Assembly (NCBI GenBank): GCA_002189035.1
Contig: CM007989.1
Coordinates: 8,436,001-8,500,000, forward strand
DNA length: 64,000 nucleotides
Reading direction: 5' to 3'
Origin: Utricularia gibba
Taxonomy: Eukaryota > Streptophyta > Magnoliopsida > Lamiales > Lentibulariaceae
Below the pieces are notes generated by a model. It saw only the letters and a program-made list of their open reading frames with translations. It ran no database searches and was not told the DNA's origin. A program made the translations under genes and the position numbers. Below are positions 1 through 64,000 of the stretch, piece by piece; within the stretch, counting starts at the first letter, position 1; each line of letters opens with the position of its first letter.

Positions 1-1540
1 ATAAGAAGAGTTGTCTTCCAGCTCCTTTCCAGGTTTTGACTTTTGGTCAGAGTCAAGGGACCGCCCACACCAGCACGCTTTCGTCGTCACTGTGGAGCCT
101 TGTGGTTTATCAAAATCAGGAGTTTATTTTAATGAACTCGTGCTCAGCCCAGGCCAGAGCAGAGCAGAGCAGAGCAGACCAGACCAGACCAGACCAGACC
201 AGAATTGGATGGAATGCAATGCCCTCGAGGAAAAGCAACACCAAAAGAGACCAGTATGTATATTTTAATGGCCAGTTGCGTTACGTGCCCAAGGAGTCAA
301 GGGTGAGTACTGTGAACCCCGGCAATGAAGCAACCGATTAACAGAAATAAAATAGTGATGGTGTGCCCCTTGGCCTTGGGGATTTAGAAACAGATGAGAT
401 AAGAGAGTGACCCACCCTACAGAATATGTACGTCGGTTGGTGAGCACATATATGGGCTAAGCTCTCGACTAAGTCTCCCTTTTCTTGGTATGGGCCACAG
501 CCCATAACTTGCTGAGTTCTTCTTCCCCATTTGCTCAGATCAGATCTTCACTTCCATGGTGTTATTAGGGCTGTGGATATTAATGAAGGTGTGATGCCTC
601 ATTTCAAACTGAGTGGGCGACTGCGTAAATGATGCACCTTGGCGTAGCAGGTAGGTATGCACTTGGACATTTAGCTAGCTAGCACATGACCGCATATTTA
701 TGTCGCAATTAAATGCAGCCCTAGGAAGATCAAGTGCCAGATCCACGTTGATGCATGAACAAGCAATTACGCAGGCAGCCATCTGGTTCAGATTCCAACA
801 CTTGAGGGAGATGGGGTGCGCTGTTGCGTTCTCATGTGAAAAGAGGGAGGGAGAAGAAGAGTGAAGGTCAAGTGTTGCAAGTTGGCGCATCCCTGGACCC
901 AACAGAGCTCCATCATGATCAGAAAAAGGAGATTCAGCTTCGACACGTGAGTGACATTCTGGTCACATGTGGAAGACCCACCGACCGACCGACCCACCGA
1001 CGTGGCTTGGCCATTTTGTTTAGGGATGGACATGGAGAAAACGTCAAAACAAGATGATGAGCCGCTGGAACGACACCATTCCTTCCGGAGCTCCCCACCC
1101 GACCCGACACTCCTGCTGTTCAATAATTTTGTTCATCAAAAGGGTGAGGTGTGGGCCACCGGAGCGATTTGAAGCGGAACGTCGGCAGGGCAGGCGGATC
1201 GGAGGTTGCGATCGATCCTTGTCTCCAGGCTCCAACGCTCCGACCGTGATGCCAACACCAGATCCCCATCTCCCTCGAGCAGGGTAGGGGAAGGGAGGGG
1301 ATTGGGATGGCAGCGAGGGCAGGGCGATGCTGATTGGGCGATTGCCGTTCGTGTACCGCACACGTGTGCACACGCGAGCAGATGCCCAAGCCTTCGGTGA
1401 GCGAGCAAGAAAAACAACATCCCTTTCTTTTACCTCCAGTCCATTATTGGATTGGATAACAACATTCATCACTATTTCCTATTATTAAGAAAAAAAAAAA
1501 AAAGCAATAGCTCTGATGCGCATCAAATTGCCCGGATCTC
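1..1540. other. Upstream spacer, no gene seen
   Basis: No ORF here resembles a known protein, and several short ORFs overlap on both strands, as expected by chance. The stretch holds simple repeats near 155-205 and 975-990 and a poly-A run near 1490-1504. The last part is probably the promoter of the RING-H2 gene that follows. Confidence 0.6.
155..203. repeat. Pentanucleotide tandem repeat (AGAGC)n then (AGACC)n
   Basis: About four AGAGC-type units run directly into about five AGACC-type units. One base differs between the unit types, so the second block probably arose from the first by substitution and slippage. Confidence 0.85.
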
Positions 1541-1547
1541 TATTTAA
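1541..1547 (+). promoter_or_regulatory. Probable TATA box of the RING-H2 gene
   Basis: TATTTAA lies 78 bp upstream of the ATG at 1625, a plausible distance for a short 5'UTR. The assignment rests on motif and position only. Confidence 0.45.
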
Positions 1548-1624
1548 CTTGCATACGACCATTTCCCCTCACAGGAGCTCCCCTGCTCGGCCTGAAGCTG
1601 GGTTTCCGTTCCAAGTCGGAGAAA

Positions 1625-2176
1625 ATGGGATTTCCGGTTGGTTACTCGGACTTCTTTATACCGAGATTGTTCTTCTACTTTCTCTCTGGGCTTGGGTGCA
1701 CCCGGAGACTCGTCTGCGCGATGCTCTCACTTGTGGGTCTTCATGATTTTCTGGTGGCGGAGCCAGTCTCCTATCAAGAGCCCCCCTTGCCGGAGCCGTC
1801 GTCGGTGGCCGCGGTTCTGATCCGGGAGCTGCTTCTCCCCGTTGTGAAATTCTCGGAGCTGGAAGTAGACCTGGTGTCCGACCCACCGGAGAGATGCGCG
1901 GTGTGCCTGTACGAGTTCGGGGATGAGGACGAGATCCGGCGGCTGACGAATTGCCGGCATATATTTCACCGGAGCTGTCTGGACCGTTGGATGGACCACG
2001 ATCAGAGAACGTGTCCGCTGTGCCGGACCCCCTTCATTCCTGTAGATAGACAAGACGCCTTCAACGAGCGCCTCTGGATGGCCGTGGGAATTCCCGATCT
2101 CAGTTCCGATTACCCCCGATCACCCCATCCGGATTCCTGTAGCTCCGCGAATTTCTTTTTCGACCGACTCGTGTAA
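1625..2176 (+). CDS. RING-H2 finger E3 ubiquitin ligase, BRH1/RHA-like
   Basis: Intronless, 183 aa. The C-terminal half carries a complete C3H2C3 RING-H2 finger: Cys91, Cys94, Cys110, His112, His115, Cys118, Cys130 and Cys133, with the usual Trp (RWMD) after the sixth ligand. Such fingers bind two zinc ions and recruit a ubiquitin-loaded E2. The N-terminus (residues 10-40) is hydrophobic and could anchor the protein in a membrane, as in small RHA/BRH1-type ligases, which are about 170-190 aa and usually intronless. The tail after the finger (WMAVGIPDL) resembles the BRH1/XERICO group. The ATG at 1625 is the first in frame and follows a TATA-like box. The E3 role is a family inference; the substrate is unknown. 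Confidence 0.9.
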   Translation: MGFPVGYSDFFIPRLFFYFLSGLGCTRRLVCAMLSLVGLHDFLVAEPVSYQEPPLPEPSSVAAVLIRELLLPVVKFSELEVDLVSDPPERCAVCLYEFGDEDEIRRLTNCRHIFHRSCLDRWMDHDQRTCPLCRTPFIPVDRQDAFNERLWMAVGIPDLSSDYPRSPHPDSCSSANFFFDRLV

Positions 2177-2670
2177 CAAGGGCATTTAGGAGAACTCGGG
2201 TTCATATTCACTAACTAATCTGCAGGCAGCAGGCTCCATTCCATATCACAGGCACTACTGTCATCAACACAGAAAGAGCAATTCCAATCTGCAACTATCC
2301 ACCACAACACACCCCAAGTTCTACTTTTCAATACCCAGATGCGCAGCTCTTCGCTCGTGTGGTCTGGTCTCGCAACTACAAATAAAAAAAAAAAAAAGGG
2401 GGGGAAAGAACAGAAAAGACCTTTTTTTCTCCATTTTTATTGCAGCAGCATGTGGCGAGCGAGGGAGTTATCAGGAAGGTGAGACTGGTAGTGATAATGC
2501 GTGAACAAGTTTCAGAGTTTGTTAGATGAGGCGAGGACCAATTTTCGAGGGAGTAGTTGAGCATGGGACCGAAGCAATTATCTGCCTGCAGTAATATCGA
2601 CAAACAGACACTGCAAGGACACCAAGAAAACCAGACTTTTATGCGCTCAGGTGAGACGGAGGAATCATCA
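2177..2670. other. 3' flank of RING-H2 gene, nothing coding
   Basis: Probably the 3'UTR and spacer. It has a poly-A run near 2384-2397 followed by Gs. The minus-strand ORF across it ends in a low-complexity tract and resembles nothing known. Confidence 0.55.
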
Positions 2671-2835
2671 TTAGGTTCCCTCCATCTTCTCACACGCTAA
2701 GTAGCTCGCCTCCATGGCACCCCAAACGCAAACTTCACCAGACGGAGGATCCTGCTGTATGGTACTCATAGTGCGCCACAAATTGCGGTAATTCTGCCGC
2801 AACTGCATCTTTTCCGGCGACGCCTGAGTTGCCAT
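2671..2835 (-). pseudogene. PLAC8-family N-terminal exon fragment
   Basis: Read on the minus strand from an ATG at 2835, the first 20 residues (MATQASPEKMQLRQNYRNLW) match the highly conserved start of a plant PLAC8-domain membrane protein. Soon after this, two residues (DL) of the family sequence are missing, the Cys-rich PYCC region is replaced, and only a weak echo (WGAMEASYLACEK) of the next segment remains before a stop. No later exon with the CxxC-rich PLAC8 core was found downstream (toward lower coordinates). The piece sits in the 3' flank of the RHB1A-like gene. I read it as a truncated, decayed copy. An alternatively spliced first exon of a gene whose remaining exons I missed is less likely. 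Confidence 0.6.
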
Positions 2836-3224
2836 TTCGGATACCGACTCCAATCCCCTGCCTGGCTTGACTGAATCAGATATCGGCGGGGAATGTATTT
2901 GGAAGAGGGAAGAAAGGAAGGGCGATTTTTGGAATCCAATACAGCCCTTGCACGTGGCAGAAATGGGTCAAGCTTCCTGTGTACTGGAGGTCAGTTGAAA
3001 CTTCAAAGGTGAGTAGTGTTTCAAGGTGGATAATCATGACTGGAATTTCACTCAGATTGCAACAAACTCCTGAACTTCCACAAAAGTAAAAGAGGAAACG
3101 ATGCAACCCATGCGCCATAGACGGTATTCCCTATTCATACAAAGAATTCTTACACTTGCATTATCTTTGTTTCTTTCACTCTCTCGTGTCTCTTTAGGTC
3201 TCTAAGATCTAAGACAATGAACAA

Positions 3225-4222
3225 CTATCTTGCAGAACCCAGGGTGTAAACCATTTCCTGCATTTCATTGCAATGACCAAAAAAAGGGGGGATTATGCTA
3301 AGCAGACTTTGGATTCCGAGAGATATTTGGCACCTGAATGTACCTGATCACAAACTGGGCATGTATTGCTTCGTTCCATCCATTCAAGAATGCAAGAAAG
3401 GTGGAAGTGGTGGTCACATTTTGTTGGAATCTTCGGGTTTTCGGCATTGTATTCTGCATTCAGAACCAAGGATAAAGGAATTCAGGATCGAACTGAGAAA
3501 CATGTGGAGAAAAATACAGGGGGGAACAGTGTGTTCCGTAGCACCTTCAAGACAAGTGGGACAGACATCTTCCTCGTCTTGGAAAAGCAACGAGACATCT
3601 GACTTTTTCAAGTTATCATCTTTTTGAAGATTGACTTCCTTGGTTGAGTCCAAAACATCATAAGTTCCAGCTGTTTCATTGGAATCCAGTTTCTTTATCT
3701 TGGCCATGATGGTGCTATTGGGATTCAACTCTTCAGCAGGCTGAGTATCGCTGCTCTGGGAGATTACTTTCGCCTTCCGTCCACAGATTAGATTTTCCGA
3801 GGCTGCATATTGTAGGACATCCATTTCATACGGTACAGGGGCAGGAGGAGGACGATAAGTGTCTGGGGTTGAAGTGTCGAGATTGGTATCCACCAAAAGC
3901 CCACCAGGAAGAGTAGGTATAGTTGCATTACGCGATGAGGGCTCAACTTCTTCTGATACTGCATACTGCATTCAAATTTGTAACTATATTAGAAAAGGAA
4001 ATTCCACATGTCTCCATCAATGGTTGGCTATCTTATTACCAGGAACAACACAGAGAAATACTTTGCAAGATAAAATATTCTGCTCGTTCAGAAAAAAATA
4101 ACAGGGACGAAACTACACATTTTCCTCCTGAGAAGAGACGAAGCTAGTGATCTCACATGAACTAATGTTGATGAGCTGGTAGCTTCAGAGCTCCTGGATG
4201 CACAGCAACAACAGCCACCCAT
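3225..4222 (-). CDS. RHB1A: RING-type E3 ubiquitin ligase, RHB1A-like
   Basis: Four coding exons (4222-4157, 3965-3545, 3453-3344, 3257-3225) join in phase to 209 aa, the usual family length. The start MGGCCCCASR has a Gly2 myristoylation context followed by palmitoylatable cysteines, suggesting membrane attachment. The middle holds the family signature LLVDTNLDTSTPDTYRPPPA. The C-terminal RING begins at EEDVCPTCLE at the end of exon 2 and continues in exon 3 with TKCDHHFHLSC and SNTCPVCDQ, giving all eight zinc ligands in C3H2C3 order. All introns are GT-AG. Two non-coding leader exons are likely upstream, ending at about 5457 and covering about 5155-5098. E3 activity is inferred from the family; the target is unknown. 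Confidence 0.92.
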
Positions 4223-5650
4223 TTTTTGCACGCACCATCCAGTGGAAGGCACCACAGGCTCGGCTGTCCAATTCTCCTTCAGATAGAGATGTGAAAAACT
4301 CAATATGCAGTGACATATCCCGTTCACTTTCATCATCTGGTGTTCACAGCTATTCAATCATGAATATGTTTACAGACAATTTCAAAACTTAAAGAATGAT
4401 TGTTCACTAGTAAAGAAAATTATTACTTTAATAGAACAAGGTGTAGGATTTCTGTACTAGTGTAAGTTTCAGGGTACGTGTGAGAGCAGCGAACAGATTT
4501 TTGTAGACACACTAAAGATACAGAAAATAAAGGTAAAATAGCCAGTTACTGATGCATACGTTACCCAACTTCTCCGCCTCATACTTGGAAGTACAATCCG
4601 TTAACTGGACAGAGAAAATGCTCTACTAGGTACATAGAAAACCAGCCATAAGGAAGCAAAGTAATTGAACAGCGTGCCAGGTTTGACTGGATATTTGGAC
4701 ACTTTTAGAACTCAAGATTTAATCATCCCAACTGCTGTGAATTGTTCATGAACACAAACCAAAAAAAAAAAAAAAAAAAAAAAACATAAAAACAGGATAT
4801 GTGAATTTTCACTAATTGCCTTTTCTCCAACTCTCCAAGTAATGATATCAGCCCAAAGAGTCAATACCCTCGCACTCAGTATCCAAGGGAAAAAGTAATG
4901 ATAAGCGCCTGGTGTATGCACGAGGAAAAGCTAAAACAATGGATAGGCATCAAGATACATAAAAACACCGAAAGTCTGACATAAATACTTCAGCGGTAGA
5001 AACTGGGGGTGAATTTAAGAGAATATGCGGCGAAATCCTGAAAAAAGAATCATATACATAAAGATATAACAGATTCTTCTTTTTTGTCTTAACTCACTGG
5101 CATGAGAGTGATTCAATACGAAACTATTGAACATCCGCCACGACTCTTCATCAGTCTGTTGGAATTAATAAAGTAGCACTTCTTCCCCTCCACAATCATC
5201 CAATCAATACACTCCCACAAAAAAAGAAAAAGCATGCACCCAATTACCATAACACCAGGAATCTGGACATGAATTCCCAGGTAAATCACCACAAGAAGTC
5301 AATGAACTTAAAAAAATCAGTGCCAGTTTAGCATCCGCGGGTGCTTGCAACACCACATCATGTCCATGAACACACACGCGCGCGTGCCCGAAAAGGTAAC
5401 AATCCAGGTACACAAACACACACACAGACACACAAGCAGGCATATGCATGTTTTACCTCAGAGTTTGGAGTGAACCCAAACAGTCGCCTTGTGCGGTAGC
5501 GTGAGGGAGGAAGACGACCAGACCAGAGAGACAGCTGCAGGGAGCTCAAGGAAATTCTTCACATGATTAGGAAAGCGGATTCGATGGTATTGGTCATTGG
5601 AGTGGAGCTCATCATTCAAAAAGCCACAAAACGAAGAATTTTGGAGATTA
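4223..5650 (-). other. 5' leader exons and introns of the RHB1A-like gene
   Basis: No coding exon seen. A good donor (CTGAG|GTAAAA) ends a probable leader exon at 5457, and a second probable leader exon lies at 5155-5098 between a CAG acceptor and a CCA|GTGAGT donor. The rest is intron-like and AT-rich, with a 24-base A run at 4761-4784 and a CA-rich stretch near 5410-5432. Confidence 0.5.
4761..4784. repeat. Poly-A tract, 24 bases
   Basis: Twenty-four consecutive A, in the leader intron of the minus-strand RHB1A-like gene. No target-site duplication or retroposed gene was recognised beside it. Confidence 0.9.
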
Positions 5651-7277
5651 TTTTTATACGGAATAATGCCAAAAAAGAAGAGGAGGGAATCAATAAATAA
5701 ACAGCTATGGGCTGGGCTGATCCATCAAGCCCGTATTTAGTATAAATATACACAGAAAATACCCAATTTATTTATCTTTTTAAAAAATCAATCGATCAAT
5801 GGGCTTCTGGGCCGCACTATGCATACAACCGTGCCCTGCCCTGCCCTCTAGAAGCCCATTTACAGCCTCGTTCCCGAAGCACGATCCTTCTGGAACCAAC
5901 TCCAAATAAGCCAAGGAAGAAGACGACATCGTTGCAGTGGTTGTGTTGTGAAAGGTAGATACAAAAGAACAGAATGGGGGGCTTAAACCAGCCGCGTTGG
6001 GGGAAGGGCAGCACACGCGAGTATGTTTCCAAAGACTGAGTCTGATGCTCTGGATTCAGTAGGGAGTATCATAGACGGCTACGCAGAGACAGGAATTCTG
6101 ATCCTGTGGGTAGAAGAAATGAATGTAGGATGTAGAAGAAAGCGGTGGCCTTTTTTATGGGCGGAGACGATCACATGGAGGAGGCATTTCAACGTGGGGT
6201 TGGATTTATTCATTATGGCACTGAACTGATATCAGTGGTCATCCTGGATGCGCTATCCTAAACACAAAAACTAGAAAAAAAAAACTCCATTTTGGTAGAA
6301 AATGTGTCGGAGATTTTAAGGAAACGATGATTCGGGCGCCCCGCTCCATTGGAGTACTCGCTTCTTTTGTTTTCTGATCAGTTGCTCTGGTTATTCAGCA
6401 GTGGGACTCCACTCCCGCGCAGTCCACTAGCAGAGTACACTCTGTTCCCAGGTTTTGTCGTCTCCAATGACAAATGAAGGCAAAAAAGGTGTTGTTCGTT
6501 CTAGCCTGGAGTCTATGTAGGATTAAATACTTAAAATAACACCAAAAATAGATAAACAGCAATAACATGACTGATCTTGATTAATTGTTTTCGCTTGTTT
6601 TGCTAAAGCATTAAAGAACACAAGTCAATTTTAACGTGGAAACCCTTACGGGAAAAACCATGGGTGAATCCTCACCAGGTCTAGGAAAATTCATTAAAGC
6701 AACGTTTGAGTACAAGAGCAATACAGCTCTGTCAATCAGCTTGAATAATCAAGCAAAATTGATACAACCAGATTCCTGAAGTAACGAAAAACCTTAAAGA
6801 GAATTGATTGTCGTACTCTCTTCGATTCAATCAAGATCGAAACGTCATCGAGATAATCTGAGTAAGAAGAAAATTGCTCCTGACTTTCTTTTCTTCATAA
6901 CTTTATGCTCTGTGCACCTATGCACCTACCGCAAGAGGCAGAGCCAACTGTCTTTTTATTCCTCTTTTTTTCAGTTATTTTCATAACCGTCGAAGCCCAA
7001 TCTATTGTTCGTTCTGATATTGGACAGAGTCATTTCAACTGGATTATTGGGATGTATTATTAGTGTTTCCAGCCCAACTGGATTATTGGGATGTCTTATT
7101 AGTGTTTCCAACCCAGTCTGGCATAACAACCCAATCCAGAATTCTCAACCCATAGATGACTTCTTCTGCGTCATCATACTCAAACATTAGAAAAGAAAAA
7201 AGTTCTGTGGGATTAAGGAAGGAGATTTCCATCCTTAATTAATCCACTGTTCAGAAAGTAACAGACTATTTCAAAGA
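5651..7277. other. Spacer with TGGGCT/TGGGCC elements, no gene seen
   Basis: The 5' end probably contains the RHB1A-like promoter: TGGGCTGGGCT near 5708 and TGGGCC near 5809 resemble site II (TCP-binding) elements. The remaining ORFs are short and match nothing known. A 39-bp tandem duplication lies at 7036-7113. Confidence 0.5.
7036..7113. repeat. 39-bp tandem duplication
   Basis: Two adjacent 39-bp units, 7036-7074 and 7075-7113, both starting CAACTGGATTATTGGGATGT, differ at only a couple of positions. This is a recent local duplication with no recognised function. Confidence 0.85.
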
Positions 7278-7682
7278 TTGCAGCTTCTCCATCTTGTCAA
7301 AGAAGTGATCCTACAAGTTGCCGTAAGGAGGTTCATTACCTTTTCCAGATGCAATGCCGCCAGGGAGCTGCGGCGCCGTGCAACCGAAGCACTGGAAGCC
7401 ACAGATCAAGAGCTGGTCACCCCTGTCCAGAAATGGTTGGACAAGTCATGGTGCTGGGTTACATTTCTAGATGCTCAACTAAATCCCAGCGTCTGGCAGG
7501 AGCTGGTTTTGACAAGAGCCAGAGTTCTGGAAATCAGGGCGAAGCTTATGCTCAGAAGCGGGATGCTCGACGTCGAAGAGGACCTCATAAGGAAAGATCC
7601 GAAGACCACTGAAATTGTTGTTAGTCATTTTTTTTTTTTATTATGTTTCGGGTCCAAGTTCCTCTTCTCCCTCCCAGATTGA
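7278..7682 (+). CDS. Unassigned ORF, 134 codons
   Basis: Not recognised. The ORF is open for 134 codons and has a protein-like composition: rich in Arg, Leu and Glu, with amphipathic-looking stretches such as ARELRRRATEALEATDQELV and VLEIRAKLMLRSGMLDVEED, then a low-complexity Phe/Leu tail encoded by a T run that looks like non-coding sequence. A second frame over the same bases is also open for 87 codons, which weakens the case. No clear promoter, introns or domain were found. It could be an old gene fragment, part of a decayed transposon, or chance. Confidence 0.25.
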   Translation: MQLLHLVKEVILQVAVRRFITFSRCNAARELRRRATEALEATDQELVTPVQKWLDKSWCWVTFLDAQLNPSVWQELVLTRARVLEIRAKLMLRSGMLDVEEDLIRKDPKTTEIVVSHFFFLLCFGSKFLFSLPD

Positions 7683-7689
7683 ACAAGTT

Positions 7690-9255
7690 AACATACGCTT
7701 TGCCTCCCCTGTTAGTGATGACAACTTCGTGCATTGGCATGCACAAGATGAACAGACAGCAGTCCTTCCATAATGCAATATTTCCCCTCGTTTTCATATG
7801 ATTATCAAACACTGGAACTGCATAAATAAGCAAATGGGACCCTGCCCTTAGCCTAGAGGCAGCTAGCATTCCTATGGAAGAACGCAATTGTGTTTTCTCG
7901 GGTCCAATCCACTGCCAGCTCATGCGACCACAGCCACACACATTTTCTTTTTGTAATGTAGCCTCTGCAGATGAGATTGGGCAGGCTGGCGGGGATTCCA
8001 TCAGCTCCGGGGAACACACAGATGAGATGCCATGTGGTTGATTATGCAAACGAGCGATATTCCACAAAAACAATATTCATCATACAGGGAAAGGAGAGAA
8101 GTGATAAGGAGAAGGGACGGGTGCGGGACAGCGAAGATGGGCGTCCACCGGTGAACCCACTCCGGCCAAATGATTTGTTACTGGGGGTGAGTGGAGGCCA
8201 CAGCAAGGGTCAATACTTAATGCGGGTGGGGTGATGGGGTCCCGTCCCCCGGTCCCCCTTCAACCAGCGACGATCCAGACTCTGCCTAATACTCTCTTCT
8301 TATAAAAACAATTCGCCTACGTCTATTACACGGATCTTGAGGAGATCTTCTGACGTTGTATTCTGCGTACGGGGTGTACACGTGCCAATGCCATTCGCCG
8401 GAGCCGTAACTTGCAATACAGTTACTGGTTCCTCCCGGAGTCCTGATTATGGAGTAAATGTGAATTGTGCACCGCACAGGGGACCGCTTCGTACTAATCA
8501 TGAATGAGTGAGTAGTTGATCATTCCGCAATAATTCCGTTACCTTTCCCTTTTCTTTCATTTTCATGTTACTGTATGCGAAAAAAAGAACCCGTTAATGA
8601 CGGCCATGTGATGATCATTACTGCTCTGAAAAAGCTTACCACTTTGATTCTGCCTTTCTAGGTGGTGTAGCACAACTGTAACAGAGAACAAAAAAAAGGC
8701 TTAACCGGGATGGAGAGGGAGGAGGGAGATGAGTCCCCTGAACTGTAAGAAACCCAGCCCACGGGTTGAAGGGTACCAACCAGCTGACACTTTGAGCAGT
8801 AGTAATAATGCTATGGAGCGGTGTCAATGTCAGGGCATTCATAAATTATGTTCTTTAGCGCAAACATACAAGTGCATACGATCAAACTTCCACATGATGA
8901 ATGCTTTCACACTGCCCAGGATGTTTTGCCTCTTTCTGAAGAATTTCCCTGTTGCACCACGAGGAGCTTTGCTGATGTAGATTAGTTTGGAATCTTATGA
9001 TTTGTTTTTCGGGCATCGTGAAAGAATGTTTTTTTTTTCACGAACGAGATTTCTGGCTTTGCGGGTCACATGATGGTGTGAAGTGAGAGACTTTGAGGGT
9101 AAAAGCTGCTCTGTTCTGAAGCTTTAGCTGCTGCATGTGAGTGGATTTTGCGTACCAACTATTTGATGAATTGCGCTGACTTGTGTCGTTTTTCATGTGT
9201 TTTTCTTGTTGTTTCTTGTTGCAGTTTTGGATGCTCTCTCATGAGGTGTTTTTCA
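7690..9255. other. Spacer and probable 5' leader of the TRM gene
   Basis: No recognised coding sequence. A CAG acceptor at about 9255, after a T-rich tract, suggests that a leader intron of the downstream TRM gene ends here. Earlier ORFs on either strand are short and unassigned. Confidence 0.45.
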
Positions 9256-9271
9256 GTGCCATCCATTTCTC

Positions 9272-12200
9272 ATGGAAATCATGTCAGCACAAATCGTAGG
9301 GACGAACAAGGACACAGAGTTGAAGTTCATGTGGGGATTGTATGGTGTTCCTGACCCTTGCCAAGGGCGGCCTCTCGGCTGCGATTCCCCATCCGATGGA
9401 TTTCATGTTCACAGGCATTCTACTGGTACAACTTCTCAATCCCCAATCTTGTTTTTGTAATTGAGGAAACAAGTTCCGGCTCTCATTACAAACTCGATGA
9501 CTTCAGCCCCTTCACTCTTGAGAGGTAGTATCTTGTGCTCCTAGTCACTGTGGCTATGAATTTGCTAGTTTTAACCGTACCAGTTTTAAAAAGTGGTGGT
9601 GGTATGGTGTTTAATGCACTTTATGTAAGCCTTCAAGAGTGCTTAAGTGCTGGTACTTTATGTACCACAATTGAGTTTAATAGTTACAGCATGTTGCATA
9701 AATGCTCATGGGTAACCTTTCGTTTCATTCATGAGTACAGTCCCGAAGCTTAAAGACGTGTGCTTTGTTTTTTTTTTTTTTTTTTTTTTTGGTATGGTGT
9801 TTTTTGCTTCTGCTTTTAGAAAAAAAGGCAGTGATTTAAGGCCTTCAATCGTAAAAAACTGTCTATGAATGATGCATGTTTCAAGGCCATAAATGGTGGT
9901 ATCTTGAGTGGGCCTCAATAAATATCACTAGCTCACAACCATCTTTAAGTAGCATTCACTGCAAGGTCTGATGAATGACTGGCAAATTAGAATATTACTG
10001 GTTATGGTTGTAACTAAATTTGTTGTTCTGAGCAGATCACTGTGGAAAGCTCACCCATTCTGCTAACTTCGATGAGGAATGCCGGAAGATTCAAGTACTT
10101 GTTCTTCTAAAATGTCATGCTTTGCAGCAGAGAAACATCTTGAACTAACATCTGTGTATCTTTTTTTTGTTAATTCAGAGCAGGCTGAAGAACTCGGCTA
10201 GTGCTGATTTGAATGATATCGGTGATCGTCATGGAGCTCGAGAGTTAGCTAAAATACAGCCGCGAAGAGCTGGAATGGGCAGTGGAATTGCTGATTGTCG
10301 TCTGGTGAAAGATTCCCGAGGAGCAAGAAGGAACAACAAAAGAGATGATGTCGAGTCATCTTTCTGTCATTTGGCTTCAACTTCAGCCGAAATGCGAATG
10401 AATAAGCTTGCAGTTGCAGCACAGAGTTTTCAGGAAGAGAGTATTCTTTCCAAGTTCCCCCTAAGGGATATTCATCATGGAAACTGCGATGTGATTGATG
10501 GGATCAGCATGCAGATGAAGGCGAAATTTGTTGTAGATCAAGTTTTTCTTGCTAGAAAGTACATCCATGAAGCAGGGATGAGGTCTCAGTCATATTCATT
10601 CAGGAGTTCACAAATGGGTCATTTTGTCTCTGAAGAGCCAGGCGTTTGTATTGTAAGAAAGATCAAGAGCTCGTCACAGCGACCTCTACAAAATTTAGCT
10701 TCAAAACTTGATGCTGATGAAGGCCTGGCCCCTGGTGGTTCTATGACCAAGGCTACTGGAAAAGTCATTATACAGAAACCAGTAGACGAAGTTTTCGAGG
10801 GAATATCCTGCAATTGTTCATCGTTGACGTCCAAAACCTTGCGAGGAACAACGCACGCAAAAGCTAGTCATTTCTCCTTCAAGCAAATGCAGAGAATGCT
10901 GAAACATGCTTTTGATGGGACTGCAAGAGATATCAGGCTCTTCTCAGGGAGTTGTTCTTCTGATGGAGTCTCTGAAGGCGGAAGCTCTTCTTTGGTGAAA
11001 ATCATGGATTCTCATGCTTGTTCCACCAAAAGGGAGGATCCATCGATGAAAAATATGAAGAAAAATCACAAATGTGTTTCTACTGTGACGCACTCGGTTG
11101 GTGAGGAAAGGGCAATATCTAGACGGAAGAAACAGAAACTTGATATACTTTCAGAGGCCAAAAGACAACTTTCACTTCGATGGAATAACAGACAATGTGA
11201 GGAGAGACTCCTGAGTAAACAATCTTCAAAAGCATTACAACAAATCCTTTCTTCACATGAGTGTGACTTAAGGTCCATTGGCCCAAGAAGGGATTGCACT
11301 TTTGGTTCCCCTCAGATGATAGGTAGTGTTCGCAGCATCTCTGGTAGAATCATGGACTCTCGTACTCGACAACGGAACGGAAGGGAAATTGCTAGGTTGT
11401 GTGCATTAGCAGCAGAGACAGAGGTTTCATCTGCTAATGGTTGCTACATATGGGAGTCAGGGACTAGTGCAAAGGCAAGCTCTCAAGCTTGGAGACGTGA
11501 TGAAGTCATGCATAGTATAAATCACCTAATTGGAGAAAACGTCAACCCTCAAGGTAAAAACATGGGAGTCACTGGTGTGACAATTTTTTCTTTTTTTCTT
11601 TTTTGCCTTGAGAGCATGGCTTTTTGGGCAGTGAGACGTAGTGCAACCTGTTTAAACATTTATCAATGGTTCGCTATGTCTCTACAGGTCCCTCAAACAC
11701 TATGAATTCACAAGGCCACTCTCGTATGTTGAAATTTTCAAGGGAAATGAACAATGTCACCAGAGTCACGGAACCAGAGAAAATTGATTCATACAAAGAA
11801 AGTCCAGTACACTCCGTATTGGTATTTAGGAGCTTCTTTAATAATCCAATCATGTTTTGAAATCTTCTCTCTCAGTGGTTGATCGTATGCTTCTCAGGAT
11901 TCACTCTCGGAGAATGAAGTGTCCACATCTACCACGGATGATTTTTCATCTACTTCTTCAAGCATCCACCAGTTGTCTGATGGCCTTAAACACCACAAAG
12001 AGCATCGGAGCCCGACTTCTGTTCTTGAGCCGTTTCTTGTAGAAAATGGTGTCACCTCAAACGAAGAAGGTCAGCTGAAAGCTTCCTCCACACCCCATAT
12101 CATACAAGCTCAAAGAAAAATGAAACCTTCATTGATCACAGTAACACCTGCAGGTGAACTGCAGCCACTTCATCTTTTGTTTGAGGATGAGTGCTCATCA

Positions 12201-12731
12201 GAGCCATTTCCTGAGAACAAGCCACAGCTTGAAGCTCCATGCACAGAAGAGCAAAACCATCTCTCTCAGTATGTGCATATAGTGCTGCAAGCTTCTGGCT
12301 TAAACTGGAATGAGCTATCAGAAATCGAGTTCCCACGGGAACAGCTTCTTAAAGATTCATTATTTGAAGAAGTGGATTTCACTCCGGATCATTGCTGTTT
12401 CGACACCAGGCTCCTGTTTGATCACATAAATGAAGTTTTGATAAAGATACACGAGTCCCGTTTGATGTCTGTGGGTAAACTCCGATTCTTAAAACCGAAA
12501 TCAATGACCGCACCTCTTGCTATAGCTCTGATAGATCAGATCAGGACAGAAGAAAGCTTCTATTTCCCTCCTCGGACAAATAGGAGAACCTTGGATCAGT
12601 TAGTTTCAGAAGATGTGAGGAAATGTGCATCATGGCTTGACATTAAAGTCGACATGGGAATTGTAGTAGACATCTCTGAAGGTGTGCTCAATGAGTCTAT
12701 TCTCGACATGCTTCTTGAGTTTATTGACTGA
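9272..12731 (+). CDS. TRM-family (TON1-recruiting motif) DUF4378 protein
   Basis: Five exons (9272-9425, 10036-10094, 10179-11553, 11688-11821, 11898-12731) join in phase to 851 aa. The first exon carries MWGLYGVPDPCQGRP, a diverged form of the N-terminal motif of this family (typically WGLIS.FDFRQGRS). The long third exon is low in structure and rich in Ser, Lys and Arg. The last exon begins near a SPVHSVLD motif, then holds the C-terminal DUF4378 domain from HLSQYVHIVLQASGLNW to DMLLEFID. TRM proteins bind microtubules and recruit TON1/PP2A (TTP complex) to cortical arrays; this role is from the family, not from the sequence. Convergent with the bHLH gene, with stops 165 bp apart. Confidence 0.88.
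9768..9790. repeat. Poly-T tract, 23 bases
   Basis: Twenty-three consecutive T inside the first coding intron of the TRM gene. It is a simple repeat and could be length-variable. Confidence 0.9.
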
Positions 12732-12895
12732 AAACTTAATTTTCTCCTCTATTCGATGGGAGGAATGTGCATATTTAATCTTTTCATTTTGGGGCTTATA
12801 GGTTCGTTCTCCTGGCTGTATCTTTAGATTCTTTGGGGATCATGAACTTGAGAATGAAGAAAAGAAAAGAACATTTGATCAACTCAGCAACACCA

Positions 12896-15670
12896 TTAAC
12901 AATCTTTTAGAACTTTGAGATTCTTCATCTCTTGTGAAATCACTTTGTCAAGAGCCTGCCTGATCACGCTTGCTGATGGAGCTTTCAGTCCCTTGCACTG
13001 TAAACACAAAAGATGTTCACGCGTCAGCTTCAAATTGCATCTAGTTCAGAATTTCACTACTGTCTATCTTCAGACTATACGAATTTCAAACCTTGGCTTT
13101 AATAGTCATGGACAGGATCCCATTGACATGGGAGGATTCGACCGTCTGAATGTCCAACTCCAGCTTACTTACCGCCCCCATGAGCTGGACGATCATATTC
13201 TCTGTCCAGGAGCATTGACTCCCGATCAAAACTTCCTTGTCTAAAACCTGAACTGTTACGTCGTCTGGGGAGGGATCTCTCAACTTTGGTCTCTTGCTTT
13301 TGCCTCCGGTTTCATTGGCGTCATTGGAATTTCTCTTGCTCGTTGAAGGCTTCTTGACATGGCCTATATTGTTTGAGCCATAGTTATCAGACGTCCTCTC
13401 AACAGCATCTAGAGGTCTCTCTAGCTCCATTGCTTCCTTGTAGGACTCTAGCCCTTTCAGTTTCCTTTCCAGCTCTCTCAAGTACTCTATCGTATGATCA
13501 AGGATTGAAACTTTGTCGAACTTTCCACCCGAGGGAATAATAGACCCCAGGATGAGGAAACGTTCGTTTATTTTCTCCCGACGCTTCCGCTCAGACAACA
13601 CATGATTCCTGTCGGTTTCTTCAACCTCTTGTGTGGAGTTAGAGCTCTGTTTCACTCCCTCGGACCTGAAATTAACATGCAATCTTGGCACCTCAATAAG
13701 CACTTTCTTCAGCAACATTTGTGGGGCTACACTGTTGTGTACTTGATCTCCGACAAAGCCATCCCTCCTCCAGCAAACGAAGCTCGATGCGGGGTTGGCA
13801 TTCCTGAAATATGGCCCAAGGATCAACTGGTGGGAACTTTTGAGCAAACTCGAGAGCACACCATGGTAGTGTGCATCCATCTCTTTGGTATCATGAGGGT
13901 GGTTCCGGTAGCATTCTAGAGTTCCATTCCTTGCTCCTTTCGGCAGGGCGATTGGCCGGGGATCTTCATAGGTCTGAGAAGCACAGTCACTGGAACTCAC
14001 TGAGTTGTTCAGACAGTTGCTGATTGCATCATCCAAGAACTGAAGGTTGAGCATCTGAGAAGGCGTCTCCCCTCCAACACCATCAACCAAGTTTGATGTT
14101 TCTCTTAACAGATGGTCCGAAAAATCATCGGAACAGTTGTTCGGTGAATGTTTATCAGTTGGACAATCAACTGGACACCCCGTTTCATGATCATTGTTGA
14201 AAACACCCTCATGGTCAATATTCGGATTCTTGAGAAGCACCATCTTCACATGGCGAATCAGATTCATGTCCTCTCGAACCTTCATATATCAACACAACGA
14301 AAAAATCACTCAAAGCTAGATTTCAGAGACCAAAAGCGAGACGCTTATAGATCATACGGGTTGGGATGTTCCCAGCTCCACCACGCCACCTAAGTGAGGA
14401 AAGCATACGATTGTCTGCGACAAGATTATGGCATCCGGTTAGTCATACAAACTTCGGTTTTGGCAGGTGCTCATGCAACAAAAATGAGTACCTTAATAGC
14501 TGCACTCTGCAAGACTCAAGGCAGGGGTCAGTCAGCCAGATATTGCAGAATTCAAACGCAGGAAGAAGAAAACCTTTAGTTCAGTGTAGGAAAACAAGAC
14601 TTCTAAAAAAGTTGTGTTTTCCTTCTTGCCTTGGCGAGCAGAGAACGAGAGAAGAATCTTGTATCTGCAGAGTGAGCATTGCACAACCAGATTGCCTCAT
14701 TCTTGTCCATGGCCATCCCGGGGAGCCTTCAAAAAGCAATCCCTTGAGCATTAAGACAATGCAGGAAACATATCCTAACGACAAAAGTAATGAAACAAGA
14801 ATTACCCTTGTCCGATATTGAAATTAAATGACATGCAGACCAAGAAAAACCACTCAGCATTTGAGAGATCTTCAGGTATCAAAGCTGCCGTAGGTCGTTT
14901 TGCTTGGTTACTGGTTTCTCCGATTGAAAGGGACTCGTAAAGTTCCCGCAACTGCTCCGTTCTCCGCAGTCCCAGCTGATCTGGATTCCACTCCGCTGAC
15001 TGAACCGTCTTCCTCGTTTTAATCTCCCCATTGTAGTACCCATCATACCATTCCAATCTCCTTCAAAGATCCCATTTTTTTTACAATGTCAGTTGAGGAA
15101 AAAGGCTGTACTTTCTCGTCCACTTGGAAGCATTACTATCTCTTCCGATATGGAGACTCTCAAAAGGAAACAGCATCACTATATGAAAGTATGATCCAGA
15201 AAAATTATAGAAGATCAAGCGAGACGCTGCTATGCTACACCCTCAAAAGCAAAAATTTTAACAGAATTCAACCCAACGATTCCCCAAAAACATCTGTGTG
15301 AAGGCAAGCTGGATCTATGCTTCCTTCACAACTGCACACTCGCTTCATTTGCCCCTCAGAAGAAATATTACACGAAGACAAGAAAAGATGGTACTCGAAG
15401 AAAAACAAGATACGCTGATTTTCCTTCAAAACCCATGTTGGACCGACGCTTCCATCCACCCCTGATCCTCCTATTATCCTGCTTCCCATTACTGTATACA
15501 TCTTTTGTTACAGACACCGGCAAGTGGGAAATAAGAAAACTGAAAATTTACCCGTGATCTAAAGAGGAGATTGACCAAAAAATTGCATAGCTCCACTGAA
15601 TACTTCTCACAGCGAGAGCTAAATGTTTCCTCAGGTTTTGCAGAACCTCTTTCTGGTCTTCAAGTTCCAT
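12896..15670 (-). CDS. bHLH transcription factor, subgroup IIIf (MYC1/GL3/EGL3-like)
   Basis: Seven exons (15670-15552, 15060-14806, 14726-14630, 14506-14492, 14414-14358, 14279-13092, 12997-12896) give 610 aa. The N-terminal MYC domain that binds R2R3-MYB partners spans roughly residues 10-195 (IQWSYAIFWSISS, DGYYNGEIKTRK, EAIWLCNAHSADT, VVELGTS). The bHLH at about 405-455 begins HVLSERKRREKINERF and keeps the His-Glu-Arg residues of E-box binders. The C-terminus is the ACT-like dimerisation region (VTVQVLDKEVLIGSQCSW). Subgroup IIIf members control anthocyanin, trichome and root-hair fate with MYB and WD40 partners. GL3-type signatures (GRLEWYDGYYNG, CMSFNFNIGQGLPG) favour the MYC1/GL3/EGL3 branch over TT8. 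Exon 3 ends at a GC donor and exon 4 is only 15 nt. Confidence 0.93.
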
Positions 15671-17344
15671 TTTTTAGCACTCTTTTCCAACAGATGAATA
15701 TATATATACTTCAGATGGATGGTAGAATAAACAATAGACACAAGAAAACGTACGGATGAACAGCCCTTGTAATCTTCATAAATACCGGTGCATGTTACAC
15801 AGAAGAAAACTCTAGAGAGCATGCCAGCTTCTGCCAACCAAAAACAAAAGAAGTATGAATAGAGAATGAAATGGTAAATAGTTGACACCCATAGGACGCC
15901 TTCAACAGATCGCTCGTGCTAATCATATGGATATTCAAGTTTTCTTCTTTGATCTTCTCCTACAAAAAATGAATCAAGTTCCCCACGATTTGCCAAGTCC
16001 AAAAAAAATGCCTCTTCAACCTTAGAAGAGTTCAAAGTGATATGCATATCCTCAATAATGGAGGATTGGGGCCCCATCCACCATAACACCTCTGAATTTT
16101 CAGACAAAAAAATGAATGAAGAGGGAGCAATGTTGACGGACCCCAGGAGCTGTTGTATCGCTTTGTTTTTTTGTAGTGGAAAAATGGAAAACGTATTGAA
16201 GCAGTGAGAAGGGAGCACATGCATATTGGACATGTGTCCTACTTATCACATCCAACTGCACCCCAGTTTTGTGAAACCTCACGTGCCGCCTAATCCTTAC
16301 CAAACCGTGGGGACTGATAAAGACGGAGCCCCCCCCCCCCCCCCCCCCAGCCCTTACAAGTCAAGCCTTTGCTCCATTTTCAACAGGATCAGAGGGCTGA
16401 AATCTATGTAACGGTCATTTGTAATTGTTGTTTCGCTCGTGAAAGCAACTCTGAGCACCTCCCCCCACCAACTCATCTTTTGTCATGTCGTACGAACATG
16501 TTACACTTCCAGGAGACACATGCGGGTTGTTTTTGTGTTATGCTGCAAAAACATTCAATACTCTCCGAAGAGGATGATACATCCGGTGGTTTTTACAGTT
16601 TTATCTTTTCAATCAAATGATAAAATACTGTCTCCAGGGGATTTTTACTTCTGATCGCAGTAGTCTCGTGGTCCAGCTCCAGAAGGATGAACATTAGGAA
16701 CGGCGGCTACCAAAAAGCAGACGAGTGTTCATTAACTAAAAATAAGTCATCCATCTACACGAGTCTTCATATTAAAGCTACCACCAGGCCCACATAACCA
16801 GAAACAAAAAGTATCAATAAAATATGGTTGTTTGGGACGAGGCCAGTCATCTTCTGGGCGCCACTTGTCGAACTTCACTACAGACGTGTCTTCCTTTCTG
16901 TCCATACATTTCGACTACCTTACCTAATAAGCGTGTGGCTGGCGCCTGCAATATATTCTGCTCCCTACAGTGCCCCTTGCACCTGCTAGACGATAGCAGC
17001 AGCAGCACTGCACCCACGATAGATATACCGCTGTCACTCACAAGTTGGCGTGGCCTTGCGAATGAGCGGACTTGGGAATCACATACAGGAAAGTGGCAAG
17101 CGCATCATCCGATCATGTTCCATGGATGGCTTGCCCCCTAGTAGTCTGTCCTCTGTTATGTTGAAGCAGTCGGGGAGAAGAGGATTCGTCCACATTTGGT
17201 GTAACTACTGCGCAGCTGTAGTTGCCACTTGTTGTCATCAAGGTAGATCTAGAACCCCCAGGGCTTGTCTCCTTGGTGCCAGTTACCTCTTCTTATGTCC
17301 TTGTCACTGGATTCCACTATTATGTTTCACAAGGGCCTTCCGGC
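15671..17344. other. Promoter side of the bHLH gene and spacer
   Basis: No gene recognised. This region contains the bHLH promoter at its lower end and the 3' flank of the DUF3527 gene at its upper end. A 20-base C run lies at 16329-16348. ORFs present are short, overlapping and unassigned. Confidence 0.5.
16329..16348. repeat. Poly-C tract, 20 bases
   Basis: Twenty consecutive C on the + strand (G run on the other), unusual in a plant spacer. Its true length is uncertain because C/G runs elsewhere in this window look shortened. Confidence 0.9.
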
Positions 17345-19112
17345 CTACACTCGAGCGATGGGAGAGAAGGGTGGGTTTAGGACAAGAGATGGCATGGCTT
17401 GTTTGATCGTCAATTTTGGTTTAAGTCGTTCTTCTTCTTCTGCTATTGCATCCATCAAACTTGCAATCTCCTCCGGAAATACCCGAAGAGAATCACGCAA
17501 AGGCTCTCCTCCCTCCTGATGCAAAGACTCCTGGCTTTTGTATTGACTCAGAATGGTGGAGTTGTTTTCTGCTGAATGAAGGAATGCAATGCAGATCGAG
17601 AATGCTTGAAGTGCAGATAATTTGGCATCGAAATTTACGGCGTACTTTCCGTCTTCGACTGCGTGAATGGAGAATGCCGGAGGGCCACCTCGTCTTCCCT
17701 ACAGCCAAAAAAAAAAAAAAATGCAAAGCTGTAGACAACCAAAAAAAAAAAAAGAAAAAGACAAGATTCTATTGACGGATATCAACGTACATGGTTACCT
17801 TATCAAAGAGCATTCCTGGATGCTCATGATCCATCAAAAACTGCCCTTTCAAAATCTGAGAATCGGGATTTCCATAAACATCCAGTGAGCAAGCCATATC
17901 CCATCCTCCACAGTCGCATACACCACCAGACCTCCACCTTTCTAGCAAGGATGAGGGACCGCCGCCATCATCGCTCGTCGGGGAACCATGGATTCCAGCA
18001 GGGATAACGACACTGATCTTTCGAGACTTGCTATCTTCGAATTTCAGGCCCTCTGTTGTCTTGAATGCATCTTGTATGACAACTGCACCTATCTCTAGCT
18101 CCGGGCGCATATCCGCCTCTCTCAGAAGATGAAACTGATCCATGTTCTCATGAAAACCAGGAGGCCCTGATGAACCTCTCCTCGATTGATCAGCATCGTA
18201 TAGCACGCATTCAGTCTCTAAGGACTCGATAGAAGCTCCCGTTTCTTTTGTTTCGGTGCAAAGTGAATATGACACAAGCATCTTGCCGACCACAGTTGCT
18301 TGCTTGCTGTTGTCTTTTAACCACCATCCATTAGCATTGCCTTTTCTCCTGCTATGGAAGGTGTAGACCCAAGGCAAGGTGTTATTAGCCTTCCAAGTCC
18401 TAGCAACGTAAGATCTTGCAGTTGATTTAACGGAAAACCCAAAAAACGGACCGCCTTTACGATTTTCGAACAAGAAGACACCGTGGAGGTGGGACGGGGA
18501 GGCCATCTCATGCTTCTCATTCGCTTCACTCCGATGGCTGTAACCCACACAATCCTTCGCAACTTTTGAAGACCTGGACTTGACAAGGTAATCACACCTC
18601 TCTTTACTCGTAAAGCGATGGCTTTTCGGGGTGGCATCATAAGGTGCAAGAGGACGATGACAATGCAACTCACTTGAAGTACTAGTGCTATGCTCGAATA
18701 TGGGCAATCTGGACGACCTATCCCTTTCCCCCACTGAAATATCCTCGTCCGAACAACACAAAGAGTGGACAATTTCAAGGAATTCTGGTGCGTTTTCCCT
18801 CGAGACCTCTATCTTTTTCCTATCAACAATGCCACCATTTCTCTTGTGTAACCTCACCTCAGTGGAGCATTGATAAACTGATTCTCGTTTCACCTCCTCA
18901 CTACTCTCGCAAGTGAGTCTTTTCAGAGCAGCATCTCGACATGATGCACCACGCAAACGATTAAAGCTGATTTCATAGAAGCCATCCTTGAGGCTTTGTG
19001 TTTCATTCTCCAAACCTTGCTCTCCAGTTGATTTTGATTTACTTCGGGCGACACGGAGCACTGTTCTGGGGCTTCCATCCAAAGCGCAGTACTTGTTGAA
19101 TTCTTCATCCAT
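17345..19112 (-). CDS. DUF3527-domain plant protein
   Basis: Two exons (19112-17799 and 17698-17345) join in phase 0 to 555 aa. The domain fills the C-terminal half and shows the family marks GGPFFGFSVK, WVYTFHSRR, GSPTSDDGGGPSSLLERWRS, GGVCDCGGWDMACSLDV, then in exon 2 GGPPAFSIHAVEDGKYAVNF and LSALQAFSICIAFLH. The N-terminal half is Ser/Arg-rich and poorly structured. The ATG at 19112 is chosen because upstream in-frame sequence lacks an ATG and looks like leader. DUF3527 proteins are plant-specific and of unknown biochemical function; nothing visible suggests an enzyme. The low-complexity A-rich tracts at 17707-17755 lie in the intron. Confidence 0.88.
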
Positions 19113-20422
19113 TCTGACTTCTAAGAACAATCATTCCGAACCAGAAAGCGCAAAACCGTGTTCATCAAAACAAGATGCACATGCACCAATGCAGCAAGCA
19201 AAACCAGGAGTCTCGGATCCACACATTATCTGCACGTACCGCAAACAAATAAAGCAAGAACAAGAACTGTAAAGGAACAGGTATGGATATACACATTTTC
19301 CTGAGTTGAAGAAGAAAAAGGGAGCCACCAAGAAATCAAAATGAAAGCACAGAATCCAATTTTGGGAGCACGTGAACATCACTACCGAGACCCTACACCA
19401 AAATACCATAACTACCAGGGACCCCACCGTTAAGTTTGAGACTCAACATCAGTGTGAAGATTAAGAAAGAAAGATCCAATCTTTATGCTAAAACAACCAG
19501 GTTTTCAAGATTACCTTCAAAAATCAAAGATCTCAATGATAAATTAAGATATTGTTATGCGATCTTGATTTTTCTGTACACAATAAACGGAAAGCATCCC
19601 AGCCTTTCACTGGATGTGTGCCACTGAGAAACCAAAGTTCCATCCACATCTAAACGAGTAAAACTGTTCTCAGCACTAGCACGTTTCCAGCCCTCTACGT
19701 CTGTTTCTCAGTGCTTCAAAAATCACAAAAAAAAAAAAAAACATATGTAACAGGCGTACTCTCTTCAGATCTCAGGGAAATGGAGCCAGAACGAAGCCCG
19801 TAAAAGCAATCATTTGATAAATCCCTCTCAGGCTTGAAACACTGTACAGAGAACTCGGTAAGCTAAAAAGAAGAGAAAGAAACCGTCAGCGATGGCATAA
19901 AACTTTTCACGGCGATCATGATCACTCTTTCCCGAGGATGAACAACAAGAGAGTTTCTGGTTCCAAGCTCATCAGAATCATAGAGACCGAACTGACAAGG
20001 AGCTGCCACAAGCAGCGCTAAAAATTCAACCTTTCTTTTGACTCTCATCCCTTCTTGGTTTTCGCACCATTTGCTTTTTGAGGACGTTGCTGTTGGGCAA
20101 CTGGCTAATGCCATAAATACCTCCGGAAACATCCCATCATTTGTGTCTTCGTGGTGGCATTTCAGGTTTTTCCTCCCGGGCTTCTTGTCCAACACAAAAT
20201 TATCGTTGTCTGCCACGAGGAAATTCCGGACCTTTTTTTCTTACTTTTGTCGCATGGCGAGCTTTCAGAGTTGTCTAATTTGTCGCCAAGTTTTTTTTTT
20301 TTTTTTTACTTGCGGCATCAAAGAATGACTTCAAGAATGGTGAGGAAAAAGCAACTCACGGAAGTAGAATAAATATTAGTGTCATTCATGAAATCGAAGA
20401 CAGAAAAAAACGCTTCTTTGCC
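19113..20422. other. 5' leader/promoter of the DUF3527 gene
   Basis: No coding sequence recognised. Likely the leader, with one or more introns, and the promoter of the minus-strand DUF3527 gene, running into the 3' flank of the BAH gene. Short A and T runs lie near 19727 and 20291. Confidence 0.4.
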
Positions 20423-20579
20423 TCAATGCATGGCGTCACTCGGGGAAGCATCAGAAGCTGCAGAGGCAGTCGCAGTGGCTGCTATCATCGACTTGGTTTT
20501 CTTGGAAGAAATTGGGTCTTCAAGGGTAATGGTGGAAACGTCATCATCTCTAGAGGCAAGCCATGTTCCCACAAGCAAC

Positions 20580-23059
20580 TCATTCAAACTAAGAGAAACC
20601 AACAAACGAAGAAGTTTAGACAGTGCAAGAGCCGAGATGAAGTTTGTTATCAGAAAGGGCTTATTTGCAAAGCTTACATAATCACTATCTCCATGTCCAG
20701 CTCGAATGCTATCTTTCAGAGCAACTTGTTTCTCGTTGCATCTTTTGCACCCATCATCTGTAATGTGTGGATAAGAAGCAAGAAAGGTTCATGCGTTATG
20801 ATTGTATTGCCTTCTGTCTCGATTGGGTTAATGTGACATAAGCAGAGATAAGCATGGCTGGAATGAAAAAAGGACTAGTAAAATTGCTACCTGCATTCGA
20901 TCTGACTCCTCGGGCTCCTTGTTCCAATTCCTCTGATGTCAACACGATCTGCATAACCCAGCAAAAGAATAACTATCATGAAAGAAACATATTCTGAACC
21001 TTTAAAAAAAACACCAAAAGAACGGAGTAAAATGTGTAGAAACAGAATAAGCACTGTATAAGGCGATGGGGACGACCCCGTTCAAGGAGAATAACTTGAG
21101 ATATGTGGCCGATTGAAACAAGATCTCTTTGTGAAAATTGTTCAAAGAAGCACACGCTATGGCAATTTATATTGGCACATCATTTCCAACCGCATCTTCA
21201 GTACATTGAGACTGAAGAACACAAGCATATGGTTATGTTGGAACTTAACACCCACAGCATGCCACCATCTTTGTATGCCAAAAACAGAAATGGATCTACG
21301 AAACAAGATGGAAGAGGTAGGACCTTCAACTCTTCCGGTGACATATTAAGCATCTGAGAAGCTTCCAGTTCTCCCTTTAGAAGGCGACTGGCTAAGACAG
21401 AATTCTTCTGTCATAAAAAAGGCAAAATTTATGCCTAGCCAATGCTAAGATAGCCAAAAGAGATCATAAAAATATCTAAAAACTACCTTAAGATGTATAG
21501 TTAGTAAGTGCATCTTTTGGTTATACTTCAGATAATCTAATGAAAATGTCTCATGAGCAGCGCTTTCAAGAGCAGCCACCACATGCACGGCTGCATCTGG
21601 CCAGCTTGAAGATGCATCACCCTAAGAATTATAGAGTAAAACATCAAGATGATGCACATTGCCAAATGTATAATATCTACATATTAGGAAAAATCTACAT
21701 ATCAGGAAAAATCCACGTACTTCTACAACTATATCTTCAGATTCAGTTCCCTGCTCCAAAATAGGGTTCTCCTTATTCCCTGCAGGAAAGCAGGAAGCCT
21801 GCATCGACTGAAGAAGCTTCTCCAGCCATTTGTCACGGTGGGTTTCCCCAGTCAGTTTCTTAAAATTTGAAAGAATAGAATAATGCTCTGATAAACCAAC
21901 ATCGGCACTCCAGGGAATTTCAGCTTTAATTGATTGACATCTAGCAAGGCCTTCATCTTCATTGGTCACTCTCAAAGATGCCAGTTTGATTTCATGCAGT
22001 TTTTTATTCTTCACCGAGTCTTCACGATCCAATGCAGCATCCTCTGTCCCAAGGTCGAGAAGGTCACCCACTCTTGTGACTGTTTTCTGAACGAGAAGAT
22101 CAATCTCTTTTTGTTTGTTATCTTCATAGTCCTTGTCCGTTAGCTTAAAAAGGCGTCTCTGTTCAGTGTCATAAACTCTTTGCACAATGAAACCAGGGTG
22201 TTGTTTGCGAGATGGAATCTGCTTATTTTGAGGAACAAAATGAACGATGCACTTGTGCATGACGGATTCAGCTGGCACTTCATCCCTGTGGAAACTGTAA
22301 AAGAGTTCCCGTACATCAGCTGATTGCCAGTTTCCACCTACTCGTTTTTCAGCCTCCTCTGGACGATATAACCACTGGCCTGTAACTATTACAGCCCCAT
22401 CAACCCTCTGTGAAATGTCCTGTCAAATAGAGAATAGATTCTATACTGAAATACAGTACATAAAAGAGAATGTTAACTAAAAGTCCAGCAGTACGTCTGT
22501 ATTTTGGTGTCACATTCCTTATTTAACAGGAATACGAGATTCGAATAAACCGTACCTTGAGTATGGCCACATATGGCTTCTGCTGCATGGACTCAGGGAC
22601 TAGAAGCACTGAATCCTCCTAAAACACAAATGGCTTGAATCAGGACAATGTTCCAACATATAGAAGAACGACAACTACGGCATCCATAGGAATTAGGGGA
22701 ACATTAAAAATCATATAAAACCTAATATTCCGAAAACAACAAGAGGAATTTAAAGATAAATATGAAAAACATACAAGCTGGAACTGCTGGTTGTCATAAT
22801 CAAATGCTGTGTAATGCTTCCGTTTGCCTCTTCCTTTCCCAGAAGTCTTAATGACATTACCAAATGGTTGTGCTAGGGGCTCACCATTCTCACCTCCCAC
22901 CTCACCCTCATCAGCCATCTTCGCGGTGTTCTGCTTATTCAATTCCTCCTCAGATTCCTCCTCATCATGTAGGTGCAGCCTTTTCCACTTCCTTCGACGT
23001 TTTTCCTCATTTTTATTGGTAAGACTTGACGGGAGCTGTGCTAACCTCCGATTTCCCAT
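20580..23059 (-). CDS. BAH-domain chromatin protein with TFIIS-like domain (BDT1/AIPP3-like), 3' end degraded
   Basis: Exons 23059-22775, 22618-22556, 22419-21721, 21621-21487, 21407-21324, 20948-20891 and 20757-20678, then 20588-20580, give about 470 aa. The basic N-terminus MGNRRLAQLP is family-typical. The BAH domain spans about residues 90-225 (VLLVPESMQQKPYVAILKD, GQWLYRPEEAEK, DEVPAESVMHKCIVHFVP, HPGFIVQRVYDT). A TFIIS central-type domain follows at 352-420 (WPDAAVHVVAALESAAHE, MLNMSPEEL). Arabidopsis BAH proteins of this type read H3K27me3 and help silence genes. A C4 zinc ribbon should follow: the first CxxC (CKRCNEKQ) is present, but the exon with the second pair meets TGA and then a frame change. 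The old 3' coding sequence is still recognisable to about 20423 (WLASRDDDVSTITLEDP). Confidence 0.82.
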
Positions 23060-24279
23060 GCCAACACTTCAATCTAGAAGTCAGCAACCCCCAAAAGGAT
23101 ATCGCGCTCAGGGAGAGATTCAGTCTGATGGGCAATGCTGGAGAACAGCATTATAATGAGCCACGTTGCGTGCATTTCTGAAAAAGATAAAATAAACAAA
23201 ATTAGAGACCAACCGTCAGCACTAAGACTACTCCATTACGAACCAATGCAGCGACTTTCCATATCAACAACCATAGTGATAAGGCACCAATAGGAAACAA
23301 GTAATGATCGATACCTGACCTTTCACCTTTCCGAAGAGTTGTTTGTTAAGTAAAACAAATAAATGAGAGTACAGGGAACGTCAATCATCCGAGAAGAACT
23401 TACAGAACATCGTGAAGGAAAAATTATTCGACTTAGTTTCACTGGCGGAAGTCGAAAATAAAAGCCAGATCGAGTTCAAAACACACAATTATGACAGGGC
23501 TACTGACTGTATCAAGTCGCGGGATGGCTTGTATCAAGTGGATGCCCATCATTTCACTCGAAAATGGAGATATCCAGAAAGCCGCAATCTTCAACAAAAC
23601 GCAAAATTTCCATCACATGGACGCTTTCCCCGGAGGAAACTGATGCAGGAGATATATGTTGGCCCAGAAACCAGGAAGGTACAGCATGAATTTGGATTTC
23701 GAAGGCGACGAAGCGAAGATGTCGAGATCTGCGGTTTTCCTGGGATCGGATTTCTTCTTATAACAGAATTCCCGGATGGAGGTTATTTACAGCAAGGATG
23801 TTCTTGAAACGGCAATATACATAAATAAAATCATGGGTCTGGTTGTGGTTGTTCTGGTAGCGTTTAAAATGGATTTGAAAAATTCAAAGCTGAATAAAAA
23901 AGATGGTATAAATTCCACGACAGTCAGTTTGGAGGGAGGGAAGGGCTGCATTCGGTTTTTTCCGCAGTTGGACAGAAGCAATCGAAAAAGGAATGACTCC
24001 TGTGGTTTAGATAATATTTTTTAACCAGCTCAGTGCACGCCAAAAAATAAAATAGGCTGGCTGCAGGTGCGCCTTTACGATTTCCAACTCTGGCTGCGCC
24101 TGTATTTCTAGTGTACATTCATGGCATTGTTCTGCTCGAAGCTTCGTGGATGTAATTTCTGGTCTTGCTTCCTTTGCTAACAAAATGCAACAAAACTGGT
24201 AAGCAACTTCGACTACGCTCTCCTGTTGGTCCGGTGAGGTGCTGGTCTCATGACGCCGTGGTTGGAACCAACATGCTTA

Positions 24280-24280
<1 letters not shown>
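23060..24280. other. Promoter and leader of the BAH gene; spacer
   Basis: Probable leader with an intron, then promoter. A 131-codon plus-strand ORF at 23412-23807 is antisense to this leader and resembles nothing known. No other gene seen. Confidence 0.4.
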
Positions 24281-24310
<30 letters not shown>

Positions 24311-24311
24311 G
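24281..24311. repeat. (CTGT)n microsatellite
   Basis: 31 bp of perfect CTGT repeat, nearly eight units, just downstream of the 3' end of the first WAT1 gene. Confidence 0.95.
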
Positions 24312-24502
24312 CCATGAGCCGCTTGTAATGCGTACTCGGAAGCGAGCCAAGCTTCGAAAGCCCCGGTTGGGATGACGGATTGGATGGGCTTGATACCCAT
24401 GTTGGGTCCAGTGTCGCGTTTGTGTTCAAGGGCATGGATGGGTGACCGTAACATTACACAACACAACTACTTTGCATTTTTCCATACGACCATCAGCCAA
24501 AT

Positions 24503-26189
24503 TTACACGGAATCGCATCCATCATTCCCGCGCGCTGGTTTCTGCGGTGTCCCGGGGATGAGATCTTCTTCCTCCTTTCTCTCTTTGCCCTTCCCCCACA
24601 CCACCAGGTACAGTCCCGCTACGATCACCACGCCTCCCAGCACCCTGTCCCATGATTCAAAAAATAAATAAAGCCAGATAGGCCTAGTGTGTTGCGGCGA
24701 GTTTGCTTACTTTCCCAGTGTCATTTGCTCTGCGAAAACAAAGGAGCTCAGGACGGCAACTATGACCATGTTCAGAGGGTTGAAGGCCGTCACAAAGACC
24801 GGCCCCTTGTCTTTCATCACCACGCCGGAAAGATAGTATGTGATCCCCGATGAAACTATCCCCTGCACTTCAACCTCCTCAGTGCATATATTTGAATATC
24901 CAGGGGATTTGTTTGTTTGTTTGCTCGCTTTTTTCTTTCTAAGAAGCGTATTTGCTGTCTATTATTTGAGTGAGAAACATACCCCGTAGGCATACCCCAA
25001 TAGCTTCATATCCCATCCCAATCTCCAAATGGCAGTGTTCCCTCTCTCAGCCACCAGGGTGACGACCGCGCCTAGCAGGGCGCCCATGGTGCATATCAGC
25101 GCCGTCAGTGTCAACCCAGCGCAGTAAGATTTCAGCGTGATCGACTACCGTATCCACAACAAAAGCTTCAATTATTTAGAAAAACTTTTTGGGATGCGTA
25201 GAATTACGAGTGTCCCACCTGGAGGATGAAGAACAAGGAGTAGCCTAGGCATGCCGCAGAGATCATGATTGCACCCTTGATTGGATCAGGTCGATCGTAC
25301 GGGTTTTGGTGGGATGGGACTGTGGAGGGGGGTGAGTCCATGGCAGCCCGATGACATAACCTTTCACGAGTGTCATCACCATCGCCCCACCGAGAGCCAC
25401 CAACGTCCCCACTATCATCGCATGGCTCCTCAGTTTCCTCATATCCACCCTCTCAATCCTGTCCGAAATGTGTAGAAAAGAACTCATCAACTATACCCGC
25501 ATCAAAAGATCAGCAAGCACAAGGGTACTCTGTCAATCTTTCATGCTTGTGTTGACAGACTACCAAAATATCGGCATAAAATATGAATAATGTTTTCGGA
25601 CACCAACCTGAGGATCCAAGCCACGAGAAAGGTTATCGCCGGAAGAAGGTTGCATAAGGCGGACGTAACCGTCGGGGTCGTGTATTTCATTCCCTCGTAG
25701 AACAAGTTCTGTGCGAGAACGGGGCTGCGTTTTCCAAGTTGTTTGATTTCAGAATTCGGCGTAACGCAAAAACATGGAGGAAGAAAAGACAGAGAAACTG
25801 GAGGAGCTATTGGAGAGAACCGTACTCTAGAAACCCGAGCAGCATGATCTTCAGGAAGACTCCCAGCGTCATTGGAGGCCTGGATTTCCTGCCACCCGTA
25901 AACACAGGTTCAATAAAGATGAAATAAGTTGCTCCAGATAACATCAATCAAACAGAAAGAGACATTTTGTTCGACTTTGAAATCCTAACCTCTCACAGAT
26001 CAAAGCAAAGGGCGCCAAAACGATAGCGGCGACGGTGCTCCGGTACAGCGCAAATGTGTAATGGTTGGAGCCCTGGTTCAACGCCGCCTTTGCAACAAGA
26101 GCGAAGCCAGCGTACCCGAATTGCAAGAGGATGACATAAAGAAAAGGCCTCAAGTTTTTGAGAAACTTGGAGTTGAGATTGAGGTCCAT
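24503..26189 (-). CDS. WAT1-related (nodulin MtN21, EamA) transporter, copy A, with frameshift
   Basis: Seven exons (26189-25990, 25888-25826, 25724-25608, 25458-25219, 25144-24983, 24862-24711, 24644-24503) encode an EamA/DMT-type transporter of about 358 aa once one base is allowed for. Family marks in order are GYAGFALVAKAALNQG, KSRPPMTLGVFLKIM, NLFYEGMKYTTPTVTSAL, GGAMVMTLVKG, NTAIWRLGWDMKLL, SGITYYLSGVVM and PVFVTAFNPLNMVIVA, matching ten membrane spans. WAT1 itself exports auxin from the vacuole, and relatives carry amino acids or other solutes; this one's substrate is unknown. Exon 4 is one base short: after GLPWTHPP the frame must shift to reach NPYDRPDPIKGA. One more C in the six-C run at 25327-25332 (G on +) fixes it. 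The last exon ends in a charged tail. Confidence 0.85.
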
Positions 26190-26714
26190 ATCTTTTTTTC
26201 TGTGTCACGATTTTGCATGGGGAGGAGGAACCTTAAATAGGCGAGTTTCGGGGACCAATGAAAGAGGAAAATGTATTATTATTGCCAATGACTCATTACG
26301 CTTTAAGGTTTGTGGAGGCCGTGTAATCTAATCATGTCACCATCTTCTCCTATGCTTTTTATCTCTGGCGCGGCAAATAAAGAACTACTCACCGGACAAG
26401 TATCCACAAAGGATGATGTTGAATCGATCAGAATCAAACCCAAAACAAAAAAAGCAAAGCAAACTTTGTTTGGGAATAAAGGCAACATATTTTTTAGTCG
26501 TGTTAATAGCAATTGGGGCTTGGTACGTTGTAGCAAAAGAAGCATTACCACATAAAGAATTAACACATGTTTGTCCCCAACAATGCACTTTGTCAGGGAA
26601 AAAAAATCTATCATTCTCCAAACAAGGTTAATCTCCTCCTCGCACACGTTTATTCGCCCCTTTACTTAAGCAAGTGTTATCCCCCCTCTAATATCGTTTG
26701 TCGTTGCTGTCTGA
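26190..26714. other. Intergenic region between tandem WAT1 genes
   Basis: 525 bp holding the promoter of copy A and the 3' flank of copy B. No recognised coding sequence; overlapping ORFs on both strands are AT-rich and unassigned. Confidence 0.5.
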
Positions 26715-28258
26715 CTAAACAGCATTAGGACCAGAAGCTGCCTCTGATTTATCCTCATTCTGCTCCTGAGTTGAAGAATTTGTAACCGCGTTCTGGTGTT
26801 GTGGTAGTACCTCTTTTGCCTTTTGGTCCTTGCTCTTACCCCATATCACCATGTAAAGCCCGATGACAATCACCAAAGCTCCAGCCACCCTGCAATTTTC
26901 ATTTACTGAGCATTTGATTTACATGAAACTGAGAAGATGCAAATAACTTACTTTCCGACCGTCATTTGCTCTGCGAAGATGAAGGAGCTTAGGACTGCGA
27001 CGATCACCATGCTTAGAGGATTAAACGCCGTAACGAATACAGGTCCTTTCTTGCTCATGATTAAACCGGAAAGATAGTAAGTTATGCCTGAAGAGACAAC
27101 TCCCTGCACCAAAGTTGGTATATATTTAATAATCGTATTGTTTTTTCATTCAATGGGGATTAATGATTTTTACCCCGTAGACGTAGGCCAAAAGCCTGGC
27201 GTCAAGTCTGAGGATCCAAATAGAAGTGTTGCTCCTCTCCATGATGAACGCGACAACAGTTCCGATGAGTGATCCCAATGTGCAGATCATTGCTGTCAGC
27301 GACATCCCCGCCGGGTACGACTTCAATGTGATAGCCTGGAGAATGTAGAAGAGAGCGTAACCGAGGTTTCCTGCGCTGATCATCAAGGCGCCCTTGATGG
27401 GATCGGGATGATCATTGGGATTATTGGAAGCATTGACACCACGGGATGCATGAGTCCATGGGAGTCCAATGATGTTGCCTTGAACCAAGGTCATGATCAT
27501 CGCCCCACCGAGAGTCACCAAAGTCCCGATAATCTTAGCGTAGCTTGGTAGCTTTTTGAAGTTAACCCTCTCGATCCTGTGTTAGAGAGTCGAAAAGATA
27601 AATAACACGATGATCATGAAAGAAAAAGCACACACACAAATGAGCTGCAGCCTGCAGGCTTTGGTTACCCGAGAACCCAAGCCAGGACAAAGGTCAAGGC
27701 AGGGAGAAGATTGCAGAGGGCTGAGGTCACGGTCGCGGTCGTGTACCGCATTCCAGCATAGAACAAGTTTTGGCCTATCACCGGGCTGTTCCATACAAAG
27801 ACAAGGATGACACATTACAAACTACTTAGCCAAAAACTTTTAGGGACTAGGGTCTCATTCTCCTTTGTAAATACATACACTAGGCTGAATGAGGACATCA
27901 TTCTGTATCACTTACTCAAACAGGGCGAGGAGGACTATCTTGAGGAAGACACTGAGTGTCATTTTTGGCCTGGTTTTCCTGCAAATGAAAATCATTTTGA
28001 ATGATAACTCATGCTTGGTGTCGAACATGGAAACCAGATTCGAAAGCATAGACAGATAGATCCAAACCTCTCCAAGACAAGTGCAAAGGGGATAAAGAGA
28101 GCGGCGGCAATGCCATTTCGATAGACGGAAAACACATAATGGCTGCTACCCTGGTTCAAGGCTGCCTTAGCGACGATGGCGAAGCCGGCACTACCAAACT
28201 GGAGGAATATAACGACAATGAACGGCTTCAAATCGCGCAGGATCTTGGAGGAATTCAT
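26715..28258 (-). CDS. WAT1-related (nodulin MtN21, EamA) transporter, copy B
   Basis: Six exons (28258-28068, 27978-27916, 27785-27669, 27576-27174, 27103-26952, 26889-26715) give 366 aa with no lesion. Motifs parallel copy A: GSAGFAIVAKAALNQG, KTRPKMTLSVFLKIV, NLFYAGMRYTTATVTSAL, GGAMIMTLVQGNIIGLPWTH, NPNDHPDPIKGALMI, NTSIWILRLDARLLAY and GPVFVTAFNPLSMVIVA. Two EamA repeats (about ten membrane helices) are expected, with a hydrophilic acidic C-terminal tail. Copy B lacks the intron that splits copy A after ILQ, so its exon 4 equals copy A exons 4 plus 5. The start at 28258 (MNSSKILRDLKPF) aligns with the start of copy A. The same orientation and intron phases show a tandem duplication. Confidence 0.92.
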
Positions 28259-29060
28259 GATATCACAAAAGGGAGCGAGAAGCGTGTTGGAATGAAGCTG
28301 CATGAAGAGGGGATTTTATAGCGTAGAGATGTGAGTCTTGGTAAAACTTGGCGAGTTTGAAACAAATATACCATTCAATTCAACTATCTTGAGTGTTCAA
28401 CTATTATCTCTGATAATATTCCTCTCGCCAACCACACAGTCGAAAAGATATTTGTATCTACAACTGCTGCTGTGACTGCTCCAATTCCATGCAACGTACC
28501 AAGGTATCGTGGCCTGCGTTTTATTCATCATTTTCAGTGTCGGATATCTTCAGATGGTGCTCATAATCCCCATGCACCGCAGTCCGTACGTGCGCAGTGG
28601 TGGCCAACACAACACTGCTTTATTTGGATATTTGAGTCAAACCCCAGGAAACAGAATGTGTTCGTTCCATTAAGTTACAAAATTGTCCTTTTTACCAACA
28701 AAAGGGAACAGGGTCAATACAGGAAACATATATACTTTCCTGTGGAGATGGTCAGATCAGACTTCCAACAACCCCAAGTAATCAAAAAACAACCAAACAA
28801 ACACGTGCTTATGTGATTGCACTTCGGACCAATTTGCTCCAAATAATTTTCCAATTTTAATTTTCGAAAATATATATTACGACAAACTGGTCTCTTTATC
28901 TTCTAAAACCTTTGGGTTTGCGTTGTTGGAATTCCAGCGCCATAAGCAAAGGCGCATGCTTAATCTGACTTCCACTTATTCCAGGAAAAGTGGCTTTTGG
29001 AGACCCCATCGATTTCCTGCACGGTGAACCTGGGCCACAGCGCGCCCACTTTCATTCGAG

Positions 29061-29102
<42 letters not shown>

Positions 29103-31700
29103 ACCGGAATTCATGAGGTTTGTCGAAATTCATGGGACTATCGAATTAAGGCTGGGTGGATGAGGAGCTGGGCTCTGTTCTGCCTACCTGAAGAAGATTT
29201 CACGGCATCGCTGACAGGGTGAAGTTAGTGGAGTAAGAGGGTGGAATATAATATATCTCAGAATCACTGTCCCTGATGACGTCCGCATCTTTGGGGACAC
29301 GCCGTCGTTAGTGCTTTAAAAAAAATGACAATAATAACGCACTAAATCAATCATTTTTCAGTCCCATGTGCCCTCGGCTTTTTTACAGAGGGTCCAGCAG
29401 CATTATTTGAGCACCCATTTCGTCTTATAGGTGCTGTCCAAGTAACAAATTGCCTGCTGTCAAAATGGATGCATAACCTGACCAGACCCCATGGACTAAA
29501 CAGAAAGCAAGGGTGACTCTTCCAACCTCCACGTGCTCCTCCAGCATCATCGGTATCTCTAATAATACCATCGCATGCGCCACGGTCGCTTTGTCTTTCA
29601 CTCCATGATATGATCATCCTCATCACTGGCATATCATTCTTTCTTTTTGGGCAAAGGACTACAGCCTCTATGAATGGGCGTGGGGCATACACTCAATCAT
29701 TCCTCCAATACATGCAATAAAAAAGGTATCTGGGTTCCAAAGGTGATTGCTCTATCACTCCATATTCATACATACATACATACATACGTGCGTTCGATTC
29801 AGATACGGACTTTTGTCACTCCTAACACTAATTATTTCAGCAACTAAACGCCACAAAGATTGGTGTTGCCTCGAGGAGGGATGGACATTTGTAGCCACAT
29901 AATGCGGCGATCCCTCCCTCCCCTTCCCTCAGCTGATAGATATCTTTTTATCTACACGAAGATGGTTGGCTTTCAAAGGCAAAGGCACCCACCCTCCACA
30001 TACAAATTTATTGTCAATCCATTCCATAGTGATTCGGAGTCAGGAGCTCCTCGGCATGTCATGGAATCAAGTAAGCAAAAGCACCAATTCCCGTAGGCTG
30101 CTTTTGTGGGCGGACTGCCACTGCCACCAACCAACATTTGATGGATGGTCGTATGAGTTGCTTTTATTGACTAGAAAATTGGGGATGGATATTTGAATTT
30201 TGAGCTTTCGTCCACCTTTGAATCATCCAGTCAACTGCAATGACTTTCCCTTTGAGGCTGCCAAGTGTTAGCTAAAAAAAACTTGTTGTATTTTATTTTA
30301 TTTTATTTGTATCTGATAGTATGCAAACATATCATAAATCATCTTTTTTTTTTAAGTGTAATAGATTATCATAAGATGTATTGAACGTTTAAAAGAGCAG
30401 ATTACTATATTGTGGTCAATACAAGTACTAAACATCAGATTATAAATAAAGAAGACTTGCTAGTAAAATAAATATCAATCTTTGGTTATCGATTATGAAG
30501 AAATAGACTATCAATGTTTATGAATAAAGATGATATTTGTGTGGAGTCTATGTTAGAAACGTCAGATTATCTTTTTATTTTATTTTATTGTAAATACGTT
30601 AGAAGATAGTGAACAAAATTATACTTTTGACGTGGAAGTGTTTAAGTCAATGGAATCAAATGTGTTAATGACAAGTCTTCCACATAATACCAACATGTTG
30701 TTAGCGGAGCAAATTTGGAGAACTGTGATTTTAATGTACAGGTATATTTGGTATATCAGACACGAAATTTTTTGGGGATGGACATTCTTACCGAGCTTTT
30801 ACGGTTCTAGTTGATAAAGTTCAACTGCAACTATTTTCATTAGATATATAATAAATGAAGAAGAAGATTGCATGTGTATTCAAATAAATGATTATTCGGA
30901 TCATCTTCGACAATTTGATGAAATACTCATCATCGATCATCTTGACAATTTCTATTTTTACCGCATTTTAACACACCGCTTTTATTTGTACGTATTATAT
31001 AGATATTATTGAAAATTTGAATCTTACTATTAAAAACCTGGCATTTTTAAATATTATGTATCATACTTGCCAAAGACACATGAGAGTGAATATGTGTGGA
31101 GAAGGTGCTTCTCATCGTTCCATTCTTTTTATTATCAGGAATGCTTCTATTCTTGCACCGCAAAAGGGGCAGCATATTCTTCGGTTCAAATGAAAAACCA
31201 CAATTTTAATTAATGCGCCCCCATTCCATTCCCAAAGGAAATAAATTCCCTTACAACTCTTCTTCTTCTCCTTTTGTTAACCCCTTTTTTTAATTTTCTA
31301 TATTGGGTCAGGGTGTGATTCTCATTCTACTAGACTAGATTACTACAGTGGGCCTGTCCAAAAATAATAATACCAAAGCCTGAAGCCCATTTAGTCAGCG
31401 GCCTGAATTTGGAGGGTGCCGATTGCCATATCATCGATCCATCCCATGCCTACGCCGCCGCGCCAGCATCTCCTTCGCCTTCCTGATGCAAAACAAAAAA
31501 AACAACGCCGGATTCACGCCTCTCTTCCTTCAATTTTTACAAGCAGGTTTTCTTGGGCGGTATTTCCGGATAACGTGTACCATGAAGAAATTAATAATAT
31601 TGTCGTGTTTGTGAAAAAATCATAGTAATAAAAGGTGTCCAGACACGGATACTTTCTCTGTCACTGATGGTAACATGTTACTCTGGAAGCATGAGTTGAA
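28259..31700. other. Gene-poor, AT-rich spacer
   Basis: No gene recognised over about 3.4 kb. It includes an AG microsatellite (29065-29098), CATA-type repeats near 29770-29787, and a strongly AT-rich section (about 30240-31100) with repeated TTTTATTTTATT blocks near 30295 and 30575. The only ORFs are short or of odd composition. It may be decayed transposon sequence, but no terminal repeats or transposase were seen. Confidence 0.55.
29065..29098. repeat. (AG)n microsatellite
   Basis: 34 bp of uninterrupted AG repeat in the long spacer between the WAT1 pair and the AHL gene. Confidence 0.95.
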
Positions 31701-32506
31701 ACCAACTGTACTCCAATGGCTGGCTGGCTTTCAAGTCTTCCCGTCAGATCCTTACACACCAGCTCCCTGGCCTGGAACAACAGCTTCCTACAATCTCATT
31801 TCAAACCCCTTCAATTATTCGCTTCCAATTTAAACAACAGAAAGTGGAATCCTTTCCTTTGCTTTTCTTGTAACTTAACAGCTCAACTTTTACCATTCCT
31901 TCTCGCTTTTGTCGTTATCCTTCCCCAACTCTCTCTTTTTCTACCCATTCCAAATCTAGGGTTTCTCTTCTGTCGCAACTTCTGGATGCGTTTGATATCA
32001 GCCGGAGATCTTAATTTTGAGCTGGGTACATATGCACCCCACATTTTTCATTTTGAGCTGCGTTGTCAATCCATTTCCTTCAAACAGTCCTTTTTGAGCA
32101 ACATTCTCAGATAAGTTTGAGGAATTCGTGCTGTATTCTTCACTCCCTCCATTGTTTGTGGAGAACCCATTATAAACGTCTGTTAAAGATTTCGATTTTC
32201 CCTGTTTTAGTGTTCTGGGTTGTGCCTTTTCTCTTTTATTTGGTCGCCTAAGCATCCTAGTCTTATGAATTCTCAGTTAGTTCAGTTTCAGACGTTTTCA
32301 TCCGTTCATATTGGAGAAAGCGTCATTAAACTTCTGCCAAAGATTTCAACCTTTTCAAGTTCAGTGTCCTGCTCGTGTTCTTTGCGCTCCTGTTGGTATT
32401 GCTCCTCCTGGACTTCTATTTGATTCAGTTTCAGGGTGCGTTAGATCCATTTCAAGTTTGAATTACGTTGATTTATTTCAAAGTTAGAATTTTACCTTGT
32501 AAATGA
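31700..32506 (+). other. Probable 5' leader and promoter of the AHL gene
   Basis: T- and C-rich sequence typical of plant leaders. A 132-codon ORF at 31716-32114 has biased composition (Phe, Leu, Ser, Pro) and resembles no protein. Diverged repeats such as TTTTGAGCTG (near 32016 and 32050) suggest old local duplication. A CAG site near 32433 may be the acceptor of a leader intron. Confidence 0.4.
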
Positions 32507-34269
32507 ATGGACGGGAGAGAAGGAATGGCATTAGCAGGCTCCGCTGCTTATTATCTTGGTAGAGGTGTTGGTGCCAGCGGCTCAGGCCCAGTACCGGTTC
32601 ACGGAAGTGGTGGTGGTGGGTCGCCCTCTGCTCAGAATAGTAGAGTTCATCATCCAACGCCTAGTTACAAGAACAGCACAAATCCCATCATTCCATTTCA
32701 AACTAATGTTGGCCTTAGTGGAGGTGTTGCAACCAGCTCACCCTTTCATCTAGAGAATCCGCAACCTAGTTTTCCTCATAGCATGAATGCCGCTCCACTT
32801 TCAGTCGGATCACAAAGCAGTCAACCTCTGAAGAAGAAAAGGGGTAGGCCTAGGAAATATGGTCCTGGTGGGGCTAATATGGCTTTAGGTTTGTCTCCAT
32901 TGTCTGCTCCAAAGTTTTGTTCCTCTGAGGTTATCAGCTCTGGGGAGAAAGGACGCCGAGGGCGGCCTCCAGGGACAGGGTGGAAGCAGAAACTTGCTCC
33001 TCTAGGTATGTTCTTGCTGTTTCTGACTGTATGGTGTTCGTTTTTTGCTGTTCAATCTCTAATTAACTGTAAGCATGCGTTTTATCTTTTGAGGTTATAA
33101 TTGAGAAATAAATTAGTAGCTTGCTTGGGTTTGTGAATCTTAAATAGGATGAAATAGAAATAGTTGGTAGTTTTGAAATTTCTAGTCGTTATTCCTTTCA
33201 CCTTGTCATCAGAGTGAACGGGTTCTAAAAGGAGCAATTTTCTCGGCCAAGCTGTTGTGATGGCCATTGTATTCAGTCAACATCTTTGTTGTAGATTTAT
33301 TTTCTGTCCTTTTTTTCAACTTCTTCAAAGGAAATTGTGGCTAGGTTGTAGATTATTACTGCTGTTTTTCATTCCATTGTGACCATTTCGAACATTTAAC
33401 CCCATATGGCCCTGTCTTGCTAGGTGAATGGATGAACCGATCGGCTGGACTAGCCTTTACGCCACATGTCTTGCGTGTTGGAGTTGGAGAGGTATGGTGC
33501 AGATGTGTTGGCCTTGTCTGTGATAAAATGGATGAACTTGAGGAATTTTTGCCACAATTGATTTCAGGATATTTCTGGAAAGATCCTTGCATTTGCACAA
33601 CAGAGGCCAAGGGCTTTATGCATCATGTCTGCAAATGGATCAGTCTCTACTGTGACCTTGCGCCAACCAGCAAATGCTGGTGAAACCATAACATACGAGG
33701 TAAAAATTACTGGCAGGGGGATCTCATCACTTTCTCATTTATGGCTGAGATGGCGTTAACTATTGTAGGGTCGTTTCGAGATACTGTGTTTATCGGGCTC
33801 ATACTTGGTTACTGAAACTGGTGGTCCTGGTGACCGAACTGGTGGTATAAGTATTTCAGTTTGTAGTCCTGATGGTCATGTCATCGGAGGTGCAATCGGT
33901 GGTAAACTCATCGCTGCGGATCCAGTTCAGGTACAGATTCTTAAATCCATTGTAGGCAGCTCGGAGTTCACCATATCGCATCATAAAGACATGCCATGCT
34001 TATCATCTGTAGTTTCACTGCATCTGCCATTGGTTGTGCAGGTGGTTGGTTGCAGTTTTGTATACGGCAATGCAAAAGTTAAGAGTAAAGGTGATTCAGC
34101 AACAGGAAAGGAAAAACTTGTTGAACGCCCCTCCGAGAAATCTCCTGCTCCGGTTAATACCACCCCAACTCTGAGTTTCACTCCTGCATCCGGACCAAGT
34201 GTCTGGCCGCTTGTCTCCCGTTCCGAAGTTGGGAATTCGCAGAAAGACATCGACCTCACGCGTGGATGA
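32507..34269 (+). CDS. AT-hook motif nuclear-localised (AHL) protein, type II
   Basis: Five exons (32507-33005, 33424-33491, 33568-33699, 33769-33930, 34042-34269) join in phase to 362 aa. Two AT-hooks with RGRP cores sit at about residues 112-115 (KKKRGRPRKYGPGG) and 151-154 (GRRGRPPGTG). The PPC/DUF296 domain runs from about 175 to 300 (FTPHVLRVGVGED, PRALCIMSANGSVSTVTLRQ, GRFEILCLSGSYL, GGPGDRTGGISISVCSPDG, VQVVGCSFVYG). Two hooks plus PPC define AHL type II. AT-hooks bind the minor groove of AT-rich DNA, and the PPC domain forms trimers and contacts other regulators. The N-terminus is Gly/Ser-rich and the C-terminus Ser/Pro-rich. Expected in the nucleus; the target genes are unknown. Confidence 0.93.
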
Positions 34270-35055
34270 TGTCAGTCAGGTTCTTTTTTGTATATACATG
34301 TTGCAGATGAAACAGCGCAAGGACGTCAGCTTGCTGTAGGTTCTGGAAGTAGTGGAACTCTTGATATAGTGTTTGTTGTATGATTATTAAGCTGTTAAAA
34401 GCAGTATCCATATGTATTGTAGGGAGATTTGTACTGATTTCGTTATTGGTTTCCTGATTCAAACTCTGAAAACCAACTCGTATAGCAGAACAACAGAGAG
34501 CTTGGGAATCCGTTGAGTTGGAATGCGGATCACCTGCCCACCTAAAACTGGTTCTTCAGAGTTGCTCGTGGTGCGCAATCCAGAGGTTTCTTTGAGGTGA
34601 AGGAAAAGTGTCTACAGTTCTGCTACTCCGTTCAACTTATTGGGTGCTGTGTGATTCTTGAGCAAAAGCGGAGGGTCGAGGCGTACGTGTGTTGGAGTGC
34701 TAGGACTGAAACCGCAGCACAAGAGAAGTTGGCCCAGCACAAGAAAAAATGGACGTGTAAGACACAACATGGCCGTTTCTCCAGGGTGTCCGACCACATA
34801 TCCCGTTTCCGCTGGTTTGGAGCCGGAGGTGGATGTTCCATGACTGGACACTGATGATGATTTTTTGACATAAGGCACACGCTACGTCAACACAACGCAA
34901 GCTTCATCGCAATTGCTCTCATCCCGGCTCAAATTTACTCCACAGGGAGGGCTACCGGATGGATACCACTACCGCGATGCCCCTCCCCTCATTCTTAATA
35001 TTATTTTGTTTCCCCACCAAAAAATAAAGAATTCAACTATTGCCATTTCCGCGAG
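34270..35055. other. Spacer between AHL and DREB genes
   Basis: AHL 3'UTR followed by the DREB promoter. Several overlapping 60-90 codon ORFs at 34597-34900 occupy four frames and resemble nothing known. Confidence 0.5.
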
Positions 35056-35063
35056 TATATAAA
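35056..35063 (+). promoter_or_regulatory. TATA box of the DREB gene
   Basis: TATATAAA lies 138 bp upstream of the chosen ATG at 35194 and about 70 bp upstream of an earlier in-frame ATG at 35128. It is a strong match to the plant TATA consensus in a GC-rich context. Confidence 0.65.
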
Positions 35064-35193
35064 GGGACGGGGTGGGGGTGTCTGGCTTCATTTATTTGGG
35101 AAGCCTGAGCCAGGAGAATCGGAACCTTTGACATGTGGAAAAGAGCATCTAAACCACTTTCATAAATCTGTCTCCAGTCTGCATTATTGGAAG

Positions 35194-35865
35194 ATGGAGC
35201 CGCAGCTCCAGCCTTTCGCCGGCGGGGACCAGAGGCCAAGGAAGAGGCCCACCGACTGTGGAACTAAGCATCCGGACTACAGAGGCGTGAGGATGCGGAG
35301 CTGGGGGAAATGGGTGTCAGAAATCCGGCAGCCGCGGAAGAAAACGCGCATTTGGCTCGGAACCTATCCTACTGCGGAGATGGCGGCCCGCGCCCACGAC
35401 GTGGCTGCCATCAGCATCAAGGGATCCTCCGCGGTTCTCAATTTCCCTCATTTAAAGGACTCTCTTCCACGACCCGCCTCCCTGTCGCCTAGAGACGTGC
35501 AAGAGGCCGCAGCCAAGGCGGCGGCCATGCCCGTGGAGGACTTCACCATCACTCCTCCACTGCCACTCGCCGCCCACACCTCTCCTACTTCGGTTTCGAG
35601 TTCACGGGAGGCTAATGATGAGGATGATGATCTTGGGGAGTTAATTGAGCTGCCGAGTTTGAAGGAGATCGACGAGTGCCGGAGCGAATTCACTCAGGAG
35701 ATTGGCTCGGCGGAGGGATGGATGCAGCCGCCGTGGTGGGCGACGGCGGTAGAGAAAGACTTGTGCGAGTACTTTACCGAACAGGTGGGCGGCGGCGGTG
35801 AGAGTCTGATTAGCATCACATGCAGTTGCAGCTTCGAGACGACGGAATCATGGTGGATGAGATGA
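35194..35865 (+). CDS. AP2/ERF transcription factor, DREB subfamily A-4 (ERF group III)
   Basis: Intronless, 223 aa from the ATG at 35194; an in-frame ATG at 35128 would add 22 residues that do not look like the family, so I prefer the later start. The single AP2 domain is at about 29-86 ([42 protein letters not shown]), with the basic stretch RPRKRP before it as a likely nuclear signal. Val at domain position 14 is DREB-like, but position 19 is Gln (EIRQP) where Glu is usual. [20 protein letters not shown] is typical of A-4/TINY-type proteins. The acidic middle ([15 protein letters not shown]) is probably the activation region. Family members bind DRE/CRT (and often ERE) elements in stress and growth responses. 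Confidence 0.9.
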
Positions 35866-37813
35866 GATGAGATTAGCGACTCCAAACGTGTGTACCTCCT
35901 CCTGTACTTTCTGTACTCTTTCCAATTTTTCCTTTCCATTCAGTATAACTCGGCCCTTGCTGTGCCCTCATAAATAAAACCCGCAGTGTCTGTAAACACA
36001 TGAAATACAACGACAGTAGCGTTTTGCGGTTGTGGGTGGCATTGCCCTTGCTCCCTGTTTTGAAAGGCTTAAACAGAAATCTACTTCGTAAGCTGTGAGG
36101 TTGGTTATTCCGTTTGTTTGCTTTCAGTAGGCTGCTGGTGCGCAGTTATCATCGTAGAGACCAGATTGTTTGATTTATTGCGTGTCTGGGTGCGTGCGCG
36201 CCGGCGCATCTGAATGTCATGAACCAATCACACAGCCTTTGGTCAACGAGTCCGTTTGCTTCAGGGTGCAGTTTCCCATTCGATCCCAGAACTCAGAATG
36301 GTGCGTTCCAATCCATGCATCCTTGACGCCTGGGACTCGTCTCAAAGAAGTAGTCCATTTTGTTGATGATTTTACAATCTGCTTTCAAAAAGGAAAAAAG
36401 AGGCCCAATCTCACGATGTCAGACATTTGGTTGAAAAGGAAGGGAGTGACGCAGATGGAAAGTGTGTGGTGATGGGTTTCCCTTTTCAAAGAATACGGTC
36501 GCCCCCGGTCGGCCATGGGAGCCTTTGTTAACTGAGAAATCCCACCAACTTCAATGAGTATGGGGGTATGAAGATGCCACCTTCATTAATTTCGACAGAG
36601 ACGAGTGCTTCAGCGCTTTCATCCCTTGGCAAGGAAAGGAGAGGAGAGGAGAGGAGAGGAGGATGGCCGCAACTCCTCGACTTTTTAACATGGAGGGGTT
36701 CTTCGCCATTTGTGACTGACTGACTCACTAGCTGCTGCTGCTGCTGCTGATTTACAACCCCAGTGAGAGTGAATGGGTTTCTGGATGTTGACGTCCATGT
36801 CAATGCTGATTGGATAGACATCGAATGAACAGTGATCCATGGAGTCAGATCTGGCTGTCGGCAAACATCATATCGTTGAATTTGATACGTAACGGTTCAT
36901 TACTTTCCGCGACCTTTCTACCGACACATCCACAGCTTGGCATTTTGCCGACTCTTGGTTGGGTTGGTGTTGGTCATGGAGGGCGTGTTCTTCACCAGGC
37001 CGACACTCGGCTGGGCCGGACTGGGCCTTCCATGAAGCCACCACATACATATATGATCCGAAAAATGAGGGCTTACTGGTTCGCCGTCCGCATGAAACCC
37101 CTCCGGACAACATGTGTATAACGATGAATCATATTTCGGATGGTAGAAGATGATGTGATTTTACAACAGACACAACGATACGATATGTCGTGTGTTGGCA
37201 ACAACAACCGAATCCCCGCAACTTTGGTTGGTGGATGCGCGAACCTGATACATGGCATGATCACTACAACTTTTGAACAGTCGCAGGGGGCAGAATGTCC
37301 TGCTGCTATCACCATATAGAGGGGAGGGATTGGAGCCATCAAGTTGCGGGTTCCGATATCGCCACTGCCATCCACGGAGCCTGCATTGTCCAGATCCAAT
37401 CTCACACCAAAGAGCCAAACGCCGTCTCCACGGATGCTTTCCTCGGTGCCCACAGTCAAGGGCTTATCAACGAGGGTTTACAAAATGCACAGATATATAT
37501 GAGTGTGTATGTATATATATACATGTGTGTGGGATATCGATTGAGGTTGCTGAGTGGAAGGACTTTCAAGCTTGCCCGGTTCAATATTTAGGATTATTTA
37601 ATGCACAGATAGATACACTGTGCATGCATATAAATCACAGCAATCTCTGTACACGCGAGGCTGCTCTGAGCTGATGGATTTGTGTGATTTGGGGGACATG
37701 CCGCTACTATCATTCTCAGTTTGGGAGCGGGCAGATGCTACAAAAACCTTTCTAATGTACCAAATAATCAAAGGGTTTCATCTTTTGTGTCAGTGTTCCA
37801 TGAATGAATGAGC
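35866..37813. other. Spacer with simple repeats, no gene assigned
   Basis: Contains GGAGA repeats near 36635-36662, a CTG run near 36731-36750 and TA/TG-rich sequence near 37490-37530. Opposed ORFs at 37073-37459 (-) and 37273-37674 (+) overlap and match nothing known. The lower end holds the DREB 3'UTR. Confidence 0.5.
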
Positions 37814-39980
37814 TCATCTGAGAGGGCTGACAACCCACCCTGTGATGGGATTCTTCCGCCGGATTTTATGTGATCCTCCCGCGTTCTGTAGCCTCGCTAC
37901 TATGGAGTAGGTGATGGTATCCGGAGACAGACCCTGTCCCCTCAGCTTTGCATACATATCCACAGCTTCTGCTGTTCTTCCACTCCTCTCAAGGCAATCC
38001 ATCAAAATGTTGTATGTAACAATGTTGGGCCAACATCCTTCACTAACCATTTGATTCAACAGCTCGCAGGCCATCTCAACTTTATCACTTTTACCAAAGC
38101 ATTCAATCAACGTGCTGTAGGTCACCACATCCGGACTCATCCCTTTCTCCTGCATTTCTTTGAACCTCATGTGCGCTTCACCAAGCTCTCCGTTTTTCCC
38201 CAGGCAGTTGATCAGGGAGTTGTACGATACCACGTCTGGCTTGCACTCACTGCTCTCCAGCTCTTCGAAAATTCTAACCGCCTCTTCCACTCTTCCAGCA
38301 CGCCCCATACTGGAAATCAGAATGTTGTATGTGAAAATGTCTGGTGGAGGACCCTCTCGTTTCATCCTCTCGTATAGATCCAGAAGGTGCGGTACCTGCT
38401 TCAATCTGCCCAGACATGATAAAACAGTATTGTACATCAACGTATCCGTAAAAACACCCCTTTCATGAACCTTGCTGAGCATCTCCATGGCCTCAATAAA
38501 TTTCCCTGCGCCGCACAGGCTCTCAACCATGGAGAGGTAGGCATCCCTGTCTCCCTGGTCGTGGAAACGCCACATATTACAAAACAGCCTGTGTGATTCA
38601 TTAGAATGGCCTAGTCTGCTTAGCGTTCTCACAAGGAACGCATAGATTGACTTGTTCATGTACTCTCTTGATAACTCCACGACCTCATCGATCCGACCAA
38701 GCTGCCCCTCTGAAGCTAGCACATTGAGAATTAGACTGTATGTGAACTCATTAGGCCTGCAATTGTTCTCCACCATCTTGGAGAAAACAACCATGCTTTT
38801 GTTTGCCAATCGACTCCTAACGAGAGCCTCAATCATTGTATTATATACCATAGTATTGAGCTTGCAACCCTTTGAGAGCATCTCTTCAAACAAAGTCAAT
38901 GCATCATTTGGTTTGCCCAATCTTCCATACATTCTTATCAAAATTGTGTACGTATATTCATCAAGGTTACAATGCTTCCTCTTCATGTGTTCAACAATCA
39001 GGAAAACCTGATCAACCTGACAAGATGCTGCAGCATATCAGGCAATTAGATTCTTCAGGAAATCACAGCTTCAACTAAATTCTTTGAACACTCTCAAGGG
39101 GAAAACATATCAGTTCACGGTTTCCAGCAGAGCAACATATAACATCGATTGTGAGAAACACGCTTCTTAACAATCAAACACACCGAAAAACTAACATTGG
39201 AAACACATAAAGCTTTTATATGCCGGCAAAAAATCTAACCTTTTCATATTTTGCAAGCGCATGAAGAAGCATGTTGTACCCCAGGATATCAAGTTGGTAA
39301 CTTTTCCTCCACATCTCGTTGTAAACTTTCCATGCTTCATCTGGATCCCCCGCCCTCAAATATGCTTGCACGAGACACTTATAGGTGTAGCACGTCAAGG
39401 TCAAATCCCATCTCTTTACCAAATCCATGCACCTCTTCAATCCATCGACACCATCAAAAGCACCGATAAGTATGTTGACAGTAGATATTTTACCTGCAGC
39501 TCCCGATTTCTCCATCAAATTGAGAACTTCATTGATCTTATCAATCTTGTCCTGGAGGCTTGAATTAGACAGAATCACAAAAATGCGGTTGTAAGTGAAT
39601 GCATCGTGCCGGAATCGGGGTAAATGTGACGAGCAGTAATGGAAAAATTGAAGAGCTATTTCTGGGGATTTGAGGGCTTTGAGAATTTCGGATACTTCCG
39701 ATGGAGTTGGGGTCACATTGAGCGTTTGAAGGTACTCGGAGAGATCAAGGAAGGGGTCAGGAGATGAACTCAGCAATATTTTCGCTGCCTTGCAGATGAG
39801 GTCCCGACGAGGTAAAGGGTAGCCGCGAACGTCGGAGATAATCGGCGGAGAGGAGACGCATATTTCCAAGGCGGAGAAGTTTCCCTTCTTGGACGTCGTT
39901 ACGACCTTTCCAGTATACTTGGTGGCATAGCCTCGGCTCAGGTAGACGGTGAGACGGCGGTGGCGGAGGCAGCGGCGCAT
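37814..39980 (-). CDS. ABO5: Pentatricopeptide repeat protein, mitochondrial, ABO5-like
   Basis: Two exons (39980-39240 and 39016-37814) join in phase 0 to 647 aa, close to Arabidopsis At1g51965 (about 650 aa). The first 40 residues are Arg-rich with few acids (MRRCLRHRRLTVYLSRGYAT), a typical mitochondrial presequence. DVRGYPLPRRDLICKA matches the ABO5 start of the mature region. About a dozen P-type PPR motifs follow (TYTILIRMYGRLGKPNDALT, TYNILISSMGRAGRVEEAV, SYNSLINCLGKNGELGEAH, TYSTLIECFGKSDKVEMA). The end, RRKNPITGWVVSPLR, is nearly identical to the ABO5 tail. ABO5 is needed for splicing of the mitochondrial nad2 intron 3, and its loss makes plants ABA-hypersensitive; applying that role here is inference from similarity. 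Confidence 0.92.
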
Positions 39981-40521
39981 TTCAGGGCACGAGTATGTGA
40001 GAGGAGTGGAACTGACTGAAACGTGACATCCCTATGTTAAAGACGCTTTTAGCGCCCAGCGAATATACTTTGTAAGGAATTTATCGGATGAAACTGTAGA
40101 TAAGAAGCTGATGTCTTCCTTCAGTTACATCTTACAATCCTGCACACGCACACAGAGAGAGAGCCGCAGAATGACCGACTGCTCCGAGGAAACAAAAACC
40201 TACACCTTCAGAGCTGATAGGAATATGACACCATTAAGAGTTGAGGCTTTAATTGCCATAACATGGGACACAAGTTATTTCTATGGATTTGATGTGACAC
40301 CATGCAAATCCAACCATACCAAAAGAGGGAGAAAGGGAGATGGTCATAGGAGAAGTCCTAAAGAGAAAGGAAAAAAGGCCATCAGTAAGGCCAAGCTGAC
40401 ATACGTGAAGAGCAGAGCAGCTCCTAACTTGTGCAGGCAACATAAATAATACCAAAGGTGGCTGCGTCAGGCGTACTTGCTTATAAGTGAGTAGTTCCAT
40501 GAGAAAGGTTACGATAAGACC
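39981..40521. other. Spacer between the PPR and IAR3-like genes
   Basis: PPR promoter plus the 3' flank of the hydrolase gene. A 112-codon ORF at 40111-40449 is Lys/Arg-rich and unassigned. A short CA/GA repeat lies near 40140-40162. Confidence 0.45.
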
Positions 40522-42724
40522 TCAGAGTTCATCGTGAGGAAGATCTCTAGAATGCAACGGAGTTGGCTTCTGATTATCAGCAAGGTACATTACGGCCAGG
40601 GATGCGTGAAGTGCAGCACCTAATGGGAGTCCGTTTTCATCGATTCTGAAATATGGCGAGTGTGCTGAGAAGGGCTTGCTGAGAGTTGGATCCTTCATCC
40701 CGACAAAAAGGAAATAACCTCGCATTTTTTCGAGATAGAACGAGAAATCTTCCGATCCCATGACTGGTTGCATCTCCTTAACTGCAGCAACACCGAACAT
40801 GTCCCCTGCAACATTTCGAAATAACTTGTGCATCCCTTCATCGTTAACCACAGGTGGGAAGAAAGGCTTATCTTCTGAATCAAAGGTCACGGTTGCATTG
40901 CATCTCTGCACCACAGCTTGTCCAATGATAACCTGCTCTATTCGCTGCTTAATTTGTTCAAGTTTCTCCACTGAAAATGCTCGGAAAGTGCCTCCAATGG
41001 TGACAGAGTCTGGAATAACATTGAATGTACCACCGCCTCCATGGAATTGAGAAACTGTAATAACCTGTCCAAAGGAATCGTCAGTTCTGTAATCAAACTA
41101 CAAAGTAGGAGACCTCTTTAATGTGGCAGTGCGGAGTCAGTTGCTTGGATACGACCCAGTGAAAACTCGCTTATTAGATCTGATCTTGAATTTTTCTAAA
41201 GTCAGTTTGCGGTGCCACTTTGGTCAATGGATGAAAAAGATAATGACCAACCCAACTCCAACTGCTAATTTGTACCTGAGAATCAAGAGGATCGGCTTCT
41301 CGAGAGACAATCTGTTGCAAGCTGACAACAACATTCGAGGCAGCTAATATGGGTCTATGGCCTGTTGGGGTATAGCAGCATGGCCTCCTTTTCCATTGAT
41401 CACAGCATGAAACTGGCCACTCCCTGCTAGAATTGGACCAGGCCTAGATGCAACTTCACCCACTGGTAATGTACTGTAGGAATGGATGCCAAAAATGGCC
41501 TCTACATTCTTAAGCACGCCAGCTTCCATAATAATTTTCGCCCCTCCACCTCCTTCCTCTGCTGGTTGGAAAACCAGAACAACAGTCCCCTGTATCACCA
41601 TAAAACAACCTTGATGAAAAGTCCTCCTATACAACACCCCATGGTGCAAAGATTATTGCTCTTTGGTAAAAGGAGCATCTGAAGATCGGTAACTCTCAAT
41701 TTAAATCCAGAGTCATACTGGGCATGGAAGCATAAGAAGAAGTAGGCCATTCATTCACAAAAGTGTGACAAAGGAATCGGCTGGTGATTGGAAAGAGACG
41801 CAAACCTTTAAAAGTTGAACATTATCATGAAGAATTTTAGCAGCACCAAGGAGCATTGCAACATGAGCATCGTGTCCACAAGCATGCATCAGTCCAGGTT
41901 TCCTACTCTTATGCTTCCACTCCACCTTTTCCTATTTGAAGCAAATGCCATTTAATATTCATCCGTATGACAAGAAAACTATGTTACCATAACGGACGGT
42001 TGACATGATTGGTCGACTCATACCACTCTATATTCGTGTGTTTTGGCCAGTTCATATACAGCTCAGAACCATGGATCTAAACTAAACAACGAGTCATGTT
42101 TGGAGGGACTGGTTGATGATCGAGCCTTTTCGACACTGTAGCGTGCCATAGACTAAAACCCCATCACCATAACAGTTTTGTTTAAATAACAGAGAAATTA
42201 ACGCGTAGAGCATGAAGTAAGCTGGGAGAGGGAGGACACCATAGCGCGGGAGACTCAGATATAAAACTGCAATATCTCTAAAAAGAGAACGATCTCAAAA
42301 AAGCTATCTAAGAACTCAACAATTAAAGATCTAGAGAAGTTTAAAGGATGAAGGATGCAACCTCCACTCGAAGAGCATCCATATCTGCCCTTATTGCAAC
42401 AACGGGAGGTTCCCCTGTCCCAATATAACCGATTACACCAGTAACTGCTACAGGATAGGTGTACTTAATTCCCATCTTATCCAGCTCTTCTCTAATCAGT
42501 TTACTGGTCTCGAATTCTTGAAAGCCTAATTCAGGATTTTCGTGTATTTTTCTTCTGATGCCTACCATCCAATCGAAAACATCGGATTTATTTGCTGCCG
42601 CGAGAAAATATTTGGGGGTCTCCGATGGCTGTGACGGATTCAGACTCGAGTTTGCGAAGATGGGTTTGGAAAAATACGTCAGGATGAAGAAAATCGAGAG
42701 GATCAGCTTCCAACAAACCACCAT
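40522..42724 (-). CDS. IAR3: IAA-amino acid hydrolase, IAR3/ILR1-like (M20 family), with frameshift
   Basis: Four exons (42724-42362, 41931-41806, 41589-41276, 41064-40522) encode about 448 aa after allowing one missing base. Residues 1-25 form a signal peptide ([13 protein letters not shown] core), and the protein ends HDEL, so it should reside in the ER. Catalytic and metal motifs of the M20 amidohydrolase fold are present: [46 protein letters not shown] and [11 protein letters not shown]. Such enzymes release free auxin or jasmonate from amino-acid conjugates and use Mn2+. In exon 3, after QQAIDP, the frame closes at TAG. Reading one extra C in the CCC at 41353-41351 (minus strand) restores [20 protein letters not shown], which matches IAR3. 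I therefore treat it as an intact gene with a probable sequence error. Confidence 0.87.
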
Positions 42725-43317
42725 CTTCTGGGTTCAAAAGCAAAAGCATGCAGAACTTGAGCTAATCTGTCCCAGAGCCCAAGCTAAGATTTCGTACAAA
42801 ACCTCTGCCGGAAATACCGTCAGCACATTCAACAGAAACACTGTCTAGCCGTCACTCAAGTTAGTCGGGTTGCTAAAACCAGAATAGCTCCACACCTATC
42901 AATTTTAGGTGTGATTGGATTTCAGTGGTCCCCTGGTGGTCCGCGTAGCCACACGCTCATCTATTTTGTTGAATACAGGTATGGATGAAGGATCATACCC
43001 AGCCGGATTCATAGTTTGGAGTTTGAACTGGATCAACCAAACGGAATAGGGGTCGCCCAGATTATTTCCAAACGCTCTGGGGCATACATGGAATTCCCTA
43101 AGGCGCATCCTCCCAGGCAGCTCCGGCCACACATGCGATGAACTTTGTTTAGTACATTATGATACCCAGAAAAAAAAAAAAAAAGGTTCTACGCACTTGA
43201 AGCAGTCGTGTGCTGCCAATGTAAAGCTATAAATGTCTCCTTGATACAGTACAACAAAAATTCAAGATGCATACGCCTCATCCTATCGGAAGGCGCATGC
43301 TGTGGGGGAAAAAGGGC
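42725..43317. other. Spacer between IAR3-like and RWDD1-like genes
   Basis: 593 bp with the hydrolase promoter and the 3' flank of the RWD gene, including an A run near 43170-43184. Nothing coding recognised. Confidence 0.5.
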
Positions 43318-45668
43318 TTAATTGCCTCTTCTTGAAGAATGGGCGGATGAATCTGATTTTTCAGCCAGATAGTGTTCAAGCATATCTTCTTCATCATCTG
43401 CGTACCAAATACAGGAGTAGATACTTTAGTCATTTGCAAGAAACTAACAAAGTCTGAAAATGATAAAGAATGCATGTTACCTTCAAAGTCATCATCAAAA
43501 TCAATATCCTCCGTGTCTTCATCCGAAACATCTTCAACAGGTACCCCGCCTTTCTGCAATCAACAGATCGACCATATAAATACCATCACAGAGCATCATG
43601 ACAAAGTAGGTCGAAGAAGGGCTCCAAATTCCCATAACGATGATCCAAAGAATGGCTTACAGAGGCGGCTCTTCCACTCTCGAACCATTGCCTTCCTGTG
43701 AGCTTTTTCTCCTTGGTTGCAGTAAGAGCCGAATCAGGCATCAACCTAGGAATAAAAGAATTAGGGAAGTTCTGAATGAGCTGAATCAGGAACTAGGAAG
43801 TTGAAAGTAGTTTTATTTTCCGGTTTATGACGAGCTTTCTAAATAAAATTCTACATGAGATTTGGTTTTTGATAACAATTTAAAGACAAACAGAATCTTT
43901 AATTGACAAACTACCATTTAAGACACTATCACTTACAGTTGAAGAGTTAAATTAACGACTGAAACTCACTTGGCTCTTTCGAGTGCTAATTCAGCTTCAT
44001 ATTTCTCCCTCCAAGCCAAAAATGTGTCTACTGTTACTGGTTCTCCATGTGGTATGACAATCTGAAAAGAAAAAGGATACACAGATCACCGAATTGAGTT
44101 GACCCAGTAGTCAGGCGTATGGGGTTGAAAGATGTACTGTGCATTCTCATCGGCGATGTGTCTACTGGAGAAGGAAGTGGGCAAGCCCGTGCCTATGGTG
44201 GCAGAAATAGTTCTTGTCTTTAAAAAAATTAGTCGCTAGGTACAAAAAACACTTCTTTTGTTGCTTCGAGCAAGCAGTTGTCTCTATGCTAGAATAAAGG
44301 TTAAAAAAAATAACCTCATCTTTCGTAGACACATCTTCTGTCGTATCATCCAAACCAGAATCATGAGAATATCTTTCAGAAAGCCATTCCTTAGCTGATG
44401 CGACCAATGTGTAGATCATGGCCATACCAAGATTGTCATTTGCCTGTAAGGTCCATGAGACATTCAAGTGCGCATTAAAAAGGGTCGTATGCCATTATAT
44501 ATCAGGTTCAAGGGGCAACTTCAGTTGATCAATGGAGCAGGTTACGCTCGTTGTAACAGAATTAGGTAGCAGATTTCACATAAGGAGGCATCATGCTATT
44601 AAATATAAATGCGATAATTTAACAAAGCTCCAGGTCTTACCTCTTGTTCCAACTTTTCCTTCAGAGCTTTAAGTTCCCCAGGTTGAATACCCTTTAAACT
44701 AAATTCAGATAAATAGAATTTTAGGATTTTAGGTCTGCTTAGCAGAAAAGACTAACCAAATAAAGAGTGAATAAACTCAAAGACAACACTTAAGTAAAAG
44801 ACAGATGAAACCTTTTCAACTTGAGAAGTGGGGGTTCATCAGGATAGTTTTCTGTATGCGAAAAAATCAAGGCTAGTTGAACTGCCAAAAACACCCGGCC
44901 TCAGATTAACAAGAAGCAATACTTGAAGATCATCATATAAGCTATCAAACCTGATGAACCAGTTGGTTCGTCTGACTCATTATCCTGTTTGAGAAAAAAG
45001 GAAAAGGAACGTACTCCTTTAGGTGGGAGATGAATAAGAAAGATAGCAAACATCCATCCTTCAGGACAGATGGATATAGGAAAAACATAATTTACCTGAG
45101 GAGAAAGTGTTATCTGGAAGCATCGAGAGGAAGTAACTAGATCACTTTCACTAGAACGAATTTCTGGTAAATCAAAATTATCAAGAAAAATGACTCATTA
45201 CACCTAGTCCCAGCAGATTTTCTAGGGAAAGAAAAACAAGAAAAACAAGAAAAACAAGAAAAACAAGAAAACCAAGACTGTGTATCTGAAGTGCAACATA
45301 CCCCTAAAATCATCCATTAAAATTGCTTCTAAAGCTTCGATCTCCATGTCTTGCTCTTGTTGATAGTCTGCCCAAAAAAGCATTTGTGATAATAAAGACC
45401 ACAGCTTTACAACTGCTAAGGAAAGGTACATCCACGAAAATGCATTGACGAACGACTCTCAATCAAAGCACATCAGCAATAGTAGCTCAACGCCTTTAAT
45501 AGAATTTTGAGTAGCGAGTGCGGCGCGAGTAACAGTAATAAATCATTCCCTGGAATCCACTTCTTAAATTTTCAATCTTTTTGCTTTTTTTTTAGGAGAT
45601 CATGAACAGAAAATGTTCTTTTTTATGATGAACAATAAAGAACCGAAGATAATGAACTTACCAGTCAT
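43318..45668 (-). CDS. RWD-domain protein, RWDD1/At1g51730-like (DFRP2)
   Basis: Eleven small exons (45668-45662, 45367-45302, 45163-45096, 44984-44951, 44881-44812, 44698-44641, 44443-44315, 44061-43970, 43745-43661, 43553-43481, 43397-43318) join in phase to 253 aa. The RWD domain covers about residues 1-125 and carries EQDMEIEALEAILMDDFR, RCFQITLSPQ, VQLALIFSHTENYPDEPPL and NLGMAMIYTLVASAKEWLSE. A helical segment (FLAWREKYEAELALERAK) and the conserved KKLTGRQWFESGRA follow, then an acidic tail (DVSDEDTEDIDFDDDFE) ending MLEHYLAEKSDSS. RWDD1-type proteins are the DFRP2 partners that stabilise DRG-family GTPases linked to translation; this role is from the family. The first coding exon is only seven bases (ATGACTG). 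Confidence 0.9.
45231..45272. repeat. 9-bp minisatellite (AAAAACAAG)n
   Basis: About four and a half units of a nine-base A-rich repeat, lying in the intron after exon 2 of the RWDD1-like gene, close to its donor site. Confidence 0.85.
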
Positions 45669-46401
45669 GGCGCTTGGGTGTATGATGATTCGTCTTCGCT
45701 CAGGAACTTTTAGAAAAATCGCCAAATCCTTAAATTGAATTTCAGAAAATGAAATGAACGCGAAGGAGCAGAAGAGAAAGTACTTCCCCAGGAAGAGCTC
45801 AAGGTTCTGAAGAAATGCAATACCACAAATCCATCATGATCTGCCAGCCGCGGAGCTATCAGGAAAGGGGAAGCGGACGCAAAACAGACTAGATTTTTAT
45901 TTTCGAAGACGCTTTTTCATTAGCAAGCATCTAATATGTAATTTACCAAACAAGGACGCGGGTATTTTAGTCACCAAGACCACTAGGGTTTTGACTGGTT
46001 CGTCCCACTCCCGGATGGGATAATCAAGAAGCTCCTCTGTCTCGTCAGAAAGACAGAAACGTATCTCCGGTGTAAAATGGTTTGCTTAGAGTGGAAGCCA
46101 AAAGGCTAGGAACGTGTGCATTCACGGCCACGGAGAGTGGTGGGCTTTTGGGATCTTGGGCGAGACCTATATATTAAAGCCCAAGCATTGTAATTGGATT
46201 GGGTCAATGGATCCGACCTTATAAGCCCTAGTTGCTCATTGTGCCCTCTCCTCGGGTCGGGTGTTAGCACGCGTACGGCGTAACCCGACTCGACGAGGGA
46301 AATCAATCAAATTGAAATAGGGCAATTGACAGCCGGAGGCACAAATCCCTGTCCTCTCTGCGCGTCGCTCGCTGACTCGTGCCAATCGTCGGAAGTTCGC
46401 C
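45669..46401. promoter_or_regulatory. Bidirectional promoter, RWDD1-like (-) and CHMP1 (+)
   Basis: 733 bp separate two divergent housekeeping genes. It contains a telo-box (CTAGGGTTTT at 45983-45992, i.e. AAACCCTAG on the other strand), another AGCCCTAG near 46224, TGGGCT near 46141, AAGCCCA near 46177, and a TATA-like TATATATTAAA at 46168-46178 that may serve CHMP1. Telo-boxes and TGGGCY elements are common in promoters of growth-related plant genes. Motif calls are by eye. Confidence 0.5.
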
Positions 46402-47013
46402 ATGGGGAGCGCGGAAAAACTGATGAAGCAGATCATGGAGTTGAAATTCACTGCTAAAAGTCTTCAGAGGCAGGCAAGGAAGTGCGAAAAGGAGGAGAAG
46501 GCCGAGAAATTGAAGGTCAAGAAGGCGATCGAGAAAGGAAACATGGATGGCGCGCGGATCTACGCCGAGAACGCAATCCGCAAGCGCAACGAGCAGATGA
46601 ACTATCTCCGTCTTTCCTCCCGTCTGGATGCAGTTGTCGCGAGACTCGATACGCAGGCCAAAATGACGTCTATCGGCAAGTCGATGGGGAATATTGTCAA
46701 ATCACTCGAATCATCTCTGGCTACCGGAAATCTGCAGAAGATGTCGGAGACTATGGATCAGTTCGAGAAGCAATTCGTGAACATGGAAGTTCAGGCCGAG
46801 TTCATGGAGAGCTCTATGGCGGGAAGCACGTCGCTTTCCACGCCGGAGGGAGAGGTCAACAGTCTCATGCAGCAGGTGGCTGATGACTATGGACTCGAGG
46901 TTTCTGTTGGTCTGCCGCAACCTGCTTCACATGCCGTAACCGTTCAGAGCAGTGAGAAAGTCGACGAAGATGACCTCAACCGGCGTCTCGCTGAGCTGAA
47001 ATCCCGCGGCTGA
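46402..47013 (+). CDS. CHMP1: ESCRT-III subunit CHMP1/VPS46
   Basis: Intronless, 203 aa, the normal length. The Snf7-fold helices are clear: a basic N-terminal hairpin ([56 protein letters not shown]), the middle segment [17 protein letters not shown], and an acidic C-terminal half. The tail [16 protein letters not shown] is a MIM1 motif that binds MIT domains of VPS4 and LIP5. CHMP1 acts at multivesicular endosomes in sorting membrane proteins, including auxin carriers, to the vacuole; this is family knowledge. The ATG at 46402 is in the strong plant context GCCATGGGG. It shares its upstream region with the divergent RWDD1-like gene. Confidence 0.96.
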
Positions 47014-48531
47014 TCTTCCTGCTGCAAGCGCGCATCGGTGTTGTCATTTCTTATAGGTATATGGTATCCATCCCTATATGTATTGATGTATGGACGCTAT
47101 TTTTTCCTTGGACTGCTCCAATTCTGCTATGGTATGCTCTCCCTTTGTTATGTGGTATTCTTCTGGCATGCTGTGTTTTCTGTATTGAGATTCAGGTTTA
47201 CTACCTACTCGCACATTAGACGACCTTTGCTAAAAGGCAACCAAACGGGCACCTCTTGTGCCCTGTGAAGCTTCACGACTGGTAAATATCAAGGTGCTGC
47301 TGCATTAGATTTTTTCCAAGTCACTAAAATTGAATTGATCTCCTCGGGACTAGAATAGAATACGTTTGGAAGCTACATGGGCTGCTGGCTGTTTGGTGAT
47401 GTTATCAGGCACTGATAACATTCGTTTTTTGGAAACTTCACATTTGTTTTTTGGAAACTGATGAAAAAGATAGCACCATTTTCCAAACCCCCAAGTTCCC
47501 AAAACTAGAAGAATTTTGGGGTTTTGACTATTGATTGATTATGCTTCTCTATGATGTTTTCCCCCTGTTACCACCGAGTGGAAATTCCGTTGATTGTGTG
47601 TGGGGTTTTCCAAAGCGGATGAGTAGCGCTAGGCAGGGCGTGGAGGAGAAATGTGTGTAAGATTCGCAAGCTGGAAAGGTGATCTACCGGTTTATTTGAG
47701 TTGAGGTTAATCGGTGTTTACCAAAGATTTGCAAATTTTGGTGCGCTGCGGAGGCATATTTTTAAAAGCTTGGTCTTCCGGTGAGCTGCATATTTATGGT
47801 TTCATGTGTAGGAGGGTGATGAATGATGCGAGAGATGGATCTAAGCATTTTTGAAAAGTTTACACATGGTCATGAGAAGAGTTGATATTTTATACATTTT
47901 TGTATAGTTATAATAAGTTAATACATATACATTTTTTATCATGAGAAAAAGAGAGATATTTTGTACACTATGGCTTGAGTATAACCAGTAAAATGTTTTG
48001 TCTTTGTCTCAGATAGATAGATAGATATTGGGACTTTGGAGTTGGTTAGAGTATGGTTGATAGGCAAAAATGATTGCTTACTCAAATTCTGAAAAAATGA
48101 TCAAATAAATAAATGTGTAGTTGCTGGGCTGGGCTGGGCTTTTGTGGGATCTCGCTCGTAACAAAGCATACACCTATCCTTGCCAACATAAATAAATAAA
48201 AAAGGATTGGAGAGGGAGCCGGAAAATTGACACAGAAAGGCAAGTGAAAACTGCAAATCTTTTTCCTGCTGTGTGTACATACATACCTACACATGGTGTA
48301 TCTATAGATAGAGCGAGCGAGCGAGCACATCTGAATCCTCCTGCTCATCAATCTCTGTATGCGCTCCATGGTTGAGAACGAAATCCATCTTGGGATGCCC
48401 TTTCGATTTTATACCGATTCTCGCTTCTGAAACACTTTACTCTCCACTGGAAAGGCAACCGGGGGAAATCATTTTTGCTTTCTGCTGCTGCTTTAATCAT
48501 TTTCGGTGATTTTTCTCGATTCTCGAAAGGG
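47014..48531. other. Spacer between CHMP1 and the B55 gene
   Basis: CHMP1 3'UTR, then AT-rich sequence with a GATA repeat near 48011-48026, GGGCT repeats near 48124-48140 (TGGGCT-rich) and GAGC repeats near 48311-48326. The GGGCT block may belong to the B55 promoter. No further gene recognised. Confidence 0.5.
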
Positions 48532-51500
48532 ATGAGCGGCGTTTCCGGTGACGGAGAGGTGGCACCAGCTTCAGCGGAGCCACCTTCCCCGCTGGAATGG
48601 AAATTCTCTCAGGTCTTTGGCGAGCGGACGGCGGGGAGGAAGTGCAAGAAGGTAATAGCATCCACTAGCGAATTAGGAAATAATTTGTTTGGATCTCGTG
48701 GTTAGGGTTTTATTTTAGTGAATTTTGATCTGTTCCTGAATCATTACTGGGATGACTCATTGAGCACTGGAGTACGCGATCTGCATGCCAGGGTCGCTGA
48801 TCCAAAATTGGGCTTTCAAAAGTGGTCTGCGCGAAATGGTTTCATGGCAGTTTTATTTTCTTTTTTGTTTACTCTGAGAAAGACTCCTCGTTCTCTTTTT
48901 TTTTTATGCCTACTCTTATGCGTTTATTGCTCAAGTCATGGGTTTACTTTTGCCGCCATATCTTTCACTGGATCACATGCAGTGAAGTTCATATTAGTAA
49001 GCTCTAAATTGTAACATTTATTGAAACTACTTTTGCCGTTATTAATATGTTGCATTTATAACTCTACTCTAGCTTGGGATACTGGTCTCATGATTAGACC
49101 CGTGCAAGAGGCAACATTCCATTTGAATCCAAAAGAGTTGAGTGTATAAAAAATCATAAGCGCTGTGTTCTGGCCGTATCCCTATTCTGTTAATCCAACT
49201 TTTCTTGAATTAAAAGTTTCTATTTGAACCCAAACTATTTTGATGTCTGCCTCCTTTCCATGATGTTCAGTTGATATCATTTCTGCAATTGAGTTTGATA
49301 AATGTGGTGACCATCTGGCAACTGGTGACCGTGGTGGGAGGGTGGTGTTGTTTGAAAGAACTGATGTAAAAGAGGTGTGTCCCCTTTGAACATAAAATGG
49401 CTTCCTATATGCTGATGCAGTCATTTTCATTGGCTCTCCAAATGTATCTGCAGTCCGGAAGATCACGGAGGGATTTAGAGCAGGCAGAATATCCCGCCAG
49501 TCGCCATCCAGAATTTCGCTACAAAACAGAATTTCAGAGCCATGAACCTGAGGTCTTTATCTCAAATCACAGATCATCTATTTTACTACAGTTTGATATT
49601 TCTGCTTTTTTTTTTTAATTTCAGTTAGAAGTTGCTTCAAGGCATTTCTTCCTTTTCTCATGTTTCTTTCCTCTGATTCAAATATTCTAGAGAGGATGTT
49701 TGAATAACGCTGTCTGTTTGTATGCGTTTATTCAGTTTGATTATCTTAAAAGTTTGGAGATAGAGGAGAAAATCAACAAGATTCAGTGGTGCCAGGCGGC
49801 CAATGGGGCTCTTTTTCTGCTGTCCACTAATGACAAGACCATCAAGTATTGGAAGGTATGACATGCAATTTCGTTGCTTGACAACGATTGGAAACAATTA
49901 ATGCAGTATGTTATTAAGGGGTTACACATAACTGCTCTGCGGGAAAATCAATTTTAAGGCTTTAATATGATTCTTTTTCCAAGGAGAGAGATGTGCTCCA
50001 TGTTAAATATAGAATACGTAGTGAATCGTTCATTAATGGAACTTTCACTTAGTTTCTGTTTCCTTCTTTATAAGGTATAATTCCATTGCTCTGAACAGGT
50101 TCAGGAGAAGAAGGTTAAGAAAATATCTGAAATGAACGTGGACCCGACTAAAATTTCTGGAAATGGTAGCATAACAAGTTCAAGCGTGCCCTCCAGCTCC
50201 AGGCCAGGCCTTTCAAATGGAAACTGCTACGGCCAATCTTGCAATTCCTTCAGCAGTGAATTGTCTTTCCCTCCTGGGGTATCCCCTCACTTCGGTTGCC
50301 AGTGGTAGTTGTACTTGCCTGAGCCACATTTTCTTTGGAAATCAGTGCATACGTATACATATGTATATTATATCCTACTTTATTTTCTGCTGCTTCATTT
50401 GGTCATTTTTCTGACTGTATTATGATAAACCTGCATCTCTTCTTTGTCTTTTATTTATTTTCCTTTTCTATGCAACCAGTATATTTTCATATTGAACTTC
50501 TGTAAAAACTCATCTACAAGAACACATGGGCAGTCTCGTTGCAAGACGTAGGAGAGTCTATACCCACGCTTGACTATTTGGAATTTGCCAAAACTTTTTC
50601 AGCTTCTTCTTATTGCTTTTTCTGATACACATGGTCATTAATTTTATAGGTCACCAGCAGCGAAACCAATCTTGTTGCAAGATGTAGGAGAGTCTATGCC
50701 CACGCTCATGATTACCACATTAATTCCATCTCAAGTAACAGGTCATGCCCCCTTTTCAAGTTATTCTGTAACGACCAACTCATTTATTCTCTTCAAGCTC
50801 TGGTTTTTAATGCTTAAGAGGTGTTCTTTTGCATCATTGTAAAATCACTTTTTTCTTAAAGGTGGTTTACACACCACACTGCTTTTCACTGTTTTACAAA
50901 GTACCGTGTGAAATCCGTTGCATAGCCTGACTTTTTTTTTTTTTAATAAAATTGAATCTTTAACCTAGTTTCGTGGGGTGAGTTTCAGTTCTTTTCTTTT
51001 TGTGCTCAATGAATTGATAGTTTATGAATAATGCTCAACAGTGATGGCGAGACATTCATATCTGCTGATGATCTGCGGATAAACCTTTGGAATTTGGAAA
51101 TAAGCAATCAGAGCTTCAATATTGTTGATGTGAAGCCAGCGAATATGGAGGATCTCACAGGTTTACTTGCAGTGTTGTGCTGCGTTTGTGCTAATTCCTT
51201 TTCTTTCCCTCTTGTCAATTTATCCATGTCTTCATTTTTGGCTCCCTTGAGTTTCTCTAAGGAATATTCTGGTCCCTCATAAGTTTAACAAATGAATTTT
51301 TGTTTTTTTTTTTGTGAAATGCAATGTAAAGTAACCTGGAACCTGAATTGTGTATGGCCCCATTTTATTTCACCTTGATTTTTAATGTGCTATCCTTCAT
51401 GATGTAGGCTATATATCCTGCCTTCTCTAGATATTGTTGTAATTTGTGAAGCAATTTCCAGTATTTTGTTAACTGCAGAGGTCATAACATCGGCAGAGTT

Positions 51501-52870
51501 TCATCCCACTCAATGCAATACGTTAGGTTACAGTAGCTCAAAAGGATCTATCCGTCTTGTTGATCTGAGACAATCTGCATTGTGTGATTCACATTCGAAA
51601 CTGTGAGTGCTTTATCAACCAGGTGTCTCGTGAATTATGCAGTGCTCTCCCGAAAAACAAATTGGATATGAAAGGATGTGAAATTGGATTTCTTGCAAAC
51701 AGATTTGAGGAGCATGAAGCACCTGGCTCGAGGTCATTTTTTACGGAGATAATTGCTTCAGTATCAGATATTAAGTTTTCAAAGGATGGCAGGCACATAC
51801 TAAGCCGTGATTATATGACTCTCAAGGTTCCAATTTTTAGTTGAAGCATTTTTCCTTTTTGTTATTGTGTATGTCTATCACCGAACTTGATAAAGGAAGA
51901 TGGGTCAGTACTTCTCTTGTATGCCTGCTGTAATTATACTAAGAAGCTATGATGTTTCTTGGACATCTTCTAGTTTCTTATATGCTGCAGCTCTGAAGTT
52001 TTGTCTATCTTTGGAATATGATTTTGCTGGAAGTATTCATTTATGTTCACTGCTGGTGTATTTGATATAGATTTTTTTATTCAGTTGTGGGATATTAACA
52101 TGGATGCTGGTCCGGTGGCAACCTTTCAGGTTCATGAGTATTTAAGACCAAAGGTGATCATAACGGTGGTTCATGGTTATTTTTGAGGTATTTCAGTCAT
52201 GGACAATGTTTTCGAACTAACGATATTCCAACTTGAAAATGTCCAGCTGTGTGATTTGTACGAGAATGATTCCATTTTTGATAAATTTGAGTGCTGTCTG
52301 AGCGGTGATGGTCTCCGAGTGGCAACTGGTTCTTACAGGTTCTGTATAGTTTTGCCTTTTTGTTTCCCATCCTTCATCTAATACACTGTCGAAAGAACGT
52401 TTCTTATGATCTCAGCAATCTGTTCCGGGTTTTTGGTTGTACTCCTGGAAGTTCTGAGGCAGCCACACTGGAAGCAAGCAAGAATCCACAGAGGTACTTT
52501 TTCCGTGAAAAGTTAGTTGATGCAGTGACACATCATTCGTGTATTGCTTACCACCAAAAATGAATTTTTGACCTTTAAAGGAGGCAAATACAGACACCTT
52601 CAAGGCCTTCCCGATCCCTTGGCAGCAGCATCACTCGTGCCGTTCGAAGGGGTGCATTTCCCTGTTCTTCTAGTCTATTTTCTTAGTCATGCATTTCAGT
52701 TTATCTGAAGAGTGAGTAGCAATTGTTTTATAGGTGCAGAAACTTCAGGGGTCGACGCCAATGGGAATTCATTTGATTTCACAGCAAAACTGCTCCATTT
52801 GGCCTGGCATCCCTCAGAGAACTCAATAGCCTGTGCTGCTGCGAACAGCTTGTACATGTATTATGCATAA
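48532..52870 (+). CDS. PP2A regulatory subunit B55 (WD40), with two frameshifts
   Basis: Fourteen exons (48532-48651, 49271-49374, 49454-49552, 49736-49855, 50099 to about 50307, 50650-50741, 51042-51160, 51479-51602, 51703-51826, 52085-52153, 52247-52338, 52416-52493, 52581-52651, 52734-52870) give about 519 aa once two bases are allowed for. B55 signatures run throughout: [110 protein letters not shown] and SLYMYYA at the end. The seven-bladed propeller selects substrates of PP2A. Exon 1 (GCGGGGAGG, 48633-48636) and exon 5 (CTGGGGTA, 50276-50279) each lack one G relative to the family frame. Splice sites and everything else are intact, so sequence error is likelier than a pseudogene. Confidence 0.9.
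50535..50570 (+). repeat. Decayed duplicate of part of B55 exon 6
   Basis: 36 bases in the intron before exon 6 match exon 6 bases 50671-50706 at 33 of 36 positions, all three differences being transitions. Read in the exon frame it would give [12 protein letters not shown] and then a stop, so it is not usable coding sequence. Confidence 0.85.
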
Positions 52871-53590
52871 AATGTGCGCTCCCACGCTGTATTGCAAACA
52901 CATTCATGGTTTTTCATTTTGACAGTGCCTCACCGTTTTTCTGACATGAAATTACCTCCACAGGCTCAGGCTTCAGGTATGGAAAGTATTGGTACCTCTT
53001 AAAACCAGCGAAACGAGGCATCGGTGGGGGCAATATATTCCTTCAATTTTTTGCTTCTCTAAGAGAAGGTTTCTGGTCAGGATGCCTGAAAGCCAGCCAC
53101 GTGATTCGCAGCTCTCTTACAAATAGGATGACTGAGAGGTAAAATGATAACTGTTATTACCTGAGGCGGATGGAATCGTTGCTGCGAACTTGGGGCGACT
53201 GCAGTCCAGTGGGTGGCTGCGACCTGCGTCTTTATAATTCCTATTATTATTATTATGATCATGATTATATTCTAGGATGATTCTCGTTGTCTGTCTGTAG
53301 ATTCCATACAGTATTCCCTTTGTACAACCCTGGCTCGGCTTGTATGTTGCTTTGCCTTCCCTTCCCTTCCCTTCAAACCGCCAACGGGTTGCATACACGA
53401 TTCACCACCTTCGTTTTTTTACACAGAATCTGCTGCATCTCTTGTTTTTAAACGGGCTGGTGGGCTCGTCGGGGCCATTTTGATGAAGGATAATTACACG
53501 TTCTATAAACGAATCGGCATCTGGTGCGAACGTCATCTCGCAAGTTGTAACTAAACCTCCCCTCTGTTCCACAGCCGAAATTCTACCGGA
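52871..53590. other. Spacer between B55 and mini-RNase III genes
   Basis: B55 3'UTR and the RNase III promoter. It contains ATT/ATG-rich sequence near 53236-53262 and CCCTT repeats near 53357-53374. No coding sequence recognised. Confidence 0.5.
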
Positions 53591-55417
53591 ATGGCGGCCT
53601 CGTTTCCTTTGTCCGCAGCCTTTAGAGCCTCTTCAGTCGACACCGAACAGCGGATTCCTTACAATCCTCACAGAACGTACCCTAGGAAAGCAGAATCTGC
53701 GGCAACCCCGTTAGCGTCCGTTTCTTCAAGATCACCGGGAAAGAGCCCCAAAAATTTAATCATCTCGGAGCTTCTGAGACGAGACATTCCCCAGAATACT
53801 CATGGTACTCGTCGATTAGCCTACTCGAATTAATTTTTCTTGTTTCTATTCATTTCAAAGTCCGATAGCTCATTTTCCCTCCATGTTTATTTGTCTGTTT
53901 TGTAGTCTAGTACTGTAGTATGCTATTGGGACCTTGTTGATAGTGAAACTCGTGTAGATTTCACGGGAGGATACCAGTTTGCCCGGTTTATACGTCCTGT
54001 GGCTAGCTCCTCTGAGAGCTCCGGCCTTCTGTTTCCAACTTGGATTGTGGAAACATTGAGTCTGTTTTAGTACTGATTAAAGACCAGGCTTCAGCGAAAT
54101 ATCTGTACTGTTTGAATTTCCTAAAGAGTCGGGGTGGTGTACGGGTGTCGTCCGTCACACACAAGCTCCCTATCAGTTTTTTTTTACTCCCGTTGTGTGC
54201 ATTCTACTTTTTCGTTCTTTTCATTTTTTAATCTGCTACTGTGGATATTGTGAGTCGGCCATAAATGTTTCAAACACCTAAGTTGTTCTATTGGTGTAGT
54301 GGAATTAAATGGGCTTTACTTGGGGTATGACACATGGCTTCCCCCGCACCAAAAGTGGAGAGGCCCAAATCTGTGTTGAATCCTGCATCGTTAGCTTACA
54401 TTGGTGACTGCGTGTACGAGGTTTGCTTTTGATGACCTGCTTTCTTTTCATGCCATGTGGGTGTCATTCTTTGTGCGTGTGTGGATGGGGGTGGGGGCTG
54501 TTGTTTGGTGACCAGTGGGGGATTTTCCTGACGAATGCCTCATTATTTGGGCGCAGCTGTATGCTCGCAGGCACTTTTTGTTTCCTCCCCTGAACCTCGA
54601 TGAATACAATGACCGCGTCATGGCAGTTGTACGTTGTGAGGCCCAGGTTCTACATCGTGTTGTCTATGGTTATTACCTACATATAATTCTGCTAGTTCAG
54701 TCGTGGTACCAATGCAGGAGACTATGCTGCAAAATCTTGTAAGTGAGAACGTTTTATCACAAGAGGAGAGGTTAGTTTTTCTCACTCCCGCTTGCTTCTT
54801 TCAGTTATTTGATTGCATTATACCACTATTAGTACTTTTCAGAACGAGCGAATGTCTCCAGTACATTATTGGATTAGTTCACCGAATGCACTCCATCTTC
54901 ATGTCTTCCTGGCAAGGTGATTGCACTTGAGTGTTATTTATTTTATAATCCATCTGCTGAATAGGGATGTGCTGCGTTGGGGAAAAAATAGTGGCTCCTC
55001 CAAAACAAGGTCAAAAAAGAGAGCAGGTGCAGCAGTTTACAGTAGAGCAACGTCTTTAGAGACACTGGTACGTTTCTGCACCCGCTAGATCAAATATATT
55101 CCTAGAGCACCTTGACAAAAAAATACAGCAATCCCCGCCCCTGTGATGCTTTCATTGTCTCGTGTTGTCCTCCCCGCCCCGAGTTGTAACATCCAAAGTG
55201 AGTGCTGTCAATTCTTGTTGAGGCCTCCTCCCTAATCGGAAAGCGCTACTAGGCTTGATGTCCTTGTGTTTTGATGACTTTCCTGCTTTCTGTTTAGGTC
55301 GGTTATTTGTATCTTACAGACCAGCGGCGCCTAGATGAGATCATGCAGAAAATCGGCTTCTCCACCGACATATCTAGCATTCCCAAAACGGCCGGAATAG
55401 GCAACGCCGAAACGTGA
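53591..55417 (+). CDS. Mini-ribonuclease III family protein, probably plastid, with frameshift
   Basis: Six exons (53591-53804, 54300-54420, 54557-54646, 54718-54770, 54965-55067, 55298-55417) give about 233 aa when one base is allowed for. The first 60 residues are rich in Ser, Ala and Arg with few acids, as in a chloroplast transit peptide. The RNase III domain follows without any dsRNA-binding domain, as in Mini-III: SVLNPASLAYIGDCVYELYA, EYNDRVMAVVRCEAQ, LRWGKNSGSSKTRSKKRAGA, ATSLETLVGYLYL and RRLDEIMQKIGF. Plant Mini-III enzymes (RNC3/RNC4) mature plastid 23S rRNA and trim introns; that role is inferred. In exon 2, after YDTWLP, one C is missing from the five-C run at 54341-54345 before APKVERPKS. 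Confidence 0.87.
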
Positions 55418-55777
55418 ACTAACAGATACAAAGTGACCGAGAATTCTTTTTCTTCTTTTCTTGCCAGTATACCACTCTGGCTGTGCTTCTTGTTCTGCAT
55501 TATCCGTGTGAAATTTATACCTCTGCGGCTTACTCCTTTGCTGTGAATATCGCAGATCCTATTTAGGCCATAAATCTTAAAGACAAAGTTTAGGTGGGCA
55601 CAGTTGTCACAGCAAACAAAAACAAACAAAAAAAAGCATGGGCATCGTGGGCATGCTCGGCCTAGACAAAGGAATAAACCGGAAATAGGATAAAAAACGT
55701 TAGAAAAACTACAGTGATCAAGGTTGAAATCTTCATTTCATGAACTCCATGAAAGTAGTGCATGCAGAGGATTTACA
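55418..55777. other. Convergent 3' region, RNase III and TM9 genes
   Basis: 360 bp between two convergent stops. It should hold both 3'UTRs. An ORF on the minus strand runs back into the last RNase III exon and looks like a shadow. Confidence 0.6.
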
Positions 55778-58658
55778 TTAGTCTATCTTAACAGAGGAAT
55801 ATATCTTCCGAACGAACCAGAAACAAGCATAGAAACCAATTGTTCCCGTCAAAACAAAGAAGACATACGACGCAATCAGCATATATCCGAAGTACAGAAT
55901 CCCCGGCACCAGCTTAGTGATATCTAGTTTTGTGAAGAAGTAGAAGAATGAGTACAGGAAAAGATACAATGCAGAAGAGCCAGCTGCAAAGTAAGCTCTC
56001 CACCACCAATTATAGTCTTCGCTGCACAATTGGAAGTAGCAGAGAACGATGGTTATCTCAGCTGAGGTGACTATCAATATCAAAAAAACTATAAATAGGA
56101 AGCCAAATATGTAATAGAACTGGTTTAGCCAGATGGACGTCAGGATGAAAAATAGTTCTATGAAAACGGCCCCAAAAGGAAGAATGCCTCCAGTGAGTAT
56201 AGAGAAAACGGACTTCATGTACCAAGGCTGCTCGGGGACCTGCCTTGGGATCTTATTTGTCCTTACTGGATCTTCCATGGCAGGTTTCTTGAAACCCAAA
56301 TAACTACCAACAAATACTAATGGGACTGATATTCCAAACCATAAACACACAAGGGCAAACATAGTCCCAAATGGCAATGCTCCAGAAGATTTTTCCCCCC
56401 AAATCAGAGCATTAAGCACAAAGAAAGATCCAAACAGAATGCCCGGAAACATGAATGCCGTTTTTAAGGTGTTCATCTTCCATTGAGCGCCCCTGAACAT
56501 CTTATAGAGGCGAGCGGAAGAATATCCAGCAACCAAACCCATGAAGACCCACAACAAAACCATGGCATTCATAAGGCCGCCACGGTTTGCAGGAGAAAGG
56601 AAACCTAGTAATGCAAAGATCATAGTCACTAGGGTCATTCCAAATATCTGAACACCAGTTCCTGCATACACGCACAGCAGTCCATAGTTAGCAGGTGGCC
56701 TGAACACATCCCCGTGTACAAGTTTCCACCCAGTCTCCTCTTGAGCTTCATCTTCGGTATCCAACTGATTATAGTTTGAGATATCTTTGTACAGAGTTCT
56801 CATCATTATCATAGCAACCATACCAGAGAGGAAGAGGACAATCATTAAAGAATTGATTATTGAGAACCAGTGAATTTGATCATCATTCATAAGGAGATAA
56901 GTATCCCACCGGGAAGCCCACTTAACTTCACTTTCCTACGAGAGATAATTGCATAATTATCTTCCCACAACTAAAAAAGGAACGCATTCAGTAAAGGGTT
57001 GAGTTACACTCAATTACCTTGAAAGTAACATCATAAGTAAAAACTATGTCTTTGTCCTGATCAACTTCTTGTGGAATAGCACTTCCCTGAATCATAATTC
57101 TGGTGTTGTGGTTGCACGTTGCCACAATAGGGTTTTTCTCATCCCATTCCTTGTACTCATGACTGATGCTGTTCATAAGAAGTTCAGGGAAAATAATGTC
57201 AACGTGAAAACACTAGTATCATACTAGTAAACTTGCCTTCGTTAATAAATTCATTCAGGATGATACACACATAGACATGACAAGAAGATTTTCCAAGTAG
57301 AAATTACACAAACCTCCCAGGAGTAACTTCAAATGCGACTATTCGCGCAGAATCAGCTGTGGGAACTTTGTGATACATAACCCGGAAGCTCAAGTGGTTA
57401 TAAATAAAATATTTCTCGTCTTTGCTCTGGAAGAGAGTACATTGCACTAATCATATGACAGATGCAAATTTTTTCATCATATAATAACTGGAAGATGGAG
57501 ACTGACCCCTGCATAACTTCCCTTGAAGCCTACACGGAATCCATGCTCATAAGTTGTTGACAGACTTCCATCTCTCCTTTGCCGCAGTACAGCTACTGGG
57601 AGGTTATCTAAAATCCTGGATGAAATCTTATGTTCAACACATTTCTAAATGCTAAGTCTAAAGATCTTATATCCTTGCCCAAAATGCAGAGTCAGCTACA
57701 GAAAAAAAGATTAAGATTTCTAGAGGGAAAACAATTATTTTTTCTTTAGAAAACAAGAATGGAAAAGAAAAGAGGTGTCTTACATATTGACTCTGTACTC
57801 ATCGTCTATTTTTTCTTTAAAATCATTAGCTGCTTGACTGTCAAGGCTGATTTTGCAAGCCACGGTACAAGATTGTTCTTCCATCATGCGAAACTGATTT
57901 GGAAATCAAATTGCAATATTATGAAATTCATACAGCTAATAGACGTTCCCAATAAGCATGAACTAGTGAACTATATGAAGGATACTACATGAGGAAGGGT
58001 ACATACATTGTATACTGAATTCTCAATACGATCACCCCGAAGAACCTCACCAAGATTTTCTGCAACATTATGGATTTTTTCCGGCTTGCAGTATTTCAAG
58101 ACATAAAATTCATAAGGCAGCTGAGTCTTGGTAGATGAAAGCTTGTTCACTTTTACCTGAAGCTCATCACCCTGTTGTAAGAAAGATAGACAGGCATCAG
58201 GAGAAAATGCGGAACCAAGACTCTCCCAACGGTAATAGGGGAGAGTGATCGGACTCGGGCACCCCCCGAACTTAAACCACCAACATTCAGTTTCAGATGT
58301 TCCATGAAGTAACTACTGCTAAACTAGAGCAAGAATTCGTTAACTTGGGAAGTTTCAGATCCATAATCAATTAATAAGCCATGAATTGAAACACCCAGAC
58401 GGCACTGCACCTTATCTGTAACCGGAAGTATCATAACATGAAAAAGCCAACACAGCATGCAGTTATCAGTGCTCATAGATCTATTACATCAAGTATCCAT
58501 CACTCAGTCGAGCAACAAGAAAATGAATAGCAGAGTTGTACCCTTTGAAAATCACGAGGTGCGACCCCCGGAAGATAGAATGATTGCCCAGTCGAGATCA
58601 GATGAAGTAGCAAAAGGGAAACAAAGACAGCGGCTGAGGTGGAGGTTCTTGGAGCCAT
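55778..58658 (-). CDS. TMN7: Transmembrane 9 superfamily member, TMN7-like
   Basis: Seven exons (58658-58542, 58171-58007, 57893-57784, 57615-57507, 57426-57314, 57168-57018, 56935-55778) join in phase to 640 aa, the usual length. The signal peptide [16 protein letters not shown] is followed by [12 protein letters not shown]. The lumenal domain shows [71 protein letters not shown] and [20 protein letters not shown]. Nine membrane spans lie in the large last exon. The tail KIYSSVKID fits the C-terminal KxD/E Golgi-retention signal of TM9 proteins. Family members (EMP70/nonaspanins) act in Golgi sorting and cell adhesion. SVKID and the lumenal motifs place it with TMN6/TMN7. No lesion seen. Confidence 0.95.
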
Positions 58659-58904
58659 TTTCCCTCCCTCCGGTTGGGAAACCTAGCAAGGAGCGAGATC
58701 AAGAAATAAAGGGGTATGGGGCCCGCCCTTGTTCCTCACGGAAAAAGGAGACCGACGAACTCGTGAAACTTAACCGGAGTTGTTAACGCAGATAACTTCA
58801 GCGGTAGAGCGGAGGTTATTCATTCAATTGGTTTTGTTTCTTTTTGCTTGCCGTTAAAAAGAATTTCCATTTTTCCAAACGTAGATGTATCATGTTGTTA
58901 ATCA

Positions 58905-59120
58905 TTTTCAGGTCAACAGCACACAAGCAAAAGCAACAAGTTTACATTCTCCAAAAAGTGGTGTGTTGGTGGGCCGCACCACCTGAAAATGGAAATGCAA
59001 GGCCCATTTTCAAGTCAACAACACGCAGGCCGGCCAGGCAAAAGCAACAAGTTTGTATTCTCCAAAAAGTGGTGTGTGTTGGTGGGCCGCACCACCTGAA
59101 AATGGAAATGCCCAAGGCCT
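58905..59120. repeat. Tandem duplication of about 100-115 bp with TGGGCC elements
   Basis: Copy 1 at 58905-59006 and copy 2 at 59007-59120 share long identical blocks (AAAAGCAACAAGTTT, ATTCTCCAAAAAGTGGTGTG, TTGGTGGGCCGCACCACCTG, AAAATGGAAATGC). Copy 2 has a small insertion (GCCGGCCAGG-like) and one extra GT. Each copy carries TGGGCCGCACC, so the duplication doubles a site II-type element. Confidence 0.88.
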
Positions 59121-59232
59121 TGGTGCTAAGGAAGGGGCAAGACTTGGGCCCGCGATAAATAGAAGCCCAATCCAAGCCTATAGGAGAAATTACTTTGTCC
59201 TAGGACTGACTAGGACCCCAAATACAATACAC

Positions 59233-59233
<1 letters not shown>

Positions 59234-59266
<33 letters not shown>
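59234..59266. repeat. (CCCATA)n hexamer repeat
   Basis: About five and a half perfect CCCATA units in the leader/promoter of the NHL gene. Confidence 0.95.
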
Positions 59267-59267
<1 letters not shown>

Positions 59268-59591
59268 CCCGCGTTTGATCCAACTAGCTGTCAGCTGAAA
59301 AAGCACCATCATGGATGATGCTGCATATTTTGTATTGCCGGTCCAAGAGCAGTTATTTGAAATTCTACGTGTGTGTTACGCAAATCCCGATTCTCTTCCA
59401 TTCATAACTACACTACCCGTACCCGGTCGCGCCACGCCACGCCACGCCACCATTTGGACATTTTTGGCGTCCAGTACGCATCACTCCCTCCGCCGCTACC
59501 CTGGCTGCTCAATACAATACTCACTACTATCTACTTGTCTATTTAAACATGGAGACAGACAGAGAGAGAACGGAGGGGGCACGGAGATCCA

Positions 59592-60341
59592 ATGACCGAC
59601 AAAGTGTACCCATCCGCAAAGCCTGCACTCGACGCCTCCCAGGGAGCCAATCTCACGTTTCCTCCGACCAAGGCTCAGCTCTACAATGCCAGGCGTCCTG
59701 CTTACCAGCCACAGATGCCGCCCAGAAGCCACCGACACCGGGGCGGCAGATGGTGCAGGTGCTGCTGCCTCTGGACTTGTGTGCTCACACTCATCATCTT
59801 GGTGTTAGCAGCCATCGCCGGGGCCGTATTTTACCTGATATGTCGACCTCACCTCCCTTCCTTCTCCGTGAGCACACTGCAGCTCTCTAAATTCAACCTC
59901 ACCGACACTTCACTCACCTCCTCCTTCAACATCTCGGTAACCGCACGCAATCCTAACTCGAGAATCACCTTCACGTACGACCAATCAACTCTTCGAGTGA
60001 TATCCGGAAATGTGGATATCGGTGAAGGATCGTTCCCAGGCCCCTTCACCCAGGGCACCCACAATCAGACGGTTCTTAGAGCCGTCATCACAAGCTCCTC
60101 TAACGGAAATTCGGATGTGTCCAGCTTGGCAAGGAAGAAGATTTTGGCGTTGAAGGTCCAGGTGGACACCATAATCAGGGCCCAAATCGGCAACCTCAGA
60201 ACACGGAAGCTCGGAATTAGGGTTGTGTGCGACGGAATCACAATGGCCATCCCTTCAGGCAACGGGACGACGTCGGCTACCACTTCAAAGATCAGGTGCA
60301 AGGCGAATCCAAGAATCAAGATGTTCCGATGGACGATTTGA
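59592..60341 (+). CDS. NDR1/HIN1-like (NHL) LEA_2 membrane protein
   Basis: Intronless, 249 aa. The Pro-rich cytosolic N-terminus (YPSAKPALDASQGANLTFPP) is followed by the basic Cys-rich stretch RGGRWCRCCCLWTC and one strong membrane span at about 59-83 (LTLIILVLAAIAGAVFYLIC). The LEA_2 domain covers about 95-235 with the family marks FSVSTLQLSKFNLTDTSL, SFNISVTARNPNSRITFTYD and RVVCDGITMAIPSG. There are several N-glycosylation sequons in the outer part. NHL proteins sit in the plasma membrane or plasmodesmata and act in defence and stress; a role here is inferred only from the family. The sequence closely resembles the At1g17620 type. The start ATG is the first in frame after a TATTTAAA about 50 bp upstream. 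Confidence 0.92.
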   Translation: MTDKVYPSAKPALDASQGANLTFPPTKAQLYNARRPAYQPQMPPRSHRHRGGRWCRCCCLWTCVLTLIILVLAAIAGAVFYLICRPHLPSFSVSTLQLSKFNLTDTSLTSSFNISVTARNPNSRITFTYDQSTLRVISGNVDIGEGSFPGPFTQGTHNQTVLRAVITSSSNGNSDVSSLARKKILALKVQVDTIIRAQIGNLRTRKLGIRVVCDGITMAIPSGNGTTSATTSKIRCKANPRIKMFRWTI

Positions 60342-61024
60342 GTCAGACGGATAGATCCCTGAGGCCGTCCGCATGCACCTCATATTATTACTATTTTAGA
60401 TTTTCCAAAACCATCCATACAAATTTGAAATGATGCCTCCTGTACGTTTACGTTGCATTCATTCCTCTGGTTGTGTGGTTAATTAATGCCTTTGATTACC
60501 TTTGTTGTTACTAGTCTTGGTTTGCACTTTGCAATTTGTGTGTTGAACTACCTCTCACGTCACGGCCAAGTGCCAACCCCCATTTTGTGTGGGGTGTTGT
60601 AACTGGTGCTCGCCTCTAGGTCTAGGGTTAGGGCCTAGCGATAATTATTCAACGTCTCTGACGCGTACAGACCACCAACTACAAAATTATGTCAATCATA
60701 GGGGCCGGGGTATTTGGTAAGTTGTAACCATCAATAATGAGGGTGTTTTATTTATAAAAATATTTTAGGGACCGGGAGAGCCTCCAATGTAAACATATTT
60801 TTTTGTCATATACACAAACACCATGACATGAATAAGAGGCTTGGTTTTACCAAAAAATAACAATTTTTTTCCCTTCACTCATCATCGTCTGTATAAAGTG
60901 GAGTCGACACAAGTACTGAATAAAAAAATATCTATCTCACGACAGTATTTAGCAGTGAGAACAAATCAATACCGCGCATGCACCAAATCATGCCACATTT
61001 TAGCAAACAATAGCGACGAGCAAG
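60342..61024. other. Convergent 3' region, NHL and hydrolase genes
   Basis: 683 bp between convergent stops. It has AT-rich 3'UTR-like sequence and no recognised coding region. Confidence 0.55.
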
Positions 61025-63682
61025 CTACAGCGTCAAAGGTAAACGCAGGCCGTCGTAACTGAGTTGCGCATCAATGCCTTCACTTGCCATCAACTTCATA
61101 AGTTGCTCATTTACCTTCTCGTGGTCCATCAGATGCATCATACCTTCAAATGGACATCAGATTCTTCTCATCAAAATTAGACAAATTTGTAAAACTGCCC
61201 TCTACTTGTAAGAATGCCTAATATAGTCATCTCGGATCACCAATTACCTGTGAAAAGTGTTCTCTTCGGTTTTACTTTCCTAACTTCCTCCAAAGCCTGA
61301 CGAAAAGTATGATACAGAAATCAAACTGCTGACCATGAGCCTAGTCGGGCATTGGTCCATCACTCCAAAAGGAAAGAGCGGTTAACTTACCCTTGGAAGC
61401 CCGAAATGGGTAGAAGAGGATCGATCGGGTCTCAGAGCATCCTAAGAAAAAGCAGAAGATGCTTAATCAAGGATACCGTTGTAATCAGCTGGAAGGACAA
61501 GTAACACTGGATACTCTACATACCAGGATAAGGATTTCACAATTGTTGAGAAGGGGATAAGTATCCTCTGGTATTTCACTAACATCACTGATAAGCATCC
61601 AAAAACAAGAGAGACATATTGATTATCCGTAGGTAGTATCAATAAGGAAGCTGGACAGAGCGATACCTTATATAGCAAACATTGCCAAACCTAAAACCCA
61701 AAGAACGATATCCAATTCCATGCCACACTGGTAGAGGGGTAAACTGTAAAAGGTGGTACTGAAAATTTGATAATCATTTTTAAATAATTGACCAGTACAA
61801 AATTTAAATTCGCGGCAATTAACGCGAATCATGGTCAGATTAGCCACATTCCTGAAATTTCAAATCTTCCCATTTACATTCACTAAAAAATATTGCTACC
61901 TGGACACCATGTACTATGAATGGCTCCTCATGTATTATGTTGAATTGCAACGTTGAAACAGCTGCACCAGGTGAAATCCCACTTTTGTCTACCAAATAAT
62001 AGTGAGTTTTCTTCATTACCTATAATAATACAGATAGTGGGTTGTGAAATGCTAATCATATCTTGTTCAGGAGATTACGGGTAAAAGGATAACAAGACCT
62101 CAAAATCCCGTTGAGAAGTGTATATTGGTACGGAAGATTGAACATTATTGGTCCAATCACGGAGATCATCCAGACCTGAAAAATTGCACAACCTTTTTCA
62201 AATAATTTTCAATGAGTTCTTGTGGGCAGGCCATAACTATAAAAGCAATCATGCGAGATACCTCCGATTGCATCAGCATGAGAATGAGTAACAATAACTG
62301 CATCAATTGTTCGTATCCTGGAAAAAAGTAGAACCATCACTAGAAAGGCACACGAAATGTGTTGTGTGCTGAATTGATTTTCCAACTCAACAGGAGTGGA
62401 AATGGCTTAAACTCATCAAAACTAGCTCATTTTTCCACACGCTCATCATGCGCATGAATTATGGTACCCAAATATTCAATAACAGAGAACGCAAAGACAT
62501 ACAATTCATGGCAAATATTCAATAACTGAGCTTAATTTAATAATGTTATTCATAAACGGTACTACAAGACTAAGCATGATAGCACAATAAAAGGGGCTTG
62601 AATTTGCTCACCCATAAGTTGGAAACCATTTCAAAGCACTGTGATAGAAAAATCTGCACATGTAAGCATAAAGTCATAAATTAAGTTTACTTTCGTGAAA
62701 AATTTTAAGATGAACTTCCAAAAACATAATTTTATGACTAGCCACGCTCAAATCGCACGGTGAATGAAAGGATTCCATGAAGAATAATTGGTGGAGAAAA
62801 TCTTTAACATACTTCCCCACATCAATAAGTATGTTGCACGGTCCATATGGCTTCTCAACACGAATTAAGAGGCTTGTATTAAGCCTTCGGTCCTTACTTC
62901 CAGCCAATAAAGCCTTAGAGCAAACCTATAAATGCGGGGAAAATAACACTCAAATCTTTCACATTTCATGTTCCATGAAAGTAGTAATGCACCAAATTCA
63001 GAGAACAGTCCATGTATGATTGCACCAGATGAAGACATAGGGCTAACGAGGCAAGTCTTATCAGGATTTGTGAGGCAGCTCACACGAGGGATTCCCTCAC
63101 TAGTCCCAGTTCCTAAGAATATGATCTCGGATCGCTCGACTGAAGCATCCGACTTGCTCGGATCATTTTCAGCATCTAAGTGATTTAATAATAAAATCAT
63201 GTCATCACTAGGTAGCATACATTAGAAATTACGTTGAAAGTTCATGCTATCCAAGAAGGCATGCGAAGAGTAACATAATAAAAAGAAGCAGCAACACACA
63301 ATATAGACATTCAAACTGAAACAAAAAGTAACATACACAATAAAAATGAAAAGATTTAACATTTCAGTTATAACTAATTTCAACTTCTACACAAAAAACA
63401 AAGGGCATGAAACTGAACAAAATTCCTCCATCAGAGCCGAATATTCCAACCACACGATCAGAAATATGCTTCATTATCTACAACATAATAAACACTCAAA
63501 AAAAAGAAAAAATAGAACTCACTCAGGGAAGCTTGGACAAAGCGGCGTACGTGAGGGGATCCTATTCTTGAAATAGGAAATACGCCAATTCTGCATATGC
63601 TAAATGCGTTTGTTAGGCGGGAGAAATGAATCGGTTGTGCAGGAAGGGAACGCACGAGGCCGAAACCAACCGGGACAAGCAT
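61025..63682 (-). CDS. Metallo-beta-lactamase-fold hydrolase (At3g13800-like)
   Basis: Twelve exons (63682-63523, 63175-63048, 62925-62813, 62653-62612, 62317-62262, 62175-62099, 62019-61900, 61743-61667, 61587-61524, 61441-61391, 61296-61248, 61143-61025) join in phase to 351 aa. The first 50 residues are Arg-rich with few acids and suggest an organelle transit peptide. The MBL fold begins IIFLGTGTSEGIPR and continues NTSLLIRVEKP, NILIDVGK, then the metal-binding THSHADAIGGLDD (HxHxD), IPLPVWHG-like PLPVWHGIGYRSLGFRFG, CYISDVSEIP, DALRPDRSSSTHFGLP and FTGMMHLMDHE. The arrangement resembles the PhnP/RNase Z-type hydrolases annotated as putative hydrolase C777.06c in yeast. The substrate is unknown; a cyclic phosphodiester is one possibility from the PhnP relatives. 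No lesion seen. Confidence 0.9.
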
Positions 63683-64000
63683 CAGGAATCGCCGGAGAAA
63701 GAACGACGAATGAGACGTTCAGCCCGGAAAGTACTATAAATTTCAAGACACGCAGCGCAACGCAGTGCGGAATACACGATTCATCTGTAGCATATTTTTA
63801 TTGCACTAAACGCCACATTATCGACCCCGGTTGGAAACGGCCTAAGTCTTTAGGTGTTAAACCGCTATTTGTTTTGCGTCCCATGCGCAATTTCGATTGG
63901 CTTCCAGAGGGGAGGGACGCCAATGGTCTCAATACGGGGACCGGAAGGCGGCAAGGCTGGAACAGATTCAGTTGATTAATACCAACAGCGACCTCATGGT
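63683..64000. other. Promoter side of the MBL hydrolase gene
   Basis: 318 bp to the window end. A plus-strand ORF crosses it but lies antisense to the hydrolase start and resembles nothing known. AGTACTATAAATT near 63728 may be part of an AT-rich promoter element. Confidence 0.4.

Follow-up and report, generated by a model that had tools for sequence, protein, structure and literature searches.

One-base losses at C/G runs as the probable cause of five frame breaks in a window of the Utricularia gibba assembly

Conserved reading frames break five times within one window of Utricularia gibba DNA (the whole stretch of 64,000 nucleotides analysed here, C1:8436001-8500000), and these breaks are very probably errors in the assembled consensus rather than mutations, produced by the under-calling of C and G in a PacBio-only assembly. 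Losses of the same kind affect genes that are otherwise intact on many contigs of the assembly examined (100,091,633 bases in 516 contigs), and the pattern is genome-wide, reaching well beyond the window. Most likely, the sequence is a PacBio-only HGAP/Quiver assembly of U. gibba; we infer the platform and the polishing, and with them the longer runs that the plant DNA itself would carry. The five sites, with the run found at each and, for sites 2-5, the residues on either side of the break, are as follows:

Site 1, 25327..25332, minus strand: WAT1-like transporter copy A; run G6, read as C6 on the coding strand.
Site 2, 41351..41353, minus strand: IAR3/ILR1-like IAA-amino acid hydrolase; run GGG, break between QQAIDP and ILAAS.
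Site 3, 48633..48636, plus strand: PP2A regulatory subunit B55, exon 1; run GGGG, break between ERTAG and EEVQE.
Site 4, 50276..50279, plus strand: B55; run GGGG, break between FPPG and GIPSLRLPV.
Site 5, 54341..54345, plus strand: mini-RNase III, exon 2; run C5, break between WLPP and APKVERPKS.

The first-pass annotation had reported frame breaks at these five positions, and a check of the runs together with three-frame translation bore this out: the runs are present as claimed (G6, GGG, GGGG, GGGG and C5 at sites 1-5), the conserved frame is broken at all five coordinates, the family sequence shifts frame by one lost base at each, and the addition of one base restores it. At site 1 the frame switches from VIGLPWTH to NPYDRPDPIKGA, and at site 5 the switch, from LGYDTWLPP to APKVERPKSVLNPASLAYIGD, lies upstream of the mini-RNase III catalytic domain. 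It had further been proposed that an additional C or G in the run restores the family sequence. Restoration by one base stands at every site, and all five are compatible with a one-base loss at a C/G run of three or more, but the identity of that base mostly goes unnamed. At sites 2-5 the loss falls on the third position of a CCN or GGN codon, so that any base restores the protein; at sites 2, 3 and 5 any third-position base fits equally, leaving C or G as the lost base unproven. Taken from the five sites alone, the observation that an added C or G in the run repairs the frame is thus correct, but it says less than it seems to. Protein sequence by itself rarely names the lost base, and the claim therefore needs the rest of the genome.

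The direction of the change is clearest at site 1. In five paralogues the corresponding WAT1 exon covers all 81 residues of the query in 243 bases without interruption, and a sixth paralogue has an exon of the same 243 bases covering residues 1-80; the exon of copy A measures 242 bases as observed and 243 when restored. Because of this difference, site 1 represents the loss of one base and not the gain of two, and the loss can be placed anywhere within a variable loop of about 25 bases between PWTH and NPYDRPDP. Across site 2, the joined IAR3 protein aligns without gaps to Arabidopsis ILL2 (1xmb), and its nearest other copies in the assembly are only 38-63% identical. At site 5, the mini-RNase III domain matches the bacterial mini-RNase III structures 1u61 and 4oun, and the gene is present as a single copy in the assembly. 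Signs of pseudogene decay, in the form of further independent lesions or lost constraint, were not found in IAR3 or mini-RNase III, both of which are conserved on the two sides of the break. A WAT1-like exon also lies within a near-identical stretch shared by two small contigs (C57:19500-21800 and C66:41023-43323), the copies differing by short indels; a few single-base differences (CC/C, CCCC/CCC and TTT/TT) occur there among longer variants, and the two contigs may be redundant or allelic, or may be foreign DNA.

B55 carries two of the breaks, both of the one-base-loss type. Contig C496 of the assembly holds a close paralogue, and C3 a more distant one. The frame of the C496 copy continues through both sites. 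At site 4, this whole-genome-duplication paralogue reads CCTGGGGGCATC, with G5, versus CCTGGGGTATC, with G4, in the window, and it is in frame as CCTCCTGGGGGCATCCCC, again with G5. Comparison with this paralogue directly favours a lost G at site 4, the only one of the five sites with nucleotide evidence of that kind. At site 3, the paralogue reads GCTGGAGAGG versus GCGGGGAGG in the window and is in frame as GCTGGAGAGGAAGTACAAGAAG; here the lost base could be A, because the paralogue has GGA. Separately, window positions 50538-50570, in a B55 intron, nearly repeat a segment of the exon that follows (GTTGCAAGACGTAGGAGAGTCTATACCCACGCT compared with the exon at 50674); the two differ at two of 33 bases, and this near-copy is absent from the aligned stretch of the C496 paralogue intron.

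GRAS genes, which are mostly intronless and well conserved, served as the genome-wide test. In a six-frame search, many of them fall into two pieces joined by a one-base shift, and reading of each junction gave 20 one-base losses in 14 of approximately 41 genes. Three genes have two losses close together, and one such pair, in L063, can alternatively be read as a single insertion. The PGGPP motif, written in runs of C and G, is the break point in five of the genes. True introns met while reading the break contexts were set aside; thus, the GRAS loci L061 and L068 were rejected as frameshifts and are probably introns. Likewise, L072 and L073 were left out of the count, since they look truly decayed: both appear to carry several different lesions and are probably true decayed GRAS genes. 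The window sites resemble these two copies in having a broken frame within a known family, but they are single one-base losses within conserved exons, whereas L072 and L073 appear to be multi-lesion.

Such decayed copies lend some substance to the idea that the broken genes of the window are real pseudogenes or null alleles, each created by replication slippage in a C/G run, and the whole-genome duplications and gene loss in U. gibba mean that duplicates such as B55 could decay. Nevertheless, about one third of the GRAS genes would then be dead by one and the same lesion type, with no clear insertion and no loss at a long A/T run, and a single motif would have broken in five different genes. 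In the window, the other exons of the affected genes are conserved, and one of these genes, mini-RNase III, is without a second copy. Real pseudogenization is accordingly considered very unlikely.

Every possible one-base insertion around the junction of a GRAS event was scored by comparison with the nearest intact relatives. Loss rates for each base type and true run length were then obtained by an EM fit to the 20 losses, the exposure being 44,112 bases of intact GRAS coding sequence. For C/G runs, the fit gives about 24 losses per 1000 runs at a true length of 4 (approximately 2%) and about 89 per 1000 at a true length of 5 (8-9%); at a length of 6 or more, 7.9 fitted losses stand against 7 intact runs, such that half or more are affected. 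For A/T runs of 5 or more, there are no losses versus 76 intact runs, and the difference between C/G and A/T runs of this length is significant on the fitted counts (Fisher p 5e-5). Relative to run length only, a model that also included base type gained 14.3 in log-likelihood (chi-square 28.6, 6 d.f., p 7e-5). Random one-base deletions simulated in intact GRAS genes provided a null expectation, in which 16% of events were compatible with a C/G run of true length at least 4, 4.5% with at least 5 and 0.7% with at least 6. By comparison, the 14 single GRAS events included 12 compatible with a run of at least 4 (p 2e-8), eight with at least 5 and six with at least 6. Deletions at A/T runs of 5 or more made up 6% of the simulation and none of the data. 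Under a flat prior, most GRAS events name no base; the C/G call rests on the GRAS set as a whole, and individual lost bases are uncertain.

One-base losses were also found in other gene families, with five in 30 PPR loci, three in KCS, two in UGT and two in subtilase genes, all in the same direction as in GRAS. Good fits to a C/G run are seen in the KCS gene L094 (G6 observed) and the subtilase gene L098 (C4 observed); several events in these four families are ambiguous, and a few lie in runs of two or three. With the window included, the events total 37, nearly all of them clear losses and none a clear insertion, the L063 pair being ambiguous. Apparent breaks in several PPR genes were rejected as frameshifts: that in L012 is an intron, and those in L010, in L026 and in the window gene at 39.2 kb are probably introns. 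A pattern search for 18S rRNA as a further test of run length gave no match, possibly because the query pattern was inaccurate. The first-pass annotation had proposed comparing C/G with A/T runs beyond the window, and in the gene families examined the comparison came out in its favour: losses only, concentrated at C/G runs and rising steeply with run length, with long A/T runs spared.

A further possibility is that the consensus errors are real but that their main determinant is not C/G run length and could instead be, for instance, a modified base or a local drop in coverage. Several events do involve runs of only two or three bases or can be accounted for just as well by the loss of A or T (L016, L063, L069 and L070 among them), and the window holds five breaks, yet most PPR genes are open across 500-900 codons. 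Mostly open PPR genes are, in turn, consistent with losses whose frequency follows C/G run content, and on the GRAS events the model with run length and base type exceeds a uniform per-base rate by 37 log-likelihood units. Another main cause is thus highly improbable. The same very low probability is given to the suggestion that the shorter runs are real, in a lineage with a strong mutational tendency to lose single bases from C/G runs and with many genes genuinely broken or rescued at the RNA level. That the cell compensates for the breaks, through programmed ribosomal frameshifting, transcript slippage or tiny introns that have escaped recognition, is scarcely credible: slippage is possible at single-base runs, but dozens of unrelated genes share an identical one-base loss and no common slippery heptamer, the break contexts, as read by eye, contain no shared slippery site or splice sites and share only C/G-rich runs, and a WAT1 exon of 242 bases against a family length of 243 leaves no room for an intron.

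Contraction of C/G runs in the consensus, the explanation preferred here and the one put forward by the first-pass annotation, agrees with the GRAS fit and the other families and is a known type of PacBio error. Single-molecule reads would report C and G runs as shorter than they are; where this bias is common to the reads, the shorter run would be kept in the consensus, and one base would stay missing unless accurate short reads corrected it. Random errors of long reads usually disappear at high coverage, and the bias therefore has to be systematic. The U. gibba PacBio assembly is reported to have been built with HGAP at 88x, reaching a contig N50 of 3.4 Mb, and HGAP uses PacBio reads only, with Quiver polishing (PMC5793159). 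The contraction is partial, because C/G runs of six or more survive in the window. A run of 20 C is intact at window positions 16329-16348, though shorter coding C/G runs have often been contracted.

The closest known parallel is the PacBio assembly of Streptomyces leeuwenhoekii. Most of its differences from the Illumina assembly consisted of a C or G dropped from a run of at least three, with frameshifts as the result, and correction inserted 2934 bases in 7.9 Mb as against 42 other changes (PMC4487206). The U. gibba events share with it the C/G base type, the near-exclusive occurrence of losses and the frameshifts in real genes. The bacterial errors were established by Illumina contigs in a high-GC genome, whereas the present case is built from conserved proteins in a plant window of approximately 43% G+C. 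The five breaks most likely belong to this documented class of PacBio C/G omission error. They are likewise similar to the long-read errors of Watson and Warr 2019 (as cited in PMC8306402), where homopolymer indels split or truncate predicted genes; the nanopore errors measured in PMC8306402 are homopolymer indels in general, whereas here long A/T runs are spared.

Biologically, the artefact is ordinary; its practical importance lies in making working genes look dead. The loss density amounts to 20 in about 66 kb of GRAS, five in about 55 kb of PPR and three in about 22 kb of KCS coding sequence, the coding lengths being hand estimates. Should the explanation hold, the assembly would still lack about one base in every 3 to 11 kb of coding sequence, and this rough density suggests that something like ten to thirty per cent of its genes may be split or truncated or may be called lost. 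Reports that this small carnivorous-plant genome has lost or truncated genes, or shows relaxed selection, would then need a short-read check, and, as the bias is predictable, the sites at risk could be listed by C/G run length. One published truncation, however, does not look like an error of this kind. Truncation of U. gibba DCL3, published with support from 5' RACE (PMC8333044), was considered as a C/G-loss artefact and rejected on the strength of that support and of the pattern at C213:2761967-2762970. This locus has an RNase III pair without an adjacent Dicer_dimer match, whereas such a match is present at each of three other Dicer-like loci; it bears no sign of a frameshift artefact and agrees with the published N-terminal truncation.
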